A stretch of 64,000 bases of DNA. It comes from Mesodorylaimus sp. YZB2_4. Taxonomy: Eukaryota; Nematoda; Enoplea; Dorylaimida; Dorylaimidae. The notes below the pieces were generated by a model. It worked only from the letters and a program-made list of their open reading frames with translations, was not told the DNA's origin and searched no databases. The position numbers and the translations under genes are program-made. Where the stretch lies: contig JASANH010001018.1 in NCBI GenBank assembly GCA_030248295.1, positions 496,001 to 560,000 on the forward strand, read 5' to 3'. This document shows positions 1 to 64,000 of this stretch, in pieces. Each line of letters starts with the position of its first letter. The first letter of the stretch is position 1.

Positions 1-1360
1 GATTCCTCTTCAATGAAGACTGTCAAGCGTGTCGAGGTAGTTGTGTTCCCCACTTTAGGCGTATTGCTGGAAACAGTTCGTATTTGGCTGCTGGAATTCT
101 CGGATGCTGCGGATGTTGAGAGAATAAGAGATGCTGCTTGCGTGGTAAGAGTCTTCGAGGTTGCCTTATAAGTCAATTCATTAGAAAGTGCACTGGTGGT
201 TAATGGCTGTTTTCTGCCGGCCGTTGGTTTAGTTGACCTAGTTCCAGTTCTCTGTTTCCTTGTTGAAAATGTGGAGCCAATTGACGATGTATGTAAAATT
301 GCTGTCGGAGTTGAAGCAGCGACTAGCCTATCGGTCGTTGTGTGCACCATTTCTATGAAAGTAGTCTGCTCCAAATGACTAAATGGGAGTTTAGTTGATT
401 TGGTTGCTGCTATGGCTTTCCTTGTTGATATCGTTTGGGCTGATGAAAGAACGGTCTGCATGACCTCAATTTTATCTGAGCTCATTTGAACTGGCGATGT
501 TGCTTCCTCACTAAAGTATCTGCTTGTTGTCTTTTGCGTTGTTTCACTCGTAGCGGCCGACTCTGCTTGAATGGATTTTGTCACTGTCCTAAATTCTGTT
601 TTTGAAACTGTGGCAGCCTCTGGGGTTTTCGATGGATTCGTGGTAGCCTCCGCCAATGCTGATGGTGTGGTTTCTGTGCTAACTTCGAGTGGCTCGATTG
701 TCCTCGTGTGCAATGTCGCACTAGGTCGCGACAGCTCTAATTGATTTGTTGGTGGTTTCGTTGTCTTGGTTACTGCTCTGACTCTCTTTGTTGATGATGT
801 GGAGGTCTCAGATAGGGTGGATGGGAGAACATTTTCTTTCGTAGTCCTCGCTGATACTGAAGAGGTTGTATCTGTGGTGATGGGAAAAAAGGTCATTGTG
901 TCACTGCTAGTTGATGGCTCCATTTGAGTTATTGGAGTTTCATTTGGTGTGGTCACTCCAAGCCTGGTTTTCGTGGGAGCGTATGATGCGGTCGTTGTAG
1001 CATTGATCAATGCTTTCTCTGCAGCCGTTTTTGATTGACTTGTAGTTACGGTGAGCGGAGTAGCACTACTGTGCGTAAGGATGCGCTCTTGGGACGTCTG
1101 GACTGACCTATGGTGCACCGTCGAGGTGCTCGTGTCTGTCGAAGTAAGAAGAGACGTTTCAGGCATGTTGACCAGAGAATTCATATTAGTTGTGTTTGCG
1201 TTGGAAGGTTGTCTGGTCTGTGTTAATGTCGAGGGAGATGTTGGCGTTCTTGAAATTAAAGACGTTGGCGTAGTTCCAGGTGTGAAAGAAGTGGATATTG
1301 AGTAAACGGACGTCCCCTGCCTGCACCTAGACCTTGTCGGAGAATGGATGGATGTCGAAG
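1..1360 (-). other. Receptor F mucin-like stalk exon (partial)
   Basis: After the acceptor TTTTACAG at 1361, one uninterrupted reading frame of about 450 codons runs to base 1, dominated by Ser, Thr, Ala and Pro (for example TTSQSKTAAEKALINATTTA). It is the O-glycosylation-rich stalk expected before the TSP1 repeat. Its phase (1) matches the CTLD7 donor, so splicing could be direct. Confidence 0.78.
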
Positions 1361-4300
1361 CTGTAAAAGACTGCGCTGAGTATAGATGTTTTAGTGAAAG
1401 CCAGAGTCGGCAGCACGACCACCGTGCATGATGGGCCATGGCGAGTGAGGGTAAATTGTTAATCTTCTCTGGGTGGGAAACGCCAACCATGGCTTCTTCA
1501 GCCGCAGTTACGTATAGTCGATGGACTTGCCTTGCCCAAGTAGGAGGCTTTGTCCTGCCGGCTCTGGTCGGCAACAAACTATCCTACTACTGCTTGGTTA
1601 CAGCAACATCTGACCGTACATACAGTATTTGTAATTGAGGCGTGCTACTCACCAAAGACTGAACTTCCTGTCGCCGCCATCTTTACAGCCAAGAGAGTGT
1701 GAGGCTCAGGTGATGACAACCACATTGTCCTATTCGCTCCGAAATAACAAGCATTTGTATCGCATTGCATATTATTTGTCTTTATCCCCGTCGATCCATG
1801 CCGAATATTTGGCGAACCACTTGGGCAATCGATTTTAGGACTTTCGCACCCTGTTCAATCAAAGTCCTAGATATACTCAGTACCCTAGATATTAGCTGTG
1901 TCAAGCTTACCGAATTCGCAGAGCATGCTAAACTCGTCATGTCCATCGCATTTGGACGAATAAAAGTCGAATGGTCGAGATGGATCGACCGTCAGGCAAA
2001 TACCATGGACTTTGGAGCCCCCACCTTCCTCACTGTTGTCGACCACCAGGGTTTTTTCCGAGGTCACTTGCGGTCCGGCGCTTTTATCGTCAATCATCCA
2101 ACAATAATCGGTTAAATTAGAGCCCGACGTAGCACTGCCCGCTCGGGCGCCCAGCCAGACGCGCTTGGGACCAAGATTACTTGCTCTTAACTTACTCTGT
2201 AAGTTGGACATGATTTCGTGATACATGTTATCGTTGTAAAATACAGCGGCACGGTGATAGGCAAATCCATAGTCGCAGTTTTGATATTCGAGGTCCCAAC
2301 TGGAAATTCTGCTGGTATCAATCAGATAGCACGTATTATTGTAGACGTGTGTAACAACGCCTTTGCTGTCCCTGCATGCATCAGTGATTATGCCTGTAAA
2401 AAAGAGTTGACTTTTTTGTTGCCGGACAGATATTCGGTCGATGATTACATGATGATTGATTTGTTCCAGATACTGTTCCCGCGAACAAGGACGGCGCAGG
2501 TGCGACGGTCGTTGTTATTGATATTGGTGGCTGTATGTCGCACGTGCCATGGTAGCATGTCGGATTTCTGCCGTATGTTCCAGGACACGTAGCGTTTTGT
2601 GGAATGTTGCATCCTGAAAGGGAATGGTTGATTTAAGGTGCTAGTGAAGTCCAACTTCCTTTCCTACCGAATTCACATATCACTGCAGGTGTGAACACTG
2701 TGCCAGAACAGGAGGTGCCAAAAAAATCTTGCGATTCTTCTAGTTTCGTTGAGAGGCAATATGGAGCAGGGCCAGACAGAATAGTCTTAACTGAGGTTAA
2801 TCCATTGCTGACATGAGAGCCATATTGGTATTGATTTGTCATCCAGCAGAACTCGGACATATCTGACCCACCGCTCGTGTTTGAGGTGCGTGCGGCAAGC
2901 CACACTGGGCCAGATCTGTTCGCGATGATGTACAGCTGCTGCATGATGTCAGTGTACATGAAGTAGTTGTAGAAAACGGCCATCCGACCGTAGTCCATGG
3001 GTGGATTAAACAATTCCCCAGCGGCATTACTGCAGATGCTGTAGCTGGCATCCCAAGATGCCCTCGAATCCTCCAAGACGTAGCAGACGTTATTGTAGTA
3101 GACTGCTGGAAGCGAAGTTGCTCTGCAAGCCGCTCCACCATCACCTATGATTGCAATATAGTCAATTGGAGGAGCTTCCCTGGTTACTTCACTTACATTG
3201 TGGAGTCTGAGTTGTGGTGGTGGTCTCTTTCAATTCCATTGTCGTCATTTTTGTGGAGTGCTTCGTTGAGGGGGTACTTGTTGGAGCTGCACTCGTAACT
3301 GTCGTGGTCATTGTGGAGCTAGTTGCAGTTGTGGCCTCTTTTGGTGTTAGAGTCGCCGCTTTTGTCGAGTACTGCGTGGAGCGGAAGCTGGTTGAACTCG
3401 AATTCGTTGCTGTTGTGGTCGTTGTAGTGCTGGTCATGGTTGTTTGGGAACAGGTGTCGCACGCGCCAAATGTGGCGTTGCTCGCGTTCGTACAGTCCGT
3501 TGATACACAGCCTGCAATACTTGTAATAAGACAGCCCTCAATCTCGCATGTTACTCTTACCGTATTCATAGATCATTGGGAACACTAAAGAGCCGCCGTC
3601 GTCGCAATCTACGGCGTATAATTCAAATGGGTACGACAAATTCACTGCAAGGCAGAACGGGGCCTTCACAGTTGGGTAATCTCCAGCTGCCACATGGTCC
3701 ATGTTAATAAAATCTGATTTCGACGACACCTTCAGTCCGGGTGTTGACGAGCTGGTCATCCAGCAGTAATCTGACAATTGATCACCCATTCCTCCCGTCG
3801 ACATGGCACCCAGCCAGGCAAGCTGGTTGGAGAGGCTGGTGCTGTTTAGCTTTTGAGACAGAGTAGTCATGACGTTCATGAAAAAGGCGTCGTCCTCAAA
3901 TATAGCTGCGCGGCTGTACCCTTGAGGGAAGGGCAGGCTTTTGTTGTAAGCAGTAGTCCAGGTATAGCTCTGATTTGTAAAAATGACGTAGCAGGCGCTG
4001 CCGGAACTGTAGTAAACGGAAGTGGGGGTATCTTGACATGTTTTGTTCACAGTGCCTAAAAATTTGAAAAGATCCTTGATCAACAAGTTTGTTAAAACAT
4101 ACGGCGAGCTTATATCGACAGTATTAAGGGCTCATTATCAGGTTAGTGTAGAGACCACCACGACGCATGGCTCTTTCTTTCAACGTACTTACATGGGTAT
4201 GCTTTTGACTGTGTCAGAGTCGACATGGTTGTAGTAGTGCTACTCGTACTTGTTTCAGCATTTGTCATCTTGCTGACCGGAGTGATTGCGGTCGTTGATG

Positions 4301-7300
4301 TCGATTCAAGTTCGAACGGGCATGCTCTATCTTGACAGTGAGAAGCAGTCGAACTTGGTGGACAGTCGATCGATGAGTCATCGCAGCCTATCGCGCGTGA
4401 ATTTACTTTAGGCTTGTAAAACGCAATACACGTGCGCATTACTGTAGGAAGTGACAGAGGAGCTTGTCTGCCATGTCATTATGTCATGACAGAAGAGCTT
4501 TGTTCTTCCCCGCGGTCAAGGCCAGCGCAAGTCTTCCAACCTAGCCTGCAGCTGAAGCGACCATCACCCGTCAGGGATTTTAATAGTCGTTTGCCAAGCG
4601 AGCATCGACAGACTGCGGGTTTTAGAAATGTTTTGACCACTCAAAGCTTAAAAACCCGTAGTATTTCGCATATCAATCAATGGCATTTTAGGGTCAAAAT
4701 CGCCAAAAACTGGCAAGTTACTATCTCTGGTTTTATTTCGCAATCTTTAAAATTCGATCACGAGCTAATATGGACACCAGAGTAGCCCTAGAGGAGAAAA
4801 ATGGAGAGAAGATCTTTTAGAGAAGAAAAATGCTACAAAAGTAGACCTGCCCATATGCAGAAGTCACAAAGAACCGCGTTTCCACGACTGTTTCTGAGTG
4901 TCTGCGACCACGCACTCGTTTTCGCTGCGACCTAAAACAGTCGCAGGCGTGTCGCAAGCCGCACCCCCTAACCATGGTACACTTTCGAAATACACGTCCG
5001 GTTCGCGGTTCTTTAAAAGTTCTGAATATGGCTATTTTTGTAGAGTTTCTCCCCTCTACAAGATGCGTGTTTTTTTTAAAGCAGGTTTTGATGGGCACAT
5101 GTGGTGAAATTTATATAAAGTGTGTTTCATTTTTCTATTTTAAGTTATTCGCACAAATATGCGCAGAAAATTTCGAATGTTTACTTTAGGCGGGAATATC
5201 TCACGAATGGCAAGACGTAGGAGAAACTAAAAAAAGCATTGGATAGCTCATCAAATTGTGGTCATTCTGATATATTTTAGATCATCCCAAGACCAAGGGT
5301 TGTGGAGATAAAAGCGATATCGATATCAAGGTTTTTCCGAACCCACATTTTTTTGGCACCCAAAATTTTTGAACGGGGTTTGATCCATGAATACTGACCA
5401 TGCCGCGAAATGATTATCATTTTCGTGGTCCTCATGGCATCTATTTTCGAGATATGTCATAAAACTGTATATGGGGGTCATTTTTCAAGATTGGTCATTT
5501 TGAAGTCGACTCTTACAGACAGTGCCTCTTAAGCGTAATCATCTTGCTTGGATTAAAAGTCTACCCCAACAATGGATTTTGTCTAAAAAATAGGAGCTTA
5601 CCGATTTCACAAATCTTAGGGAACTCAGTTTCGTCGTCGCTCTCGTCGCAATCGATTGCATAAAAGTGAGAGGGCTGGTTCAATTTGACGGCAAGGCAAA
5701 GTGGCTCGCTGGTTGTTGCCTGCTTGTTTCGGGCAAGCGTCATATCAATCGGAGTCATGTGTGAGGACACTTGCGGACCGTTTTCACTTGAATTAGTCAT
5801 CCAGCAATAGTCTGACAATCGACTGCCGCCCGCTGTCGACTGTGCCCCTATCCAGATCATGCTTTCAGCGTTTATTGTTCCGTTCATCTTCTTTAGGAGG
5901 TTCGATGTGATGTTCAAATAGGCGATCGAGTTGGAGAATACGGCTGCACGCGTATAGCCGAAATGAAGTGTTGGGCACCCTTTTGACGATTTTTTCCAAG
6001 TTCTTTCCCTTTTCAACTGAATTAAGTAGCACACTTTATCGTACAGGTATGTGACTGTTTTGCCAGGACTATCTACGCATGCGGAACGGGTGTCACCTAA
6101 AATACGAATCACTGGTGTATACAGTATCCTTTATCTCTTCAGGAAAAATTGAGGCCAATTTCCCCATGTTCTGAAATCTCTGAATTCTACTGTGGATCCC
6201 GCGTGCAGTACTCGTACAGCTTAGTAATATGGAACCATAGTATGGAAATACATGTCAGGATATAATGTTTGACGCACATTCACCTAAAACCGTGGGGAGT
6301 CTGCGTCCACGGTGCACGGCCTCGAGTGAGAAGTGAGAACATGGGTCAAGTGCAGCTGGCCAACCATTTGCCTGGCTACATTGCAGCTAGTTTAGGTTTC
6401 AATAAGTACATAAGCCAACTTTTAAGAGCCGTAGTCTGTAAGGATCGACCGACACCTGAACGCTTTTTTCTGAGCCCTCGATTTTAATGACGAATCTAGA
6501 CCAGTTTCTCGCGCTGATTGTGAATCTGTCATTAAAAAATTCTACTGTATGTTAAGCCGTTCTTGAGATATTTCAATTTAAAGTCGCAAATCGCGTGATT
6601 TTGGTCAAAAATGGGTGGGGTACAGAAAACAATCGTTTTCTCAATAACCAGCGGAGGAAACTCTTTTTTAAGTAGTTATTCTGAAAGAGCATAAAAAACT
6701 GATCGCGCTCATGAACATTTGCATGTTTTTTTACCGCATTTATCATTCGTATTTTGGAGATGTTTGTCAAAGTTCATGAGAATTGGACTGCGCGGGAAAG
6801 AGAAAAAGCGCCACGAAAAATCGAAATCATGGTTTGGACATCTGATTTTCTGGATCTGTATACTCCGAAGCATGCTGAATCTTGCTATATATATATGAAA
6901 AGTCCCCAAGTGTTTAAGCTGGCGACTAAATCGACTTCAAAGTTCCGAAAATTGGTCGAAAACTGAGCTGGTTTTTAAAAACATGCTTATGCAACTGTAC
7001 CTGAGCATCAAAATCCATTCCGCATCGCCATCCAAAGATTTCTATCCGTCCAAATTCAAAGATGTGCCTGTGCGCACATCTTTGAATTTCGAGGGTTAGA
7101 AATGGTACTTAGCTTATACCCAACGCATACAAATCAGTGAAATTCAATTTTTTATTCTCCTGTTACTATAAATTTCAGTGCGTGGGTTATTTACTGCACA
7201 CATTTTTACCAATCAACCATTTGGAGGATGCTTCAAGTAGGCATAAAAAGGAACGGAAAACATGACATCCAGACAACGACATTAGATTATTTATATGTAT

Positions 7301-10300
7301 GTTTTGATTACCTGTTTCTTCATAGCCATCTCAGCTTGTAATAATAAAAATCCTATATCCTAACCCGGAGAGTCAGCTATATTCCTCAGCATGCTTCGGA
7401 GTATATAGATTCAGAAAATCAGATGTCCGAACCGTGATTTCGATTTTTCGTGGCGCTTTTTCTCTTTCCCGCGCAGTCTAATTCTCATGAACTTTGACAA
7501 ATATCCAAAATACGAATGATAAATGCAGTAAACAAAGATTCAAATGCAAGTGTTCTTGATCAGGTTTTTATGCTCTTTCAGAATAACTACTTTGAATTAA
7601 GTTTCCTCCACTGGTTGTTGAGAAAACGATCGTTTTCTGTACCCCACTCATTTTGGACCAAAATCACGCGACTTTAAATTCAAATATCTCAAGAACGGCT
7701 CAGCATAGAATTTTTTAAATCACGGATTCAGAATCAGCGCGAAAAACTGGTCTACATTTGTCGTTAAAATCAGGGGCTCAGAAAAAAAGGGTTCACTTTA
7801 CGGCGGATTTGGTCGATCCTTACAGACTATGGCTCTTGACACACTCAAAAAGCTCCGAGCATTTTGCCGAAGTTTTATTTATTTAATTTGCCGTACTTTT
7901 ATCCTTTTCACACTTTCACGCGCCTTCCTACGTTTCGTCACACAGTATGTCTGATCTTTTCGAATCCAACCCTTCTCGTGCCTATGACAGGGCTCTGTGA
8001 TAGCAAAGTCAGCGTGTCTCTATCGCTACGTAGCTTTACCACTTTCCATCAATTAGACGCTTGGTTACTAACAGCAGGAAGATAGTTGGCTTCTTTGCTC
8101 CTTGACTCCTCACAATCAGACAGGCCCAAGTTTCTATCAGCAGCAACTACCATACCAGCATTTTTACGAATAGCATCATACTGTATGCACCAATGCATCG
8201 AAAAAAAGCCTTACTCAAAGAAAGGAAGGAAATTCAGTACTCACATGAGCCAAACGAGCATTTGCCTGGAGCATTGCAAGGCGAAGATGGGGCGGTAGCA
8301 GTTGTCGCAGAAGAATCAGTTACACTTTGGTCAATGCAGGTTGCAGCTGGCGAATTAGCATCACAGCCTGTGGCGTGAAAAATTTTTGCTGTTTTTCCTA
8401 AATTTTATCAGGATCTGCTTACCGAATTCGCACACCATGAAGAAGTGATTGCTATTGCACTTCATGCCCATTAGGGTTTCCGGGCTGGAAATGTTGATGG
8501 CGATACAAGAAGGGCTTAATTGTGTGGCTGCCATTTGTAGTTGAACAGCCGTCCGGCCATCTGAAAGTTGAGAGCCCTGGGTGCAGCCATCGCTCATCCA
8601 GCAGTAGTCGGATACAGTATCGCCAGAGGACACGGCCATGGCACCGAGCCAAATGGGCTGAGTTACAGAAATATTTGCTGAATGGCCATTTATTACAGAG
8701 ATACCATTGGCTAACAATTTCAATTTTTTAATAACTGTATTGTAGTCGCTTGTGCTGTTGAAAACAGCTGCCCGACCGTAGTTCATGGGTGGATTAAAGT
8801 ACTTTGTATATTGGCTGCAGACGGCATAGTTGTTTATCCATGTATCCTTCCTACTGACCAATCCATAGCATTTGCCGCGGTACAGATATGTGACCATATT
8901 ACTACGCGTATATTCTGGACATGAGTTGACACTGCCTAGAACAGAATGGGACTCGAAAATGTTTCACCTAGCGGACAAACCTGGACCATACAGTACGTAC
9001 AAGTCGAAGAACTGCTAGAGCCTAAGCCTTTTCCAGGGCATAAGCCACTAACAGTGGGAGTTGCAGTCGTAGATGCGCTCAAGCTAGATTTGCTGGAGCT
9101 GGTCACTGTGGTGCTTGCAATGGTTGTGGGTTTGAAGAACGTAGATTTAGATATTGCGGGCGAACTGGTTGTTGCTGTAGAGTTTGCTGGTTTGAAGGAT
9201 GCAGCTGTAATGACTGTGGCGAGAGACGATGAAGCCGCAGAGGCAGTGGGCGAACTGCTCACGGATGTGGAGAATATACATTTCGAGGTAACGAGCGCAC
9301 TGATGGTTGCCGTAGCGTATGTTGATTTGGAGGATGTAGCTGTAGTGGTTGTGGCAAGGGAGCGTGTATTCAAGGTAGTGGGCAAGCGGGCTGTAGCTGT
9401 GGGCGTTGGAGATAAAGCTGTTGTGGTGGGGAAGAACGCGGATTTGGAGTTTGTTGGCGATTTAGTAGTTGCTGCAGTGGTTGTGGATTCGAAGAATGCA
9501 GCTATTGTGGGTTGGGCTTCGGAGAGCGCGGATCTGGAAGCTGCGGGCGAGCTGGTTGCGGCTGAAGTGGTCGCGGCTAAACTGATCGCGCCTGAACTAG
9601 CTTTGCTGGAATTATTCTGTCTTAGACTGCTTGTACTCGAGCCGGTTGCCTTTGAAATGTCTGGAGTCGAAGTAATGGTGCCTGACGTGGTCGCTGCAGT
9701 AGATTGGGCAGCATCGAAAGGACAGACGCTGGCTGAGCAGTACCCATTAGGTTGCCCTGGGGGGCAGTTAATTATGGATGATCCACAGCCTGTAGAAAGA
9801 GAGATCTCGTTTGCTTCTGTCAGAACGGTAGTGCGCCCTTACGGCTTACCCAGTTGATACATCATGAGGAAGGTCTTTTTAGTTCCATCCAGGTCGCAGT
9901 CCACGACGTGCAAGGCGAATGGATGAACGGTACTGGCTGCGAGGCAGAATGGGTCGAGTACAGTTGGGTGATCATTAGTTGCTGTTCGATCAAAGATTAG
10001 TAAGCCGGGTTGCGAAGAAACTTGTGGCCCATTGGTAGTCGAGTCGATCATCCAGCAGTAGTCCGACAGTTTGGTACCATTGCCAGTTGTCGCTCGTGCT
10101 CCCAGCCACACTAAACTGTCGGATAAGTTTGCTTGTTTCAGCTGGCCCAACATGTTGGTCATGATTTTCAAATAGTCATCACTGTTTTCAAAGACGGCTG
10201 CGCGTGAATAGCCCACGCCTGCCCTGGGCTTTTTCGTGTACATCGATTTCCAGCTGCCAGTGTTGTTTGTGATTATCATATAGCATATATCATTATGCAG

Positions 10301-13300
10301 GTAGGCGACCACATTGTTGGTAGTGTTGCTCGCACACACGGCTGTCACATTACCTGGGACATCAAACATGGCTGTATCGCTGCAGCATTCTGATATACAA
10401 CATGAGCATGATACACTGTGGACAACTTACATTCTGCAACGCTTGTCGACTGTGCTGTAAAAAGGTATGGAGTCGTTGAAACAATGGAGTCAGATAAAGA
10501 AACTAAAAAGTAAAAAGTACCTAGTATTTAAAAAAACACGCACGCGTCAGTACGAGGCGATTCAGCGCCTACTGTTCCTGCCCCTGTTTACCACATCACC
10601 AAGCACTTAACTGCACACTCAAGCGTGGAGGGAGACATTATATGTACAAGAATTTATTTGTCGGGTCGCAAGTCGAGCACTCGCCCGTAACTGCGCTCCT
10701 GGCGTGAAAGGCAGACGCCTAACCAACCAGGCCACGAGCCCACCGAGCCCGGCCTATTGCAACCAGCGCGGCCAGGCGGCGGGAGATAGTCCATGAAGTA
10801 AACACCCCTATTGGAGGCAGGTTAGTCTCGCGACTATACATGCCCTCGAAACATCAACCAGAGAGGTTGATGTCTCGCAGCCAGGGAGAGTATCGATCTC
10901 CCGACCGCCCAGGAATGCTGGTTACACTATTGCTATGTGCTGTATAGCACTATACCTCGACCTTGGTCCTTCTATTGTACCTGGATGGCATGTAACCACT
11001 CAAGACAAAAAAAACGAATTTTGGGCTTGTGAGCGGAGGCTGAGCCTTCAGTCTTCAGTTTCCTACCTACATTATTTTATGAACAGTTTTCGTCCCCGCT
11101 TTCTAGCCCCTTCCTGAATTTCGTTGGTAAATACATGTGTGACAAACAGTAGGGTACAGAATGTACGCAAATGAACGGTGCATTTTAGCTGGACGTGCGT
11201 CATAGGCTGCAATTACGTTTAATATAGTGCACCTGGTTACGGCGAATACGTAATTAACTTGTTGCGATGCACTTCCAAAGAGAACAGAAAGTAAGGTTAG
11301 AACAAATATGTAGAGGCTTCATTTTCAGCCTAAAGACGCTTACAAAAATTTGAGTTCTGAGCGAGATTTGAACCTCCGCTCTGAGACTACTGTGAGGGCA
11401 ATGAAGATCAAGTTATGCAAATGAGTGTGACCTCGTTGATGTTAGGCCTGTCTGGTGATAGTTGGTGATTGCAGTATGTGGAACTGGTCTCCCTTTGTCT
11501 AACGTGTTATTTGTTTGTTCTGTGCCGGTGCACCCTTGCTCTTTAAGTAGATGCTCGTTTGACTAATCAGTTTTCGTGCCAACGTATGCTCGGTACGGGT
11601 GAGTAGTAAACCTCTTCTTATAAGACACGAGGTCTTATAACACTGGTTAAGCGTGCAAATAATCATATCTAAGTTACCTCTGCGTGCCAACGTATGCTCG
11701 GTGCGGGTGAGTAGTAAACCTCTTCTTATAAGACACGAGGTCTTATAACACTGGTTAAGCGTGCAAATAATCATATCTAAATTACCTCTGCACCACCATC
11801 ACGTGCCGCTTATAGTTTCAGGAGACATACCGGAAATGTATGAAGAATAGACTCTGAGTTCATTTACAAGCTTCTAAAATTATCCGTCTCACTGTATCAT
11901 AAGTGAAACTTTTATCGAAATCGCCAGGGTTGAGGCAGACAAGGTGAGAAATTGTGCAATCATGTCATGTGCTAGGTAAAAGTGTGGGGCTCGTCTGGCA
12001 AACGGTCCTATTGATGGAGCCAGCAGGTGGAAGCGTCATTCGTCAGAGCGATGTTTCAGCCACGCAACAGGTCGCGACTTTGCTGGTTGTTCGGTCCATC
12101 GCGAGGTACCAGAGCCCGTCGACTGGTCACTCTGCAGCAATAGCACCTAGAAGGATTGCGCAGGGTCCGGAATCAAACCCTTTCACAATCGATGCCAATA
12201 CATAGATGAGTGACCTAAGTACCTGGCTGATGGCTTGGTGAATCAGGCCTGTCACAATAAGTCGACTACTGGAGACTCGCAGCCAGGTACGTTTGCTCAC
12301 ACTGTGTCCTTCGCTCAGGCGTTTGGTGATGTGTTAAAGCGTGAATGTGGCCATGTGACCTTGCAACATGTATTAAGCCAAGCCTAGGGCGTTGCCTCCC
12401 TGCTCCTTCTCTATGCGCATATTGTAACGTTATCAGCTGCTCGCGTACGTTGTCTTTATTGTTTTGCTTTTTAATGAATTTGTTGGCCTCAACTCACTTG
12501 AACAGGGTCCGTTTTTTCCCAGCCAGATTATGTAACCTTCTCCTGGTAGGCCATGGCGAGTGGGAGAGAATACATAATCGATACTCTCCCCTGGCCAGGA
12601 GACGTCAGCTTCTCGTCAGTAAGCAGTCAACCCTTTCATAGACATAGCTACACGCGAGAGAAGACCGCCACACGGTCTCTGTGTCCGCTAGGAGCGCCTA
12701 CGCATGAGGGCATCCTAGACGATGACCCCGGCTATGAACAAGTCGGTGTTCGATAGCCCCAGCCGAGGCTTCCGTCTTTCGACTCGGAGGACCTCGGCGG
12801 TACTGGGTGAGCCACCCACGGTTGGCTTGCAGGGTCAGTGTGGGTTTATGCTTGACAAACCGATACTCTTTGACGGGGAATCAAAGCAGGATGGGCCCAG
12901 TCACCTGGTGCCAGGCAATGCAGGTAGACTAGAGCCGAAGCTGCATCACCGGGGCCGCTACGCCTTGCCGTAATAGCGAACGTGGCTAAGCGCACTCAAG
13001 GGTAAAAGATGAATCTGGACATTGAAGATTCAGGGGCAGTGAACCGCAGTTTTTATGACTTACCTGATGAAACGACGGTCGATTGTGGTTCAGTGGTGAT
13101 CATATTTGCACTTGTTGTCGGCACTAAAAAGCCACACGTTTATTCGCGCAAGAGCTCGTGAATACCCGCTTGAAAGACCACGGTTATAAAACAAGGAAAA
13201 AGCTATTGCGAGCTTTGATTGCTCTGTGCTGGCTGCTGGTGCCTAGATGCTCTACGCTGTAAATGCAATTTAACATCAAGCCACGTACCGTTGCTCCCAA

Positions 13301-14088
13301 GTGTGCAACACCCTTGAGCATTCGAACATTGCGCGTTCGAGCAAGCGGAATCAGTGCACGAACAACCTGCAATTAAACAGTACTTGCACATAGCTCCCCA
13401 AGGAGGAGTGAAATACATCATACCAAATTCACATATCATATGCAATGTGTTGGAGTTGCAATCGTCCGCATAGAATTCGAAAGGATCGTTCATGTCGACC
13501 GCGAGGCAAGTAGATATAGGCGCGACTGACGGGTTTAAATGAGAGACAGGCGAACCTAGCACGGACACTTGGGCTCCGTAGCTTCCATTTATGGTTATCC
13601 ATTGAAAGTCGGAGAGGTTTACACCAACGCCGACTGCTTTGGCTCCCAACCACACTGGCCCATCGATTTGGAACGTTTGGGTCGCCTTTCCGTTTGACAC
13701 AGATTGCCCCGATGCCAAGCTCATCAAGCTTTTTGTGACGTTCTGATACACAATATTGTCGGCAAATGTCGCAACGCGTCCGCAGAGCATTGGTGGAACA
13801 AACGAAGAGTATGTGTGTGGATGGGCGCAAACCTGTGTTTTCATTTCGCCCCAGCTGCCCCGCTTGTTAGTCATAAAGTAGCATTTGTCCTCGTAACGGT
13901 AAGTAAGACCACTTACGTTAGTTGTCGGGCATGATCGCATAACGCTGCCTGAAAGAAAATGGAGGTAATGGCTGGGTTCTCAAGAAGACTTCTAAACGTT
14001 TACATGATGTTACTTCTTCGGACTCTGCTGATATGAACACAATTTTAGGATATGTTACAGCCAAGAACGCGACAATCCACAAAGCCAT
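1..14088 (-). CDS. Receptor F, 5' part: signal peptide, 7 CTLDs, mucin stalk (adhesion-GPCR-like, truncated by left edge)
   Basis: This is a multi-exon gene; its inferred exons are 14088-14004, 13948-13424, 13366-13289, 13123-13064, 10454-10431, 10353-9850, 9789-9001, 8935-8423, 8367-8245, 6096-5602, 4387-4193, 4055-3561, 3511-3197, 3144-2668, 2613-2449, 2393-1911 and 1360 to beyond base 1. Exon 1 encodes a hydrophobic leader (MALWIVAFLAV at its start) and ends in phase 1. Every later internal exon is flanked by AG/GT, keeps phase 1 and is a multiple of three long. The product carries seven C-type-lectin-like domains separated by Cys stubs and Ser/Thr linkers, then enters a Ser/Thr-rich stalk that is open at the window edge. 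By analogy with receptors B to E, a TSP1 repeat and a seven-helix domain should lie outside the window; that is inference. A stub exon could be missing between 1361 and 1910. It is probably a cell-surface receptor of unknown ligand. Confidence 0.78.
1361..1910. other. Receptor F intron between CTLD7 and the mucin exon
   Basis: 550 bp with no recognisable Cys stub. Exon phases allow direct CTLD7-to-mucin splicing. A stub may have been lost, or may be too diverged to see. Confidence 0.5.
1911..2393 (-). other. Receptor F CTLD7 exon
   Basis: This 483-nt, phase 1-1 exon carries VYNNTCYLIDTSRISSWD, HRAAVFYND, VWLGARAGS, LTDYCWMIDD, QVTS, ICLTVDPSRPFDFYSSKC and MLCEFG. It has seven cysteines and is the CTLD nearest the stalk. 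Confidence 0.87.
2449..2613 (-). other. Receptor F Cys stub exon after CTLD6
   Basis: This 165-nt, phase 1-1 exon encodes GCNIPQNATCPGTYGRNPTC then HGTCDIQPP and a Ser/Thr tail. It matches the stubs at 46325 and 42886 in C (GCNL, ATCPGSS, CPLG.CDIQ). Confidence 0.75.
2668..3144 (-). other. Receptor F CTLD6 exon
   Basis: This 477-nt, phase 1-1 exon carries VYYNNVCYVLEDSRASWD, MDYGRMAVFYNY, VWLAARTSN, MSEFCWM and VICEFG. It is nearly identical to C CTLD5 (43418-42942). WLAAR replaces the usual WLGA. Confidence 0.88.
3197..3511 (-). other. Receptor F Cys stub and Thr-rich linker exon
   Basis: This 315-nt, phase 1-1 exon begins GCVSTDCTNASNATFGACD and continues as a Thr/Ser/Lys-rich linker. I chose the inner acceptor (TATTGCAG) because it restores the GC start of the other stubs. 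It is nearly identical to 43779-43471 in C apart from a small indel. Confidence 0.75.
3561..4055 (-). other. Receptor F CTLD5 exon
   Basis: This 495-nt, phase 1-1 exon carries the family blocks GYSRAAIF, AWLGAMSTGGMGD, LSDYCWM, CLAVNLSYPFELYAVDC and MIYEYG. It is nearly identical to C CTLD4 (44323-43829). It lacks the first-helix and C-terminal cysteines. Confidence 0.88.
4193..4387 (-). other. Receptor F Cys stub and linker exon after CTLD4
   Basis: This 195-nt, phase 1-1 exon encodes GCDDSSIDCPPSSTASHC then ACPFELES and a Thr-rich linker. It is separated from CTLD4 by a 1.2-kb intron that contains an imperfect fold-back repeat. Confidence 0.75.
4822..5056. repeat. Imperfect inverted repeat in receptor F intron
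   Basis: The left arm 4822-4880 (containing cacaaagaaccgcg and catatgcagaagt) pairs imperfectly with the right arm at 5001-5056 (cgcggttcttt, ttctgaatatgg, tttttgtag). It is a small fold-back element or relic. Confidence 0.45.
5602..6096 (-). other. Receptor F CTLD4 exon
   Basis: This 495-nt, phase 1-1 exon carries VTYLYDKVCYLIQ, GYTRAAVF, IWIGAQSTAGG, LSDYCWM, CLAVKL and ICEIG. It has seven cysteines, so one (probably YCW) has no obvious partner. Confidence 0.88.
6424..7837. repeat. Large fold-back (inverted-repeat) element in receptor F intron
   Basis: Two arms of about 455 bp (6424-6880 and 7381-7837) are inverted copies: for example gtctgtaaggatcgacc at the left end matches ggtcgatccttacagac at the right end, and tactccgaagcatgctg matches cagcatgcttcggagta at the inner ends. 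The spacer is about 500 bp and contains a 16-bp hairpin at 7052-7089. No transposase is visible, so it is probably a non-autonomous fold-back transposon. Confidence 0.75.
7052..7089. repeat. Perfect 16-bp stem hairpin in the fold-back spacer
   Basis: aaattcaaagatgtgc at 7052-7067 is exactly complementary to 7074-7089 across a six-base loop. It lies near the centre of the fold-back element. Confidence 0.7.
8245..8367 (-). other. Receptor F Cys stub exon after CTLD3
   Basis: This 123-nt, phase 1-1 exon encodes GCDANSPAATC, then a Thr/Ser stretch, then PCNAPGKCSFGS. It keeps the GC...C...C.FG pattern of the family stub. Confidence 0.72.
8423..8935 (-). other. Receptor F CTLD3 exon
   Basis: This 513-nt, phase 1-1 exon carries VTYLYRGKCYGL, NYGRAAVF, IWLGAMA, SDYCWMSDGC and MVCEFG. 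It has eight cysteines; the additional GC just after CWM gives the YCW cysteine a possible local partner. It is most similar to C CTLD1. Confidence 0.88.
9001..9789 (-). other. Receptor F stub plus mucin-like linker exon
   Basis: This 789-nt, phase 1-1 exon opens with a Cys stub (GCGSSIINCPPGQPNGYC then VCPFDAA), continues as about 200 residues of Ser/Thr/Ala-rich linker, and closes with GLCPGKGLGSSSSSTC leading into CTLD3. The long plus-strand ORF opposite it (8946-9857) is an antisense shadow. Confidence 0.8.
9850..10353 (-). other. Receptor F CTLD2 exon
   Basis: This 504-nt, phase 1-1 exon carries VVAYLHNDICYMI, GYSRAAVF, VWLGARATTGNG, LSDYCWM, PFCLAA and VVDCD. It lacks both the Cys after the first helix and the C-terminal Cys (MMYQLG instead of CEFG), a coupled loss also seen in F CTLD5 and C CTLD4. 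Confidence 0.88.
10431..10454 (-). other. Receptor F microexon (24 nt)
   Basis: The acceptor TTTTTACAG and the donor GAAT then GTAAGT frame 24 nt encoding AQSTSVAE, in phase 1-1, about 80 bp before the CTLD2 exon. Its phase supplies the T needed to start CTLD2 with a Cys codon. It would need transcript support. Confidence 0.45.
10660..10745 (-). repeat. tRNA-derived SINE-like fragment
   Basis: On the minus strand the sequence reads gggctcgtggcctggttggt, a D-arm-like gcc...ggc, an anticodon-loop-like ctttcac and a diverged B box (gtgctcgacttgc). The anticodon stem does not pair properly, so it is not a functional tRNA. Confidence 0.45.
10759..10925 (+). mobile_element. MITE-like element, copy 1
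   Basis: This 167-bp copy has near-inverted ends (gcaaccagc and gctggttac) and shares internal blocks (gcggcgggaga, gttagtctcgcgactat, aacatcaacc, gaggttgatgtctc) with copies at 37171 and 55690. An internal palindrome is built from aacatcaacc and ggttgatgtc. It lies in a 2.6-kb intron of receptor F. No coding capacity is seen. Confidence 0.65.
11397..11574 (+). repeat. LTR-like interspersed repeat, copy 1
   Basis: The region shares long blocks with 53690-53935 (atgcaaatgag, gatgttaggcctgt, ggaactggtctccctttg, gttatttgtttgttctgtgcc). It starts near TGTGAGGG and leads into cttcttataagacac. It is possibly a solo LTR; target-site duplications were not recognised. Confidence 0.45.
11575..11790. 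repeat. 108-bp tandem duplication (two copies) at the end of the LTR-like repeat
   Basis: Units 11575-11682 and 11683-11790 are identical except for two substitutions. Each contains agtaaacctcttcttataag. The equivalent segment occurs once in the copy at 53870-53935. Confidence 0.8.
13064..13123 (-). other. Receptor F small Ser/Thr linker exon (60 nt)
   Basis: A good acceptor (TTTTTAG) and donor (AG then GTAAGT) bracket 60 nt encoding a Thr/Ser-rich peptide (PTTSANMITTEPQSTVVSS) in phase 1-1. It is inferred from splice sites and composition only. Confidence 0.5.
13289..13366 (-). other. Receptor F Cys-rich stub exon
   Basis: This 78-nt, phase 1-1 exon follows CTLD1 and encodes GCSCTDSACSNAQC then GCCTLGSNG, with seven cysteines in 26 residues. 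It occupies the stub position seen after the other CTLDs but is the most cysteine-dense version. Confidence 0.65.
13424..13948 (-). other. Receptor F CTLD1 exon
   Basis: This single 525-nt, phase 1-1 exon encodes a C-type-lectin-like domain with the family blocks LTYRYEDKCYF, GRVATF, VWLGA and MICEFG. It has six cysteines; the extra Cys that most internal copies carry in the 'SDYCWM' block is replaced here (SDFQWI). Confidence 0.85.
14004..14088 (-). other. Receptor F exon 1: signal peptide
   Basis: The ATG at 14088 opens 28 codons starting MALWIVAFLAVTYPKIVFIS and ending in phase 1 at a GT donor. The next exon begins GC, completing a Cys codon. The hydrophobic core and the position before the first CTLD support a secretory leader. 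Confidence 0.7.
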
Positions 14089-15528
14089 CTCCAACTTTGT
14101 CTGAAACTAAAAAACTAGCAGGCGCCACGTTCTGTCAACCATGGCTGTGACACACTGCACCGTGGACACCGCTCTTGGGCCAGTGATTACGAAGCAATAA
14201 AATGGTGCATCGTCAGACCAATTACCGTCTGTTTAACGTTTTAATAATTGATTATAGCTGATTCCTCTCCGGGCTTCGAGCACCAGAACCGAAGGTGCGC
14301 TTTTAGTTAAAATTTTCAGGCAGACATAAGTGCAATTTAATTTCCGACTCTTTAACGTCGAATTAGCGTCATCAGGGTTCAATCAGAGAGAATGCCATTT
14401 TGTTTTGTGTTTTTCTCCTAGCCTTTTACTCATGTAGCAGATTTCTTGGGACCTTCTGGAACCGGAATGCTGCCCTGGCGCGGAGCAGAGGAAGGCAACG
14501 ATGATAAAACTGACTGATCGAAGCAGAGCACGCATTCTGGGACGCTAGTGCGAAATGTGGACCTTAATTGTATCGAGATACAAGGAAGAAGTTATAAGTT
14601 GGGCTGATCATGAGTTGGGACTAATTATTGTCAGCCTTGTCGAAATGCACCTTCATTGCATTCGGCCAATTTTTCTCGAAAAACGATGGTTCATGTCAGT
14701 GACAGTTTTGAAAAGAATAATACCTATTCTCTCCCGGCTGGTTGTTTTTGTTTTGCCTCTACTGCTTTTAATGAACTTATACTAATTTTTTTTGATCTGC
14801 AAAAATTTAAGAAAAATCTATGATAAAAACTGAAAACGAAAAGTCAAGCGTCAAAGTTATATCTGCTTGATAGAGCACATTTTTCTGTACAAAATTGCTA
14901 CCGTCATCACCGAAAATTTCGATAAAAATTGCCCGCCCTGGGACGCCGACTCCGCGAATTTGGTACCTACACGTGGCTGTCGTAGGACAGGCAAGCGACT
15001 GACTATAATTATGCCCTTATCGTTAGTAACTTGAGCGGTAAGTGAGTAGACATTCCAGATCTCACAGTCAGGATCAGATGCAGTCTACTGCACAGTATCC
15101 TCAGGACGTTCGCAGACCTCGATCTTCTGACGACGATAAACGTAGAGTGAAAATGCAGTATCTCTAGTTGCGAAATAGTGCATTTTGGAGATTAGCTGTC
15201 ATAAGCTATGTTTGGATTGATGACCATGTAGAATACTGGCCTAACAAGAAATACTCTTGCATTCGTATGAGGTTTAGATCAAATGCATCATATTGGACAT
15301 AGTCATTGACGAATATGCAGCCTAATATTATATGTTTTTCAGAGATGCGCGTCATAGCACATCCAACAAATAGCCATTAGCAGCACACAACTAAATACGG
15401 TATGCACTCGGATGCAACCTAGGGACACGACATCGTGCTTCGCATTTCACGCTCACATCGTGACAAATAGCAAAGATTGCGTCATGTAGCCTTCGTATGC
15501 CAATATGCAGAAGTAGAGTCTCCTCAAG
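14089..15528. other. Intergenic region between receptors F and E
   Basis: 1.44 kb separates the receptor E stop from the receptor F start. I see no conserved coding sequence; a 76-codon plus-strand ORF at 14555 has no recognisable features. It presumably holds the F promoter. Confidence 0.55.
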
Positions 15529-17405
15529 TCAGCGGATGACAGCGGCAATTCGAGGATGATCCTTTATCTTCGTATGCAGAATAGATGCATGCTTACGAAT
15601 CTATGTACAGAAAATTTGAATGGAGAACCTGAAATGAATGCCTTCTTCTTAAAATGGACAAACCTACTTTTTCATTGGCAAATATATGGTAAATGCAGAT
15701 GAAAATCCCTGTGACAATGTTGAGTCCGAAGACAACCGTGTAAAACGACACACGTTGATAGTAGACAGCGTTGCTGCCCATGAACCAAGATGTGAACTGG
15801 GCTCCAAAGACCAAGCCCAAGCCAACTCGGGACACTCTAAATATGGTCTTGTGCATGTACAAAAGATCACAGGAGATAAAATACAATGTGTACCTGCACG
15901 ATTTTGCGATGTCTGACTTCTTGCAAGCAGTTGCGTGTCCGGTGGCCTCCAACATGATGACAGTCGACCAGCCTATCAGGAGAACAGGGACGAAACTCCC
16001 CAAGAATACTTTGTCCTCGATGTTCAACCAACAACTGCAAAGAAGGGGTTTGACCGGGGACTTTAACTCTTTTATGTTCGGCCTTACGAATATTCTGACA
16101 ACAGTCGATCGAATGAAATCACTGTTGTCACTGCGGTTATCAGGGCTGGTCCCCCTAAAAACGAGACAGAAATCGTTCAACCACAGGTGAGCGAAAATTC
16201 AAAATTTTGATCCGCGTCAGCACGGCTTGAGTGAGCGACACCACGGATGAACGAATTTCGCTTCGGAAAAACTTGCAATAGAATAAAAATAGTCACAGAT
16301 ACGTAAGATTTTTGGCAAAAACTTCTAGCAAAAATTTTAGGTAGCGTTACCAAATACGTCCTGAGGAAATTGAATGATTGTTTTGAATGCAAGGTCGGTA
16401 CTTTCTAGGACAGATTAGGGTCGAGCGTGAGGTGAAAAGTGAATAGTTATAACCGTTTTATCGCATGTTTTTGGCGATAACTGATTTGTCCATTGACTTC
16501 TTGATGAGAACCTCTAATCGCATTTTCCGCCTGATTATCAGAGTCCGAAAGGCTCCTGAAAGTCCCATACAAGTGTCTGAACTTAAAACAACCTATAGTT
16601 GTTTTTAAGTTCGCAATAAATAATTCTGATTGTTATATGGACTGATCAAATAAAATGACAAAACTTGAATAAGTGTAGGTGAATAATGTATGCACGGGTA
16701 TTATAAGCCTGATAATAAGAATATTGGTCTTGTACTCGCTGTAACTCATCCGCGGTGTCACTCATCGATGGAAACCCCGCAGAAATTACAAGGAATGCGA
16801 GGAGTACGATTTCTTCCTTACCCCAAGATATGACGATGACAGGAGATATGCCCAGCCAGGCCTTGTTTCCCATGACCACGTTGGTCAGCACTGTGTAAAT
16901 GTGAAGGGCTTCGAAAGACTGCAACGTGTACGTGACAATGAAGAAGTATTGCAAACCGATAGCCGCGACTTTGCAGATTGTCTAAAACGTAGGTTTTGTA
17001 ACACGCAATGTGTTAGGTGCTACATTAACCTGCACGCATGTACATAGACTGCCTACGGCACTGGGCTAGTTAGCAAAGCTGTGCCAGCAAGTAATCAAGG
17101 TGGTGAAGGACGAATACGCACAAAAGCCTACCTCGTTGAACTTGTCGTCATTTCGTTCAGCAAAGATTAGAATGAGCAAGTGGGCGCAGAACAGGCTGAT
17201 ATCCTCGTTCAAATGAATAATTTGCAAATAGCTCTTAGATCTAAGTGAATCAGACACAAAAAAATACAGAGGCTAGAAAGTTGGTCGAATAATACCTTAA
17301 AAGGATAAAAGCGAAAATAGAGATTCCCAAGGCCAGTAATATCCAGAAGCAGCCTATATTCATGATGTATCGGACAAATTCCGCGTCTGTACCGCTGATA
17401 GGGCT
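15529..17405 (-). other. Receptor E seven-helix domain and tail (7 exons)
   Basis: TM1 is on 17405-17296 (SPISGTDAEFVRYIMNIGC start), TM2 on 17240-17132, TM3 on 16981-16822, TM4 on 16154-16088, TM5 on 16034-15894, TM6-TM7 on 15836-15668 and the tail on 15600-15529. The conserved TM3 Cys (TICK) and the ECL2 Cys (CWLN) form the expected disulfide pair. Family-B/adhesion hallmarks include the TM3 Glu in SFEALH and the TM7 region ending YHIFANEK. Confidence 0.87.
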
Positions 17406-20400
17406 CTGAAACTCATGCCCTGATTTTCAAGTTTTTTTAAAGGTGCGAAAGGTCTTACGCATTGGTTTGTCTCGCATGGCACTGCATTATAGTATGTGTC
17501 TCCAGTGAGACTACTGTGGTTGAGGTAATAGCAAGTTCGATTGCGGACTCTGGATGCAACATCGCAACTGGAACGGCAGGTGCTAAATGTTCCCCACTCG
17601 CTCATGTGACAGTAGTCTGAAATCAAATAAGATAGGTACCTACATACTGTGCGCTTTTAATGGAACACTAAAAATATACATACCCAGCTCATTATCACCT
17701 TGGTCTTGCATCCACGGGTATGATGTGGTGGCTCCCTTTCTGCCCGAGGGGTTTAGTCTTGAGGTATCCGAGGTTTGTGACTGTGTTTGTTTTCGAGATG
17801 CCGATTCAAAAGCCATGGGATCTCTAGTTGAACCAGCGATGTCGGGGTGGATTAAAATTGATGGAGGCGTGACAGCTGCATATTGTCCCGCGTTTCTGTT
17901 ATTAGCATACGAAATCGATGCTGCAGCTTTATCATTCGACTCCGAAGTGAGAAAAGTAGGAGACCCCGTTGGGGGAGGCTGAGGTGTGGCAGGACGTCTC
18001 TTGTTGACAGTGCCAGCTGCGGCATCGGGGACGCCTTGACTGCCATCATTATCTGGGGTTGCAGGTGCCCTGCTTGCAACTGAACTTATGGTCGAAATTT
18101 GTGGCCATACTGGCAGCTCCGTATTGTTTTTAGGTCTTTTCTTAAGGTCGTTCTGGAATGAGGGAGACTGCGGCTGCTTCGCTTTTGTTTCAGAGGCATA
18201 AATATCAGTTTGTGGGGTCGAGACAGCTGATGGCGCCATCGGAATGCTTGACTTGGTAAGCTTGACCACGACATCTTTAACATCATCTGGAGCGACTTGA
18301 TCTACTGGTGAAACGGCATTGGTCGCAGCAGACGTAAGGAAAAGCTTAGCGAATGCAAACAGAGTCGTGTTGTGCATCCATCTGTTCACTAGTCTGTTTT
18401 TGGGCATAAGGGGTAAGGGGCGCGGTATCGCATTTTCCAATTTAGTTGACATTGACAGCTCAGGCGGGGCAGCGTTTGGCTTAGTTGGTTTAGCCTTGAC
18501 AGCTCCTCCTTCAGCGTCTGGCTCAAACGGACGCAAAACTGTGGTAAAAGTAGCTGCTCGCTCACTGTTTTTAACATCTTCATTTTCTGCGGTTGTTTCG
18601 ACGGTTATCTGGACCTTGTTGTCCCCTTCCTGGGTTAGTGTTGCAGCATCTTCTTGTAGTAAAGCCTTGGTTACTGGGAGTGCATTCTGTATGGCAGCAT
18701 CAGTATTAGATGAGTCAGGCACCATAGTAGATAAAGTGGGATTTACCATAGCCGACTGTTGCTCTGAAATCAATTCGAGCTCAGCAGTCAAGGCTAAAGA
18801 TAATTTGCGAGGGGAAACAGTATCAATTGCAACAGTATTCTCCTCAATTGTGCCTCTCCCAGGCGTAAAAAATTGTTTATTTGTTTGCGGTTGAGAAATT
18901 CCGGGCTGAACTTCCCGAGCCGAGATCTGGCTTTCAGTTGCCGAGGCCGCTGAGCTTGGGAGGGTTGGGGCCATTGCGTCTTCAGAAGTCCCATTTATAG
19001 TTGCTCGAGAGCGATTCATTTTCAACAGTAAGGGACCCAAAGTGATGCCAAGGTTCGGCAGTTTCTTATCTATGAGTGTTTCGGCTGGAGTGGACACGTC
19101 CGTGGGCTGAACTGTGTCAGTCGCGGGGAAATCTGTGGTCATTTCTGTTTCATTCATCTGCAACGATATTTGAGTTGTCGAGTCCGGAAGACTCGTTTCC
19201 AGGATAGAATGACTCAGAGTAGGTAGTTTTTCGTTTAGGGCTGGGGTTGAGGCTAGTTGGGACGACAGGGAGATTTCAGGGGCAAATGTGCTCAAATTGC
19301 TGCGATGGATCTGCAAATCAGTTGTTAACTTTTGTTGTGTTATGTCAGTATGGGAACGGTTCATTTTTAGCAAGGAGGGACCCAGAGTGAGAACCCGGTC
19401 GGGTAGACCTGGTGGTGGCTGGGTCGATGAAGCAGTTTCCTCAGCAGGAGTTGGGTCTGCTTTAGTGAAGTCAACTGGAAGTTGTGTTGTATGTGATGTA
19501 TCTGGCGGATATGACATTCGTGTGGCTGTATGCGAATGGTTGATTTCTTCCGTTGACAGCTGACCTGATGGCGGACTGCTGGCTACAATAGGAAACGGGG
19601 TGTCAGCTGGAGATAAACTCTTTGGTGTGGCCACGTCCAGTCTTTGCAGTGATGAACCTAGATTAGAGACTGTTTCTTGCGGTGTTGGCAGTGGCGGAGT
19701 CACCATCGATAATCTAGATTGGCTGATGAGTTCTGAGTTGGTGGTAGCCAGCTCGCGAGTGAACAGCAGTGCAATATCATCCTCTACTGGCATATTGGAC
19801 GGCTCCGTCGTCATATAGCCTGCGATAATTCTCTGTAATTTTGTCTGCACCGCTGACTCCGGCGTAGTTGCAGCTATTTCGCTTGGACTGACTGATTTGC
19901 CAACTGTTATAAACGGGGTCTCCGTTGGCTGGCCTAACGAGAATGAGGGTTCTGTGATTTGTGAGGTTGTTCCTGTTGTAGTGCCAAGTTGTGGCTGGTC
20001 TGTGGTCGAAGAGGTTTGGCTGGTTGTCTTCTGTTCTGTCCATGTCATTTTGCTGGCTTCGGATGAAATCATTTTATGAGGAGATACTTGACTGAAACCT
20101 GGTGTGCCAGAGTATTCAATGGAGCTTGTGGGCTTCTGAGTTACTTCACTACTTGCGGCCATGGTCGAAAAATCTACCGCCAACGATGTGTCAAAAGAGG
20201 TAGAAGCAGAATCAAATTCTGCCTGAAGTGTCGTCTTCACTTTTGACGGTATGAGTCGTATAGCTTTCCTCTGTGTCGAAGTAGGTTTGGAGGACGAACT
20301 TGATTCTACTGCAGGTTCTGAAAATTTTGATGCAGGAACAGGCTGCTGTTTAGCACCAGTTTGCATTGCTTCAACCCTGGTGGAAACGTGTGCCATCTCG

Positions 20401-23400
20401 GCTGTTCCAAGACTGGGCTGTACTGTTTCTGCGGAACTTCTGCTTGACCGTAAGCTGGGCGATACATCATGAAATGAAGAACTAGTGCTCTGTGCAGTTG
20501 CAGGGTCCTCAGACGAACTGCTTGAAGTCTGGTAAACAGATGTAAACGCTGTGCTCATTTTTCGCGTGGAGCTTCGGGCAATACTCGAGATTGTGCCGAA
20601 ACTGCTTCTGGACGTTGCAGTCGTGGTTCTGATGGTTAAGCCCGCCGTGCTCGAAGGTTTATTGTCTGCTGTCGGGGCTGATGTGGTCTGCACTTTTAAT
20701 CCTATGATGGTAGATACTTTCCCTATGGTGGTGGCCGCAATCTGATCGGGGGATAAAGTGGCAGTGGTCTGCTTTGGCACTTTAGTGCTCTCTTCATCGT
20801 CTTCTCTTATAATCACATTTGTGGTGTGTGTCTCGCTATTTTTTTGGCTCATGGTTGTTCTTTCCTTTAAACTTGATTTTGTGCTAGCCAGAATATTGCT
20901 GATAGTGATACTTGTGGCAGTGCTTGAACTTAAAGAGCTTGTTGTAAGAGATGATGTTGTTGCTGTGCTTAGATTTAAGGTAGGGCTTACTGTCGTAAAA
21001 GGGGTTGCATTGGTGTTGGCAATCCCTAATGTTGTGGTCTCTTGGATTTCTTCTGTCGTCTGAAACACGGCTGAGGACTCTCGAATATGCTTCGCAGTCG
21101 TGCTAGTCTTGTCTGTGTGCTGTGTAGGGCTCCAGGTTGTGCTGCGTTTAAGAGTTGTAGTGGCTGCACTGATGGTGCTTGTAGTAGTACTACTGCTTGA
21201 GCTTGTAGAGCTGGTTAAGAGAGGCGATATCTGTTCTGCGCTTAGGCCTAATCGCACGGTAGCACTGACTGTCGTTAAAGGGGTGAAAATGGTGGTGGCA
21301 GCCCCTGTTGCTGTGCTCTCTTGTGTTTCTTTTGTGGTCATATATGCGGTAGAGGATTCTGGACTTAGCTTCTCTGTCGTGTTTGTCTTGTCTGTATGCC
21401 GTGCAGTGTTCAACGCTGTGGTGTCTTCGAGAGTTGTGCCTGTTGCACTGCTGGTACTGCTGAGAAGGCTGCTAGTCGCACTAGCTACAGTGCTTGTAGA
21501 ACTCGTCATGAGAGCTGATGTATTTAGCTCTATACTCACTGTCGTAAAACGGGTGACAGCGGCTGTGGTAAGCTCTGGTGGCGCTGCGCTCCCTTCTTCT
21601 TGCATGGTAGCTTCTTGCTTGGTAGCAAGATGGCAATCAAGGCTGGGGATTTTGGTTTTCCCAGCCTTGGTTGCCATCTTGCTGGTTTTCGTAGCTGTTT
21701 CTCCACTCTCTGGCTCACCACTGACCAACTGAAAGGTTGTTGACTCTACAGAGAAACTATTTTGGGACGTTGCGAGTGAAGTAGGAGCAGAGGGCGTTTC
21801 TTTGGCCCAGGAGGTCGTAGAAGTAGTAATAGAGGTCTTGGTTGTCAACAGCTTTATTGCATTTGCGGTTGCTAATGTGGAAGTGGCTGTTGTTGAAGTG
21901 GTCGATGCCACTCTGGTGGACCTTATTGTGCCACTCCCGGTCGTGCCGCTTGTATTTGTAGACGCTGACGAAGTCGTACCATTGGTTGAAGCTTTAGTCG
22001 ATAACGTAGTTTGTGCGATGATGGAAGTTTTGGGGGTAGTCGTCGTTGAAGATGACTTTGTAGCTTTTGCCGTCGTCGTCATCGTCGTCGTCGTTGAAGA
22101 TGGCTTTGACACCGATATTGTGGGACTGCTGCTGGAGCCAGACTTTGTCGAACTGGATGCAGCTATGGTTGCATTCGTTTTTGTAGATTGTGAAGACAGT
22201 GTTGATGCAGTTGTGGTTCCTGAAAATTTTGATTCGATATTGCTCAACATCTATGATTGGGCGATATGCGTGAGTATACTGTATACGAAGGACTGGTTAC
22301 AGTAGTTCCTACTCATGTGATAGGAATTGATATACTGTAATAGCATCAAGGATTTGTAAAAGCTTGAGAGCGACTGCATTATAATTTGACTAGCACCGCT
22401 GTTAGCTTGCGATTTTAGTCGGATTGACGTCATCTGACAATTTTGAGTTACCAATCTGAAGATACGTCTCTTAGGGCATCAAAGATAATGGCAATGGATT
22501 TCAGTAGGATTGCTGCTTCTAGGCGAGAGATTATCGTTTAGATCACAATGGCCCTCATCTGTCATAGTGATGGCTTCCTATACAACAAAGTGCAGCATAT
22601 GATAGTTACGAACTGGACCTTTGTTTGAGATAGACGCAGGAGCTGTTGATGCTGCCGTCGACTTGGCGGTAAGAGATGAGGGCAACAGTGCAGTGCTGGA
22701 GGAACTGGTCGTAGTAGAACCAATGGAGATCGTAGAAGGTTGACACCCTGAGAAAAAAGGTGACTGGCAAATACAATATGGCATAAAATACACTCCATAC
22801 TAACCGTATTTACACATGCCAATTACGCGGCCCTTGCTACAACTTTGTGCGAAATAAGTTGTCGGATCGGTAAGGTTGATGAGGAGGCAATATGGTAGGC
22901 CGTCATCTTTGACGATGGTGACGTTATCTGTTGAAATGGATACTTGCTGGCCTTGAGTCTTCTTATCGTCCATCCAATAGTAGTCGGACAACGCCTTGCC
23001 GCCAGATGTAGCCATTGCCCCTAGCCATACCAATCTCGTGGGCTTATCTTCGACAGCGTGACCATTTGGAACGACTATCCCACTTGCTAGTTGCAAAAAA
23101 GTGCTTGAAACATTTTCCAAGTCACGGGCGGTGAAAAATGTTGCCATCTGACCATTGAATAGAGGTTGCGCAAATGAAGACATTTCGTCCAAGCACTTCC
23201 CGTAGCTAGAATCCCAATCGGATGTGTCGTCATGTAATAAATAGCATTCATTCCCATAAAGGTAATTCGCTAAATTTAGCTTGCTGTTTGGGCATGATGC
23301 AGTGATGTCACCTGCGTGAGGAGAATACATTACGATGAGGTAAGCTACGGAAATAACTAGGTGAAAATTCCTGGCATGTGTACTTTCTGTAAAAGCTGAG

Positions 23401-23468
23401 AGAAACTTACATGCTTTGCAACCATGATCCAAGAGAGTCAAAATACAGAAAATTACCCAGAGTAGCAT
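15529..23468 (-). CDS. Receptor E: complete CTLD-mucin-TSP1-7TM adhesion-GPCR-like receptor
   Basis: Twelve exons are inferred: 23468-23411, 23311-22805, 22747-22619, 22219-17684, 17616-17459, 17405-17296, 17240-17132, 16981-16822, 16154-16088, 16034-15894, 15836-15668 and 15600-15529. They sum to 6216 nt, giving 2071 residues plus TGA. The start is the ATG of a leader (MLLWVIFCILTLLDHG) ending in phase 1. Next come one CTLD, a 43-residue stub/linker, a mucin-like exon of about 1512 residues, a TSP1 repeat, and a seven-helix domain with family-B/adhesion hallmarks: a TM3 motif LQYFF...LQSFEALHIYTVL, the ECL2 Cys-Trp of CWLN, and a TM7 stretch FTVVFGLN-like followed by YHIFANEK. The tail is 23 residues and basic. 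TM1 begins only about 14 residues after the last TSP1 cysteine, so no GAIN/GPS is present. E is the closest paralogue of D. The TM3-TM4 intron carries an insertion. Confidence 0.88.
16170..16775. mobile_element. Insertion of about 600 bp in receptor E TM3-TM4 intron
   Basis: The corresponding D intron is only 53 nt. In E its two halves are split by about 600 bp, flanked by a possible 7-bp duplication (atttctg on the minus strand). Near the ends are inverted similarities (gagtgacaccgcggatga and gagcgacaccacggatga). This suggests a non-autonomous DNA transposon inserted after the D/E duplication. Confidence 0.55.
17459..17616 (-). other. Receptor E TSP1 repeat exon
   Basis: This 158-nt exon (phase 1 to 0) encodes YCHMSEWGTFSTC, SSC, SRVRNRTC, VPCETNQC. 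It has the six-cysteine TSP1 spacing, but the second Trp of WxxW is replaced (WGTF). The next exon starts TM1 in phase 0. Confidence 0.85.
17684..22219 (-). other. Receptor E mucin-like stalk exon (about 1512 residues)
   Basis: A single 4536-nt open exon is rich in Ser, Thr, Pro and Ala, as in heavily O-glycosylated stalks. A short hydrophobic motif recurs with spacing of about 80-150 residues (LTLGPSLLKMNRS, ITLGPLLLKMNRS, LPTLSHSILETSLP). The end of the exon, SYPWMQDQGD, is shared with receptor D and lies directly before TSP1. Several long plus-strand ORFs opposite it are antisense shadows. Confidence 0.85.
22619..22747 (-). other. Receptor E reduced stub/linker exon
   Basis: This 129-nt, phase 1-1 exon begins GCQPSTISIGSTTTSS and continues Ser/Thr-rich. 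Only the first Cys of the family stub is kept. The donor (AAAG then GTCCAG) is weak, but its phase fits the mucin exon. Confidence 0.62.
22805..23311 (-). other. Receptor E CTLD exon
   Basis: This 507-nt, phase 1-1 exon encodes one CTLD with NYLYGNECYLL, NGQMATFF, VWLGAMATSGG, LSDYYWMDD, YCLLINLTDP and MCKYG. It has six cysteines; the YCW cysteine is Tyr here. The nearest relative is the D CTLD. Confidence 0.87.
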
Positions 23469-25399
23469 CGTTCGAGCGCCTCTGGTCGTTCGAGGCCCCT
23501 TCTACGACGTCTGCTAGCCAGTTCGCTTGGATATGAAAGAAAACTTTTCGATTTCTGCCCTACAGCTGTCAAGAACTTATGACGCACTTTTCTGATTTCC
23601 ATTGACTTGGAGTACCTAATTACATCAAGTTTTAGTATCTAGGCTACTATAAATTAACTTTTTGACAGCTGACGTCAGAGCATGCGTATAATTGACATTT
23701 TGTGCGAACTTGCCAGGTCCAAGACACAAACAGCAATTTTCAAATACAGAACAATGTAGGGCATTCGATTTAATAAAATTTGCTGTACGTCAAATATTTT
23801 TCTGCTTATCGACTTTACTGACACGAATAGCTGAGACATCCTAATCTGTGAGCGCCTGCTCTTTACAATCTCTCTCGTCAGCCCGTGGTCTGCCCTCGCA
23901 GCCGCACGTTTCGGCCATAAAGGAGGTTCTGACAGTCCTGGACCCAAATATTGCAAGATTACAATTCAGGCCAGGAATTCGATACCTGTTACCGCTCGAT
24001 ACCTGCAAACCTAATCAGTGACTCGACTCCGATCTCACTCTGGGTCTCGGGTCTGGCCCCGGCTTAACGTTAGGAGAGGCAGACAAGTTCTTTGAACCCG
24101 CGGAGCAGATAAGATATCCACACCTATTACAATGGTACTGTAAGGGGTGTATTGTTTACCCTACGTTAGGCCTACACCTATCCAATTCTTGGTCGTCAGC
24201 GATAGCATTCTCGAGGACAATCAACAACAGCAATGGAATCTAGTCTGATCATCCGAGAAATTCGGGAGCAACCAATAATATGTGATGACTAGCGATATCA
24301 GCAAGTTCCGTGCAAAGTGATCCGTTCTAGGGGTGTGTAAGGTGCTGCCTTCGATGTGTATGGGTCAGCCGTGCAGCTAGCTATGCCGGGTGCGGTTGAA
24401 GTAAACTAGGTGTGGTTACAGTGCAGTACTTTAGTCTGATGAAGACAGTGGGATATAGGCTGAACAATCTCCTGTGCTTTGACAAAATGGCTAATCGTTA
24501 TGAATATTTACTGACTAACTAATAAAGCGTGATATTCAGTCATAGTAGTACTGCATAATTAGATAGATGGCTGGATATATGCAGATACACCATGCACACA
24601 TACAGTACGCAAACCAAATATCTGATACGGCCTGCTTTGAGTAATGCAAGTTACTAGGTAAACATTTTGAGTCAGTGCTGGCTAAATATCACATATGGAC
24701 AGTACATTCAATTATTGTAAATGTTCGTTTACGGGCCTTGAAATAAAACCCTTTAAGCCATTAAACAAAGCATTGAAATAAGTTGTCCCCTGCCCACACA
24801 TATCACGTACCAAAGCTGGGATGAAGTGGTAATGTAGGACTATATTGTGGACATGACATTGATTGACTAACCCACCGGGGTCGGCAGCGGAAGGCGCCCC
24901 CCCCCACGCGGGCGCACAGGGGGGGGCCCCCCCCCCCAAAACCGCCCCCGCAAACCCTGATTATCGATTTGCATGAATACAAACCTGCTTTCGGGCCCAT
25001 TACTGACTTGTTTTGGTTTTCTCTTAGTCAGTCGAGAGCTGAGCAGCCCAGGTAACAGGTTATCTTTTTTTTTTGTTCCAGGTCTGTCCTGCTAGCGTGT
25101 AAGGTTGGCAGATGTAGGGTAATTTTATAGTAAGAAGAATAAGGTGGCTAAGCGGAGAACGACTTGTGGACTTGAAGAGAACCGATGGTGACCGCTGCTC
25201 CTTCGCTAAAGCGCATAGCATGCATCAGAGTGAAAAAAAATTCAAACAGTGAAAGGAACCTAAAATAAGTTTCCAGTGGAATAAGGAGCAAGTCAGTAAG
25301 TCAGCAAGTACTGCAAGTAAGCTCTGTGGGGGAATAAACGAACATTTACAGTGTACCAGGTGTCCATATCATCTCCTGACATCCAATGTATGTACTAGA
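23469..25399. other. Intergenic region between receptors E and D
   Basis: 1.9 kb with no supported gene, containing the low-quality poly-G/C stretch at 24885-24960. It presumably includes the E promoter immediately above 23468. Confidence 0.55.
24885..24960. other. Poly-G/C low-quality-looking segment in the intergenic region
   Basis: Runs of 8-11 C and G alternate abruptly within otherwise balanced DNA, as in the segment at 57236. It is probably an assembly or sequencing artefact. Confidence 0.5.
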
Positions 25400-26729
25400 T
25401 TACTTCGTCGAACGGGTAGCTGCGGCGACCTTGGGATGTTCTTTGATCTTTTTATGCAGATTCGACACGTGCTTACGTGCCTAAAGGAAGAGTAAACGAT
25501 AAACGACAACTGAATTTTTAGCTTTTTGAAATGGAGAGCCCCACTTTTTCATTGGCGAATATATGGTAGGTGCAGATGAGTATTCCCGTGACAATGTTGA
25601 GTCCGAAGACGACTGTGTAATATGACACACGTTGGTAGTAGACAGCGTTGCTGCCCATGAACCACGATGTGAACTGGGCTCCAAAGACCAAGCCCAAGCC
25701 AACTCGGGACACTCTAAATATGGTCTTGTGCATGTACGAACGATCACAGGATATAAAATACAATGTGTACCTGCACGATTTTGCGATGTCTGACTTCTTG
25801 CAAGCAGTTGCGTGTCCGGTGGCCTCCAACATGATGACAGTCGACCATCCTATCAGGAGAACAGGCACGAAACTCCCCAAGAATACTTTGTCCTCGATGT
25901 TCAACCAACAGCTGCAAAGAAGGGGTTTGACCGGGGAGTTTAACTTTTTTATGTTCGGCCTTACGAATATTCTGACAACAGTCGATCGAATGAAATCACT
26001 GTTGTCACTGCGGTTATCAGTGCGGGTCCCCCTAAAAGCGAGACAGAAATTACAAAGAGTGCAAGGAATGTAATTGTCCCTCACCCCAAGATATGACCGT
26101 GACAGGAGATATGCCCAGCCAGGCGCTGTTTCCCATGACCACGTTGGTCAGCACTGTGTAAATGTGAAGGGCTTCGAAAGACTGCAACGTGTGCGTGACA
26201 ATGAAGAAATATTGCAGACCAATAGCTGCGATTTTGCAAACCGTCTAAAAGTATAGATATGGAATCTGAGGTTTGCCTGAAGCTGGATTATTTCAATGCG
26301 TATCTCTTAGGGAAAATACTGTGTAACTTCGAAGGCTACAGTATGCATACGCAGCTATAGAATAGAACCTACACAGAAAATGTACGGTGCGCAAAGCACG
26401 AGGCCCCAACTGCGGTCTCAAGCAAACCAGCAAATAACCGCTGATGCTTACTTCACTGAACTTTCCATCATCTCGCTCGGCAAAGATCAAAATCAGCAGG
26501 TGGGCGCAGAATAAACTGACATCCTCGTTCAAGTGAATTATATCCAAGTAATTTTTCGACCTCAAGAAACATAATGAAGCGCAGAAAGAAAATGAGTTTT
26601 AATTAGCCAAGTTACCTACCTCAGGCAGAAAAAAGCCACAATGGAGACCCCTAATGCGGCAAGAATCCATACGCATCCAATGTTCATAATATATCGGACA
26701 ATGACTTCATTTGTGCTGCTCATGGGACT
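25400..26729 (-). other. Receptor D seven-helix domain and tail (7 exons)
   Basis: The TM exons are 26729-26620, 26560-26452, 26244-26085, 26031-25965, 25911-25771 and 25713-25545, and the tail is 25480-25400. All introns are about 50-200 nt. Both exons and introns are nearly identical in sequence to receptor E from TM3 to TM7. The donor after TM7 (AAA then GTGGGG) is weaker than the GTAGGT of E. Confidence 0.87.
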
Positions 26730-29700
26730 CTAAAAATTTAACTTGTGTTTTGTCTGACATTTGCCTAGGTGTCCTTCCTTACGCATTGCTTCGTCTGGCA
26801 CGGGACTGTGTTATAGTAGGTGTCTCCCGTAAGGCTGCCGTTGTTCAGGTAGAAGCATGTTCGGTTGCGGACTCTGGATGGCGCTTCACAGCTAGAAGCA
26901 CATGCACTGTATGACCCCCACTCGGTCATATGGCAGTACTCTGAAACACGAATGAAACCGTAAGATTTTTGCGCTTCACAGCGGGGGAACTGTTTACTCT
27001 ACCTGGTGCGAAGTCGCCTTGATCCTGTATCCATGGGTACGATGTAGCAGCTAGACTATTGGGTTTAGAAAATGGTCGTGCCGAGCCTCCAGAGGATACA
27101 GATGGTATAAGAGTTGTAAGTTTTGCTGGCTGCTCTGAACTTTTGGGAACGATAGCAGGGTTATCGGGTGGACGGAAGGATGATGGTGGGTTAGTCGAGG
27201 GTGACTGTGACGCGGAATCAGAGAACTCTGTAATAGTTGGACCTGGCGCTGCTGCACTTTCAGCTGTTACATTTGGGACAAAAGACACTGGCGCTTTGGT
27301 GGCAATTGTAACAGGATTTCGACGCTTGACAGTACCCGCTTGGGTATCTTTTACTGTCGGGCTGCCATGATTACCAGCAGCACTCGTCATGAAAGAATTG
27401 AGAGAATCTTGACTATCCGCTGTTTTAGGCGTTTCAGCATGCACAACCAACGTAGTGGTAGGCACTCTGGAAAGGACCGACCATGCTGTGTGGTTTTTTC
27501 GCCTGTTTAGGAGTGGTGGAGATTTTGGCGCAGCCGTGACTGATGAGAAAAGAGCTATCCCTGAACCTAGCACTGTCCAGCCAGTAGACATGCCGTCTGT
27601 CCCTACCGGTTTGATAATAAGAGCGTTCTCACCAGCGTTTGGGGCAAATGGAGGTAGAGAAGCCTTTTGCACAGTTCCCGCCGCGGATCCTGTTCCTGAG
27701 GTTGTCTTGATTGGTTGTTTTACCCTGCTGCCCTGCTCAGCCGCTGGTGCCTCGGTAGACGTCAAAGCATCCTGCTCAATTGCTCCTGCTGCCTTTGTGG
27801 GTCTTTTTTGCAATTCAGCATTACCGCTGTCGATAAGGTTTGGCTCCCAGCCAGAAGAAAGAGGACTCAGCGTGCTTCCACGTACTTCACGGTTTGTGTC
27901 GACTGTCTCATGTGTAGGTGGTGGCTCAAATAAGGGGTGAGTATCCTTAGCCTCTGCGGTAGGGAATAACGGCTCATCAGCTTGCGGCGTAGTATCATCA
28001 ATTTCTGGTTTCACTGACTGTTCGCTGATTTCGAATGCTTGTCCAACGGCATCCTCGTCTTGGGGCGAGCTCGGACTCATTTGTGTCGTGAATACTGCTT
28101 TGATGCTCGTACTAGGCATGATCGCGCGTGGCGGACTCATTTTCGGCAAGGAGGATAGAGTGAATACTGTTTTTGGAATAACAAATGCTGATGGGTGCTG
28201 AGGTTGGGATGTGGTCTGTTCCTGAGCAATGGCCCCTGTATTTATTTGTGTATATGACTGCGAAGCTTGAGTGGTTGCGTCCAAGCGACTCATTTTTGTC
28301 AATGGTGGACTTTGAGTGGGAACCGTTTTTGGCACTGTAGGTCGCAGGTCCACTACGGGGGTCAGTTCAGTCGGTGATACCGCCAAGTCATGTATTGGGG
28401 TGGGATATGATAGTGAAACCTGCGTGCTTCGAGGCGAAGGACTCATTTCTGGCAACGAGGGACCCAGAGTAAGGATCCTCCTTGGTAGATCCGCTGTAGT
28501 CTCTGGCTGGTTTGCTGAGGGAGTAGTGAACGGAAACTCCTCTGTGAGGAGGAATTCCGTGTCCACGGACTGCAAATGAGAAGGAGTCATTTTCGGCAAG
28601 GACTGCTCTGGCGTAAGCATAAAGGTCGGTGATGGTGGGTGAGTTGCTTCCATTAGTTTAGACGACGAGGAAGAGATGGCCTCGCCCTCGCTTAGCGAGG
28701 TGGTGGTGGACTGAGTGTGAGTATGAATGACGCTGTGGAAATCAGTAGCAATTACAGAGGTTTGAGAAATTGTTTCCGCAGTCGAGGATGATAATTCTAC
28801 AGCGATTGGAGTCAAATGGGACGTTCCGCTTGATTGATTCGTGATCTGCGTAGGAGTCAGCCGCATTGTTGACGTAGTTGCATCTCTTGTGGTGGGTGGT
28901 GGCATGGAGGGTGTTTGACTTGCAGTTGTTTGCTCGTTGGTCCCTGCTACTGTGTCTTTCTTTAATGGTGCTGATGTGTCACTCTGAAGGAGCGGTGCTG
29001 TTTCTGTGAGTCCCTGACTAGTAGTTTGGAAATCAAGATCTGTTTTGGAAATAATTGACGCATTAGAACTTGCCATATGCGTTGTCTCAATCCCTTTGGG
29101 CGCTGTCGTTGCCCCTTCATTCTTTACAATAATGATAGATTCAGTGCTAGTGTTTTCTATGGTAGATGTTGTGGATTCTTTCCTTGACTTTGTCGTTGTC
29201 ATAAACGGCGATGTGATCGTACTTGACTCAACCGAGGGCCATGTTGTCAAACTTCCCAACGGAATCGATGGCGTTGACTTAGGAGAAAGCTGAAGAAGTG
29301 CATTGGTACTGGTTTTTTGAGTCGTGATATTAATTCTAACTGTGCTAAGTACAGCTAGAATGAGGCTGTGTGCTGTGCTGCGCGGAGAAGATGGTATCGT
29401 GAAATTTCCAGTAGACGATGAACCAGATGTATGAGGCAGCACAACCGAAGTGCTACTATGGTCTGGCGTGACAGTGTAACTTGAGTATATACCAATTGTA
29501 GTGTGATAGAGAGTAGAGCTTAAAGTTACGTTGTCTTTGATGGTTAAGCTTGTCGGGCTTTGACTGGTCCCTGTCACAGTGCTGACACTACCTGGGAGTG
29601 TAGTGCTGGAAATACTTTTAGGGGATGTCATTCCGCTTGATGCGGAAAGACTTGATGAATGAATGGATGAGCTCACTGTACCCAGGCCTAGAATGGCGCT

Positions 29701-32700
29701 TACTGTCAGTGCAGGAGTGACAGCACTGGTGGTAAGCTTTGCTGTTGTTAATGATCGTGTCGTGCTCCCTGTTTTTACTGTCTCGTAAAACGATGAAGAG
29801 TAACTCAGCGAATTTGCATTGGTTGTTGTCTCTTGTGAATTCGTTTTTATTTGTGCGGCCGTTACTGAGGATTTTTGAGTTGTTGGTGCCGTATTAGTTG
29901 CCATTTTGCCAGTAGTTCCCAATTTTGCTTCTGACACTGTAACTCCAGAAGGTACAACACTTGAGATGTGAATAGTGGGTGCTGGTTTTGATGACGCACT
30001 AGTCAGTGACATCGCCGTGTGTGTTTTCATGGAGTTTTCCAAGCCGACTAATGCTGTGACCATGCCAAAGGCTGCATCATTTGAAACAGTCACAGGGGCG
30101 ATGGGCAGAGTCTGGTCTACTGCTACTTGTAAGTCCAAGTTGGAAGAAATGTCAGGCGATGGGGCGCACTCGTCTGAAGGCTTACCGGGAGGGTTGGGAT
30201 GGATTGGTGCAGAAGGATTCGCAGGTTTTGGAGGCTGTACGGGATTTGGGGGAGCTTTTTGAGGGACTGTGCGCGTGTTTGCTGCTTTGGTTTTAGTATT
30301 ATACTCGTCGTCAGTTGACAGCGCTGCGGTCACTGGTGCCAATGTTGTTGTATTGGTGGGAATTACTGCAACTGGTGCAATTTTGACAGTTGTCTTGTCG
30401 GTGAAGCCAGTTCCGGTGGTTGTCAGCCTGATTGCCAAAGTGCTTGCGTTAGACTGCAATGGTGTTTCGTTTTGTGTCGCTGCTGCTGTAGGGGGCGCTG
30501 CTGTGATCAGAGTCGACACGGATGTGCTGAAAGAAGGTATCCCAAGTGTTGAAGTAGCGTCAGCGATCTTAGAAGTGGCTATAGACGTCGGGTATGAAAA
30601 GCTCGTAGTCTTGCTCGGCGAAGTCACGACAGACGTTGTAGAAGGCGATGAGATAAAAGTGGCTATGGCTGTGGTTAAAGAGACTGAGGAATTCGCTGCC
30701 GTACTTGTATATGTAGGGATGCTCTGGACCAAAGTGAGATTAGTGCTGCCGTAAACGAGTGTCGTGCTGACCAGGGAAGATACATTGATTGGGGGCGGCG
30801 TTGTTGAGTATGTTGAATCTGATTGGGACGATGGGGATGACGTATGCATTGGTAAACGAGTAGTGGGGGCCGTAATTGTTGACGATTTTGAAATTGTGCC
30901 GGTCGTGCTTGCGCTTGTTCCAACTGCACCTGACGACACAAGCGCTGAAAAACCTAAACCAATGTTCCAGCTGAGGGCTGTGATCTGAGATTTATAGGAA
31001 ATTTCTGTACTCGAAGTAGTAGCGGAGCTAGCTGTGATTTTCGTGCTTGCCGTTGTCGTCGTTGTTGAGACTTTCGTAGTCTTATTCGGTACTAAGGTAA
31101 GTTTTGATGACGTGCTGCCTTTAGGTCCAGTGGGAATTTGAGTTGTAGTTCCCACTGATAGGAGCAAAGGTGATGGCGACAAAGTTGATGATCCTAAGAG
31201 AAACCTCGGGTGCTGTGATCATGGCGTAATGCGCATCAAGGCACAACAGGCAGGCGTTCAGACAGAATGCACTCATGCGGAGGTCAAAAATTTTGGCCTC
31301 CTTTTTTCGCCGTCGCCGGGGTCTCATGATGACGTAAAAATGTTTCGTAAAAACAAAAAATTCGATTTACCTGTCGCAGTAGCTGTGAAAATAATTACTG
31401 TGAGTAAATGCTAGCTTAAAAAAGCCCTACCTAAAAGACGAAATACACTCTCTGTAGAATCGATGACGAAATCTTGGAAAAGAATATGCTATTCAGATTC
31501 AGCACCCGCGTTTTACATGATGTAGCCAAAGCTCCGTACCTCTAGTACCTATGCACATAAAGTCGAAATTCTTTATTGCGAAGAAGGACCATTGGGGAAT
31601 GAAAATTTGGACTTCCTAAATGATTGAGATGGTAGTCCAAAATTTTGGCTTCCCCTATAATGCGTGGGTGCTTGATCTAGATATTATACCATTTTTCCAA
31701 TATTGCGACATCGACTCTAGAGTGCACTACGTCTTTAAGCCCGTCGTTGGACTCTACCCGCAAATATACTGTATGGCTAGACTACATGTCAGCAGCCTCT
31801 GTCGCTGAGAATTAGGGCTAGAAACTTATCTACACGCGGGCATCTTGGCATGCGGAATAGTTTGCTCGCGGAGCATGTTCATTTTATCAGGGTAGCTTAG
31901 CCCCAGTCATTTGCGGATACAGCGACGACAGACATATCTCCACATAACCGTTTCCTGGCCCTAGTTTCTTACAGCATTGTCAACGGGTAAGTTTTAAGGA
32001 AAAGCTTGCGTACGGGTAACAAATTGAGAGGAAAGGAAGCTAGGACACAAGTACGGACGCGCCGAGCCTACCTAGCGTACTCATCCTGTATGTACAAGTG
32101 CCCAGCAAAAATATAAAAGATTGCTGCGAAACAAAACACCGCTCCAAATTCAGTCGAAGTCTCCTACGGGAAGACAAAATAATGGGACCGCCCGACTACT
32201 GTTTATTAACCATTTTATCAGGGGATGCGAGCTAACCGATGCTCAGGTCTAGTGTGAGGCGACCCGACGAACACGTGGAATCATTATCATTATTGGAAAA
32301 TGCTGTAACACCGAAAATCTCACAATCAGCTCAAATAAAGATCTCATTTTCGCTATGCAGTTTGAACCTCCTAGAGATAACTACAGTCGAGTCCACTTAT
32401 AGTCACATTGGATAATGTCCACTCCACTCCAGGTCACACGCACTCCACTTATTATCACAGATTTTCAAAGTCCCGAATCTTTCCTCAATACTTTGTGTGT
32501 ATTTTGATTTCGCTTATTATCACGCTGAATTCGGCTTAGAACGCTTATTGTCTCATAAATTTCTTGGCTAAGCGGAATGAGTATGAAAAAAGCCTCGCAT
32601 TTACACTCTTGGAAGTCCGAAAAAGCGCAAAATCGTCAAAAAGTAAAATTTCCCGCCAGAAAACGCGTATGGCAGTTTCATGCTTCAGGTTTGATTTGAC

Positions 32701-34562
32701 TGATCATCATAGTTTGGATTTGTTTGATTATGAAAACTGTCTAAAAAAGTATTGCGTCTTTCAATAAGTTAGGAATACTCGAAAATGGACCGAATTTGCG
32801 ATAAAACTCATATTGTCACATCTCCTTTCCGTCTGGAGCTGTTGACATTAAGCGGCCCCGACTGTGCTAAGCTTGTACGTTTACCTTACCCAGTCGAAAA
32901 TTTTTGCCTTATTTTAAGATACTGTAAGTCAGTCTCAGAAGGGAATAGCGATTTGCGCCATAGAACCTACATAACTACCCAAAGTCTAACATGGACCCGT
33001 TGCTACAGTATATGACTTGAAATCAGCAACTGCTAGGCGACCTTAAGTGGTTCCTAGCCTGTTGTCTACCCTACTAGTCCCATAGAATGCTTCCACGGCC
33101 CAGAGGCAAAATGAGACAGCGACAAAGTCTGCAGCTAATGACTAGATTCTAGCTCAAGCTTGATTCTATCAAGCTGTTAGCACACATGATCAATAAGCAT
33201 ACCAGCATCTCCCGCTTGATTTTCTGGAAGCATGATTTCGCCCTGACAGGCAATAAAAGCTTGTCGCAAAACTGCGAAAACGTTTTTTATGGTCTACTGA
33301 CCAGAGAGGTCCTGTCGGAATAAAGCGAGGAAAAAAGTTTCGAGTATTGGGTCAAGCATATGGCGCGCTACCATTTCCAAGATCGAGGTGCCCAGCTAGA
33401 CTAGTTTTGTATCGCATGGCCGGCCCTTGGTGAGTCGCTAACACAGGCCTTTTTTGAGTCCTGGCGGCGTCTCACCTAGAGAGACTTGTCAGGTACCAGA
33501 ATCTAGCAAGCGCCGAACACTTCCAGGTGATTATTTAACGCCTCTGCACAGTTGTCTTGTGTACCGGGCATCAGACTGCCTCGAGCTTAGGTGTACAATT
33601 TCATTAAGATCCATTGAAAGTGTACTGTGAACGATGTTACAGTAGCTTACGCGGGCTTATGTAGCTTACAGTACCTAGCTTATGATAGCAGCTAAAGTTG
33701 ATTCAAGCACCATACCTGTCGTGGTGGCCGTTGTCTTCCCTGTGCAACCTGAAGTAGACACTTTGTGAGCGTGTGGAAGAGTGCTACAGAAATGAAACCC
33801 TACTCACCTATTTCGCACATGGCATAAGCGCCGCTTCCACCATCACATCGCATTCTGTAAAATGTGATAGGATTCGTGAGATTAATAAGAAGACAGTCAG
33901 GCGGACCGGAAGTGTCAAAGACGGATACGGCAGTTGACAAATTTGACACTTGCATCATCCTCGTCATTTTATCGCCCATATAATCATAATCTGACAGTAC
34001 TTGACCGCTGGTTCCCGCCATCGCTCCCAGCCAGACCATTCCCATGGGTGCAACAGAATACGGGTATCCATTAGCAACCAGTCCGTTTTGAGACAGTGCT
34101 GCCAATGCTTTTGAAACATTTATGTAATCAAAGGGGCTAGAAAACGTTGCGATGCGGCCATATGTGGCATCGGGAAAGAATGATCTGGCCTTTTGTTCAC
34201 ATTCGTCATAGTTTCGAAACCAATCGGACTCTTTGGGGATCACGAAATAACACTTGTCGCCGTAAAGGTAATTGGGGCCGTTTAGGAGCTTGGATGGACA
34301 CCAAGCAGCCACATTGCCTAAGTGTGGATGAATCAAATGTAGCATCACGAGCGATTGCTTCTTTATCATGCCCCCAAGACTAGACAAGATGGAGTCACCT
34401 GTGGATTCTTCACTCATCTTTTGGGTGTGGCAGAATCTACCCTGGATAAATTACCATAATCCAAAGAAAAAATCACAACTTACAAGCATGACAGTAGTAA
34501 CGTAAGATGGATGGTATGGTAAGGTAGATGGCTATCGCAACTGCACGATTTTGCAGTAACAT
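25400..34562 (-). CDS. Receptor D: complete CTLD-mucin-TSP1-7TM adhesion-GPCR-like receptor
   Basis: Inferred exons are about 34562-34485, 34317-33808, 33748-33716, 31193-27003, 26940-26783, 26729-26620, 26560-26452, 26244-26085, 26031-25965, 25911-25771, 25713-25545 and 25480-25400 (TAA). The leader starts MLLQNRAVAIAIYLTIPS; I could not settle the exact donor base of exon 1. One CTLD is followed by a 33-nt microexon (GCTGKTTATTT), which is all that remains of the Cys stub, then a mucin-like exon of about 1397 residues ending in SYPWIQDQGD, a TSP1 repeat, and a seven-helix domain nearly identical to that of receptor E, introns included. The tail is 26 residues and Lys/Arg-rich. The whole is a type I-like multidomain receptor of about 1935 residues, predicted at the plasma membrane. 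No GPS motif is visible. D and E look like a recent tandem duplication whose stalks have diverged. Confidence 0.87.
26783..26940 (-). other. Receptor D TSP1 repeat exon
   Basis: This 158-nt exon encodes YCHMTEWGSYSAC, SSC, SRVRNRTC, VPCQTKQC. It is near-identical in layout to the E copy, and TM1 follows about 14 residues after the last Cys. Confidence 0.85.
27003..31193 (-). other. Receptor D mucin-like stalk exon (about 1397 residues)
   Basis: One 4191-nt open exon of Ser/Thr/Pro/Ala-rich sequence. It repeats the hydrophobic motif seen in E (LTLGPSLPEMSPS, FTLSSLPKMSPP, MLTPEQSLPKMTPS). A basic segment TVKRRNPV near the end matches TVNKRRPA in E, and the exon ends SYPWIQDQGD before TSP1. 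Confidence 0.85.
31194..33715. other. Receptor D large intron (2.5 kb)
   Basis: Between the stub microexon and the mucin exon. Short degenerate repeats of cttattatcac type occur at about 32395-32560. No coding sequence is supported. Confidence 0.55.
33716..33748 (-). other. Receptor D 33-nt stub microexon
   Basis: CTTCAG and GTATGG bracket 33 nt, phase 1-1, encoding GCTGKTTATTT. It keeps the GC start of the family stub and a Thr run but none of the other cysteines. It is inferred from splice signals and phase. Confidence 0.55.
33808..34317 (-). other. Receptor D CTLD exon
   Basis: This 510-nt, phase 1-1 exon encodes NYLYGDKCYFVIP, YGRIATF, VWLGAMAGTSG, LSDYDYMGDK, CLLINLTNPITFY and MCEIG. 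It has six cysteines; the usual CWM is DYM. It is similar to the E CTLD. Confidence 0.87.
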
Positions 34563-36289
34563 CGTCTTCCTGGTTGTTCTACCGTCCAGAAAATTGCTAA
34601 TGGCCATCTCTCACATTCGGATACCAATTGTACCTTTTTCGGATCAAAATTAGTTCCGTGGTTTTGTGGGCTTCGCTCAGAAAACCTGCTGATGTAAGAT
34701 GTGTAAGTCAGAATTCTGGATAGGAGCTTCACCGAGCTGCAAAGAAGAAAAATGATTAAAACATTTCAAAATTTTTTCGGTGCTCCAGTATGATCAATTT
34801 AAAATATACTGTAGCTGTGACGCCTCGGTATCCGTATTGCGACAGAATTTTTGGATAGGGGATTTTTCCCCCGCCAGTGCTTGTGGATATTGTTCCTAGG
34901 ACTGATATCACCAGATATTTTAGCGTGCAAAATCTTCATCAGACTTTGTAACTTTATCACCGTCATAATTTAGCAACCAAAATGTCACGTCTTCTAAGCT
35001 ATCGTATTAGTGGCTTGCAGGCGCAAGCAAAGCCTACAGAACGGAAAACTTGCCTGTTGTGTATAGAAAGCCAACACCGTAGGACTACTTGATCACACTA
35101 CGAATGCTCAACTGCTCACAGCACTACCTTATTGAAGAATGTCCATCAAATTGCTTAGCTCGTTTTAGGCTCGTGATGCTCGCTAATCCTACTAGCACAC
35201 GTAATTACAGTTAATGGCTGACAATGGGCACAATTTTACAATTTTACGTGGGTTGTTGCCATTCTACTAACTGTGGTAATTTCCCGTACCATGGAAGCAA
35301 CTTGCACTGTATGTCTTCTGGAACACCATCGAGGTGACGCAGAGAGGAGCGAGCGACAGAACAAGACGCGAGTCAGACACACAAGATTGTTGTATTCCTC
35401 GGCAAGTGCATACAATTTCATGTACTGTCGGCAATATCAATCAATCAGCATTCACTAAAAAAACAAATGAGTCGCATTTCGCATATTTTGCCCCTTTTGC
35501 ACAACAACCGCAAAAGCAATAGTTTTGTGGTTTTGTTGGACAACTCAACAATGGTTTTGTGTTTCACACATTTTTCTCATTGTTGCGTTTTTTGTTTTAA
35601 CATTACTGTGGCATTTTAGTTGTCAGCGGGTAGAGCCCGCTGAACTCTGGTAACTTCATGACGCAGTTTCGTCCTTATCCAGGTTGTTGCGACTTTTGCC
35701 GCTTGTAGGCGCCTAGAATGGTACCCGTAGAATTCTTGGAGGTGGTGACAGAGCAGCCGGAGCAGTACAAGAACAGTACCCTAATCGTAAGTGAGACTGG
35801 TACAGTTCTTTGCTTTCACTCGTTCGATTCTTTTTTAGCTGATTGTTCTAAATTCTCATCACCCTTTGGTTCACTTTGGTCTTTCGCTGTCTTTGGTTCT
35901 TCGTTCATTGACAGTGGAACTGGTCGCCAGCGTGGGCATCTCAGGCCGGTGCCTTCGACCAGTGGTGTGATGAAGTTGTGAGATGTCCGTTGTCTAGGAA
36001 GTTTGAATGTGGCGCCAATCCATTGTCTGTGTCTCAGGTGTGTCTGCGTGTGAGCGCGTGAGTATTGTCTGGTAGGAAGAGTTGCAGAGCTGAGGAGAGC
36101 TTGCTCGCTTTCGGTCTCTCGTTTGTTCTTGGCACGTGCGGTTGTGTCGATAGTTTGAGTAGAGGTGGGCGTGATTGGTCGAGGCCATCAGCGATGAACC
36201 GCTGGAAGCTTGGTAAGTCTCCGGCCTAGTTGCGGTCCCCATACCGTAGCTGGGAGATAGGAACTTTTGCTGTTTGGTCCCCAACATGG

Positions 36290-36420
36290 GTTAGCTTAGG
36301 CTGGTATTGAACTTAGGCTTAGGCTTAGGTTGGCATATGACTTGGGCTCAGACTCATACTAGGCTTAGGCTTAGGCTTAGGCTTAGTCTGGCATAAGAAT
36401 TAAGCTTAGGCTGATATTAG
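36290..36420. repeat. Degenerate TTAGGC repeat tract
   Basis: Runs such as aggcttaggcttaggctta occur at 36311-36329 and 36360-36386, with degraded units around them. TTAGGC is the telomere unit of nematodes; here it is at most a short interstitial tract and may be coincidental. Confidence 0.6.
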
Positions 36421-37170
36421 CCTCCAGCCAGCCTTCGCCTGGGGACCAATCGGCAAAAGCGCCGACACAGAGCAGTTGCAGGCACCCCACGGAGCGGCAT
36501 CAACCCTTTAGGTGTTGTTATGAACCATGGTCTTACTCGTTAGTGATCGATACTCTGCATGATAAGCCTTCCCACCAGGCTTTAGCTTCGATAGAAAACC
36601 TTGGACCGCTCTCTTGTAAGACCAGCCCTTGCCCGCCGTCACGTAATAAGAGTGCTATCGCACGTCGCAACAAAGTGTGCTAGTATAGACTGCCTTCGAT
36701 AAAGTGGTCGTGGCAGAACTATTGTACTTTGACGCATAGCGTGAGGTGATAATATGATAAGGGGGCAGGTAACTAACAGTAGGTGTCGACGATCAATAAC
36801 GCAACGTCTGGCTCCATTAGAGGTAGCTAGCATGAGCGCATAAGGTGTTACGGTCGTGCTTACGATTTTGTTCAGTTACAGTTCGCGCGGTGAGAATACG
36901 CTCCAGGACACCGAAAGATTTCTTATTTAGCCGTCCTCATGTACTCGTATTGTTAGAAGGGGCAAGGTGCTTCCATAGAAATGCTTCGGGTGGAATGAAA
37001 GTTCGTGGAACAAAAACGCTGACAACAATGGCTACAACAATGCAGATATTCCCACACCGCTTTGGCCATTCCATAATCCGTTTCTCCGAGGTGTCACTCA
37101 CCCGTTTCCACGAGTGTCGATGCTCTTTTACCTGTCACCACTAGTGACTGCTCTCAAAATTGGGACAATT

Positions 37171-37349
37171 GTAACCCGCGCACCCAGGCGGCGGGAGAAA
37201 TGAGAGACCGAAGTCTCTGGGACAAACAACTCTGACTGAAGGCGGGTTAGTCTCGCGACTATACATGCCTTGAAACATCAACCCGAGAGGTTGACGTCTC
37301 TCAGCCCGGGGAGACATTAATTCTCCCGACCTCCGGGGATGCTGGCTAC
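37171..37349 (+). mobile_element. MITE-like element, copy 2
   Basis: This 179-bp copy with ends gtaacccgc and gctggctac matches the central blocks of copy 1 (ggcgggttagtctcgcgact, aacatcaacccgagagg). It lies in the C-D intergenic region. Confidence 0.65.
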
Positions 37350-37851
37350 GCAGTAATTTTCTAAACCAGCTCATAAAATTCAGCTCATGGAATTCTCTAA
37401 ATGAGCTTACTTCTCTCCTCTTCACCCTCTTCTGCGAACATTTGAAACATATTCTGCGAAACAGAATGCTCATAGACCAACAAGAAGTCAATAGCATGTA
37501 TCGTCGCAATGCAAGGGGTACTCCACCTGCTGGGAATTATGTGAAGGGAGGGGCATTATTAAACTAATTGAGTCCTCGAAGGGATACCTAAGTGGAGGAA
37601 ACTATGTAAACTGTAGTATTTACGATATCCGGGAAAACTGCTTTCGTTTCAGATGCTGACGACAATCAGCTAGAGGAGGCAGTCCCAGACTCTCCAGTGC
37701 ATCAGTGCGAGTATAAAAGATGCCAAGTTGTTCCAGGTGCTCCAGAGAGCTAATACCTGTGAATGTCCATGTGTTTTAATAGAATGCTATTGCATTAGAT
37801 CCCAAACTGCGCATCAATTCTTTGCTTGCCTTGTGTTCCCACAGCACGGTA

Positions 37852-37857
37852 TTTATT
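37852..37857 (-). promoter_or_regulatory. Candidate poly(A) signal of receptor C
   Basis: AATAAA on the minus strand lies about 175 bp downstream of the receptor C stop codon. No other strong candidate was noticed closer. Positional evidence only. Confidence 0.3.
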
Positions 37858-38029
37858 CAAAATCCTACCCTATGAAGATTACATAGCTCACGCATAACAG
37901 CACTATCACAATCACTTTTTGTCTGGCCTACGGTCACTCGCAAGGCATATACCGTACTTTACGTTAATGCGCACAAACTCTACTAAGTTTGTATGCCCAG
38001 CTGGGAGCATTGTGCCTGCCTTTCCACTC

Positions 38030-39327
38030 TCATTGAATTAGAGCTCCATTTTTCGGAAAACAACGACGGCACGCCTTCACAACCAATGCTCTAACCTGAA
38101 AAGTCACGCCATTATTGGGACATGAATCTCAAGGGCTTTAGGTTAAAACAATTATTGTGCTCAAGGATATCACAATATCTCACCTGCTGATTAGCAAGCA
38201 AGTGGTACATGAAGATGAATGCGCCAAGCGCTGCGTTAATACCGAACACAGTTGTGAAATACGCGATGTGCTGGTAATAAATGGCCACGAAGGTCAGGAA
38301 CCATGAGGCGAACTGTGCCGAAAAGACGAAAGCTAAGCCAGCGCGGGCCACCCTACAGCGATGACTTGTCTGAGGAAGAGCAGGCACGAACAGGACGTCT
38401 TACTTGCACGAATTAATTATGTCGGATTTGCTGCACTCGTTCCAATTGCCAGTCCCTTCCAGAACAATCATGGTGACCCAAGCTAGGCAGCATACAGGTG
38501 CTGCTGACAGCATCAAGACTGGCGTCTTGTCGATGTTGATCCAACACCTAAAAATGATCGATTAGGCCACTGTAAATCCCCTTATGACATGAAGCCCTTA
38601 CGAGTAGTCAGACATCAGGCTGTCGAACAAGGCGGCCGCTGTGATGCCCGTGAGGAAAGCTGGTAGTCCTAAAAAAGCGATATAATTTTTCGACGACCAC
38701 CAAAGCACCTCGTTTGCTTTACCCCAACCCAGTGCCATGACCACTTTCAACTTGACCAGTACACCTTTTCCCATCACCACATTGGTCAATACAGTGAAAA
38801 TGTGCAGTGCCTCCAGGGCTTTGAACGTATAACAGACGGTGAAGAAGTACTGAAGACCCAGCGACGCCACTTTGCACACGGTCTGCAAAGAATCAGTGTA
38901 CATAACGTTACTTGCCAAAAGCATCATCTGGTGTGCATACTTGGCTAAACTTTGAGTCATCTCTCATCGCAAAAAAGAGAACGAGCAGATGCGCCGCGAG
39001 CAAACTGATGTCTTGGTTGGCGTGTATAACTTGCAGGTAGTAGGTGGATCTGAAAAACAAAGTTCGTGTCAGGTCAATAATTCCTTGCTCTATCAAACTT
39101 TTGACAATCCAGCACTGCATCTGGGGCTGCCGTGCCTATCGAGACCAATACCCTGAGTGTTCTGTCTGTCTGGCGTCTCGCATGCTACGGATGCGCTGTT
39201 GTCTAATGAGCACATACCTGAAAATGATGAACCCGAGAATGGAGCAGCCAAGACCCACAAGGATCCAGATACAGCCAACATTCATCATCACTTTGGTGGC
39301 CACCTGCTCGATTTCACTCATTGGGGT
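38030..39327 (-). other. Receptor C seven-helix domain and tail (7 exons)
   Basis: The exons are 39327-39218 (TM1, TPMSEIEQVATKVMMNVGC), 39049-38941, 38882-38723, 38668-38602, 38547-38404, 38352-38184 and 38095-38030. ECL2 reads CWINID; TM6-TM7 reads GLAFVFSAQFASWF then FTTVFGINAALGAFIFMYHLLANQQ. The 21-residue tail contains KACRRCFPK, a possible palmitoylation-type Cys pair. Confidence 0.87.
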
Positions 39328-42300
39328 CTGTAAAAAGAGTCAGTTTATTGTTCAGCGCACGGGGGAGCGTCAAAGAGGTCCTTTACGCATGGCGGAAGGC
39401 GGCAAGCCTCCGTTGTCGTCTCCGCCGGGCAGTCGTCAATCGTTGCATTTTGTGTTGGAAGGCGGTTCCGGGTTCTGCTCCTGAGGGCTGACCCACAGGT
39501 CACACTGCAGTGAGACCATGCAGCCCATTCCAACGAGAGGCAGATATCTATACACAAATGAGAGCTCGATCGATCTTCCCGCTACTGCCTGCAAGAAGCA
39601 GTCATACCTGGAGTCGTTGGCTCCCTTGTTCTGGATGAACGCGATGAAGCATCTGGGGGTTTGCTTGTGCTGGGAGACCTTAGATCCGCTGTTGACAAAG
39701 AGAAACTGGAGGAGGTGGTAATTGCTGTTGCGTTTGTTGTGGGATATTGGCCAATTGACGACCAAGTGGATGAGCTTCCCACTGAAGTCTGTTTAAGTGA
39801 TGCACTGAAACTAGAAGTGGCTGAATAGGGAGGTGTTCGAGTTGAAGTTGAGACCAGTGTGCTAAAGATCGTTGAGCTATTTGGTGTTGATAAGAGTGGA
39901 GATGTTGCTGACGAGGGACTTGCATGGGAGCTTGAACTTGTTGAGTGCTCGTTGCTGGTTCCGGGGTCGGGAGTACTCTCAAATCTGGCCTTAGTGATTG
40001 ATGGTTGGCCTCTTGTTGTTGCGTCGACTTTGGAATGGCCTTGTTGGCTCTGTATAGTATCAGGCCCAGGTGTTGCCGTCCGCCTTCGATCAACTTTTCC
40101 TACAGTATTCTTAATCGGACTCGTCTTTGGGTATAGAAATTCGGAAGATATGTGCAACTCAGCCTCTGTTGTCGGAACTCCATCGAGAAAATCGCTCGAT
40201 ATTGCCATGGTTTCTGTAGCTTCTTCCGTTAATTGCAAATCTTTGACGCCGCTAGTTGTTTTCATCGGAGGCGGGGTCTTGATGAGAGGCTCCAGGCTGA
40301 CAAACTTTTCCTGTTTTGAGAATGACCCCGAAATTTTGTACACGAATGCAGTCGTTGTTTGCGGCAGGACGATGATCGTTTCCGCTTTTCTTTCTTCCAG
40401 AACATTGCCTTCGGCCTCATTTTGACTTTCGGTCGTTGTTTGACGCGAAATAGAAATGACCTCTGGTATGTTTGCTAGGTGAACTGCGCCTTGAGTCTTA
40501 TCTCGACTTTCAAAAGCGATAGTTGTTTGAAGGTTTGAGATACCCAAACTGGTAGTTGCACCACCAGATGTTGACTTGAGCGGTGATGTTTCAGCTGGGT
40601 TGGCGCTGGTGCTACGTATCTCGCCAATGAAAGTGGTGGATTTTGTGCGATTGCCTACTACTCTACGTGTGGCAGGGTATTTAGGATTGGGTGGCGGCTG
40701 CTCACTTGCAGAAGCTGCCCTCTCGTCCAAAAACTCTGGCAGGGTTAGAGCAATAGTCGGGTTGTCAGTGAACGATTCAGTTGTTCGTTTTTTGAAGACT
40801 TTGTGATGCTTGAGAGTGGATGTCTCCTCTGAAGTTGTGGTGGTAAGGGACTTAGTGCTAGGTGCGGCCGTAGTTCTGATCTTGGTCGTGGAAGAGATGG
40901 TAGTGGGCACGAAGGCAACAGGCGTAATGGGGACCACCGTAGTCGGCGTGGTGGATTGTTGCTCCCTAGGCGATGTTTCGGTAGTTTGAGCGGCGGAGAC
41001 TGTGCTTGATGATAAAGCAGCGAGTGTGGTTTGGGCCATAGCAGAACTTGCAGACATTGTGCTCGAGGAAAGTGAAGTTGCAGGGCCGTCTGCAGGCAGC
41101 ACTGTTAAAGTTTCCGTTGTTGTTGGGACAGTGTCTTCCAAGGTTGTGCCTTCGAGGGAACGAGTAGTTGACCAAGTGCTGCTACTTGTTGGCGGCTGGG
41201 ATATCGTAGTGGATTGATCAGCTGTGGTTTCCGAGGAACTAGATTGCTTGGACGACCCTAGGGATGCACTTGCACTTTTGAGATCGTCGCTTGTCTCTGT
41301 CGTAGCCACGGAGGTTGATAAGGTAGGAGTAGGAGTTGCTGGTGTAGACGTGTCGACAAGCACAGATGTCCAAGATTCAGTTGTTGTACTGGCATCCCTA
41401 GCTGTGGAAGACAAAACTTGGCCGCTTCCCGCTGATGTGGATGCCTCTGTGGTCACTTCTTTGGAGCTTGTAGTTGTTTGTGCGGCAGTCGATGTCGACT
41501 GGGCGGTGCTTGGTCTCGCTGTGGTTACTGCACTCGTAGCAGTTTCTGTTCCTGTAGAAGTCATGAAATTCGGTGTCGCTGTTTGATATGTAGTAGATGT
41601 GAAAGAGGATTCTGTCACAGTGGACGTCAGCTCCATTGGCGGGTCGGTGACCAATTCTGTTGATGCTGTTGTTGAGGGTACGATTTCGACAGTTGATGAT
41701 GGCCCAGTGGTTGTCTCACCCAGAGACGAAGATTGGAATGTTGACTTACTGGAAGTTGATCCAGCGGAAGTCGTGCTAGTAGCGAAGGTAGACGTTGTTT
41801 CAACAAGGGAAGAAGTCGACATCCATTCAGTTGACAGGATGAATGTGGAAATACTGCTGGTCGTGTCTGGTGGCGGTGGTGGCGGAGTTCGAATTTTTCT
41901 CCCTCCACGTTTCGACGTTGTTGTTTTTGGAATGAAAGTGTTCATTATGACTGCGGTTAATCCCGTCGTGGCCATGTTTGTTGTACTTGGGGGCACTGCA
42001 CTTGACGTTGTTGTCAACGCCCCTGTGGTTGCTGGTTGTGTCGCTGTTGAAGGCTTTGTTGAAGTGGATGGCGTTTCAGTTGTCGACGTGCTGGTTGCAG
42101 TCGACTTTGTTGTTGTAGTACTCGGCTTCGGAGACGCTGTTTTTCTACTTCTGGCAACTGAAGTTGAAGACGAAGTGGTTGAAATAGTGGTGGATGGCGC
42201 ATCGGTCACAGCTCTGGTTGTGGGATTCTGTGTTGATGGCGATGGAGAGCTGGTGCTAAAAGGAGTTGATGTAAACGCTGCCATCGAAGTTGTGGGTTTT

Positions 42301-45300
42301 AGGGTTGATGTAGTCGTGCTGGAGGTGCTTTGAGTCGCGCTTGTTGGGACGTTGGTAGTGGTCGTGGATGAAGTCTTTGCAGCTAACGAAGTGGGCTGAC
42401 TAGTAGTAGGTTTAACGGATGAAGTCATGGTTGAGCTGGAAGGGCCGACTGTCGACACAGTCGAAGCAGTAGTGGGGGTTTGTTGAGTTGAGGTCGATGC
42501 CGTAGTTGGTGTTGATGTTGTCAGGTGTGCTTTACTCGTTGAAAGTCTGGTGGGAGAGGATGAAAAGGACAGAGTAGTGGGCCTCGTAGACGTCGTTTGT
42601 TTCAGAGATGTTGATGCGCTAGTAAAGGGAGCCGTCGATTTGGTGGTTGATGGAGTTGGGGTTGAGTCGAAAGTCAGAGTGGGAGAGCTGATGATCTTAG
42701 CAGAAGATGCAGTGCTGGTGGTTGTACTAGTTGGAGTGGGTGTTGATGAAGAAGAAGTCGAAGCGTCGCTCGTAGTAGTGCCTGCAGTTGTTGGCAATGG
42801 TGATTGTATATCGCATTTGCCGAGTGGGCACATTGGATTCAGGGTTGAAGAGCCAGGGCATGTTGCATCCCGAGGAAGATTACATCCTAAAAAAATGCCA
42901 TTTTTTCTTGCTTGTTTGCTAAAACAAACACTTTTACTCACCAAATTCGCATATAAAAGAAGGGGAAAACACCGCTTCTGAACAGGACGATGCAATAAAG
43001 TACTGCGGACTCTCAAGTTTTGTTGACAGGCAGTAGGGTGCAGGGTCTGATAGGGGAGGGTCGATGGAGGTGAATCGATCGTTGATTTGCGAGCCGAACT
43101 GTGACTGGCTAGTCATCCAGCAATAGTCTGAAACGTCCATTCCGTCACTCGCGTTTGAGGTGCGTGCGGCAAGCCATACTGGGCCAGGTCTGTTAGAAGT
43201 GATGTACAGCTGCTGCATGATGTCAGTGTACATTGTGTAGTTGTAGAAGATGGCCATCCGACCGTAGTCCATGGGTGGATTAAAAAATGCTCTAGCAGCA
43301 TTACTGCAGATGCTGTAGCTGGAATCCCAAGATGCCCTCGAATCCTCCAAGACGTAGCAGACGTTATTGTAGTAGACTGCTGGAACCGAAGTTGCTCTGC
43401 AAGCCGCTCCAACATCACCTATGATTGCAATATAGTCAATTGGAGGAGCTTCCTTGGTTACTTCACTTACATTGTGGAGTCTGAGTTGTGGTGCTGGTCT
43501 CTTTCAATTCATTCATTTTTGTGGAGTGCTTAGTTGAGGGGGTACTTGTTGGAGCTGCACTCGTAACTGTCGTGGTCATTGTGGAGCTAGTTGCAGTTGT
43601 GGCCTCTTTTGATGTTAGAGTCGCCGCTTTTGTCGAGTACTGCGTGGAGCGGAAGCTGGTTGAACTCGCATTCGTTGCTGTTGTGGTCGTTGTAGTGCTG
43701 GTCGTGGTTGTTTGGGAACAGGCGTCGCACGTGCCAAATGTGGCGTTGCTCGCGTTCGTGCAGTCCATTGATGCACAGCCTGCAATACCTGTAATAAGAC
43801 ACCCCTCAATCTCGCATGTCACTCTTACCGTATTCATAGATCATTGGGAGCACTAAAGAGCCGCCGTCATTGCAATCTACGGCGTATAATTCAAATGGGT
43901 ACGACAAATTCACTGCAAGGCAAAATGGGGCCTGCGGAGTTGGGTAATCTCCGGCTGCCACATGGTCCATGTTAATAAAATCTGATTTCGACGACACCTT
44001 CAGTCCGAGTGTTGACGAGCTGGTCATCCAGCAGTAATCTGACAGTTGATCACCCATTCCTCCGGTTGACATGGCACCCAGCCAGGCAAGCTGGTTGGAA
44101 AGGCTGGTGCTGTTTAGCTTTTGAGACAGAGTAGTCATGACGTCCATGAAAAAGGCGTCGTCCTCGAATATAGCTGCGCGGCTGTACCCCCGGGGGAATG
44201 GCAGGCTTTTGTTGTAAGCAGTAGTCCAGGTATATCTCTGATTTGTAAAAATGACGTAGCAGACGCTGCCGGAACTGTAGTGGACTGAAGTGGCGGTGTC
44301 TATACACGTTTTGTTCACAGTGCCTGAAAGTTTAGAGGTATTCAGTGTGCAAAACCAATGCATGTTCAGTTTCTGCACGCCTGCTAGTGAAATCATTGCC
44401 TCGTTGTCCTGCTGACTTCAGGACCCGTACCACAGAAAGCAGATAGAGGTATGGCACTACCGTTTGGTAGAGGTAGGCGTGCCAAAAGATAGGATTGCCA
44501 ATTGGTAACGGGTAGAGGTAGAGACAGGCCTACCGCTACCACTAAATGCGGGTAGGGAAAAGATAGAACTACCTGATCTTTGCCGCCAGCAATCAATTAC
44601 GTTTTTCTGTTAAACTCCGCTAATAAGTCTGCACTTGGAGGGAAACAGGTTTTTCTACCCATTATCAGTGGTGGCAACACATAAAATAGCCATGGCTGCC
44701 GGGGAGAAAAGGCTGACATCCTTCCGCATTTAGATAGGTCGACTGCCTTATCCTACCCATTGTCTATCATCCTGTGCAGCCGTCCCATCTTTTGCGCGCT
44801 CTTTCGTATTGATTTCTTTCCCTACCTGTTGGCTACCCTCCTTCAGAGCAGGGTAGCCAAATGATAGGGGTAGACACCTACCTCTACCAGCTGGCTCCCT
44901 CTAGCTGCTCTTTCTGTGGTACTGGTAAGGTAAGGGTAGCCCTGCCTCTGCCTCCAGGGAGGCCTATCTTTACCAAAAGGTACCCCCTACCTGCTTTCTT
45001 TGGTACGGCCTCTGTTGGCTGCCTCTCTCCTACGCCAGCCAGGACTAGTCACACTTACAAATGAAATGGGGTGAATTCTAGCCTTAACAATAAACCCCTT
45101 GCTGTGCCCCTCTATGCACTACTGTACGCATTGGTGTGGAGGAGTAACTGTGAGCTTCACCTGAGCTAATAGACGTCTTCATATGAATCTTGGTGTTTAT
45201 ACACCTCGAAGCACAACAACACTAATTTTATAGATTTTTGATGTTTTATGCTTCAACCAAGCCAGCTCCACTGAGTATAAGCGATAGCTCGGAACCCTGA

Positions 45301-48300
45301 TGAGCCCGGCTGTTGGACTACTCATGTTTAGAGCTCTCCATCCTGAGTAGTATGGGCACATCATGTCACCCGCGTGATTAGCATATCATTCTGTGCACTT
45401 ATTATCTTCATTATCGATTTTCTGCGTTTGTTGCGATGCTTCTGATTTTTACTTGTTAATGAACGCGTGCCCTATAGGTGAACTGCGTTTCTCGTGTGAC
45501 TGTTGTGCCTGGGTATGCAGGCAATTCTTACCAAATGCTAATAATGTTGTCACTGGGAACTAATGTTCTATTTTGATGTGGAACTGCAGTAATTGCATTA
45601 ATTAATGTAAAGGCAGGGCCATGCTAGGACTTCTCTGTCAACGTTAGCTGCAACTGCCCCGTGAATGTAGTCCGCGTTCAGAACGCATGTGAACGTATAG
45701 TTATGCAAAAATAATTGATTGCAATGTGGCTAAGAGGAGCGAGAATCCTGGCCATTGATTTTGCCTCATTTGCATGTGGAAAACGTGAGTGGATTCAAAC
45801 CTTTGTTTCAGAAATATAAGGTCACTAGTGGCCAGGCTCCCAGCTTCTTTTGGACCCATATTGCAACATTATTTTTTTTACGTCTGTAAGAGCACATGCG
45901 TGTGAAATTGAGTTGCCTTGATCCAGCCAGCTGTGCAGGAGCCTGCAAAGTCCGTCAGTACAGGAGAGTCCGGGGTACAGTACAGGAATTCGAGTTTTCA
46001 ACCCAGGAAAAGGGGTGTCGTTGTACCATAGACTTCAGTCCGAACATCCAACCACACCGCTTAGTGCTCCTATTGTGCATTAACTCACACTGTGGGACAG
46101 TTTTAGGTGTCGATGAAGTGGTAGAAGTGGTCGATAAAGACGTGGTTGGTGAAGCTGAAGTTGGGGCAGAGGAGGTAGAACCTGTAGAAGTTGTGTAAGC
46201 GCTTTTAGTCGTGGCCGTTGTCGTTGTCGTTGGCAATGGTGATTGTATATCGCACTGGCCCAGTGGGCACATTGGATTCAGGGATGACGAGCCGGGGCAT
46301 GTTGCATCCGGACGTAGATTGCATCCTAAAAAACCCAACTTTTTCTTGCGCTCTGACAAAATAGGACAATTTCACTGACCGAATTCGCAGATGAAAGAGG
46401 GTTTAAACACTATTTCAGAACAGGACGATGCAATAAAGTACTGCGGATTCTCAAGTTTTGTTGACAGGCAGTAGGGTGCAGGGGGTGAGATGGGAGAGCC
46501 AAGCGGGATGGATTGGTCGCTGACTTGCGAGCCGTACTGTGACTGGCTTGTCATCCAGCAGAAATCGGAAAGTTCAGTTCCATTGCTCGAGGTTGAAGTA
46601 CGTGCAGCAAGCCACACTGCGGTGGTTCTGTTCGCTCTGATGTACAGCTGCTGCATAATGTCAGTGTACATTGTGTAGTTGTAGAAGACGGCCATCCGAC
46701 CGTAGTCCATGGGTGGATTAAAAAATACTGTAGCAGCATTTGTGCAAACGTTGTAGCTGGCATCCCAAGAAGGCCTTGAGCTCGCCAAAACATAGCAGAA
46801 GTTGTTGTAGTAGAGTGCTGGAAGCGACACTGTCTTACAAGCCGCTGCAGCATCACCTGTAAGCAGCTATGTCAGACGGAGGAATCATCCTGTGTGCACA
46901 ATAACGGTGTTGTCGTAGTAAACAATGTCACCATACCGACTTGTGAAACTAGGTTTTAACATGCACATCAGACAGCAGATTGTGCTTACATTGTGAAGCA
47001 GATGCCGATGATCTGGTACCAGTTTTTGAGCTTGTAAAACTGGCCATGACAGTTGTGGATGTACTCGACATTCTTGTTGTTGTCTTCGCGCTTGAAGTCG
47101 TTGAGCTGGTTGATGTGGTCGTAGTATCAGGAATTCCAAATGGACATGTGTTTCCGTCGCATACACCCGTGGGTGACACGAGTGGACAAGCAATGGATGT
47201 ATGCCCGCAGCCTACAGCCAAGCAGTAACGGACGTCATGTGTTTGCAGTTGCCGTCTCTGTCAGAACCATGAGCTTACCTAGTTCGCAAAGCATAGGAAA
47301 CTTCCTGGTGGGGGTTGTGTCATCGAATACGACAGAATAAAAGTTTAATGGCTGCGCTGGATCAGTAGCGATAGAGAAGGGATTTTTCGAAGCGTCGGCG
47401 CCAGCTTTCAAGAGAGTCGTGTTGACTGAAATCGGGTCCGAAGTCACCTGCGGCCCCAAAGTTGCCGCGTCAACCATCCAGCAGTAATCAGACAACTGGC
47501 CACTGCCGGTTTTTGTCTGCGCTCCCAGCCAGACTGCACTGCCAGCAAGGGTGGTGGCATCCAACTTTTGTTTTATATTCGAAATGACGTTCAGATAGTC
47601 GGTCGTGTTCTCGAAAACAGCTGGCCGGGAATAACCGAAGGTAAAGGCGGGGCAATCCTTAGCTGTGTTCTTCCACGTGTCTACGTTATCCAACCGGATC
47701 AGGTAGCAGATATCGTTGTACCAAGTAGGTGATGGTCTTTGAGTTTCCACTGCATACTGTGGAGGGATCACCTAAATACAGTATATTCGCACACTTGTAT
47801 CGAACGCCACGGGGTTAGGCGTCGACTTCACGTCGGGTTGTTTGACTCAGGGCCAGGTCAAAGTTTCGTCTATAATGTGCCCCTTCGATCACATCGTTGT
47901 GTAACCCTCGTGCTTATTGTTAGTATGTCGCTAAGTTTGGTGATACGGTAAAACATAAACCTCCAATACAATGTCCTTTGCATTTCAGCTCATGTCAGTT
48001 GGTTTCTGTTTGTAGGTCCAGGACAAAACACTGTTTCACCTAACTGCGCGGTGTGGACAGAGGCTGCGACTGACATAATGATACATAGTCTATTCCTGCT
48101 AGTTCAAATTAAACTGATCGTGAGCTCTAATCATGCGCGATCTGCTGTGCCTTTTTACATGCGCTCAAATTTTTGTCTTGTCTACTTTTCCAAACTTTTG
48201 CCAAGAGCGATGAAAAGCCCTCCTCAAGTCCGGGCTCTACGCGCCTTGATAATATGCTGTCTGGTAGGTCCTAAACGTGCATACTGGCAGCAAGTTTATC

Positions 48301-50359
48301 CTGGCTGTACACAAATTATAAATATGGACCCGTTTCCAATTGATGCGGAACTATTTTATGTCAGCGAAGACCTATTATTAGAGCGAACTATTATAATTTA
48401 TTTGACAGTGCCTGATCTTTTTGACCAATGGCGTTTACACGCAGCCGATACCGCCTTGCTAATCGAAAGACTGCGCAGAAATGGTTTTACTTGTGGAAAG
48501 TTGGTAATCTTATGGCAATTTCCCGAATGATCTTGAATAGTGGAAGAGCTACAGTCTAGCGGGCGCATCGTGCAGTTGCTATTGGATGTTACAAACAGCG
48601 TGAGTGGGAGAAGGGACACTTCGTAGAGATTAGGGCTTCCGAGGACTCATATGCAAAACTTGCAGCTTGAGGAATCAAAACTTGACCCCCTATTTTCATT
48701 CTATGATAACGTGAGAGCATATGTGATTGTGACCTTACTAGGGAGTCATGAGAGATTAATTTGTACTCTTTCCGGAATCACAATATACCCTAAAGTAGAC
48801 TAAAAGAATTCACCTAGGGATGATCGAAAACTTCATGCAGTAGTCATAGGCTTATTGCGCAAGTGGGCCCTACAGTAGAGAGCACAATAGCTACCATCTT
48901 TCCAAAAAAGATCCAATCTAAATTTCTTCATTCACCAGGCATTTCAAAAAGAAGAGATCTATGACGTTCTTCACGCGATAGATTCACAAAATTTTCCCCA
49001 AGGCGACACATGAGACATGCAAAAGATTTGAAAATCAAAGGCATGAAAACACTGACTTGGAGAGGAGGGAAACACGAATTACAGTGCAGAAAGGTGTAAG
49101 CAGAACCGTGGAGCAGCTTTGACATGTTGCCAGATGACGTAATTTAGGATTTAGAATCTAATTTTTGTGCACCTGTCATACAGGATAGATCGCGTACGAG
49201 TGTCATTATTGGCTTCTCAACCAAGTTTTAGCTGGTGATCATAAGCATAATAGAAGTTATTTGAGCTTTTTAACCTACCCTGTCGAAACCAGTGCTACAG
49301 TTTTTATACGTGGCAAAGGTTTTTTCGGTACTTTATACATAGGGCTCGCCTTTTTGTTTCTTGAACTGCTATGTCTTTCTAGGTCCAGGCCCTTCACGGT
49401 GCTCTACGGATGTAAGAGTACTGAGAGCACCATTTTTCATTAAACTTTTTCCTTACATGGATCAAATCCGCAGACGCCTGTCTTTGGACATGTCGACTGC
49501 GGTAGTGGACTTCCAGTTGGTGGGGCAAGTGTGGTTGTGTAGTTTTCGGCATTTTGGCATGTTGCAGGTGGAGAATAAAGCTTGCACCCTAAAAAGGTAG
49601 CAATTACCTCGTTGTTTCATTTTCATAATATCCTCCCGTTACCGAATTCGCAAAGCATGTAGAAGTTATTACTGCAGTCCTTTCCCACAAATATCGTGGG
49701 CTTTTTAACGTCATTGATGGCTAGGCAGGATGGTGTGGAGTTTGTCGCCTGCGTCTGCACTTGGATACTAGTCTGTTGATCGGAGACTTGTGAGCCCATG
49801 TTGCACGATGTGCTCATCCAACAATAATCGGATATAGTGTCGCCTTCTGAAATAGATCTGGCGCCCAGCCAGATGGGTTTATCGAGATTGATACTAGCTT
49901 CATGGCCATTTGGCACAGCTTTGTCGGTGGCTAATATCTGTATGTTACTTATAACCACCATGTAGTCGCTAATATTGGCGAAGATTGCTGCACGACCGTA
50001 GTTCATATCTGGGTTGAATGCTATGGCGAGGTCGTTGCATTTCTTGTAGCTATTCTGCCACGTAGTTTTAGCCTTGAACAATCCGTAGCATTTATTGTCA
50101 TAAAGGTATGTGACCATATCATCGCTTCCGTACTTCGCGCATGAGTTTATATCACCTGAAAAGACTCGGTTCTGTAGGAGGAAAAGGTCAGGACAAAATA
50201 TTGCTTACACTGTGGCAACGGATCTCTGCCTGCGCCTGTCCCCGGACATGGACTGGGGCTTTGAGCCGATACGCACAAGAAAAATATGCACAGTCGCCCC
50301 AGTGGTCTTATTGTCAGAATTACTGGATGGCCAGACGATGATGAATAACGATTCGCCAT
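38030..50359 (-). CDS. Receptor C: five-CTLD mucin-TSP1-7TM adhesion-GPCR-like receptor, one frameshifted CTLD exon
   Basis: Nineteen exons are inferred: 50359-50209, 50155-49643, 49588-49457, 47771-47279, 47211-46990, 46856-46380, 46325-46089, 44323-43829, 43779-43471, 43418-42942, 42886-39608, 39547-39387, 39327-39218, 39049-38941, 38882-38723, 38668-38602, 38547-38404, 38352-38184 and 38095-38030 (TGA). The first exon is the least certain; it offers an ATG and a hydrophobic run LCIFFLCVSAQS before a small Cys segment. Five CTLDs alternate with stub/linker exons, followed by a mucin-like exon of about 1093 residues, a canonical TSP1 repeat (WAAWSHC, VTCG) and seven helices. The 493-nt CTLD2 exon is not a multiple of three, so as sequenced the frame breaks there; this is either a sequencing error or a disabled allele. 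The remaining exons keep a consistent phase and would give about 2589 residues. CTLD4 and CTLD5 are nearly identical to CTLD5 and CTLD6 of receptor F. Confidence 0.8.
39387..39547 (-). other. Receptor C TSP1 repeat exon
   Basis: This 161-nt exon encodes the most canonical TSP1 of the array: EWAAWSHCSVTCG, then RSRTRNR and the terminal CRLPPC. The WxxW pair is a potential C-mannosylation motif. Confidence 0.87.
39608..42886 (-). other. Receptor C stub and mucin-like stalk exon (about 1093 residues)
   Basis: This 3279-nt, phase 1-1 exon opens with the stub GCNLPRDATCPGSSTLNPMC and continues as Thr/Ser-rich sequence almost to TSP1. A poly-Pro run (TPPPPPPD) and basic patches (SKRGGRKIRT, HHKVFKKRT) interrupt it. 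The long antisense plus-strand ORFs here are Val/Asp-rich shadows. Confidence 0.85.
42942..43418 (-). other. Receptor C CTLD5 exon
   Basis: This 477-nt, phase 1-1 exon is nearly identical to F CTLD6, with MDYGRMAIFYNY, VWLAARTSN, VSDYCWM and FICEFG. Confidence 0.88.
43471..43779 (-). other. Receptor C Cys stub and linker exon after CTLD4
   Basis: This 309-nt, phase 1-1 exon begins GCASMDCTNASNATFGTCD and continues Thr/Ser/Lys-rich. It is the counterpart of 3511-3197 in F, six bases shorter. Confidence 0.75.
43829..44323 (-). other. Receptor C CTLD4 exon
   Basis: This 495-nt, phase 1-1 exon is nearly identical to F CTLD5. It lacks the first-helix Cys and the terminal Cys (MIYEYG). Confidence 0.88.
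44324..46088. other. Receptor C intron (1.8 kb) between stub 46089 and CTLD4
   Basis: Contains the gtaccacagaaag fold-back repeat. Otherwise nothing recognisable. Confidence 0.55.
44412..45020. repeat. Fold-back repeat in receptor C intron
   Basis: The module gtaccacagaaagcagatag near 44430 recurs inverted near 44915-44935 and 44975-45000 (ctgctttctttggtac). Surrounding gtagaggtag/ctacctctac motifs also pair. The arms are diverged. It sits in the 1.8-kb intron before CTLD4. Confidence 0.5.
46089..46325 (-). other. Receptor C Cys stub and linker exon after CTLD3
   Basis: This 237-nt, phase 1-1 exon begins GCNLRPDATCPGSSSLNPMC, then PLGQCDIQSPLP and a Thr/Ser linker. The same stub text recurs at the start of the C mucin exon. 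Confidence 0.75.
46380..46856 (-). other. Receptor C CTLD3 exon
   Basis: This 477-nt, phase 1-1 exon carries LYYNNFCYVLASSRPSWD, MDYGRMAVFYNY, VWLAARTSTSSNG, LSDFCWM and FICEFG. It is a paralogue of C CTLD5 and F CTLD6. Confidence 0.87.
46990..47211 (-). other. Receptor C Cys stub and linker exon after CTLD2
   Basis: This 222-nt, phase 1-1 exon encodes GCGHTSIACPLVSPTGVC, then TCPFGIP and a Thr/Ser linker. It is a clean example of the GC-CP-C-CPFG stub. Confidence 0.75.
47279..47771 (-). pseudogene. Receptor C CTLD2 exon with a one-base frameshift
   Basis: The exon has normal splice signals and a normal CTLD downstream (GYSRPAVF, VWLGAQTKTG, LSDYCWM, LCELG), but its 493 nt are one more than a multiple of three. 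The break lies near 47719-47724, where the expected TYL-x-NDICYL is interrupted by an extra base in a GG pair; the incoming frame then hits a stop within ten codons. All other CTLD exons here are multiples of three. This is either a base-calling error or a genuine lesion that would disable receptor C. Confidence 0.72.
47772..49456. other. Receptor C intron (1.7 kb) between stub 49457 and CTLD2
   Basis: Non-coding apart from a plus-strand ORF of 159 codons (48051-48530) with no recognised domain, which I treat as chance. Confidence 0.5.
49457..49588 (-). other. Receptor C stub exon after CTLD1
   Basis: This 132-nt, phase 1-1 exon encodes GCKLYSPPATCQ, a Thr/Pro spacer, then TCPKTGVCGFDP, completing a final Cys with the next exon. 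Confidence 0.68.
49643..50155 (-). other. Receptor C CTLD1 exon
   Basis: This 513-nt, phase 1-1 exon carries VTYLYDNKCYGLF, NYGRAAIF, IWLGARSISEG, SDYCWMSTSC and MLCEFG. It has eight cysteines and is closest to F CTLD3. Confidence 0.88.
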
Positions 50360-52779
50360 CTTATATTTTACCTGTACCTGCAGGATATGGTACAATGTCC
50401 GTATAGAAAAGGTTTTAAGCCAGCAAATCTCGATCAACGATTATTACAGACGCTTCTGGCAGCAGGAATCATTATGTACACTGATAGCCAAACATGGGGC
50501 TTTAGAAATGAACGATTGGACAGTTTCCAATTATTATCCCTGTTGAGCTGTTGCACAGTGACTACTAGCTTTTTAGCAACGGGAGCATGATTTCTTGCGC
50601 CAAAAGAACAAAAGCGGAACTGGAACCTTGGCTACCATCCCCAGAAAAGAATTAGAACAAAGGAGACAGCCTAGGCAGCTAGCCGAAATCTCTACATATG
50701 CAATCTATTATGTATGTACATACAGGATATAGGACTACGACATAGTGAGCAGACAACGGCAGTCTTTTGTCCGATGAGCTCTGAAAAGAAGCAGATGCCC
50801 AGATGCCTGTAGGTAAATCAATGGAAAGACGACCAAAAATTGCAAGTCTGATCTGACGCCTCCATGTTGGAAAGAGCTGTATCATCACCCCACCAACAGC
50901 CTAGATTGCCTGTTGCAGATTGCCTTAAGGATGCCTGGATTAAGATTGCCTGTAAGGGCAGTTTAATGTTCAGGAGAAATTCTAACCTGGATAAAGACGA
51001 AACTGCGCGTTGGAAGTTCAGCTCTGCCTAAAAGTTTTGATGAAGCACCAGGCTGTGCACTTGGACCGTCAATGTTCCAGAACGTAATTTTGTTGTTGAA
51101 GAAGCTTACTTACAATAAGTCGACGCTTTTTTAACATCCAGAAGCACATTCTTAGTGCGGTATCAGCAAATACGTAGGGAGTTCAAAAAGGTCGTAGCCT
51201 GAGTACCTTCCGGATGAGCTGCAGTAGTGAAATTTGTACTGTACACTGCCACACCTGCCACTAGAGCCCCTCCAAAAATCGCGCTGATCCATTCACGGGT
51301 TCTTAAAATATGGTCATCGATGTACTGGTGGGTCAGATAAATTAACAATTCTACAAATTTTTGTGGAGCACATCTGCATTGAAGACTATTAAAACTCATT
51401 ATTGCGATGAATTAGCAAATCCTTTTTTCACTTTTAAAGGGGCGATACTAATATTCATCAGCAGAAATTCCATGCATCGGGTCGAAAGTGCCAGGCGTGC
51501 AAAACTGTACATCCCTGCGTTCGGAACTCGCTGTACTCCCATTGCTGCAAGAAAGTCTAGCGAAGCTATATTCGTCCAAGTTCCAGCCTAAAGCAGGAGA
51601 TTGTGAAATTGAAAGTGCCACCCTGAGTAATAGCATTTTTCGTAACGTAGTCCCTGAAATATCCACTATATACACAAGAAGTGCAGAAGTGAGCATCTTC
51701 CAGGAGCCACCTTCCCCAAGCAGGTGACATTAATGAGGCTAGTTGTTATGTTCTACTTATCAACCCTAGGTGTGACGCGCGAGCCAGCTCGTGCACTATC
51801 TGATTTATGTGTCTTTGCACCCATGTGTGATGTGGGCCAGCTAAGTCGTTTTTATTGGTCGTTACAACTCATCGGATTGAACCACCTCCGCAAAAAAAGC
51901 CCGCTGTGCTTTTTGCTTTTGCTTTTGCCAGAACAGAGATACCGCGTTGACATGCTAATGTCTTATTCCTGAATAGCACCATGAGAGTGCACAATGGAAC
52001 TTTTGAGGCAAGATTGTAATGCCTACTGTAGAATACATTCCCGCTTCTGTTCCCTTCAGGCCAGAGGCCAGAAACTCGAAGGAAACCTCGATGTGAAAGG
52101 GAAATTTCCCTTCAAGGTCACTAGAACTTTCCTTTGAGCTCCCAGGTTTTTTAGCGGCGACGTGGTTCATAGAAGTAACGATTTTTGTGGAGAAAAAAGG
52201 TGCTCTATCAACCGTATACTTTTGTTTTTATACAGCTGAGAAACAAGCGAGCTGGAACGAATATTCTTACAAAAGGACTTAGGGTTGGCTGCCGTCTTCG
52301 TCAGCGAAATAGGCCACTCACTCACACATACTCGAAAAACAAGCTATGGCGCACTCTTCTACGTTTCGATGGATCTGCGACTGAAACGAACACTACTATA
52401 CCTGATCTGTGAATTTCATTGAGTGAGCTCTGAGGTAGCTGCATAGCCTTTCTTCATGTTAGAATACGAGACGTGTCTTATCAAGAGTGAGGGTTATTTG
52501 GCTGGATGAGCAAGCACCGCACAATCAGACATATGTCAAACGTAGGCAGTGGGCAGGGGCATAGGTGCTTTCGCACAGTCTTATCGCCACGTCCTTAGTG
52601 CCACTAGTTCCCCCGCCGCAAACTTCCGATCAGGCTGATCAGGTGATTGGACAGATCGATGACGGCCAGCAATGAAGATAAACGGGGGTGAATCTGATAG
52701 GACGTTTGGCTGGATCTTTTGACCTGTTGTGACTTTGGTGCCTGCTTTGTCTGGCTGATCTGGTTCCTGAAGTATTGCC

Positions 52780-53480
52780 CTGGTCCATATATAAAAGGCA
52801 GGAGGGCAGGCCCACCAGAAGTAAATTAACGCTCGTTACATGTCCTAGTTATTTTGTGCAGCTTTTCCGGAAGCGGAACTGATGCAACAGCACTTCATAA
52901 TCCCAAAAGCGGAGACTGTTATGTGATGGACTGCTAAGTCTTTTTGGCACAGCAAAGCGAGTCTGCTTGCAGCTCAAACTGCGATAACAGCTGGATGCAT
53001 CTCACTTTTTACTGAACCGCACTTCTGTTGATGAGTGTAATAGGTGCCTCAGTGCATTCTACATCTAGTGTGGTGTAATAGGTGCCTTCAGTGGTTATCC
53101 TATTTGTATGGGACATCTAGTGTGCACATGAGGCACAGACTATTTGTCTCCCTCCCTGGTCAGGGCCGAGCGAGGCCGATCTGACTGGTTTTCCTTACAT
53201 GCGAGGGATTGATAGGACTAGTTCCTGGACCCCGAGCACCGCCTATATAAAGGCTCTGCTCCTGGCCTGGCGAGATCAGTTCGATCAGTGAGACTCCTCG
53301 ACGACCTGACGATTGTAGCCGGCTCTTCCGATCCTACGTGAGTCCCCCCTAGTCCGGCGTAGTGGGCGCTTGCAATAAACTACATCGGTACTTGGGCTGC
53401 GTGGCTTGATTCGAACCTCTCACCATAACGCAGTTGGTTCAGTGTGCAAGCACGAGAACCCGACTGTTTCAGTGGTATCG
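52780..53480 (+). mobile_element. Possible retroelement LTR remnant(s) with TATA boxes
   Basis: Two TATA-like boxes (catatataaaagg near 52788 and ctatataaagg near 53222) lie in a non-coding stretch. The second is followed by gcaataaactac about 150 bp on and by a tRNA B-box-like sequence (ggttcgaatcaag on the minus strand near 53405). gtgtaataggtgcc occurs twice near 53040-53090. No reading frame for a retroelement protein is present. Confidence 0.35.
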
Positions 53481-53679
53481 TAGTATGAGGACACCGGTTC
53501 AGTGAGGGCCCACTGTATGTAGTCGTAAGGCCGATATCCAGTTACTTAATACTTCCCGCGATAATATAGTGCCGAATATATAACCTTTGCTCCACTAGGC
53601 CTTCAAGACATCAGGCGACTGATATGCATACAAGTTAAGTATACCGCAGTTTTTTGCTGCGCCTCTGTTCTTGTCAGTT

Positions 53680-53935
53680 TGTAAGGGGGAATGAAGATCA
53701 TGTTATGCAAATGAGTACGACGTCGTCTGATGTTAGGCCTGTTCGGTGATATTTGGTGATTGCTGTGTGCGGAACTGGTCTCCCTTTGCCTGATGTGTTA
53801 TTTGTTTGTTCTGTGCCAGTGCACTCTTGCTCTTTGGGTCGATGCTCGTTCTCTTATCAGTGTTTATGCCTGCGCGTACTCGGTGCGGTCGAGTAATAAA
53901 TCCTCTTCTTATAAGACACAATGTCTTATAAGTTG
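53680..53935 (+). repeat. LTR-like interspersed repeat, copy 2
   Basis: It begins TGTAAGGGGGAATGAAG and carries the blocks shared with 11397, an AATAAA (gtaataaatcc) and ttataagacac near the end. It has the look of a solo retroelement LTR, in the B-C intergenic region. Confidence 0.45.
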
Positions 53936-54620
53936 CATGGATAACCTGTTCCTGCCAAGATCACCATGTACTACAAGAATATTAGACGGGGAATACAGTA
54001 CTGTACATTGAGTACTTTACTGAGTGATTGGGCCACACGTACACTTTCCACGCATACACAACCGCACGACCTCCACTCACACGCACACACAACTATCCTA
54101 CTAGTCCCGCTCCTTAAACACCGCGTCCAAACGCCAAAGGGCTCTCCTGTTACACCTATTATACATTGAAGGAGTAGCGCTGGGCGCATATGGCCTCAAA
54201 AGCTCTCCAGGCAGGCAACCTAGTCGTGGGAGCCAGAGACATCAACCTGACGGGTTTCTGCCTCGCCTAGAGCGAGTGTATCGAGGGGCCAACGATGGCA
54301 ACTGATGCCCTGTGTGTGGCGGCCAGTCAAGGAAACCAGATAAACTACCTTCTCCACAGGCCAAACACACCAACTAACGAAAGCCTAGCGCATGCATTTG
54401 AATTTTCACAGTATTTGGTATGTCATGCTGGAACAACAAGAACTCTCACGATCAGAACAAGTTTCGTGCAAAATGTGTGTCTTCACCCGCGAGTGCGTAT
54501 AAGCGTTTGGTGATGTGGTAAAAACATGAGCATGAGCTCCCATACGGATTATAAGACCTGCATATTATGCTCACAAGTTCACACTAGTAGTTCAATCTTA
54601 TTTCACCCTCGTAGTGCGCT

Positions 54621-56001
54621 TCAAAGGCGGCAAAATTTCGTTTGGATTCGACGATAAATATTCTTGACGATTAGCCGAGCCTGGGCATAGGCAGATTCAC
54701 TATTGGAGAATTCCCTCTCTTGTTATCACTTACCCTTTCGTTCGAGAACGTATGATAAGTGTGGATGAAGGAGCCAAGCAAAACATTGATTGCAAAGACG
54801 ACTGTGAACAAAGGAATCTTCTGATAATAGATAGCCGTCCAAGACATAAACCATGAAGCGAATTGGGTGCCAAAGACGAAGATTAGACCCGCATGAGCTA
54901 GCCTGCATGAAGGAGCTTTATAAGAATTTAACCTTTCGGAAGTGAAGTCTTCGCATTACCTGCACGAAGTGACCACCAGGGACTGTCGACGCGTTAGCCC
55001 GTATCCTGTCGCTTCGACCACTATCGCAGTCGGCCATGCGATGGCGGCAACAGTGACAAAGGCTGCTAGCATGACCCTGTCCCCTGCATTGATCCAGCAC
55101 CTAAAAAGGACACTTTTGCCATAATAGATCAGGGCATATTTTTGGCTGGAGGCAATAATCCATTGTCCCGCTTACGAAAAATCAGACATTAAGCTATTGT
55201 ACGATGTCGCTCCTGTCACTCCGACCACTACGGCGGGCAAACCTGAAACCAGATGATTAAATCACGACTATAAAAACTGCTTGTGCCTTAAGGCATGCAA
55301 ATTTACCCCAAGAAATTCCTAACGCAGTTTTCAAATTAATCAATGAGTTTTGACCCAAGACCACATCCGTCAATACAGTGTAGACGTGAAGGGCTTCCAC
55401 GCCTTGCAACATAAATGTCACGCTAAAGAAATATTGCAATGCCAGCGCCGCGAGCTTGCAAACGTCCTGAAGTGTGCTCTCACAATCAGTTTGAAACCCT
55501 CACGATTCTTCAAGAAAGTACTCACATGGCTGAATCGAGCGTCGTCTCGGGCTGCCAATGTCATTAGGATCAAGTGAGACATAAAAAGACTAATATCTTG
55601 GTTTGCGTGGATAACTTGAAGATAATAGGTGTGCCTAAGAAAAAAGCACTTTCATTTAGAATGAGCCATCTAGTACCTGCGTGATAAGTGTAACCAGCAT
55701 TCGGGGCGGTCGGGAGTGATTAACATGCACCTCCTAGCTGGGAGACGCCAACCTCTTCAGTTGATGTTTCGAGAGCAGGGCATAGTCGCGAGACTTGCCT
55801 ACCTCCAGTCGGAGTTTTTTGCCCAGAGACTTCAGTCTCGACTATCTCCTGCCGCCTTGGTGCGCTGGTTACAAGGAGTGAGCTTTCGTACCTGAGAATG
55901 ATGAACATTGCAATCGATAATCCTGCGCCAACCATGATCCATGTGCATCCGATATTCATCATCGCTGTCGCTGCAGTCTTTTCTATTTCTGACATTGGAT
56001 T
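54621..56001 (-). other. Receptor B seven-helix domain and tail (7 exons)
   Basis: Exons 56001-55892, 55634-55526, 55466-55307, 55242-55176, 55100-54960, 54902-54734 and 54680-54621 carry TM1 to TM7 and the tail. The TM1-TM2 intron is enlarged by a GTAACCAGC-ended repeat insertion. ECL2 reads CWINAGD; TM7 ends TYHTFSNER. Confidence 0.87.
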
Positions 56002-59000
56002 CTAAAAGAGCAGAAATAGAATAGCAGAATTTAGGCGCAATTATATTGGCCCCATTGTACTGTATGTTATTAACTCTGCAAGACCCAGCTGGATATCAGT
56101 AGCAGTATTTATTGGATCGATTCTCGAAAGGGACCTGTTTGAATACGCTTTTCTCCTTGCTTTAAAACAGCGGATCCAAATCGTGACAATGCTCTAACTC
56201 CTGATCGGGGTTAGAGCATTCGAGCATTCTCTTACATGTGTCCTGGCCTTTTGGGACCAGTTCCTCGAAGTAGAGGTCTTATATTGCTGCATTCTTATAC
56301 AGTAGGTTATCCCATCCTTTAACCCATCATGCCCAGCAGTCATAATATGATACTGTAACTCCTGACGCCTCTACTATGGTGTGTCAACCGACTCTGCAGG
56401 AGCAGCTTTACTCTCACGGTTTAATAGTCCCCAGGACGGGACCTTCCAGGCTGGTGTTTTAGGAGCAAGGTCCTTCTTTTGTTTGGCATTTGCTTCTCTC
56501 TCGACAGTTCGTTCATAGCCATGTTTGCATGGTCAGTGTCGAAACCGCCTCTTATCATTAGAAGGGACTTACTAACTACATTGCCTCAATCAGGGGTGTT
56601 GACAGAAGCAGTATTGTATGAAGGACACCCTGTAGGGGTCATATTATCTACTATCTTTCCCCAATGCAAAAGATGTTTGATTTGGTATTTTGACGTCTTG
56701 TGCAAAAGATGCTAAGCGCTTACACATTCTGGGAGGTCATCGCAAGCTGCTGTTTCCGTTTCAGGTGCGCAAATTTCCTCATTTCCGCTGGTTGGTCTAC
56801 GTGTCCGTTGCCGGACGACACCGTAGCCACAAGTCGATGCGCACGAACCATAGGGGCTCCAGTCACCGAACTGGCAACTGCCTATTCGCGAAGAAAAAGT
56901 TATAACTCTTGATAATTTGTGGCCCTTCAATTTACCCACCTCGAAATTCTGGAGACCTTAACGAAGTTGTCGACTGATTATTTCTGTTCCCACTAGCTTC
57001 AGCCTTCGCTGCTTCAACTGTTTCTGTTACTAGTCGAGGCAATGCTGCTCTGGAAGATGTCGTATATGCTCCTTCGAATCGTGATGATGGTGTTGGAGAT
57101 TGAGACGTGACGTGTTCGATAGACCAGCTCGCATCAAAAACAGAGCTCGTCTCTTGGGTCTCGAGGTTTTGCGCAGGATCTTGTGATTTTCTTGTACTGT
57201 GCATCGAATTTAGACTCTCAGCTACAAAAGCAATTGTCTTTGTCACCCCCCACCACCAAACCACGCGAGGGCTCCCCCCTCCCCTCCCCTTTACAGTATA
57301 ACCCCCCCCCCTCTCCCGGAAAGAAACCCCGGGAAAAATGGGGCGAGAAAAAACTTCTCCTCCCTCGCCCCCCCCCCCCCCCCCCCCCCTCCTCCCCTCC
57401 TCCCCCCCAAAAAGTCTTTCCCCCCCCCCCCGCCGGCGCCGAAGAAAAAAAACCCGCTCCTTCATGAGACCCCATTGGATTGTTGTATTTAAGGGTCCTG
57501 AGATTATGTTCCGTCGGATGGTGTTGAAAGAGCGTGTTCGTCCGTGGAGTAGGCTCGAGATCAATTGGGTCTGAGGATACTACGAGATGCGATTTTAGAT
57601 TAGGTATCAGCGTGCTAGGGGCGGCTCGGCTTGTTGCTGCTGAAACAAGCGGATTCTCTGCTGCTATTGTATTGCTTCCTATGTTATTAGTAGTTTGTGC
57701 CACAATAGTTTTCTGAGTTTCAGGTGTGGGTGCGAGGGTGAGCAGCTCCGATATTGGGTCCTCTGGAAAACTAGGCTCCAATTCGGATAGCTTATTATCA
57801 CGATTGCTCTCCGACTTTATGAGCATCCAAGACGTCAGAAGGTTTGGAGAATTGGCCTTTAACCTTGATGTGGTACTGCCATTGGGCTTCTCCTCTGCCG
57901 TTGATTTTTGGTCTTGGACAGTAGATCTTGTATTCTGAGCCTCAAAAGTGAAGTACGAGTTTGTGGCAGTGTAGCCATTGCGTGCTAGGCTGAGATCAGT
58001 ACTAGCCTCGTCAGTGCTATGATCGTGAGCTGATATTTGCAGCTGAGTGCTTGATGCTCGTGCCTGATCACTAATAGCGGTTGACGCGTGCAGAATAGTC
58101 TTTGGTAATGGGGTTTCTTTCAAGGGTGTTCTCTGGATCCGTGGCAGATCCGTTCCACCTGACCAGTTCGAAACCATATCGTCTGGGGTAACAGTATTCC
58201 CACTGACTTCAAGAAGTGGCTCAGTAACAGTTTGAATTGCGATGTGTGAACTTGACGCCTGGCTCGCTGGTCTTCCCTCCGTCTGTTGCTCACCTAATGT
58301 AGCATCTAGAATGTAGTACTCATGATTTGCTTTTTGTGTGGTAAGTACAGGTGATGGGAAAAATCCTGTTGCCAATTGTTGAGAAGTGTTTTTACTTCGT
58401 AGATTTTCCCGGTTTAGCAGTTTTTCTAAGGCCGAAAGGGGTGGAAAAGATCTTACGAACTGTGACTGAAATGTAGAGCGGGTTTTAGCCTGGGTAATTG
58501 ATACAGCATTATTAATTTCTGTATTTGCCACGGTGGTATCAAATCCAGATCTATGGCTAGTGGTAACTGTGGTACTTCTGGAGGTGATACCCAACGGAGC
58601 CACTTCAGAATCGCTTCTGAAAGTGGTTTGAGCTTGGTAAGGGGAGGCGATGGTCGACGTGACTGCAGTAGCAGTAACAGTTGGTGATGTTGAATGAGTC
58701 GGGCCCTGGGCATAGAACTCTGTCGACTGAGGTATGTCCACAGCGGGGCTAGTTCGGGGTGTGGCGTGTAATTGCCTCAGTGACGGCGTGGTCGACGCAA
58801 TATCTGACCGCTGTGTACTCGTAGCTGAAGTATTGCCTGGGATTATGATAACAGAACTGGGGCTGTTTAAAGCGATAGATGATAGTTGCAATCTTCCTGA
58901 TGATGTTGTAGTTCCTGACACTAGAGTCTCATCATTGCTGGTTAAGTGATCTGGTGCGGTGGTATCAGGACCCATCACAGTTGATAGCTGGTCAGTCTGT

Positions 59001-62000
59001 CTCGCTGAAAGCATTTCAGCCATTGTGGAAGCTGGTGTGCTAAGTAGACCAATTGAAGGCTGGACTATCAGTGGCGTACTGATGCCTGGTTCAGGCGGGG
59101 TCACTTCAACATATTCAGAAGTACTATATCTTTGGTTTTCCACAGTTGGTGTCATGATGTATGTAGGTCTGCTTGAGAACCTCACTCTTGATCTTTTCCT
59201 CGAGGTCGTCAATGAACGGGTGTGCGTCGAATTAGGGGCCACTGACGCCGTCCCAGACGCCTTCTCTGTTGTGATCGCTGCAATAACGGGTGTGCTTTCC
59301 GAACCGTACTCTATGGACGCAAGCAGATCATAATGAGGTTGCGTAGAATAGGGCTGGCTGGGGATATTTAAGCCTAGGCCCGTGGACTCCGGCAGTGCTG
59401 TGCTACTGGAGTGAGCAGTCAAGGATACTATTGGGGTTGTGAGGGCGGACGTCTTATCGTTAGCAGTTGTCTCATTGGTTAACAAAGTATGCAGGCTTGA
59501 ATGTGGCTGATTTGTTGGTGGTAGACTAACTGATGATTTATGCGAGTTGCTGGCAAAATCTAGATTAATGCTTCCAGCAGAATAATAGTTCGGAGCTAGA
59601 TCCTCACCAGTTATGGTTTCTACAGGCTTCGATGTCATTTTATCTAAGTTTGATGTTGTTTGTGTGCTGGAATGAGTTGCCAAAGCAGTTTCGACGCTAG
59701 AATACTCTCCAACCGAACTAATTACTGGCTCTGTTATGCTGATACCTGGGCTGGATTCAAGTAGATTGGTTTGGGTGGTTTGAGAGGACTTGAGAGTAGT
59801 TGACGGTGGCATTGGTGATCTGATGGTGGCAATAGCTGTGGAAGCGAGTGACGCTGACGATTCTACACCTTCAAAACTTCTTTGCACGGTAGCGATGGTA
59901 CTGTCCTTTTTGGTATTTGGAGGCGTTAGAGTGCCAATTGGATTAGTTGCGGCTGCACGTGTCGATGTCGGCATTGAACCGAGAGCAGCCAAGGTCGAAG
60001 AAATGATTGCAGAACTAGCCATGCCAGCAATTGCTGCAGAAGCGGTAGTCATTTCAGGTCTTGTGCTGCTAGCAGCTGAAGTCTGGACTGAAGAGGATAA
60101 GTAAGTTTTCATGGAGGATGAGGGGGTACTTCTATTTACGATTGATGAGCCGAACGAAATATGTATTCCAGTGGAGGATCTCGTTGAACTTGTACGTGCT
60201 GCCACCGTTGCGCTTGTAATGTTTCCGCTGGACGACCAAGACATGGAGCTGGAAAGAGCGCTTGCCACAGCAGACGGTGCACTCTCATGGTCAGTCGAGG
60301 TAAGAGTTGTTATTTCGTTGTTAGGGCTTGTGCTTGTCTTGTATGCCGCAGGAGAACTAAAGGTGGTTGTGGTGCTTCCAAAATGGACGCTTGAGTTTGG
60401 CACTTGTGACGATGAAAGCGAGCTCGCCGAATTTGTGGTTGTCGAGTCAATGAATTTGCTTGAACTTATCGTTACTGGGGCATAAATCGTGGACTCGGAT
60501 GTACTTGCCTGGATTATGTGCGTCGTTGTAATTGCTTTCCGCGATGTTGACGACGCCACTGATGCAAAAGTCTTTGGCGCATAAGGACTTGAGGGCTGTG
60601 CTGACGATGCAACTATCTTGTTACTTCCTGCTGGAGTAGATTCAGAGTGCAATGGAGGGGTTGAAGCGGACGATGAGAAGAGCGTCGACGTTTTTGCTCC
60701 TCCTAATCCCAAAGTCGTGCTACTTATGGGCAACGGACTTGAGACACTGGGGCTTGTGCTTGTGTGTGCTAGTGTTGGCAGAGAAGTTAGAATTGGACCT
60801 GAACTAGCGCTGGAGGCGGTGTTGGTTTTAGTAAGTGTGGTTGAGTGTGATGTCGTGGAAGAAGCCGTCGAAACTGATGAGCTTTGGTTAATGACTGTTG
60901 ATGGAGACAACGTAGCTGTTGTCTCCAAAGGTGCCGCCATACCTGAACTTTTAGCAGTGGATAAAATCATTGACGTTGTTAGCGAGGCAGTCATCGACGT
61001 GAATGTCGAGACCGATACTATTGGCAAAGACGTTGCAGTTGTCGTGAGTGCAGACTTAGATGCTGATGTGACAAACGATATGGATGTGGACGAAGGTGTG
61101 GTCGTTGGCGTGGGCACAAAAGTAGATGTTGTCGTTGGCCTGGATGTAGACGACGATGCAATCGCTGGCGTCGATGGAGACACGGCTGTGATCACTGGCA
61201 TGGACGTTGACGTGAATGAAGAAATAATCGTTGGCGTGGACGCGTACATAGATATTATCGTTGGCCTGGATGTAGACGACGATGCAATCACTAGCGTCGA
61301 TGTGGAGGAAGATTGTGTCGCTGATGTCGACGACGCAGTACTTGTGATCACTGTCGTTGGCGATGACATGGATGAAGACGTAATCGCTGGCGTGGACGTG
61401 GACATTGACGTTATTATTGGCTTGGATGTGGAAGTGGATGAAGATGCAATCGCTGATGTGGACGTAGATGTAGTTCTGATCGCTGGTGTGGATATGGACG
61501 CAGATGTTAGTGTTGCTAAACTAGTGGCTAGCTGTGTTGACACACTTGACGTTGTTCCAGTGGTCTCGGGGGCCATCGTAGAGATGGGTTTAGTGTAGTT
61601 CCAACCGAATGAGCAACTGCAAGTTCCAGCTCCAGAGCACTCAGTCGATGGTTGCGGTGGGCCTGGGCAAGTAGCATTGTGGAGACTGCACCCTGAAATA
61701 TAAGGCTGTCGCGACCTATGCTAGTTCTGCTGAAAGACGGCTTAAAGTGCATACCGAACTCACAGATAACGGGCTTTGTTAATGCACAAGGTACCCCGAA
61801 GACGTCGTATAGCGCGTAGAAAACGCCTTGTTTCTTCTGGCGACTAAGATATAATGTGAGACACGATTGATTGGGCGCATTGGAGCAACTGTAGCCTTCA
61901 AACTTTATGGGATTTGGAGTAACTTGTGATCCGACTGTGTTTGCGTCAGTCATCCAGCAGAAGTCGTCTAATTCGCATCCTCCAACAGGCGCTATGGCTC

Positions 62001-62703
62001 CCAGCCACAGCGTCAAGGGCATGGTCATACCACCGTTTGGTCTACCCCCAGGCACATATGAGTTAGCAGCTAATGCGCTGAACGATGTCATAACTTCATA
62101 AAACGTCGCATCATTGTTGAAAATTGCGGGTCTTCCGTAGGCCATTGGTGGCTGGAATAAACCATCTTTTTGCTTTGCACAAACGTCATACGCCTTTGAC
62201 CAAGAGCCAGCCGACGCGGATGTCATGACGTAACATTTGTTACCGTATTTGTAGCTGGGAGATCCCAAAGCATCCGGAAATAGGAGGCTATTGACGGGAC
62301 ATTGCAAGTCAATGTCACCTGATTAAATGAAATAAAGACATAAGCAATACAAATAAAATCTAGAAATCGATTTTACTGAAAATGTCTCTGTGGGTATCTT
62401 AAAGCCTCTTCAAAAGAAGCCTAAATAAGGAGACCATTTGTGTTACTCGAATATTCCGAATTTAAATCTTGACGCAAGAGTGTAATGAGCAAAAAAATAG
62501 AAACTGCCCTACGTTATGATCTGCCAATGCATTTATCCCCATTCCCCAAGGGGGGGGGGGCAAATTTTTCTGAATTTCAGTATGTTTTTTGGGGGAGGGG
62601 TGAATGCTTGAAGAAAACGGGTGTTTTTCTTACATGCTTGTCCGTATGCCACAAGTTCACCAAAATACAACAACGCAAAAGCGAGACACAAAGAAATGAT
62701 CAT
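54621..62703 (-). CDS. Receptor B: complete CTLD-mucin-TSP1-7TM adhesion-GPCR-like receptor
   Basis: Eleven exons are inferred: 62703-62634, 62318-61755, 61692-56940, 56881-56724, 56001-55892, 55634-55526, 55466-55307, 55242-55176, 55100-54960, 54902-54734 and 54680-54621 (TGA). Exon 1 is a clear signal peptide (MIISLCLAFALLYFGELVA) ending in phase 1, which fits the CTLD exon. The CTLD has the most cysteines of the set (nine). The stub (GCSLHNATCPG..., CSCSFGW) leads into a Ser/Thr-rich stalk of about 1580 residues, a TSP1 repeat (DWSPYGSCASTCG) and a 7TM domain whose TM1 exon starts NPMSEIEKTAATAMMNIGC. The tail is 19 residues, ending in KFCRL. The mucin exon contains a poly-C/G stretch at 57236-57470 that shifts the reading frame and looks artefactual, because normal Ser/Thr-rich coding resumes on both sides. 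The gene lies only about 500 bp downstream of receptor A. Confidence 0.85.
55690..55872 (-). mobile_element. MITE-like element, copy 3, inside receptor B TM1-TM2 intron
   Basis: This 183-bp copy, inverted relative to copies 1 and 2, has perfect ends gtaaccagc and gctggttac. It accounts for most of the length of an intron that is short in the paralogues, so it is probably an insertion tolerated by splicing. Confidence 0.68.
56724..56881 (-). other. Receptor B TSP1 repeat exon
   Basis: This 158-nt exon encodes SCQFGDWSPYGSCASTCG, VVRQRTRR and CDDLPEC. It is in phase 1 to 0, like its paralogues. Confidence 0.86.
57236..57470. other. Poly-C/poly-G segment, probable assembly artefact inside receptor B mucin exon
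   Basis: Homopolymer runs of C (one over 20 nt) with sparse A/T interrupt an otherwise ordinary Ser/Thr-coding exon. Coding is normal up to the codons for NNPMGSHE and again from SLNSMHSTRKSQ, but in a different frame. This resembles low-quality read or gap-fill sequence rather than biology. Confidence 0.65.
61090..61500. repeat. Minisatellite-like repeats in receptor B mucin exon
   Basis: Within coding sequence, blocks such as tggatgtagacgacgatgca recur at 61141 and 61267, 126 nt apart and in frame. The minus-strand peptide is a degenerate array of P-x-I-x-S-M/S-x-ST-P-x-I-x-SSSTS units. It is probably length-polymorphic. Confidence 0.6.
61755..62318 (-). other. Receptor B CTLD exon
   Basis: This 564-nt, phase 1-1 exon is the longest CTLD here, with SYKYGNKCYVMT, AYGRPAIF, LWLGAIAPVGGCELDDFCWM and VICEFG. 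Nine cysteines are visible, including an extra pair-like GGC...FC and YSC...SC. Confidence 0.87.
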
Positions 62704-63203
62704 CGTGAAATTTATTGGTTGCGTTCGAAGGACAGTTGTGGCGCTCCTCTATGAAGAGTACAGTAGATGCACCGCCTACGGCACGCACAAAAATAAGACA
62801 AATTGGCACTCCTACGAGCTAGCTGTAGACAATGAAAACTGAACGTGGGCAGGTGCGGTGGTCTGAACCAGAGAGGAGACAAATGATCGTCGCCTAGATG
62901 CCGTTCAAACCAATGGATACATTGTCTGCCTTTCTTTCTTTTAACTTTTTGTGATGCATGGCTAGAATCTTTAGATGGTAAGCCTACATATGGACGAGTC
63001 CCAAATTTATACTCTGCAAGCCTTGGGAAGACAAGCACAGAATAACCAACTGTAACGTTTTTCCTCGGCCACAGCATCTACTCTAATATTGGCGTTGATA
63101 GAACACCAAACGGGACTCGAAGCAAAGTCCAAGCTACAGTAGCTCCAATACTGTATACCTGTATGTAAACACTGCACAACAGAGTGGCAAGCATTGTGTC
63201 TCG
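62704..63203. other. Intergenic region between receptors B and A
   Basis: Only about 500 bp separates the receptor A stop from the receptor B start codon, so the 3' end of A and the promoter of B must share this interval. Nothing else is recognisable. Confidence 0.6.
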
Positions 63204-64000
63204 TTAAAATATCATGCGCTTTACTCGGCGATACAAACTTCTTGCTAAAGATCGAGCCTAAAAGAGGACAAATAATGAACTGACTGCCAGCTCTTTTCCT
63301 GAAAGACACTTACCTTTTGGTTGGAGAAGGCGTGATATATCTGAATAAAAATACCAAGTAAAACATTTATGCCAAATACAACTGTAAATAAGGATATCTT
63401 CTGGTGATAGAGTGCCGTCCACGACATGAACCAGGAGGCGAATTGTGTGCCAAACACGAAAATCAATCCAGCGTGGGCGAGTCTACAACAAAAATTGGCA
63501 AGATGAACATAGTGTCTTTGGTCTTTGTTCTGTCTGACCTGCATGACGTGATAATAAAAGACCGCTGGCGCGTCAGACCGTATCCAGTAGCTTCGAGCAA
63601 GATAACTGTCGGCCAGGCGATGATCGCTATGGGAAGAAACGTTGCCAGCATGACAATGTCGCCCACATTGATCCAACATCTGTGACAAAGATAACTTTTG
63701 GCACTAGTAGACTAGTCGATGAAGCGTGTACGCACGAAAAGTCAGACATAAGCCTGTTGTATGACGTCGCTCCAGTAACGGTGACAATGATTGCAGGCAG
63801 GCCTAAAACTACAAATCATTTTCAGTATTTGCGTCATTCCAGAGTATGCTAGCCATGCTCACCCCAAGAGAGTCCTAACGCTGTTTTCAATTCAATCAGT
63901 GAATTTTGACCAACGACCACATCAGTCAGGACTGCGTAGGCGTGAAGCGCCTCCATGGCTTGCAGCATGAAATTCACACTAAAGAAATACTGAAGGCCCA
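63204..64000 (-). CDS. Receptor A, 3' part: TM3 to C-tail of an adhesion-GPCR-like receptor (truncated by right edge)
   Basis: Five exons are visible: 64000-63863 (TM3, open at the edge), 63802-63736 (TM4), 63679-63539 (TM5), 63482-63314 (TM6-TM7) and 63257-63204 (tail, TAA). They encode the family TM3 core (LQYFFSVNFMLQAMEALHAY), the ECL2 CWIN, a TM5 with PIAIIAWPTVILLEATGYG, TM6 (GLIFVFGTQFASWFMS) and TM7 (FTVVFGINVLLGIF, then YHAFSNQK). The 17-residue tail is strongly basic (ARSLARSLYRRVKR). Exon boundaries match those of B to E exactly. It is closest to receptor B, sharing GATSYN in TM4 and the GYGLTR segment after TM5. The ectodomain lies outside the window. One donor (after TM4, TTTTC followed by GTGCGT) is weaker than the others. 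Confidence 0.85.

Follow-up and report, generated by a model that had tools for sequence, protein, structure and literature searches.

Which receptors fill this locus, and do their diverse extracellular heads mark them as a set for recognition? The window (the whole stretch of 64,000 nucleotides analyzed, on contig C39) had been described as a tandem array of six receptors on one strand. Using tblastn and a splice model, we located on its minus strand receptors B to E with all their parts, the 7TM end of A and the heads of F (Table 1). Order, strand and exon phases agree with a head-to-tail series A to F, but only B to E have all parts within the window: the head of A lies at about C39:566160-566681, and the TSP1 and 7TM of F at C39:492323-493879. 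A single strand likewise holds for the window but not for the cluster, which has plus-strand members at C39:437-478 kb. The proposed range of one to seven heads per gene was recovered (seven in F, five in C, one each in A, B, D and E). No Pfam family exceeded its cut-off in 10 of the 92 listed open reading frames (seven plus, three minus), searched from gaps, introns and opposite strands, a result consistent with the earlier claim that no unrelated gene stands among the receptors. The sole weak match among these ten was GST_C_4 (E=0.06).

Table 1. Receptor parts and exchange tracts, in window positions
Feature	Position	Strand	Remarks
A 7TM exons, TM3 to TM7	63311..64000	-	tblastn + splice model; TM1/TM2, TSP1, stalk, head beyond 64000
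B signal-peptide exon	62634..62703	-	ends phase 1 at CAT/GTAAGA
B single CTLD-like head exon	61753..62318	-	approximate 3' end
B Cys-mini module + Ser/Thr-rich stalk	57420..61692	-	38% S+T
B TSP1 exon	56724..56881	-	phase-1 acceptor at 56881; PF00090 E=1.5e-4 at C39:552724-552864
B 7TM exons	54731..55998	-	tblastn, splice model, Pfam
C head C1	49641..50156	-	class alpha
C head C2	47274..47749	-	class beta
C head C3	46375..46856	-	class gamma
C head C4	43829..44323	-	class delta; phase 1-1 exon
C head C5	42942..43418	-	class gamma; mosaic, first part F6-like
C Cys-mini module + stalk exon	39608..42886	-	1093 codons, 45% S+T
C TSP1 exon	39387..39547	-	PF00090 E=6.3e-8
C 7TM exons	38181..39324	-	tblastn, splice model, Pfam
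D signal-peptide exon	34484..34562	-	
D single head	33808..34317	-	class epsilon
D stalk	26960..31154	-	34% S+T
D TSP1 exon	26783..26940	-	similarity, weak Pfam
D 7TM exons	25542..26729	-	
E signal-peptide exon	23411..23468	-	
E single head	22805..23311	-	class epsilon
E stalk	17690..22250	-	34% S+T
E TSP1 exon	17459..17616	-	
E 7TM exons	15665..17405	-	
F signal-peptide exon	14004..14088	-	
F head F1	13419..13948	-	class epsilon; clusters with the heads of D and E
F head F2	9850..10353	-	delta-like
F Ser/Thr-rich linker, F2 to F3	8940..9838	-	
F head F3	8423..8935	-	class alpha
F head F4	5602..6096	-	class beta
F head F5	3561..4055	-	class delta; 93.5% identical to C4
F head F6	2663..3144	-	class gamma
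F head F7	1911..2393	-	
F stalk, first part	3..1583	-	runs on below window
Exchange tract, C with F	43200..44340 (F ~2926-4065)	-	84-99% DNA identity, 100-base windows
Exchange tract, D with E	25640..26250 (E ~15760-16987)	-	94-98% in windows 26050 to 25650

Receptor architecture and the missing GPS

A predicted order of signal peptide, one to seven divergent CTLD-like heads, Ser/Thr-rich stalk, one TSP1, class-B 7TM and short basic tail is strongly supported. The 7TM, previously read as family B, bears this out in two profile searches: Pfam 7tm_2 matches all six spliced proteins at E<=1 (best in E, 5.7e-18, 65.5 bits; cut-off 20.6), and adhesion GPCRs are the best 21 of 39 matches in a PDB search (top 5.6e-14; ADGRL3, ADGRD1 and ADGRE5 nearest). 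The TM3 cysteine and the ECL2 Cys-Trp pair are features of adhesion GPCRs, and C129 and C203-W204 are invariant in all six receptors. Under a splice model permitting only GT-AG, frame-keeping introns, exon order and phases of the 7TM part are identical across the six genes; 27 of 33 modeled introns span 51-75 bases, and the first donor of F is shifted 12 bases onward relative to the other five.

Each receptor carries one TSP1, as the first-pass annotation had it. PF00090 passes its cut-off in the genome search for A (2.6e-3), B and C, and the TSP1 of D, E and F, unlisted in that search, was identified by similarity and weak Pfam matches. Among three spliced proteins that hold this region, PF00090 matched two and TSP1_spondin all three at E<=1, with gene E under both cut-offs. 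The mucin-type stalk claimed for these receptors is evident as long Ser/Thr/Pro-rich regions of 1,093-1,517 codons in B to E (34-45% S+T, peaking at 59% in windows of 150 residues), a composition for which O-glycosylation is predicted as probable.

The label adhesion-type fits the 7TM but not the ectodomain. We found no GAIN/GPS in the receptors, judging from the GPS profile (PF01825), whose 11 matches in the genome all fall outside the 12 contigs bearing 7TM modules, and from the closeness of TSP1 to TM1, about 14 residues apart in D, E and F; self-cleavage that exposes a tethered agonist is therefore an unlikely trigger. The receptors resemble adhesion GPCRs (class B2) in 7TM sequence and in their large modular extracellular region, but differ in showing no GPS match, in a TSP1 set nearly on TM1, in CTLD-like heads and in a short tail. 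Polycystin-1 family proteins, which combine CTLD, GAIN and 11 TM, share a CTLD on a multi-pass membrane protein, whereas the array receptors have 7TM and no GPS. Thrombospondin repeats are recorded for adhesion GPCRs B1 and B3 (PMC13197933), and an account of the sponge Amphimedon reports 12 of 40 adhesion-type 7tm_2 receptors without a GPS domain, some without any N-terminal domains, in contrast to the very long, ordered N-terminus of the array receptors (PMC4302439).

Identity of the heads

Reading the heads as CTLDs, as first proposed, is plausible but weak: Pfam does not see it, but profile comparison speaks for it. Lectin_C matches none of 35 heads at E<=1, and finds at least 140 matches in the genome, where 150 of 233 candidates were scored and neither C39 nor C83 appears among the matches listed. 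In PDB profile searches, however, a profile of 15 heads hit 58 sequences at E<=10, all of them CTLDs, and one of 35 heads hit 46 at E<=1, of which 45 are CTLDs; both ends of the head profile find their match, in the right order, in the snaclec agglucetin. Comparison of the head profile with four Lectin_C domains from the same genome gave P=2.4e-4, against P=0.5 for a 7TM profile used as control, and an hhalign CTLD probability of 44%. The heads have the Cys/WLG pattern of CTLDs and resemble them in profile. EPN or QPD together with WND are motifs of calcium-dependent sugar-binding CTLDs; a pattern search for EPN, QPD and WND returned none in 37 heads. Best profile matches are to NK-type and snaclec CTLDs (CD69, CLEC12A, agglucetin), which share the Cys/Trp pattern and lack of these motifs; unlike them, the heads have a middle region diverged past Pfam recognition and an attached 7TM.

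The heads appear to occupy symmetric phase 1-1 exons, so that a head could be added, dropped or relocated with the reading frame intact. A phase-1 acceptor is among the candidates in 13 of 16 heads (C1, C2, C3 and D have another, higher-scoring acceptor), and a donor was located for 12 of 16.

Sequence exchange between paralogues

Our analysis adds that the paralogues are, from their sequences, mosaics. High-identity tracts between them stop inside exons and cross introns, and synonymous divergence shifts about 20-fold along one gene pair. The C/F tract spans exons, linker and introns before identity drops to about 60% inside head C5, and the parts of C5 and F6 differ at 3.7/39.5 versus 40.3/60.8 synonymous sites (p=1e-8). 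Between D and E, identity is 88% over the TM3-4 exon, about 50-75% upstream and at most 66% downstream, with synonymous differences at 41/45.5 sites in TM1-2 versus 6/65 in TM4-TM6 (p=4e-19). Comparing C with the paralogue at C39:595-606 kb, we counted synonymous differences at 66/106 sites in head 1 and 6/97 in head 5 (p=2e-18). In trees, the 7TM and head F1 of F cluster with D/E and heads F3-F6 with C-type heads, so F looks like a D/E-type receptor with an acquired C-type head cassette. Non-allelic exchange, by gene conversion or unequal crossing-over, is strongly supported as the predicted process by which head cassettes and stretches of 7TM passed between neighbors.

An assembly artefact, with collapsed or chimeric haplotypes producing the patchwork, is very unlikely. 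The assembly of this repetitive array is contig-level and the tracts are mostly 88-99% identical; however, they are non-identical and have differing partners (C/F, C with the 595-kb paralogue, D/E), E holds about 600 extra intron bases within the D/E tract, and the window and its two 9-kb flanks contain no N bases. Decay into a pseudogene array, suggested by stops in a 7TM match at C39:478518, a frame change in the B stalk near a G-rich run at ~57.4 kb and a tail exon missing from E and present in the other five, is extremely improbable given six open 7TM chains with splice sites at matching places, 63 of 64 genome head matches free of internal stops (all 16 array heads among them) and dN/dS below 1.

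A genome-wide family and its possible role

The window is, by similarity search, a sample of a larger expanded receptor family, with at least 33 multi-hit 7TM modules on 12 contigs and 64 head matches. TSP1 lies within 1.5 kb upstream in 26 of 33 modules; six of 33 have no head within 15 kb and seven no TSP1 within 1.5 kb, and no multi-hit module is present on five of the 14 contigs that have heads. This distribution bears on whether secreted CTLD-mucin genes merely alternate with separate TSP1-7TM receptor genes, fused here in the gene models, which we consider unlikely. Exon linkage is predicted from genome sequence, C has no signal-peptide exon of the T/GTAAG kind that we could find, the signal-peptide scan also yielded other candidates, some of them spurious (one of its three internal control stretches gave a weak ATG), at the threshold used C but not B, D or E showed a donor in the stalk ahead of TSP1, and some Lectin_C fusions reported elsewhere, including one in lancelets, proved to be wrong gene predictions (PMC4967905). 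Yet signal-peptide-like exons precede the first head in five of six genes, ending in phase 1 at T/GTAAG or T/GTAAA; in B, C, D and E alike the best-scoring acceptor of TSP1 is phase 1, and the C stalk closes on a donor of the same phase, 60 bases ahead of the TSP1 exon; and of the 33 modules, 27 have a same-strand head 3-10 kb upstream, 7 have one downstream as control, and none has one within 10 kb on the opposite strand (outside the two big arrays, 10 of 14 upstream versus 1 of 14 downstream).

The first-pass annotation described a locally expanded family with diversified heads on a conserved signaling module, and this pattern holds: A and B share 79% identity in the 7TM and 40% in the heads, D and E 87% in TSP1 plus 7TM and 40% in the heads. 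The D/E 7TM identity is partly owed to exchange itself. The annotation's suggestion that the array comprises recognition receptors (immune, gamete or allorecognition) gains strength from the evidence for head-cassette exchange between genes. Counting against it are dN/dS below 1 in every measurable pair, heads included (heads 0.15-0.55, whole 7TM modules 0.05-0.12), the contribution of exchange to D/E identity, no difference in non-synonymous change between heads 4-5 and the 7TM when C is compared with the 595-kb paralogue (p=0.58), and the capacity of neutral gene conversion to give patchy identity in any tandem array. Gene conversion is common in such arrays and does not require an adaptive role. 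Structural or mechanosensory adhesion at epithelium, glycocalyx or cuticle is a possible though not probable alternative, in which the array would reflect dosage or tissue-specific expansion and head differences would be old and functional but not for discrimination. Purifying selection, old and retained head classes, and a long stalk with TSP1 fit this role, but at least 33 modules, 64 head matches, one to seven heads per gene and cassette exchange would seem excessive for structure.

At about an even chance, the best overall explanation is an expanded lectin-headed GPCR family without GAIN, with exchanged cassettes and a diversified set for recognition. In such a family the heads, NK-type CTLD-like, would bind, probably in a calcium-independent way, a partner that is secreted or sits on a cell surface; the stalk would hold them far off the membrane; binding or pull may be relayed by TSP1 to the 7TM and on to a G protein; and the array might discriminate non-self, conspecific, or food or microbe cues. 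A more specific proposal is doubtful: a variable recognition system in which GPCRs take the place of immunoglobulin, LRR or NLR proteins, with symmetric-exon multi-lectin heads assembled and reshuffled in the germ line by gene conversion within tandem arrays, and signaling without GAIN cleavage. Adhesion GPCRs are usually regarded as conserved, with the GAIN domain central to function; if confirmed, a family whose more than 30 members lack GAIN and carry interchangeable lectin-like heads would indicate that the 7TM is usable without the GAIN device, and GPCRs would join the receptors diversified by recombination. The sea urchin Sp185/333 immune genes, described as a clustered family prone to swift diversification (PMC5103432), offer an analogy without claimed homology.

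Layout and signalling unit of the receptor array

Every receptor gene in the window (C39:496001-560000) lies on the minus strand. Using tblastn with the exons of gene E followed by splice-site modelling, we identified six 7TM modules in the window and 9 kb of each flank, all of them minus, in agreement with the six-member array on one strand described in the first-pass annotation. The splice model allowed only frame-keeping GT-AG introns, and its evidence consists of positions and lengths alone: the 7TM exon set and phases are common to genes A–F, with the first donor of F 12 bases further on, 27 of 33 modelled 7TM introns measure 51–75 bases, and the short introns end in TTTT(T/C)AG. Reading is open through all six modelled 7TM chains.

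7TM modules of the six receptor genes (window coordinates)
Feature	Position	Strand	Method
7TM module A	64319-63311	minus	tblastn + splice model
7TM module B	55998-54731	minus	tblastn + splice model
7TM module C	39324-38181	minus	tblastn + splice model
7TM module D	26726-25542	minus	tblastn + splice model
7TM module E	17402-15665	minus	tblastn + splice model
7TM module F	-2338 to -3677, beyond window	minus	tblastn + splice model

Profile searches agree with the earlier assignment of the 7TM to family B. Pfam 7tm_2 matched all six spliced proteins at E ≤ 1 (best 5.7e-18); on single exons Pfam missed five of five heads and two of four 7TM exons, and the 7TM was recovered after splicing. At E ≤ 1 a six-sequence 7TM profile retrieved 39 PDB sequences. 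The top 21 are adhesion GPCRs, led by L3 (5.6e-14) and then D1, E5, L2 and others; receptors for VIP, GLP-1 and glucagon follow from 1.2e-3. All six 7TMs keep residues C129 and C203-W204 unchanged. After TM7, a predicted spliced basic tail of 17–26 residues that would end the protein is readable in five of six genes (all except E); the tail exon is a reading of the sequence, for which our check showed only that the tail peptides sit in an open minus-strand frame. In D, E and F about 14 residues separate the last TSP1 cysteine from TM1, leaving no space at this point to fit a GAIN domain. Searching the whole genome for GPS returned 11 matches, some adjoining other 7tm_2 genes (for example on contigs C58 and C72), and none on the 12 contigs that bear multi-hit modules (7TM clusters with at least two matches). 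The receptors are in this respect like the adhesion-type receptors without GPS on record in a sponge (PMC4302439).

Upstream of the first head, signal-peptide-like exons with a phase-1 T|GTAAG or T|GTAAA donor are present in A, B, D, E and F, and the same scan found none for C. The scan also yielded an additional ATG in each of the A and F regions, a single ATG in the C region and, for B, a second donor; among three internal control stretches, two gave no candidate and one gave a weak ATG (7282). A CK motif that seemed to follow the signal peptides is the splice donor and was discarded. Of the 16 heads, 12 have a donor after the head, always phase 1, and 13 have a candidate phase-1 acceptor, another acceptor scoring higher in C1, C2, C3 and D; the exon of C4 is phase 1-1 by direct reading. 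A short cysteine-containing stretch leading into Ser/Thr-rich sequence sits between heads and, in B and C, the genes in which it was seen there, also opens the stalk. The stalks of B–E span 1,093–1,517 codons with 34–45% Ser+Thr, the best TSP1 acceptors of these four genes are phase 1, and a stalk donor exceeded threshold only in C. The B stalk frame changes near a homopolymer-like run (C on the plus strand) at window 57368-57408, where an intron, a sequencing error or damage is possible.

Divergent CTLD-like heads

The array carries 16 heads (one each in A, B, D and E, five in C and seven in F), with the pattern CY...W...C, WLGA, further cysteines and a CE(F)G end. Their earlier naming as CTLDs is upheld by profile comparisons with the PDB and with the genome's own Lectin_C domains but not by Pfam Lectin_C, which matched none of 35 heads at E ≤ 1. 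At E ≤ 10 a 15-head profile retrieved 58 PDB sequences, each a CTLD or a CTLD-carrying protein (best 3e-4), and with 35 heads 45 of 46 matches at E ≤ 1 were of this kind, the exception being a collagen adhesin (0.24). These matches are mostly short and centered on CY...W...C, and the top match aligns both ends in order. In profile–profile comparison with four own-genome Lectin_C domains, chosen from at least 140 genome matches, the 35 heads aligned over 107 columns (P = 2.4e-4, hhalign probability 44%) and 15 heads gave P = 0.0015 (17%), compared with P = 0.5 for the 7TM profile as control. We conclude that the heads are probably divergent CTLDs of unproven fold. The motifs EPN, QPD and WND of calcium-dependent sugar binding occurred in none of 37 heads in a pattern search, making this activity unlikely.

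Constraint on the heads appears lower than on the 7TM, with dN/dS of 0.15–0.55 for heads or head parts and 0.05–0.12 for whole 7TM modules in pairs where it was computable, dS being partly near saturation. No computable pair exceeded 1, and gene-wide dN/dS gave no indication of positive selection on heads. A phage collection searched with one head returned no match. Apart from the receptor family, an array of at least 40 ordinary Lectin_C matches occupies C21:899552-951984 of the same genome.

A genome-wide family and exchange between paralogues

The six receptors are part of a family of at least 33, as judged from the multi-hit modules across the assembly (145.1 Mb, 1,067 contigs). The best 150 candidates were scored in whole-genome Lectin_C, TSP1 and 7TM searches; for the 7TM query, the 150 listed of 180 matches form 61 clusters, 33 with at least two matches. 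Searching with a head returned 64 matches over 14 contigs, 63 of them free of internal stops, and all 64 entered the pairing with modules. A same-strand head lies within 15 kb upstream of 27 of 33 modules, 21 of these at 4–7 kb, a spacing close to the length of the stalk exon. At 3–10 kb, same-strand heads are upstream of 27 and downstream of 7 of the 33 modules, and a control on the other strand found none within 10 kb; away from the more gene-crowded contigs C39 (which holds the window) and C83, the counts are 10 of 14 upstream versus 1 of 14 downstream. TSP1 occurs within 1.5 kb upstream of 26 of 33 modules among the matches listed, a pairing that used 41 of 149 matches plus three from the array search, the remainder lying on different contigs or over 150 kb away from any module. 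Heads are present on 9 of 12 module contigs, and 5 of 14 head contigs lack a multi-hit module.

Self-comparison revealed high-identity patches with sharp ends, spanning exons, introns and linkers. The C/F tract (~44,340-43,200) is 84–99% identical in 100-base windows and falls to ~60% in the middle of head C5; between D and E, 26,050-25,650 is 94–98% identical and the TM3-4 exon 88%, compared with ~50–75% upstream and at most 66% beyond 25,550. Synonymous differences, which are not expected to be shaped by selection on the protein, track these patches: 41.0/45.5 sites in TM1-2 versus 6.0/65.0 in TM4–TM6 for D/E (p = 4e-19), and 3.7/39.5 in the first 66 codons versus 40.3/60.8 in the rest for C5/F6 (p = 1e-8). 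Between C and its five-headed paralogue at C39:595-606 kb, dS for heads 1–5 is 1.33, 0.57, 0.29, 0.07 and 0.06 and for the 7TM 0.31; synonymous differences distinguish head 1 from head 5 (p = 2e-18) and heads 4–5 from the 7TM (p = 5e-7), and non-synonymous differences do not separate heads 4–5 from the 7TM (p = 0.58).

In trees of 37 of the 64 heads (including the array's 16) and 11 of 33 7TM modules, head classes mostly follow position, with alpha first, beta second and gamma later, C83 genes included; F departs from this order, as does C83:359763, where a beta head precedes an alpha head. The F 7TM and head F1 cluster with D/E, and F3–F6 cluster with the C1, C2, C4 and C3/C5 classes, several deep nodes being weakly supported. 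On the simplest reading of this clustering, F would be a D/E-type receptor that acquired a C-type head cassette. Family architecture and mosaic origin have good support from the sequence.

A plus-strand member at C39:465754-478715, possibly a broken copy, contains a C2-like head split in two, one C3-like head, TSP1 and a 7TM match with stops. Among the matches listed are also 13 intronless 7TM stretches of ~240–250 residues, 26–29% identical to the window 7TM (contigs C688, C731, C130 (2), C885, C253, C159, C343, C24 (2), C103, C278 and C1), in open frames of 370–1287 codons, three of them less than 1.6 kb from where a contig starts; the set resembles a repeated or mobile 7TM gene.

Possible role and further features of the locus

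The recognition role proposed in the first-pass annotation stands as a functional reading of the sequence: head number varies, cassettes have been exchanged and the signalling unit is kept, from which we infer that the array is best read as a diversified recognition set. The main rival is a structural role in adhesion. A literature search covering few subscription journals listed no paper describing a protein that combines CTLD, mucin stalk, TSP1 and 7tm_2, and none was described in the accessible portions of PMC13197933, PMC12716839, PMC4967905, PMC12909245 and PMC4302439; PMC4967905 mentions lancelet-specific 7tm_2 architectures with a warning of prediction errors.

Elsewhere in the genome, one complete and one partial copy of COX1 face opposite ways within a large contig (C73:251445-254668), with further partial copies elsewhere; these are probably nuclear mitochondrial inserts. 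A COX1-like insert is best read with the invertebrate mitochondrial code (TGA=W, AGR=S, AAA=K), and the COX1 protein did not look typical for nematodes. For the protostome families mir-2 and bantam, three of four mir-2 matches exceeded cut-off and both bantam matches fell below it. Exact (TTAGGC)5 occurs at 823+750 places, some at or near contig ends and some internal, and an exact search of the genome found no (TTAGGG)5; a degenerate CTTAGG (=TTAGGC) array lies within the receptor cluster at window 36294-36412. Taken together with the short introns, these traits suggest a protostome, perhaps a nematode. Between F3 and F4, an inverted repeat of ~460 bases (6424-6878 / 7386-7837, 85% identical) looks like a transposon remnant. 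The window also contains dispersed repeats of 75–84% identity (10756-10928, 37168-37349 and 55687-55874; also 11396-11640 / 53686-53931) and a 108-base tandem duplication at 11575-11791 (98%).
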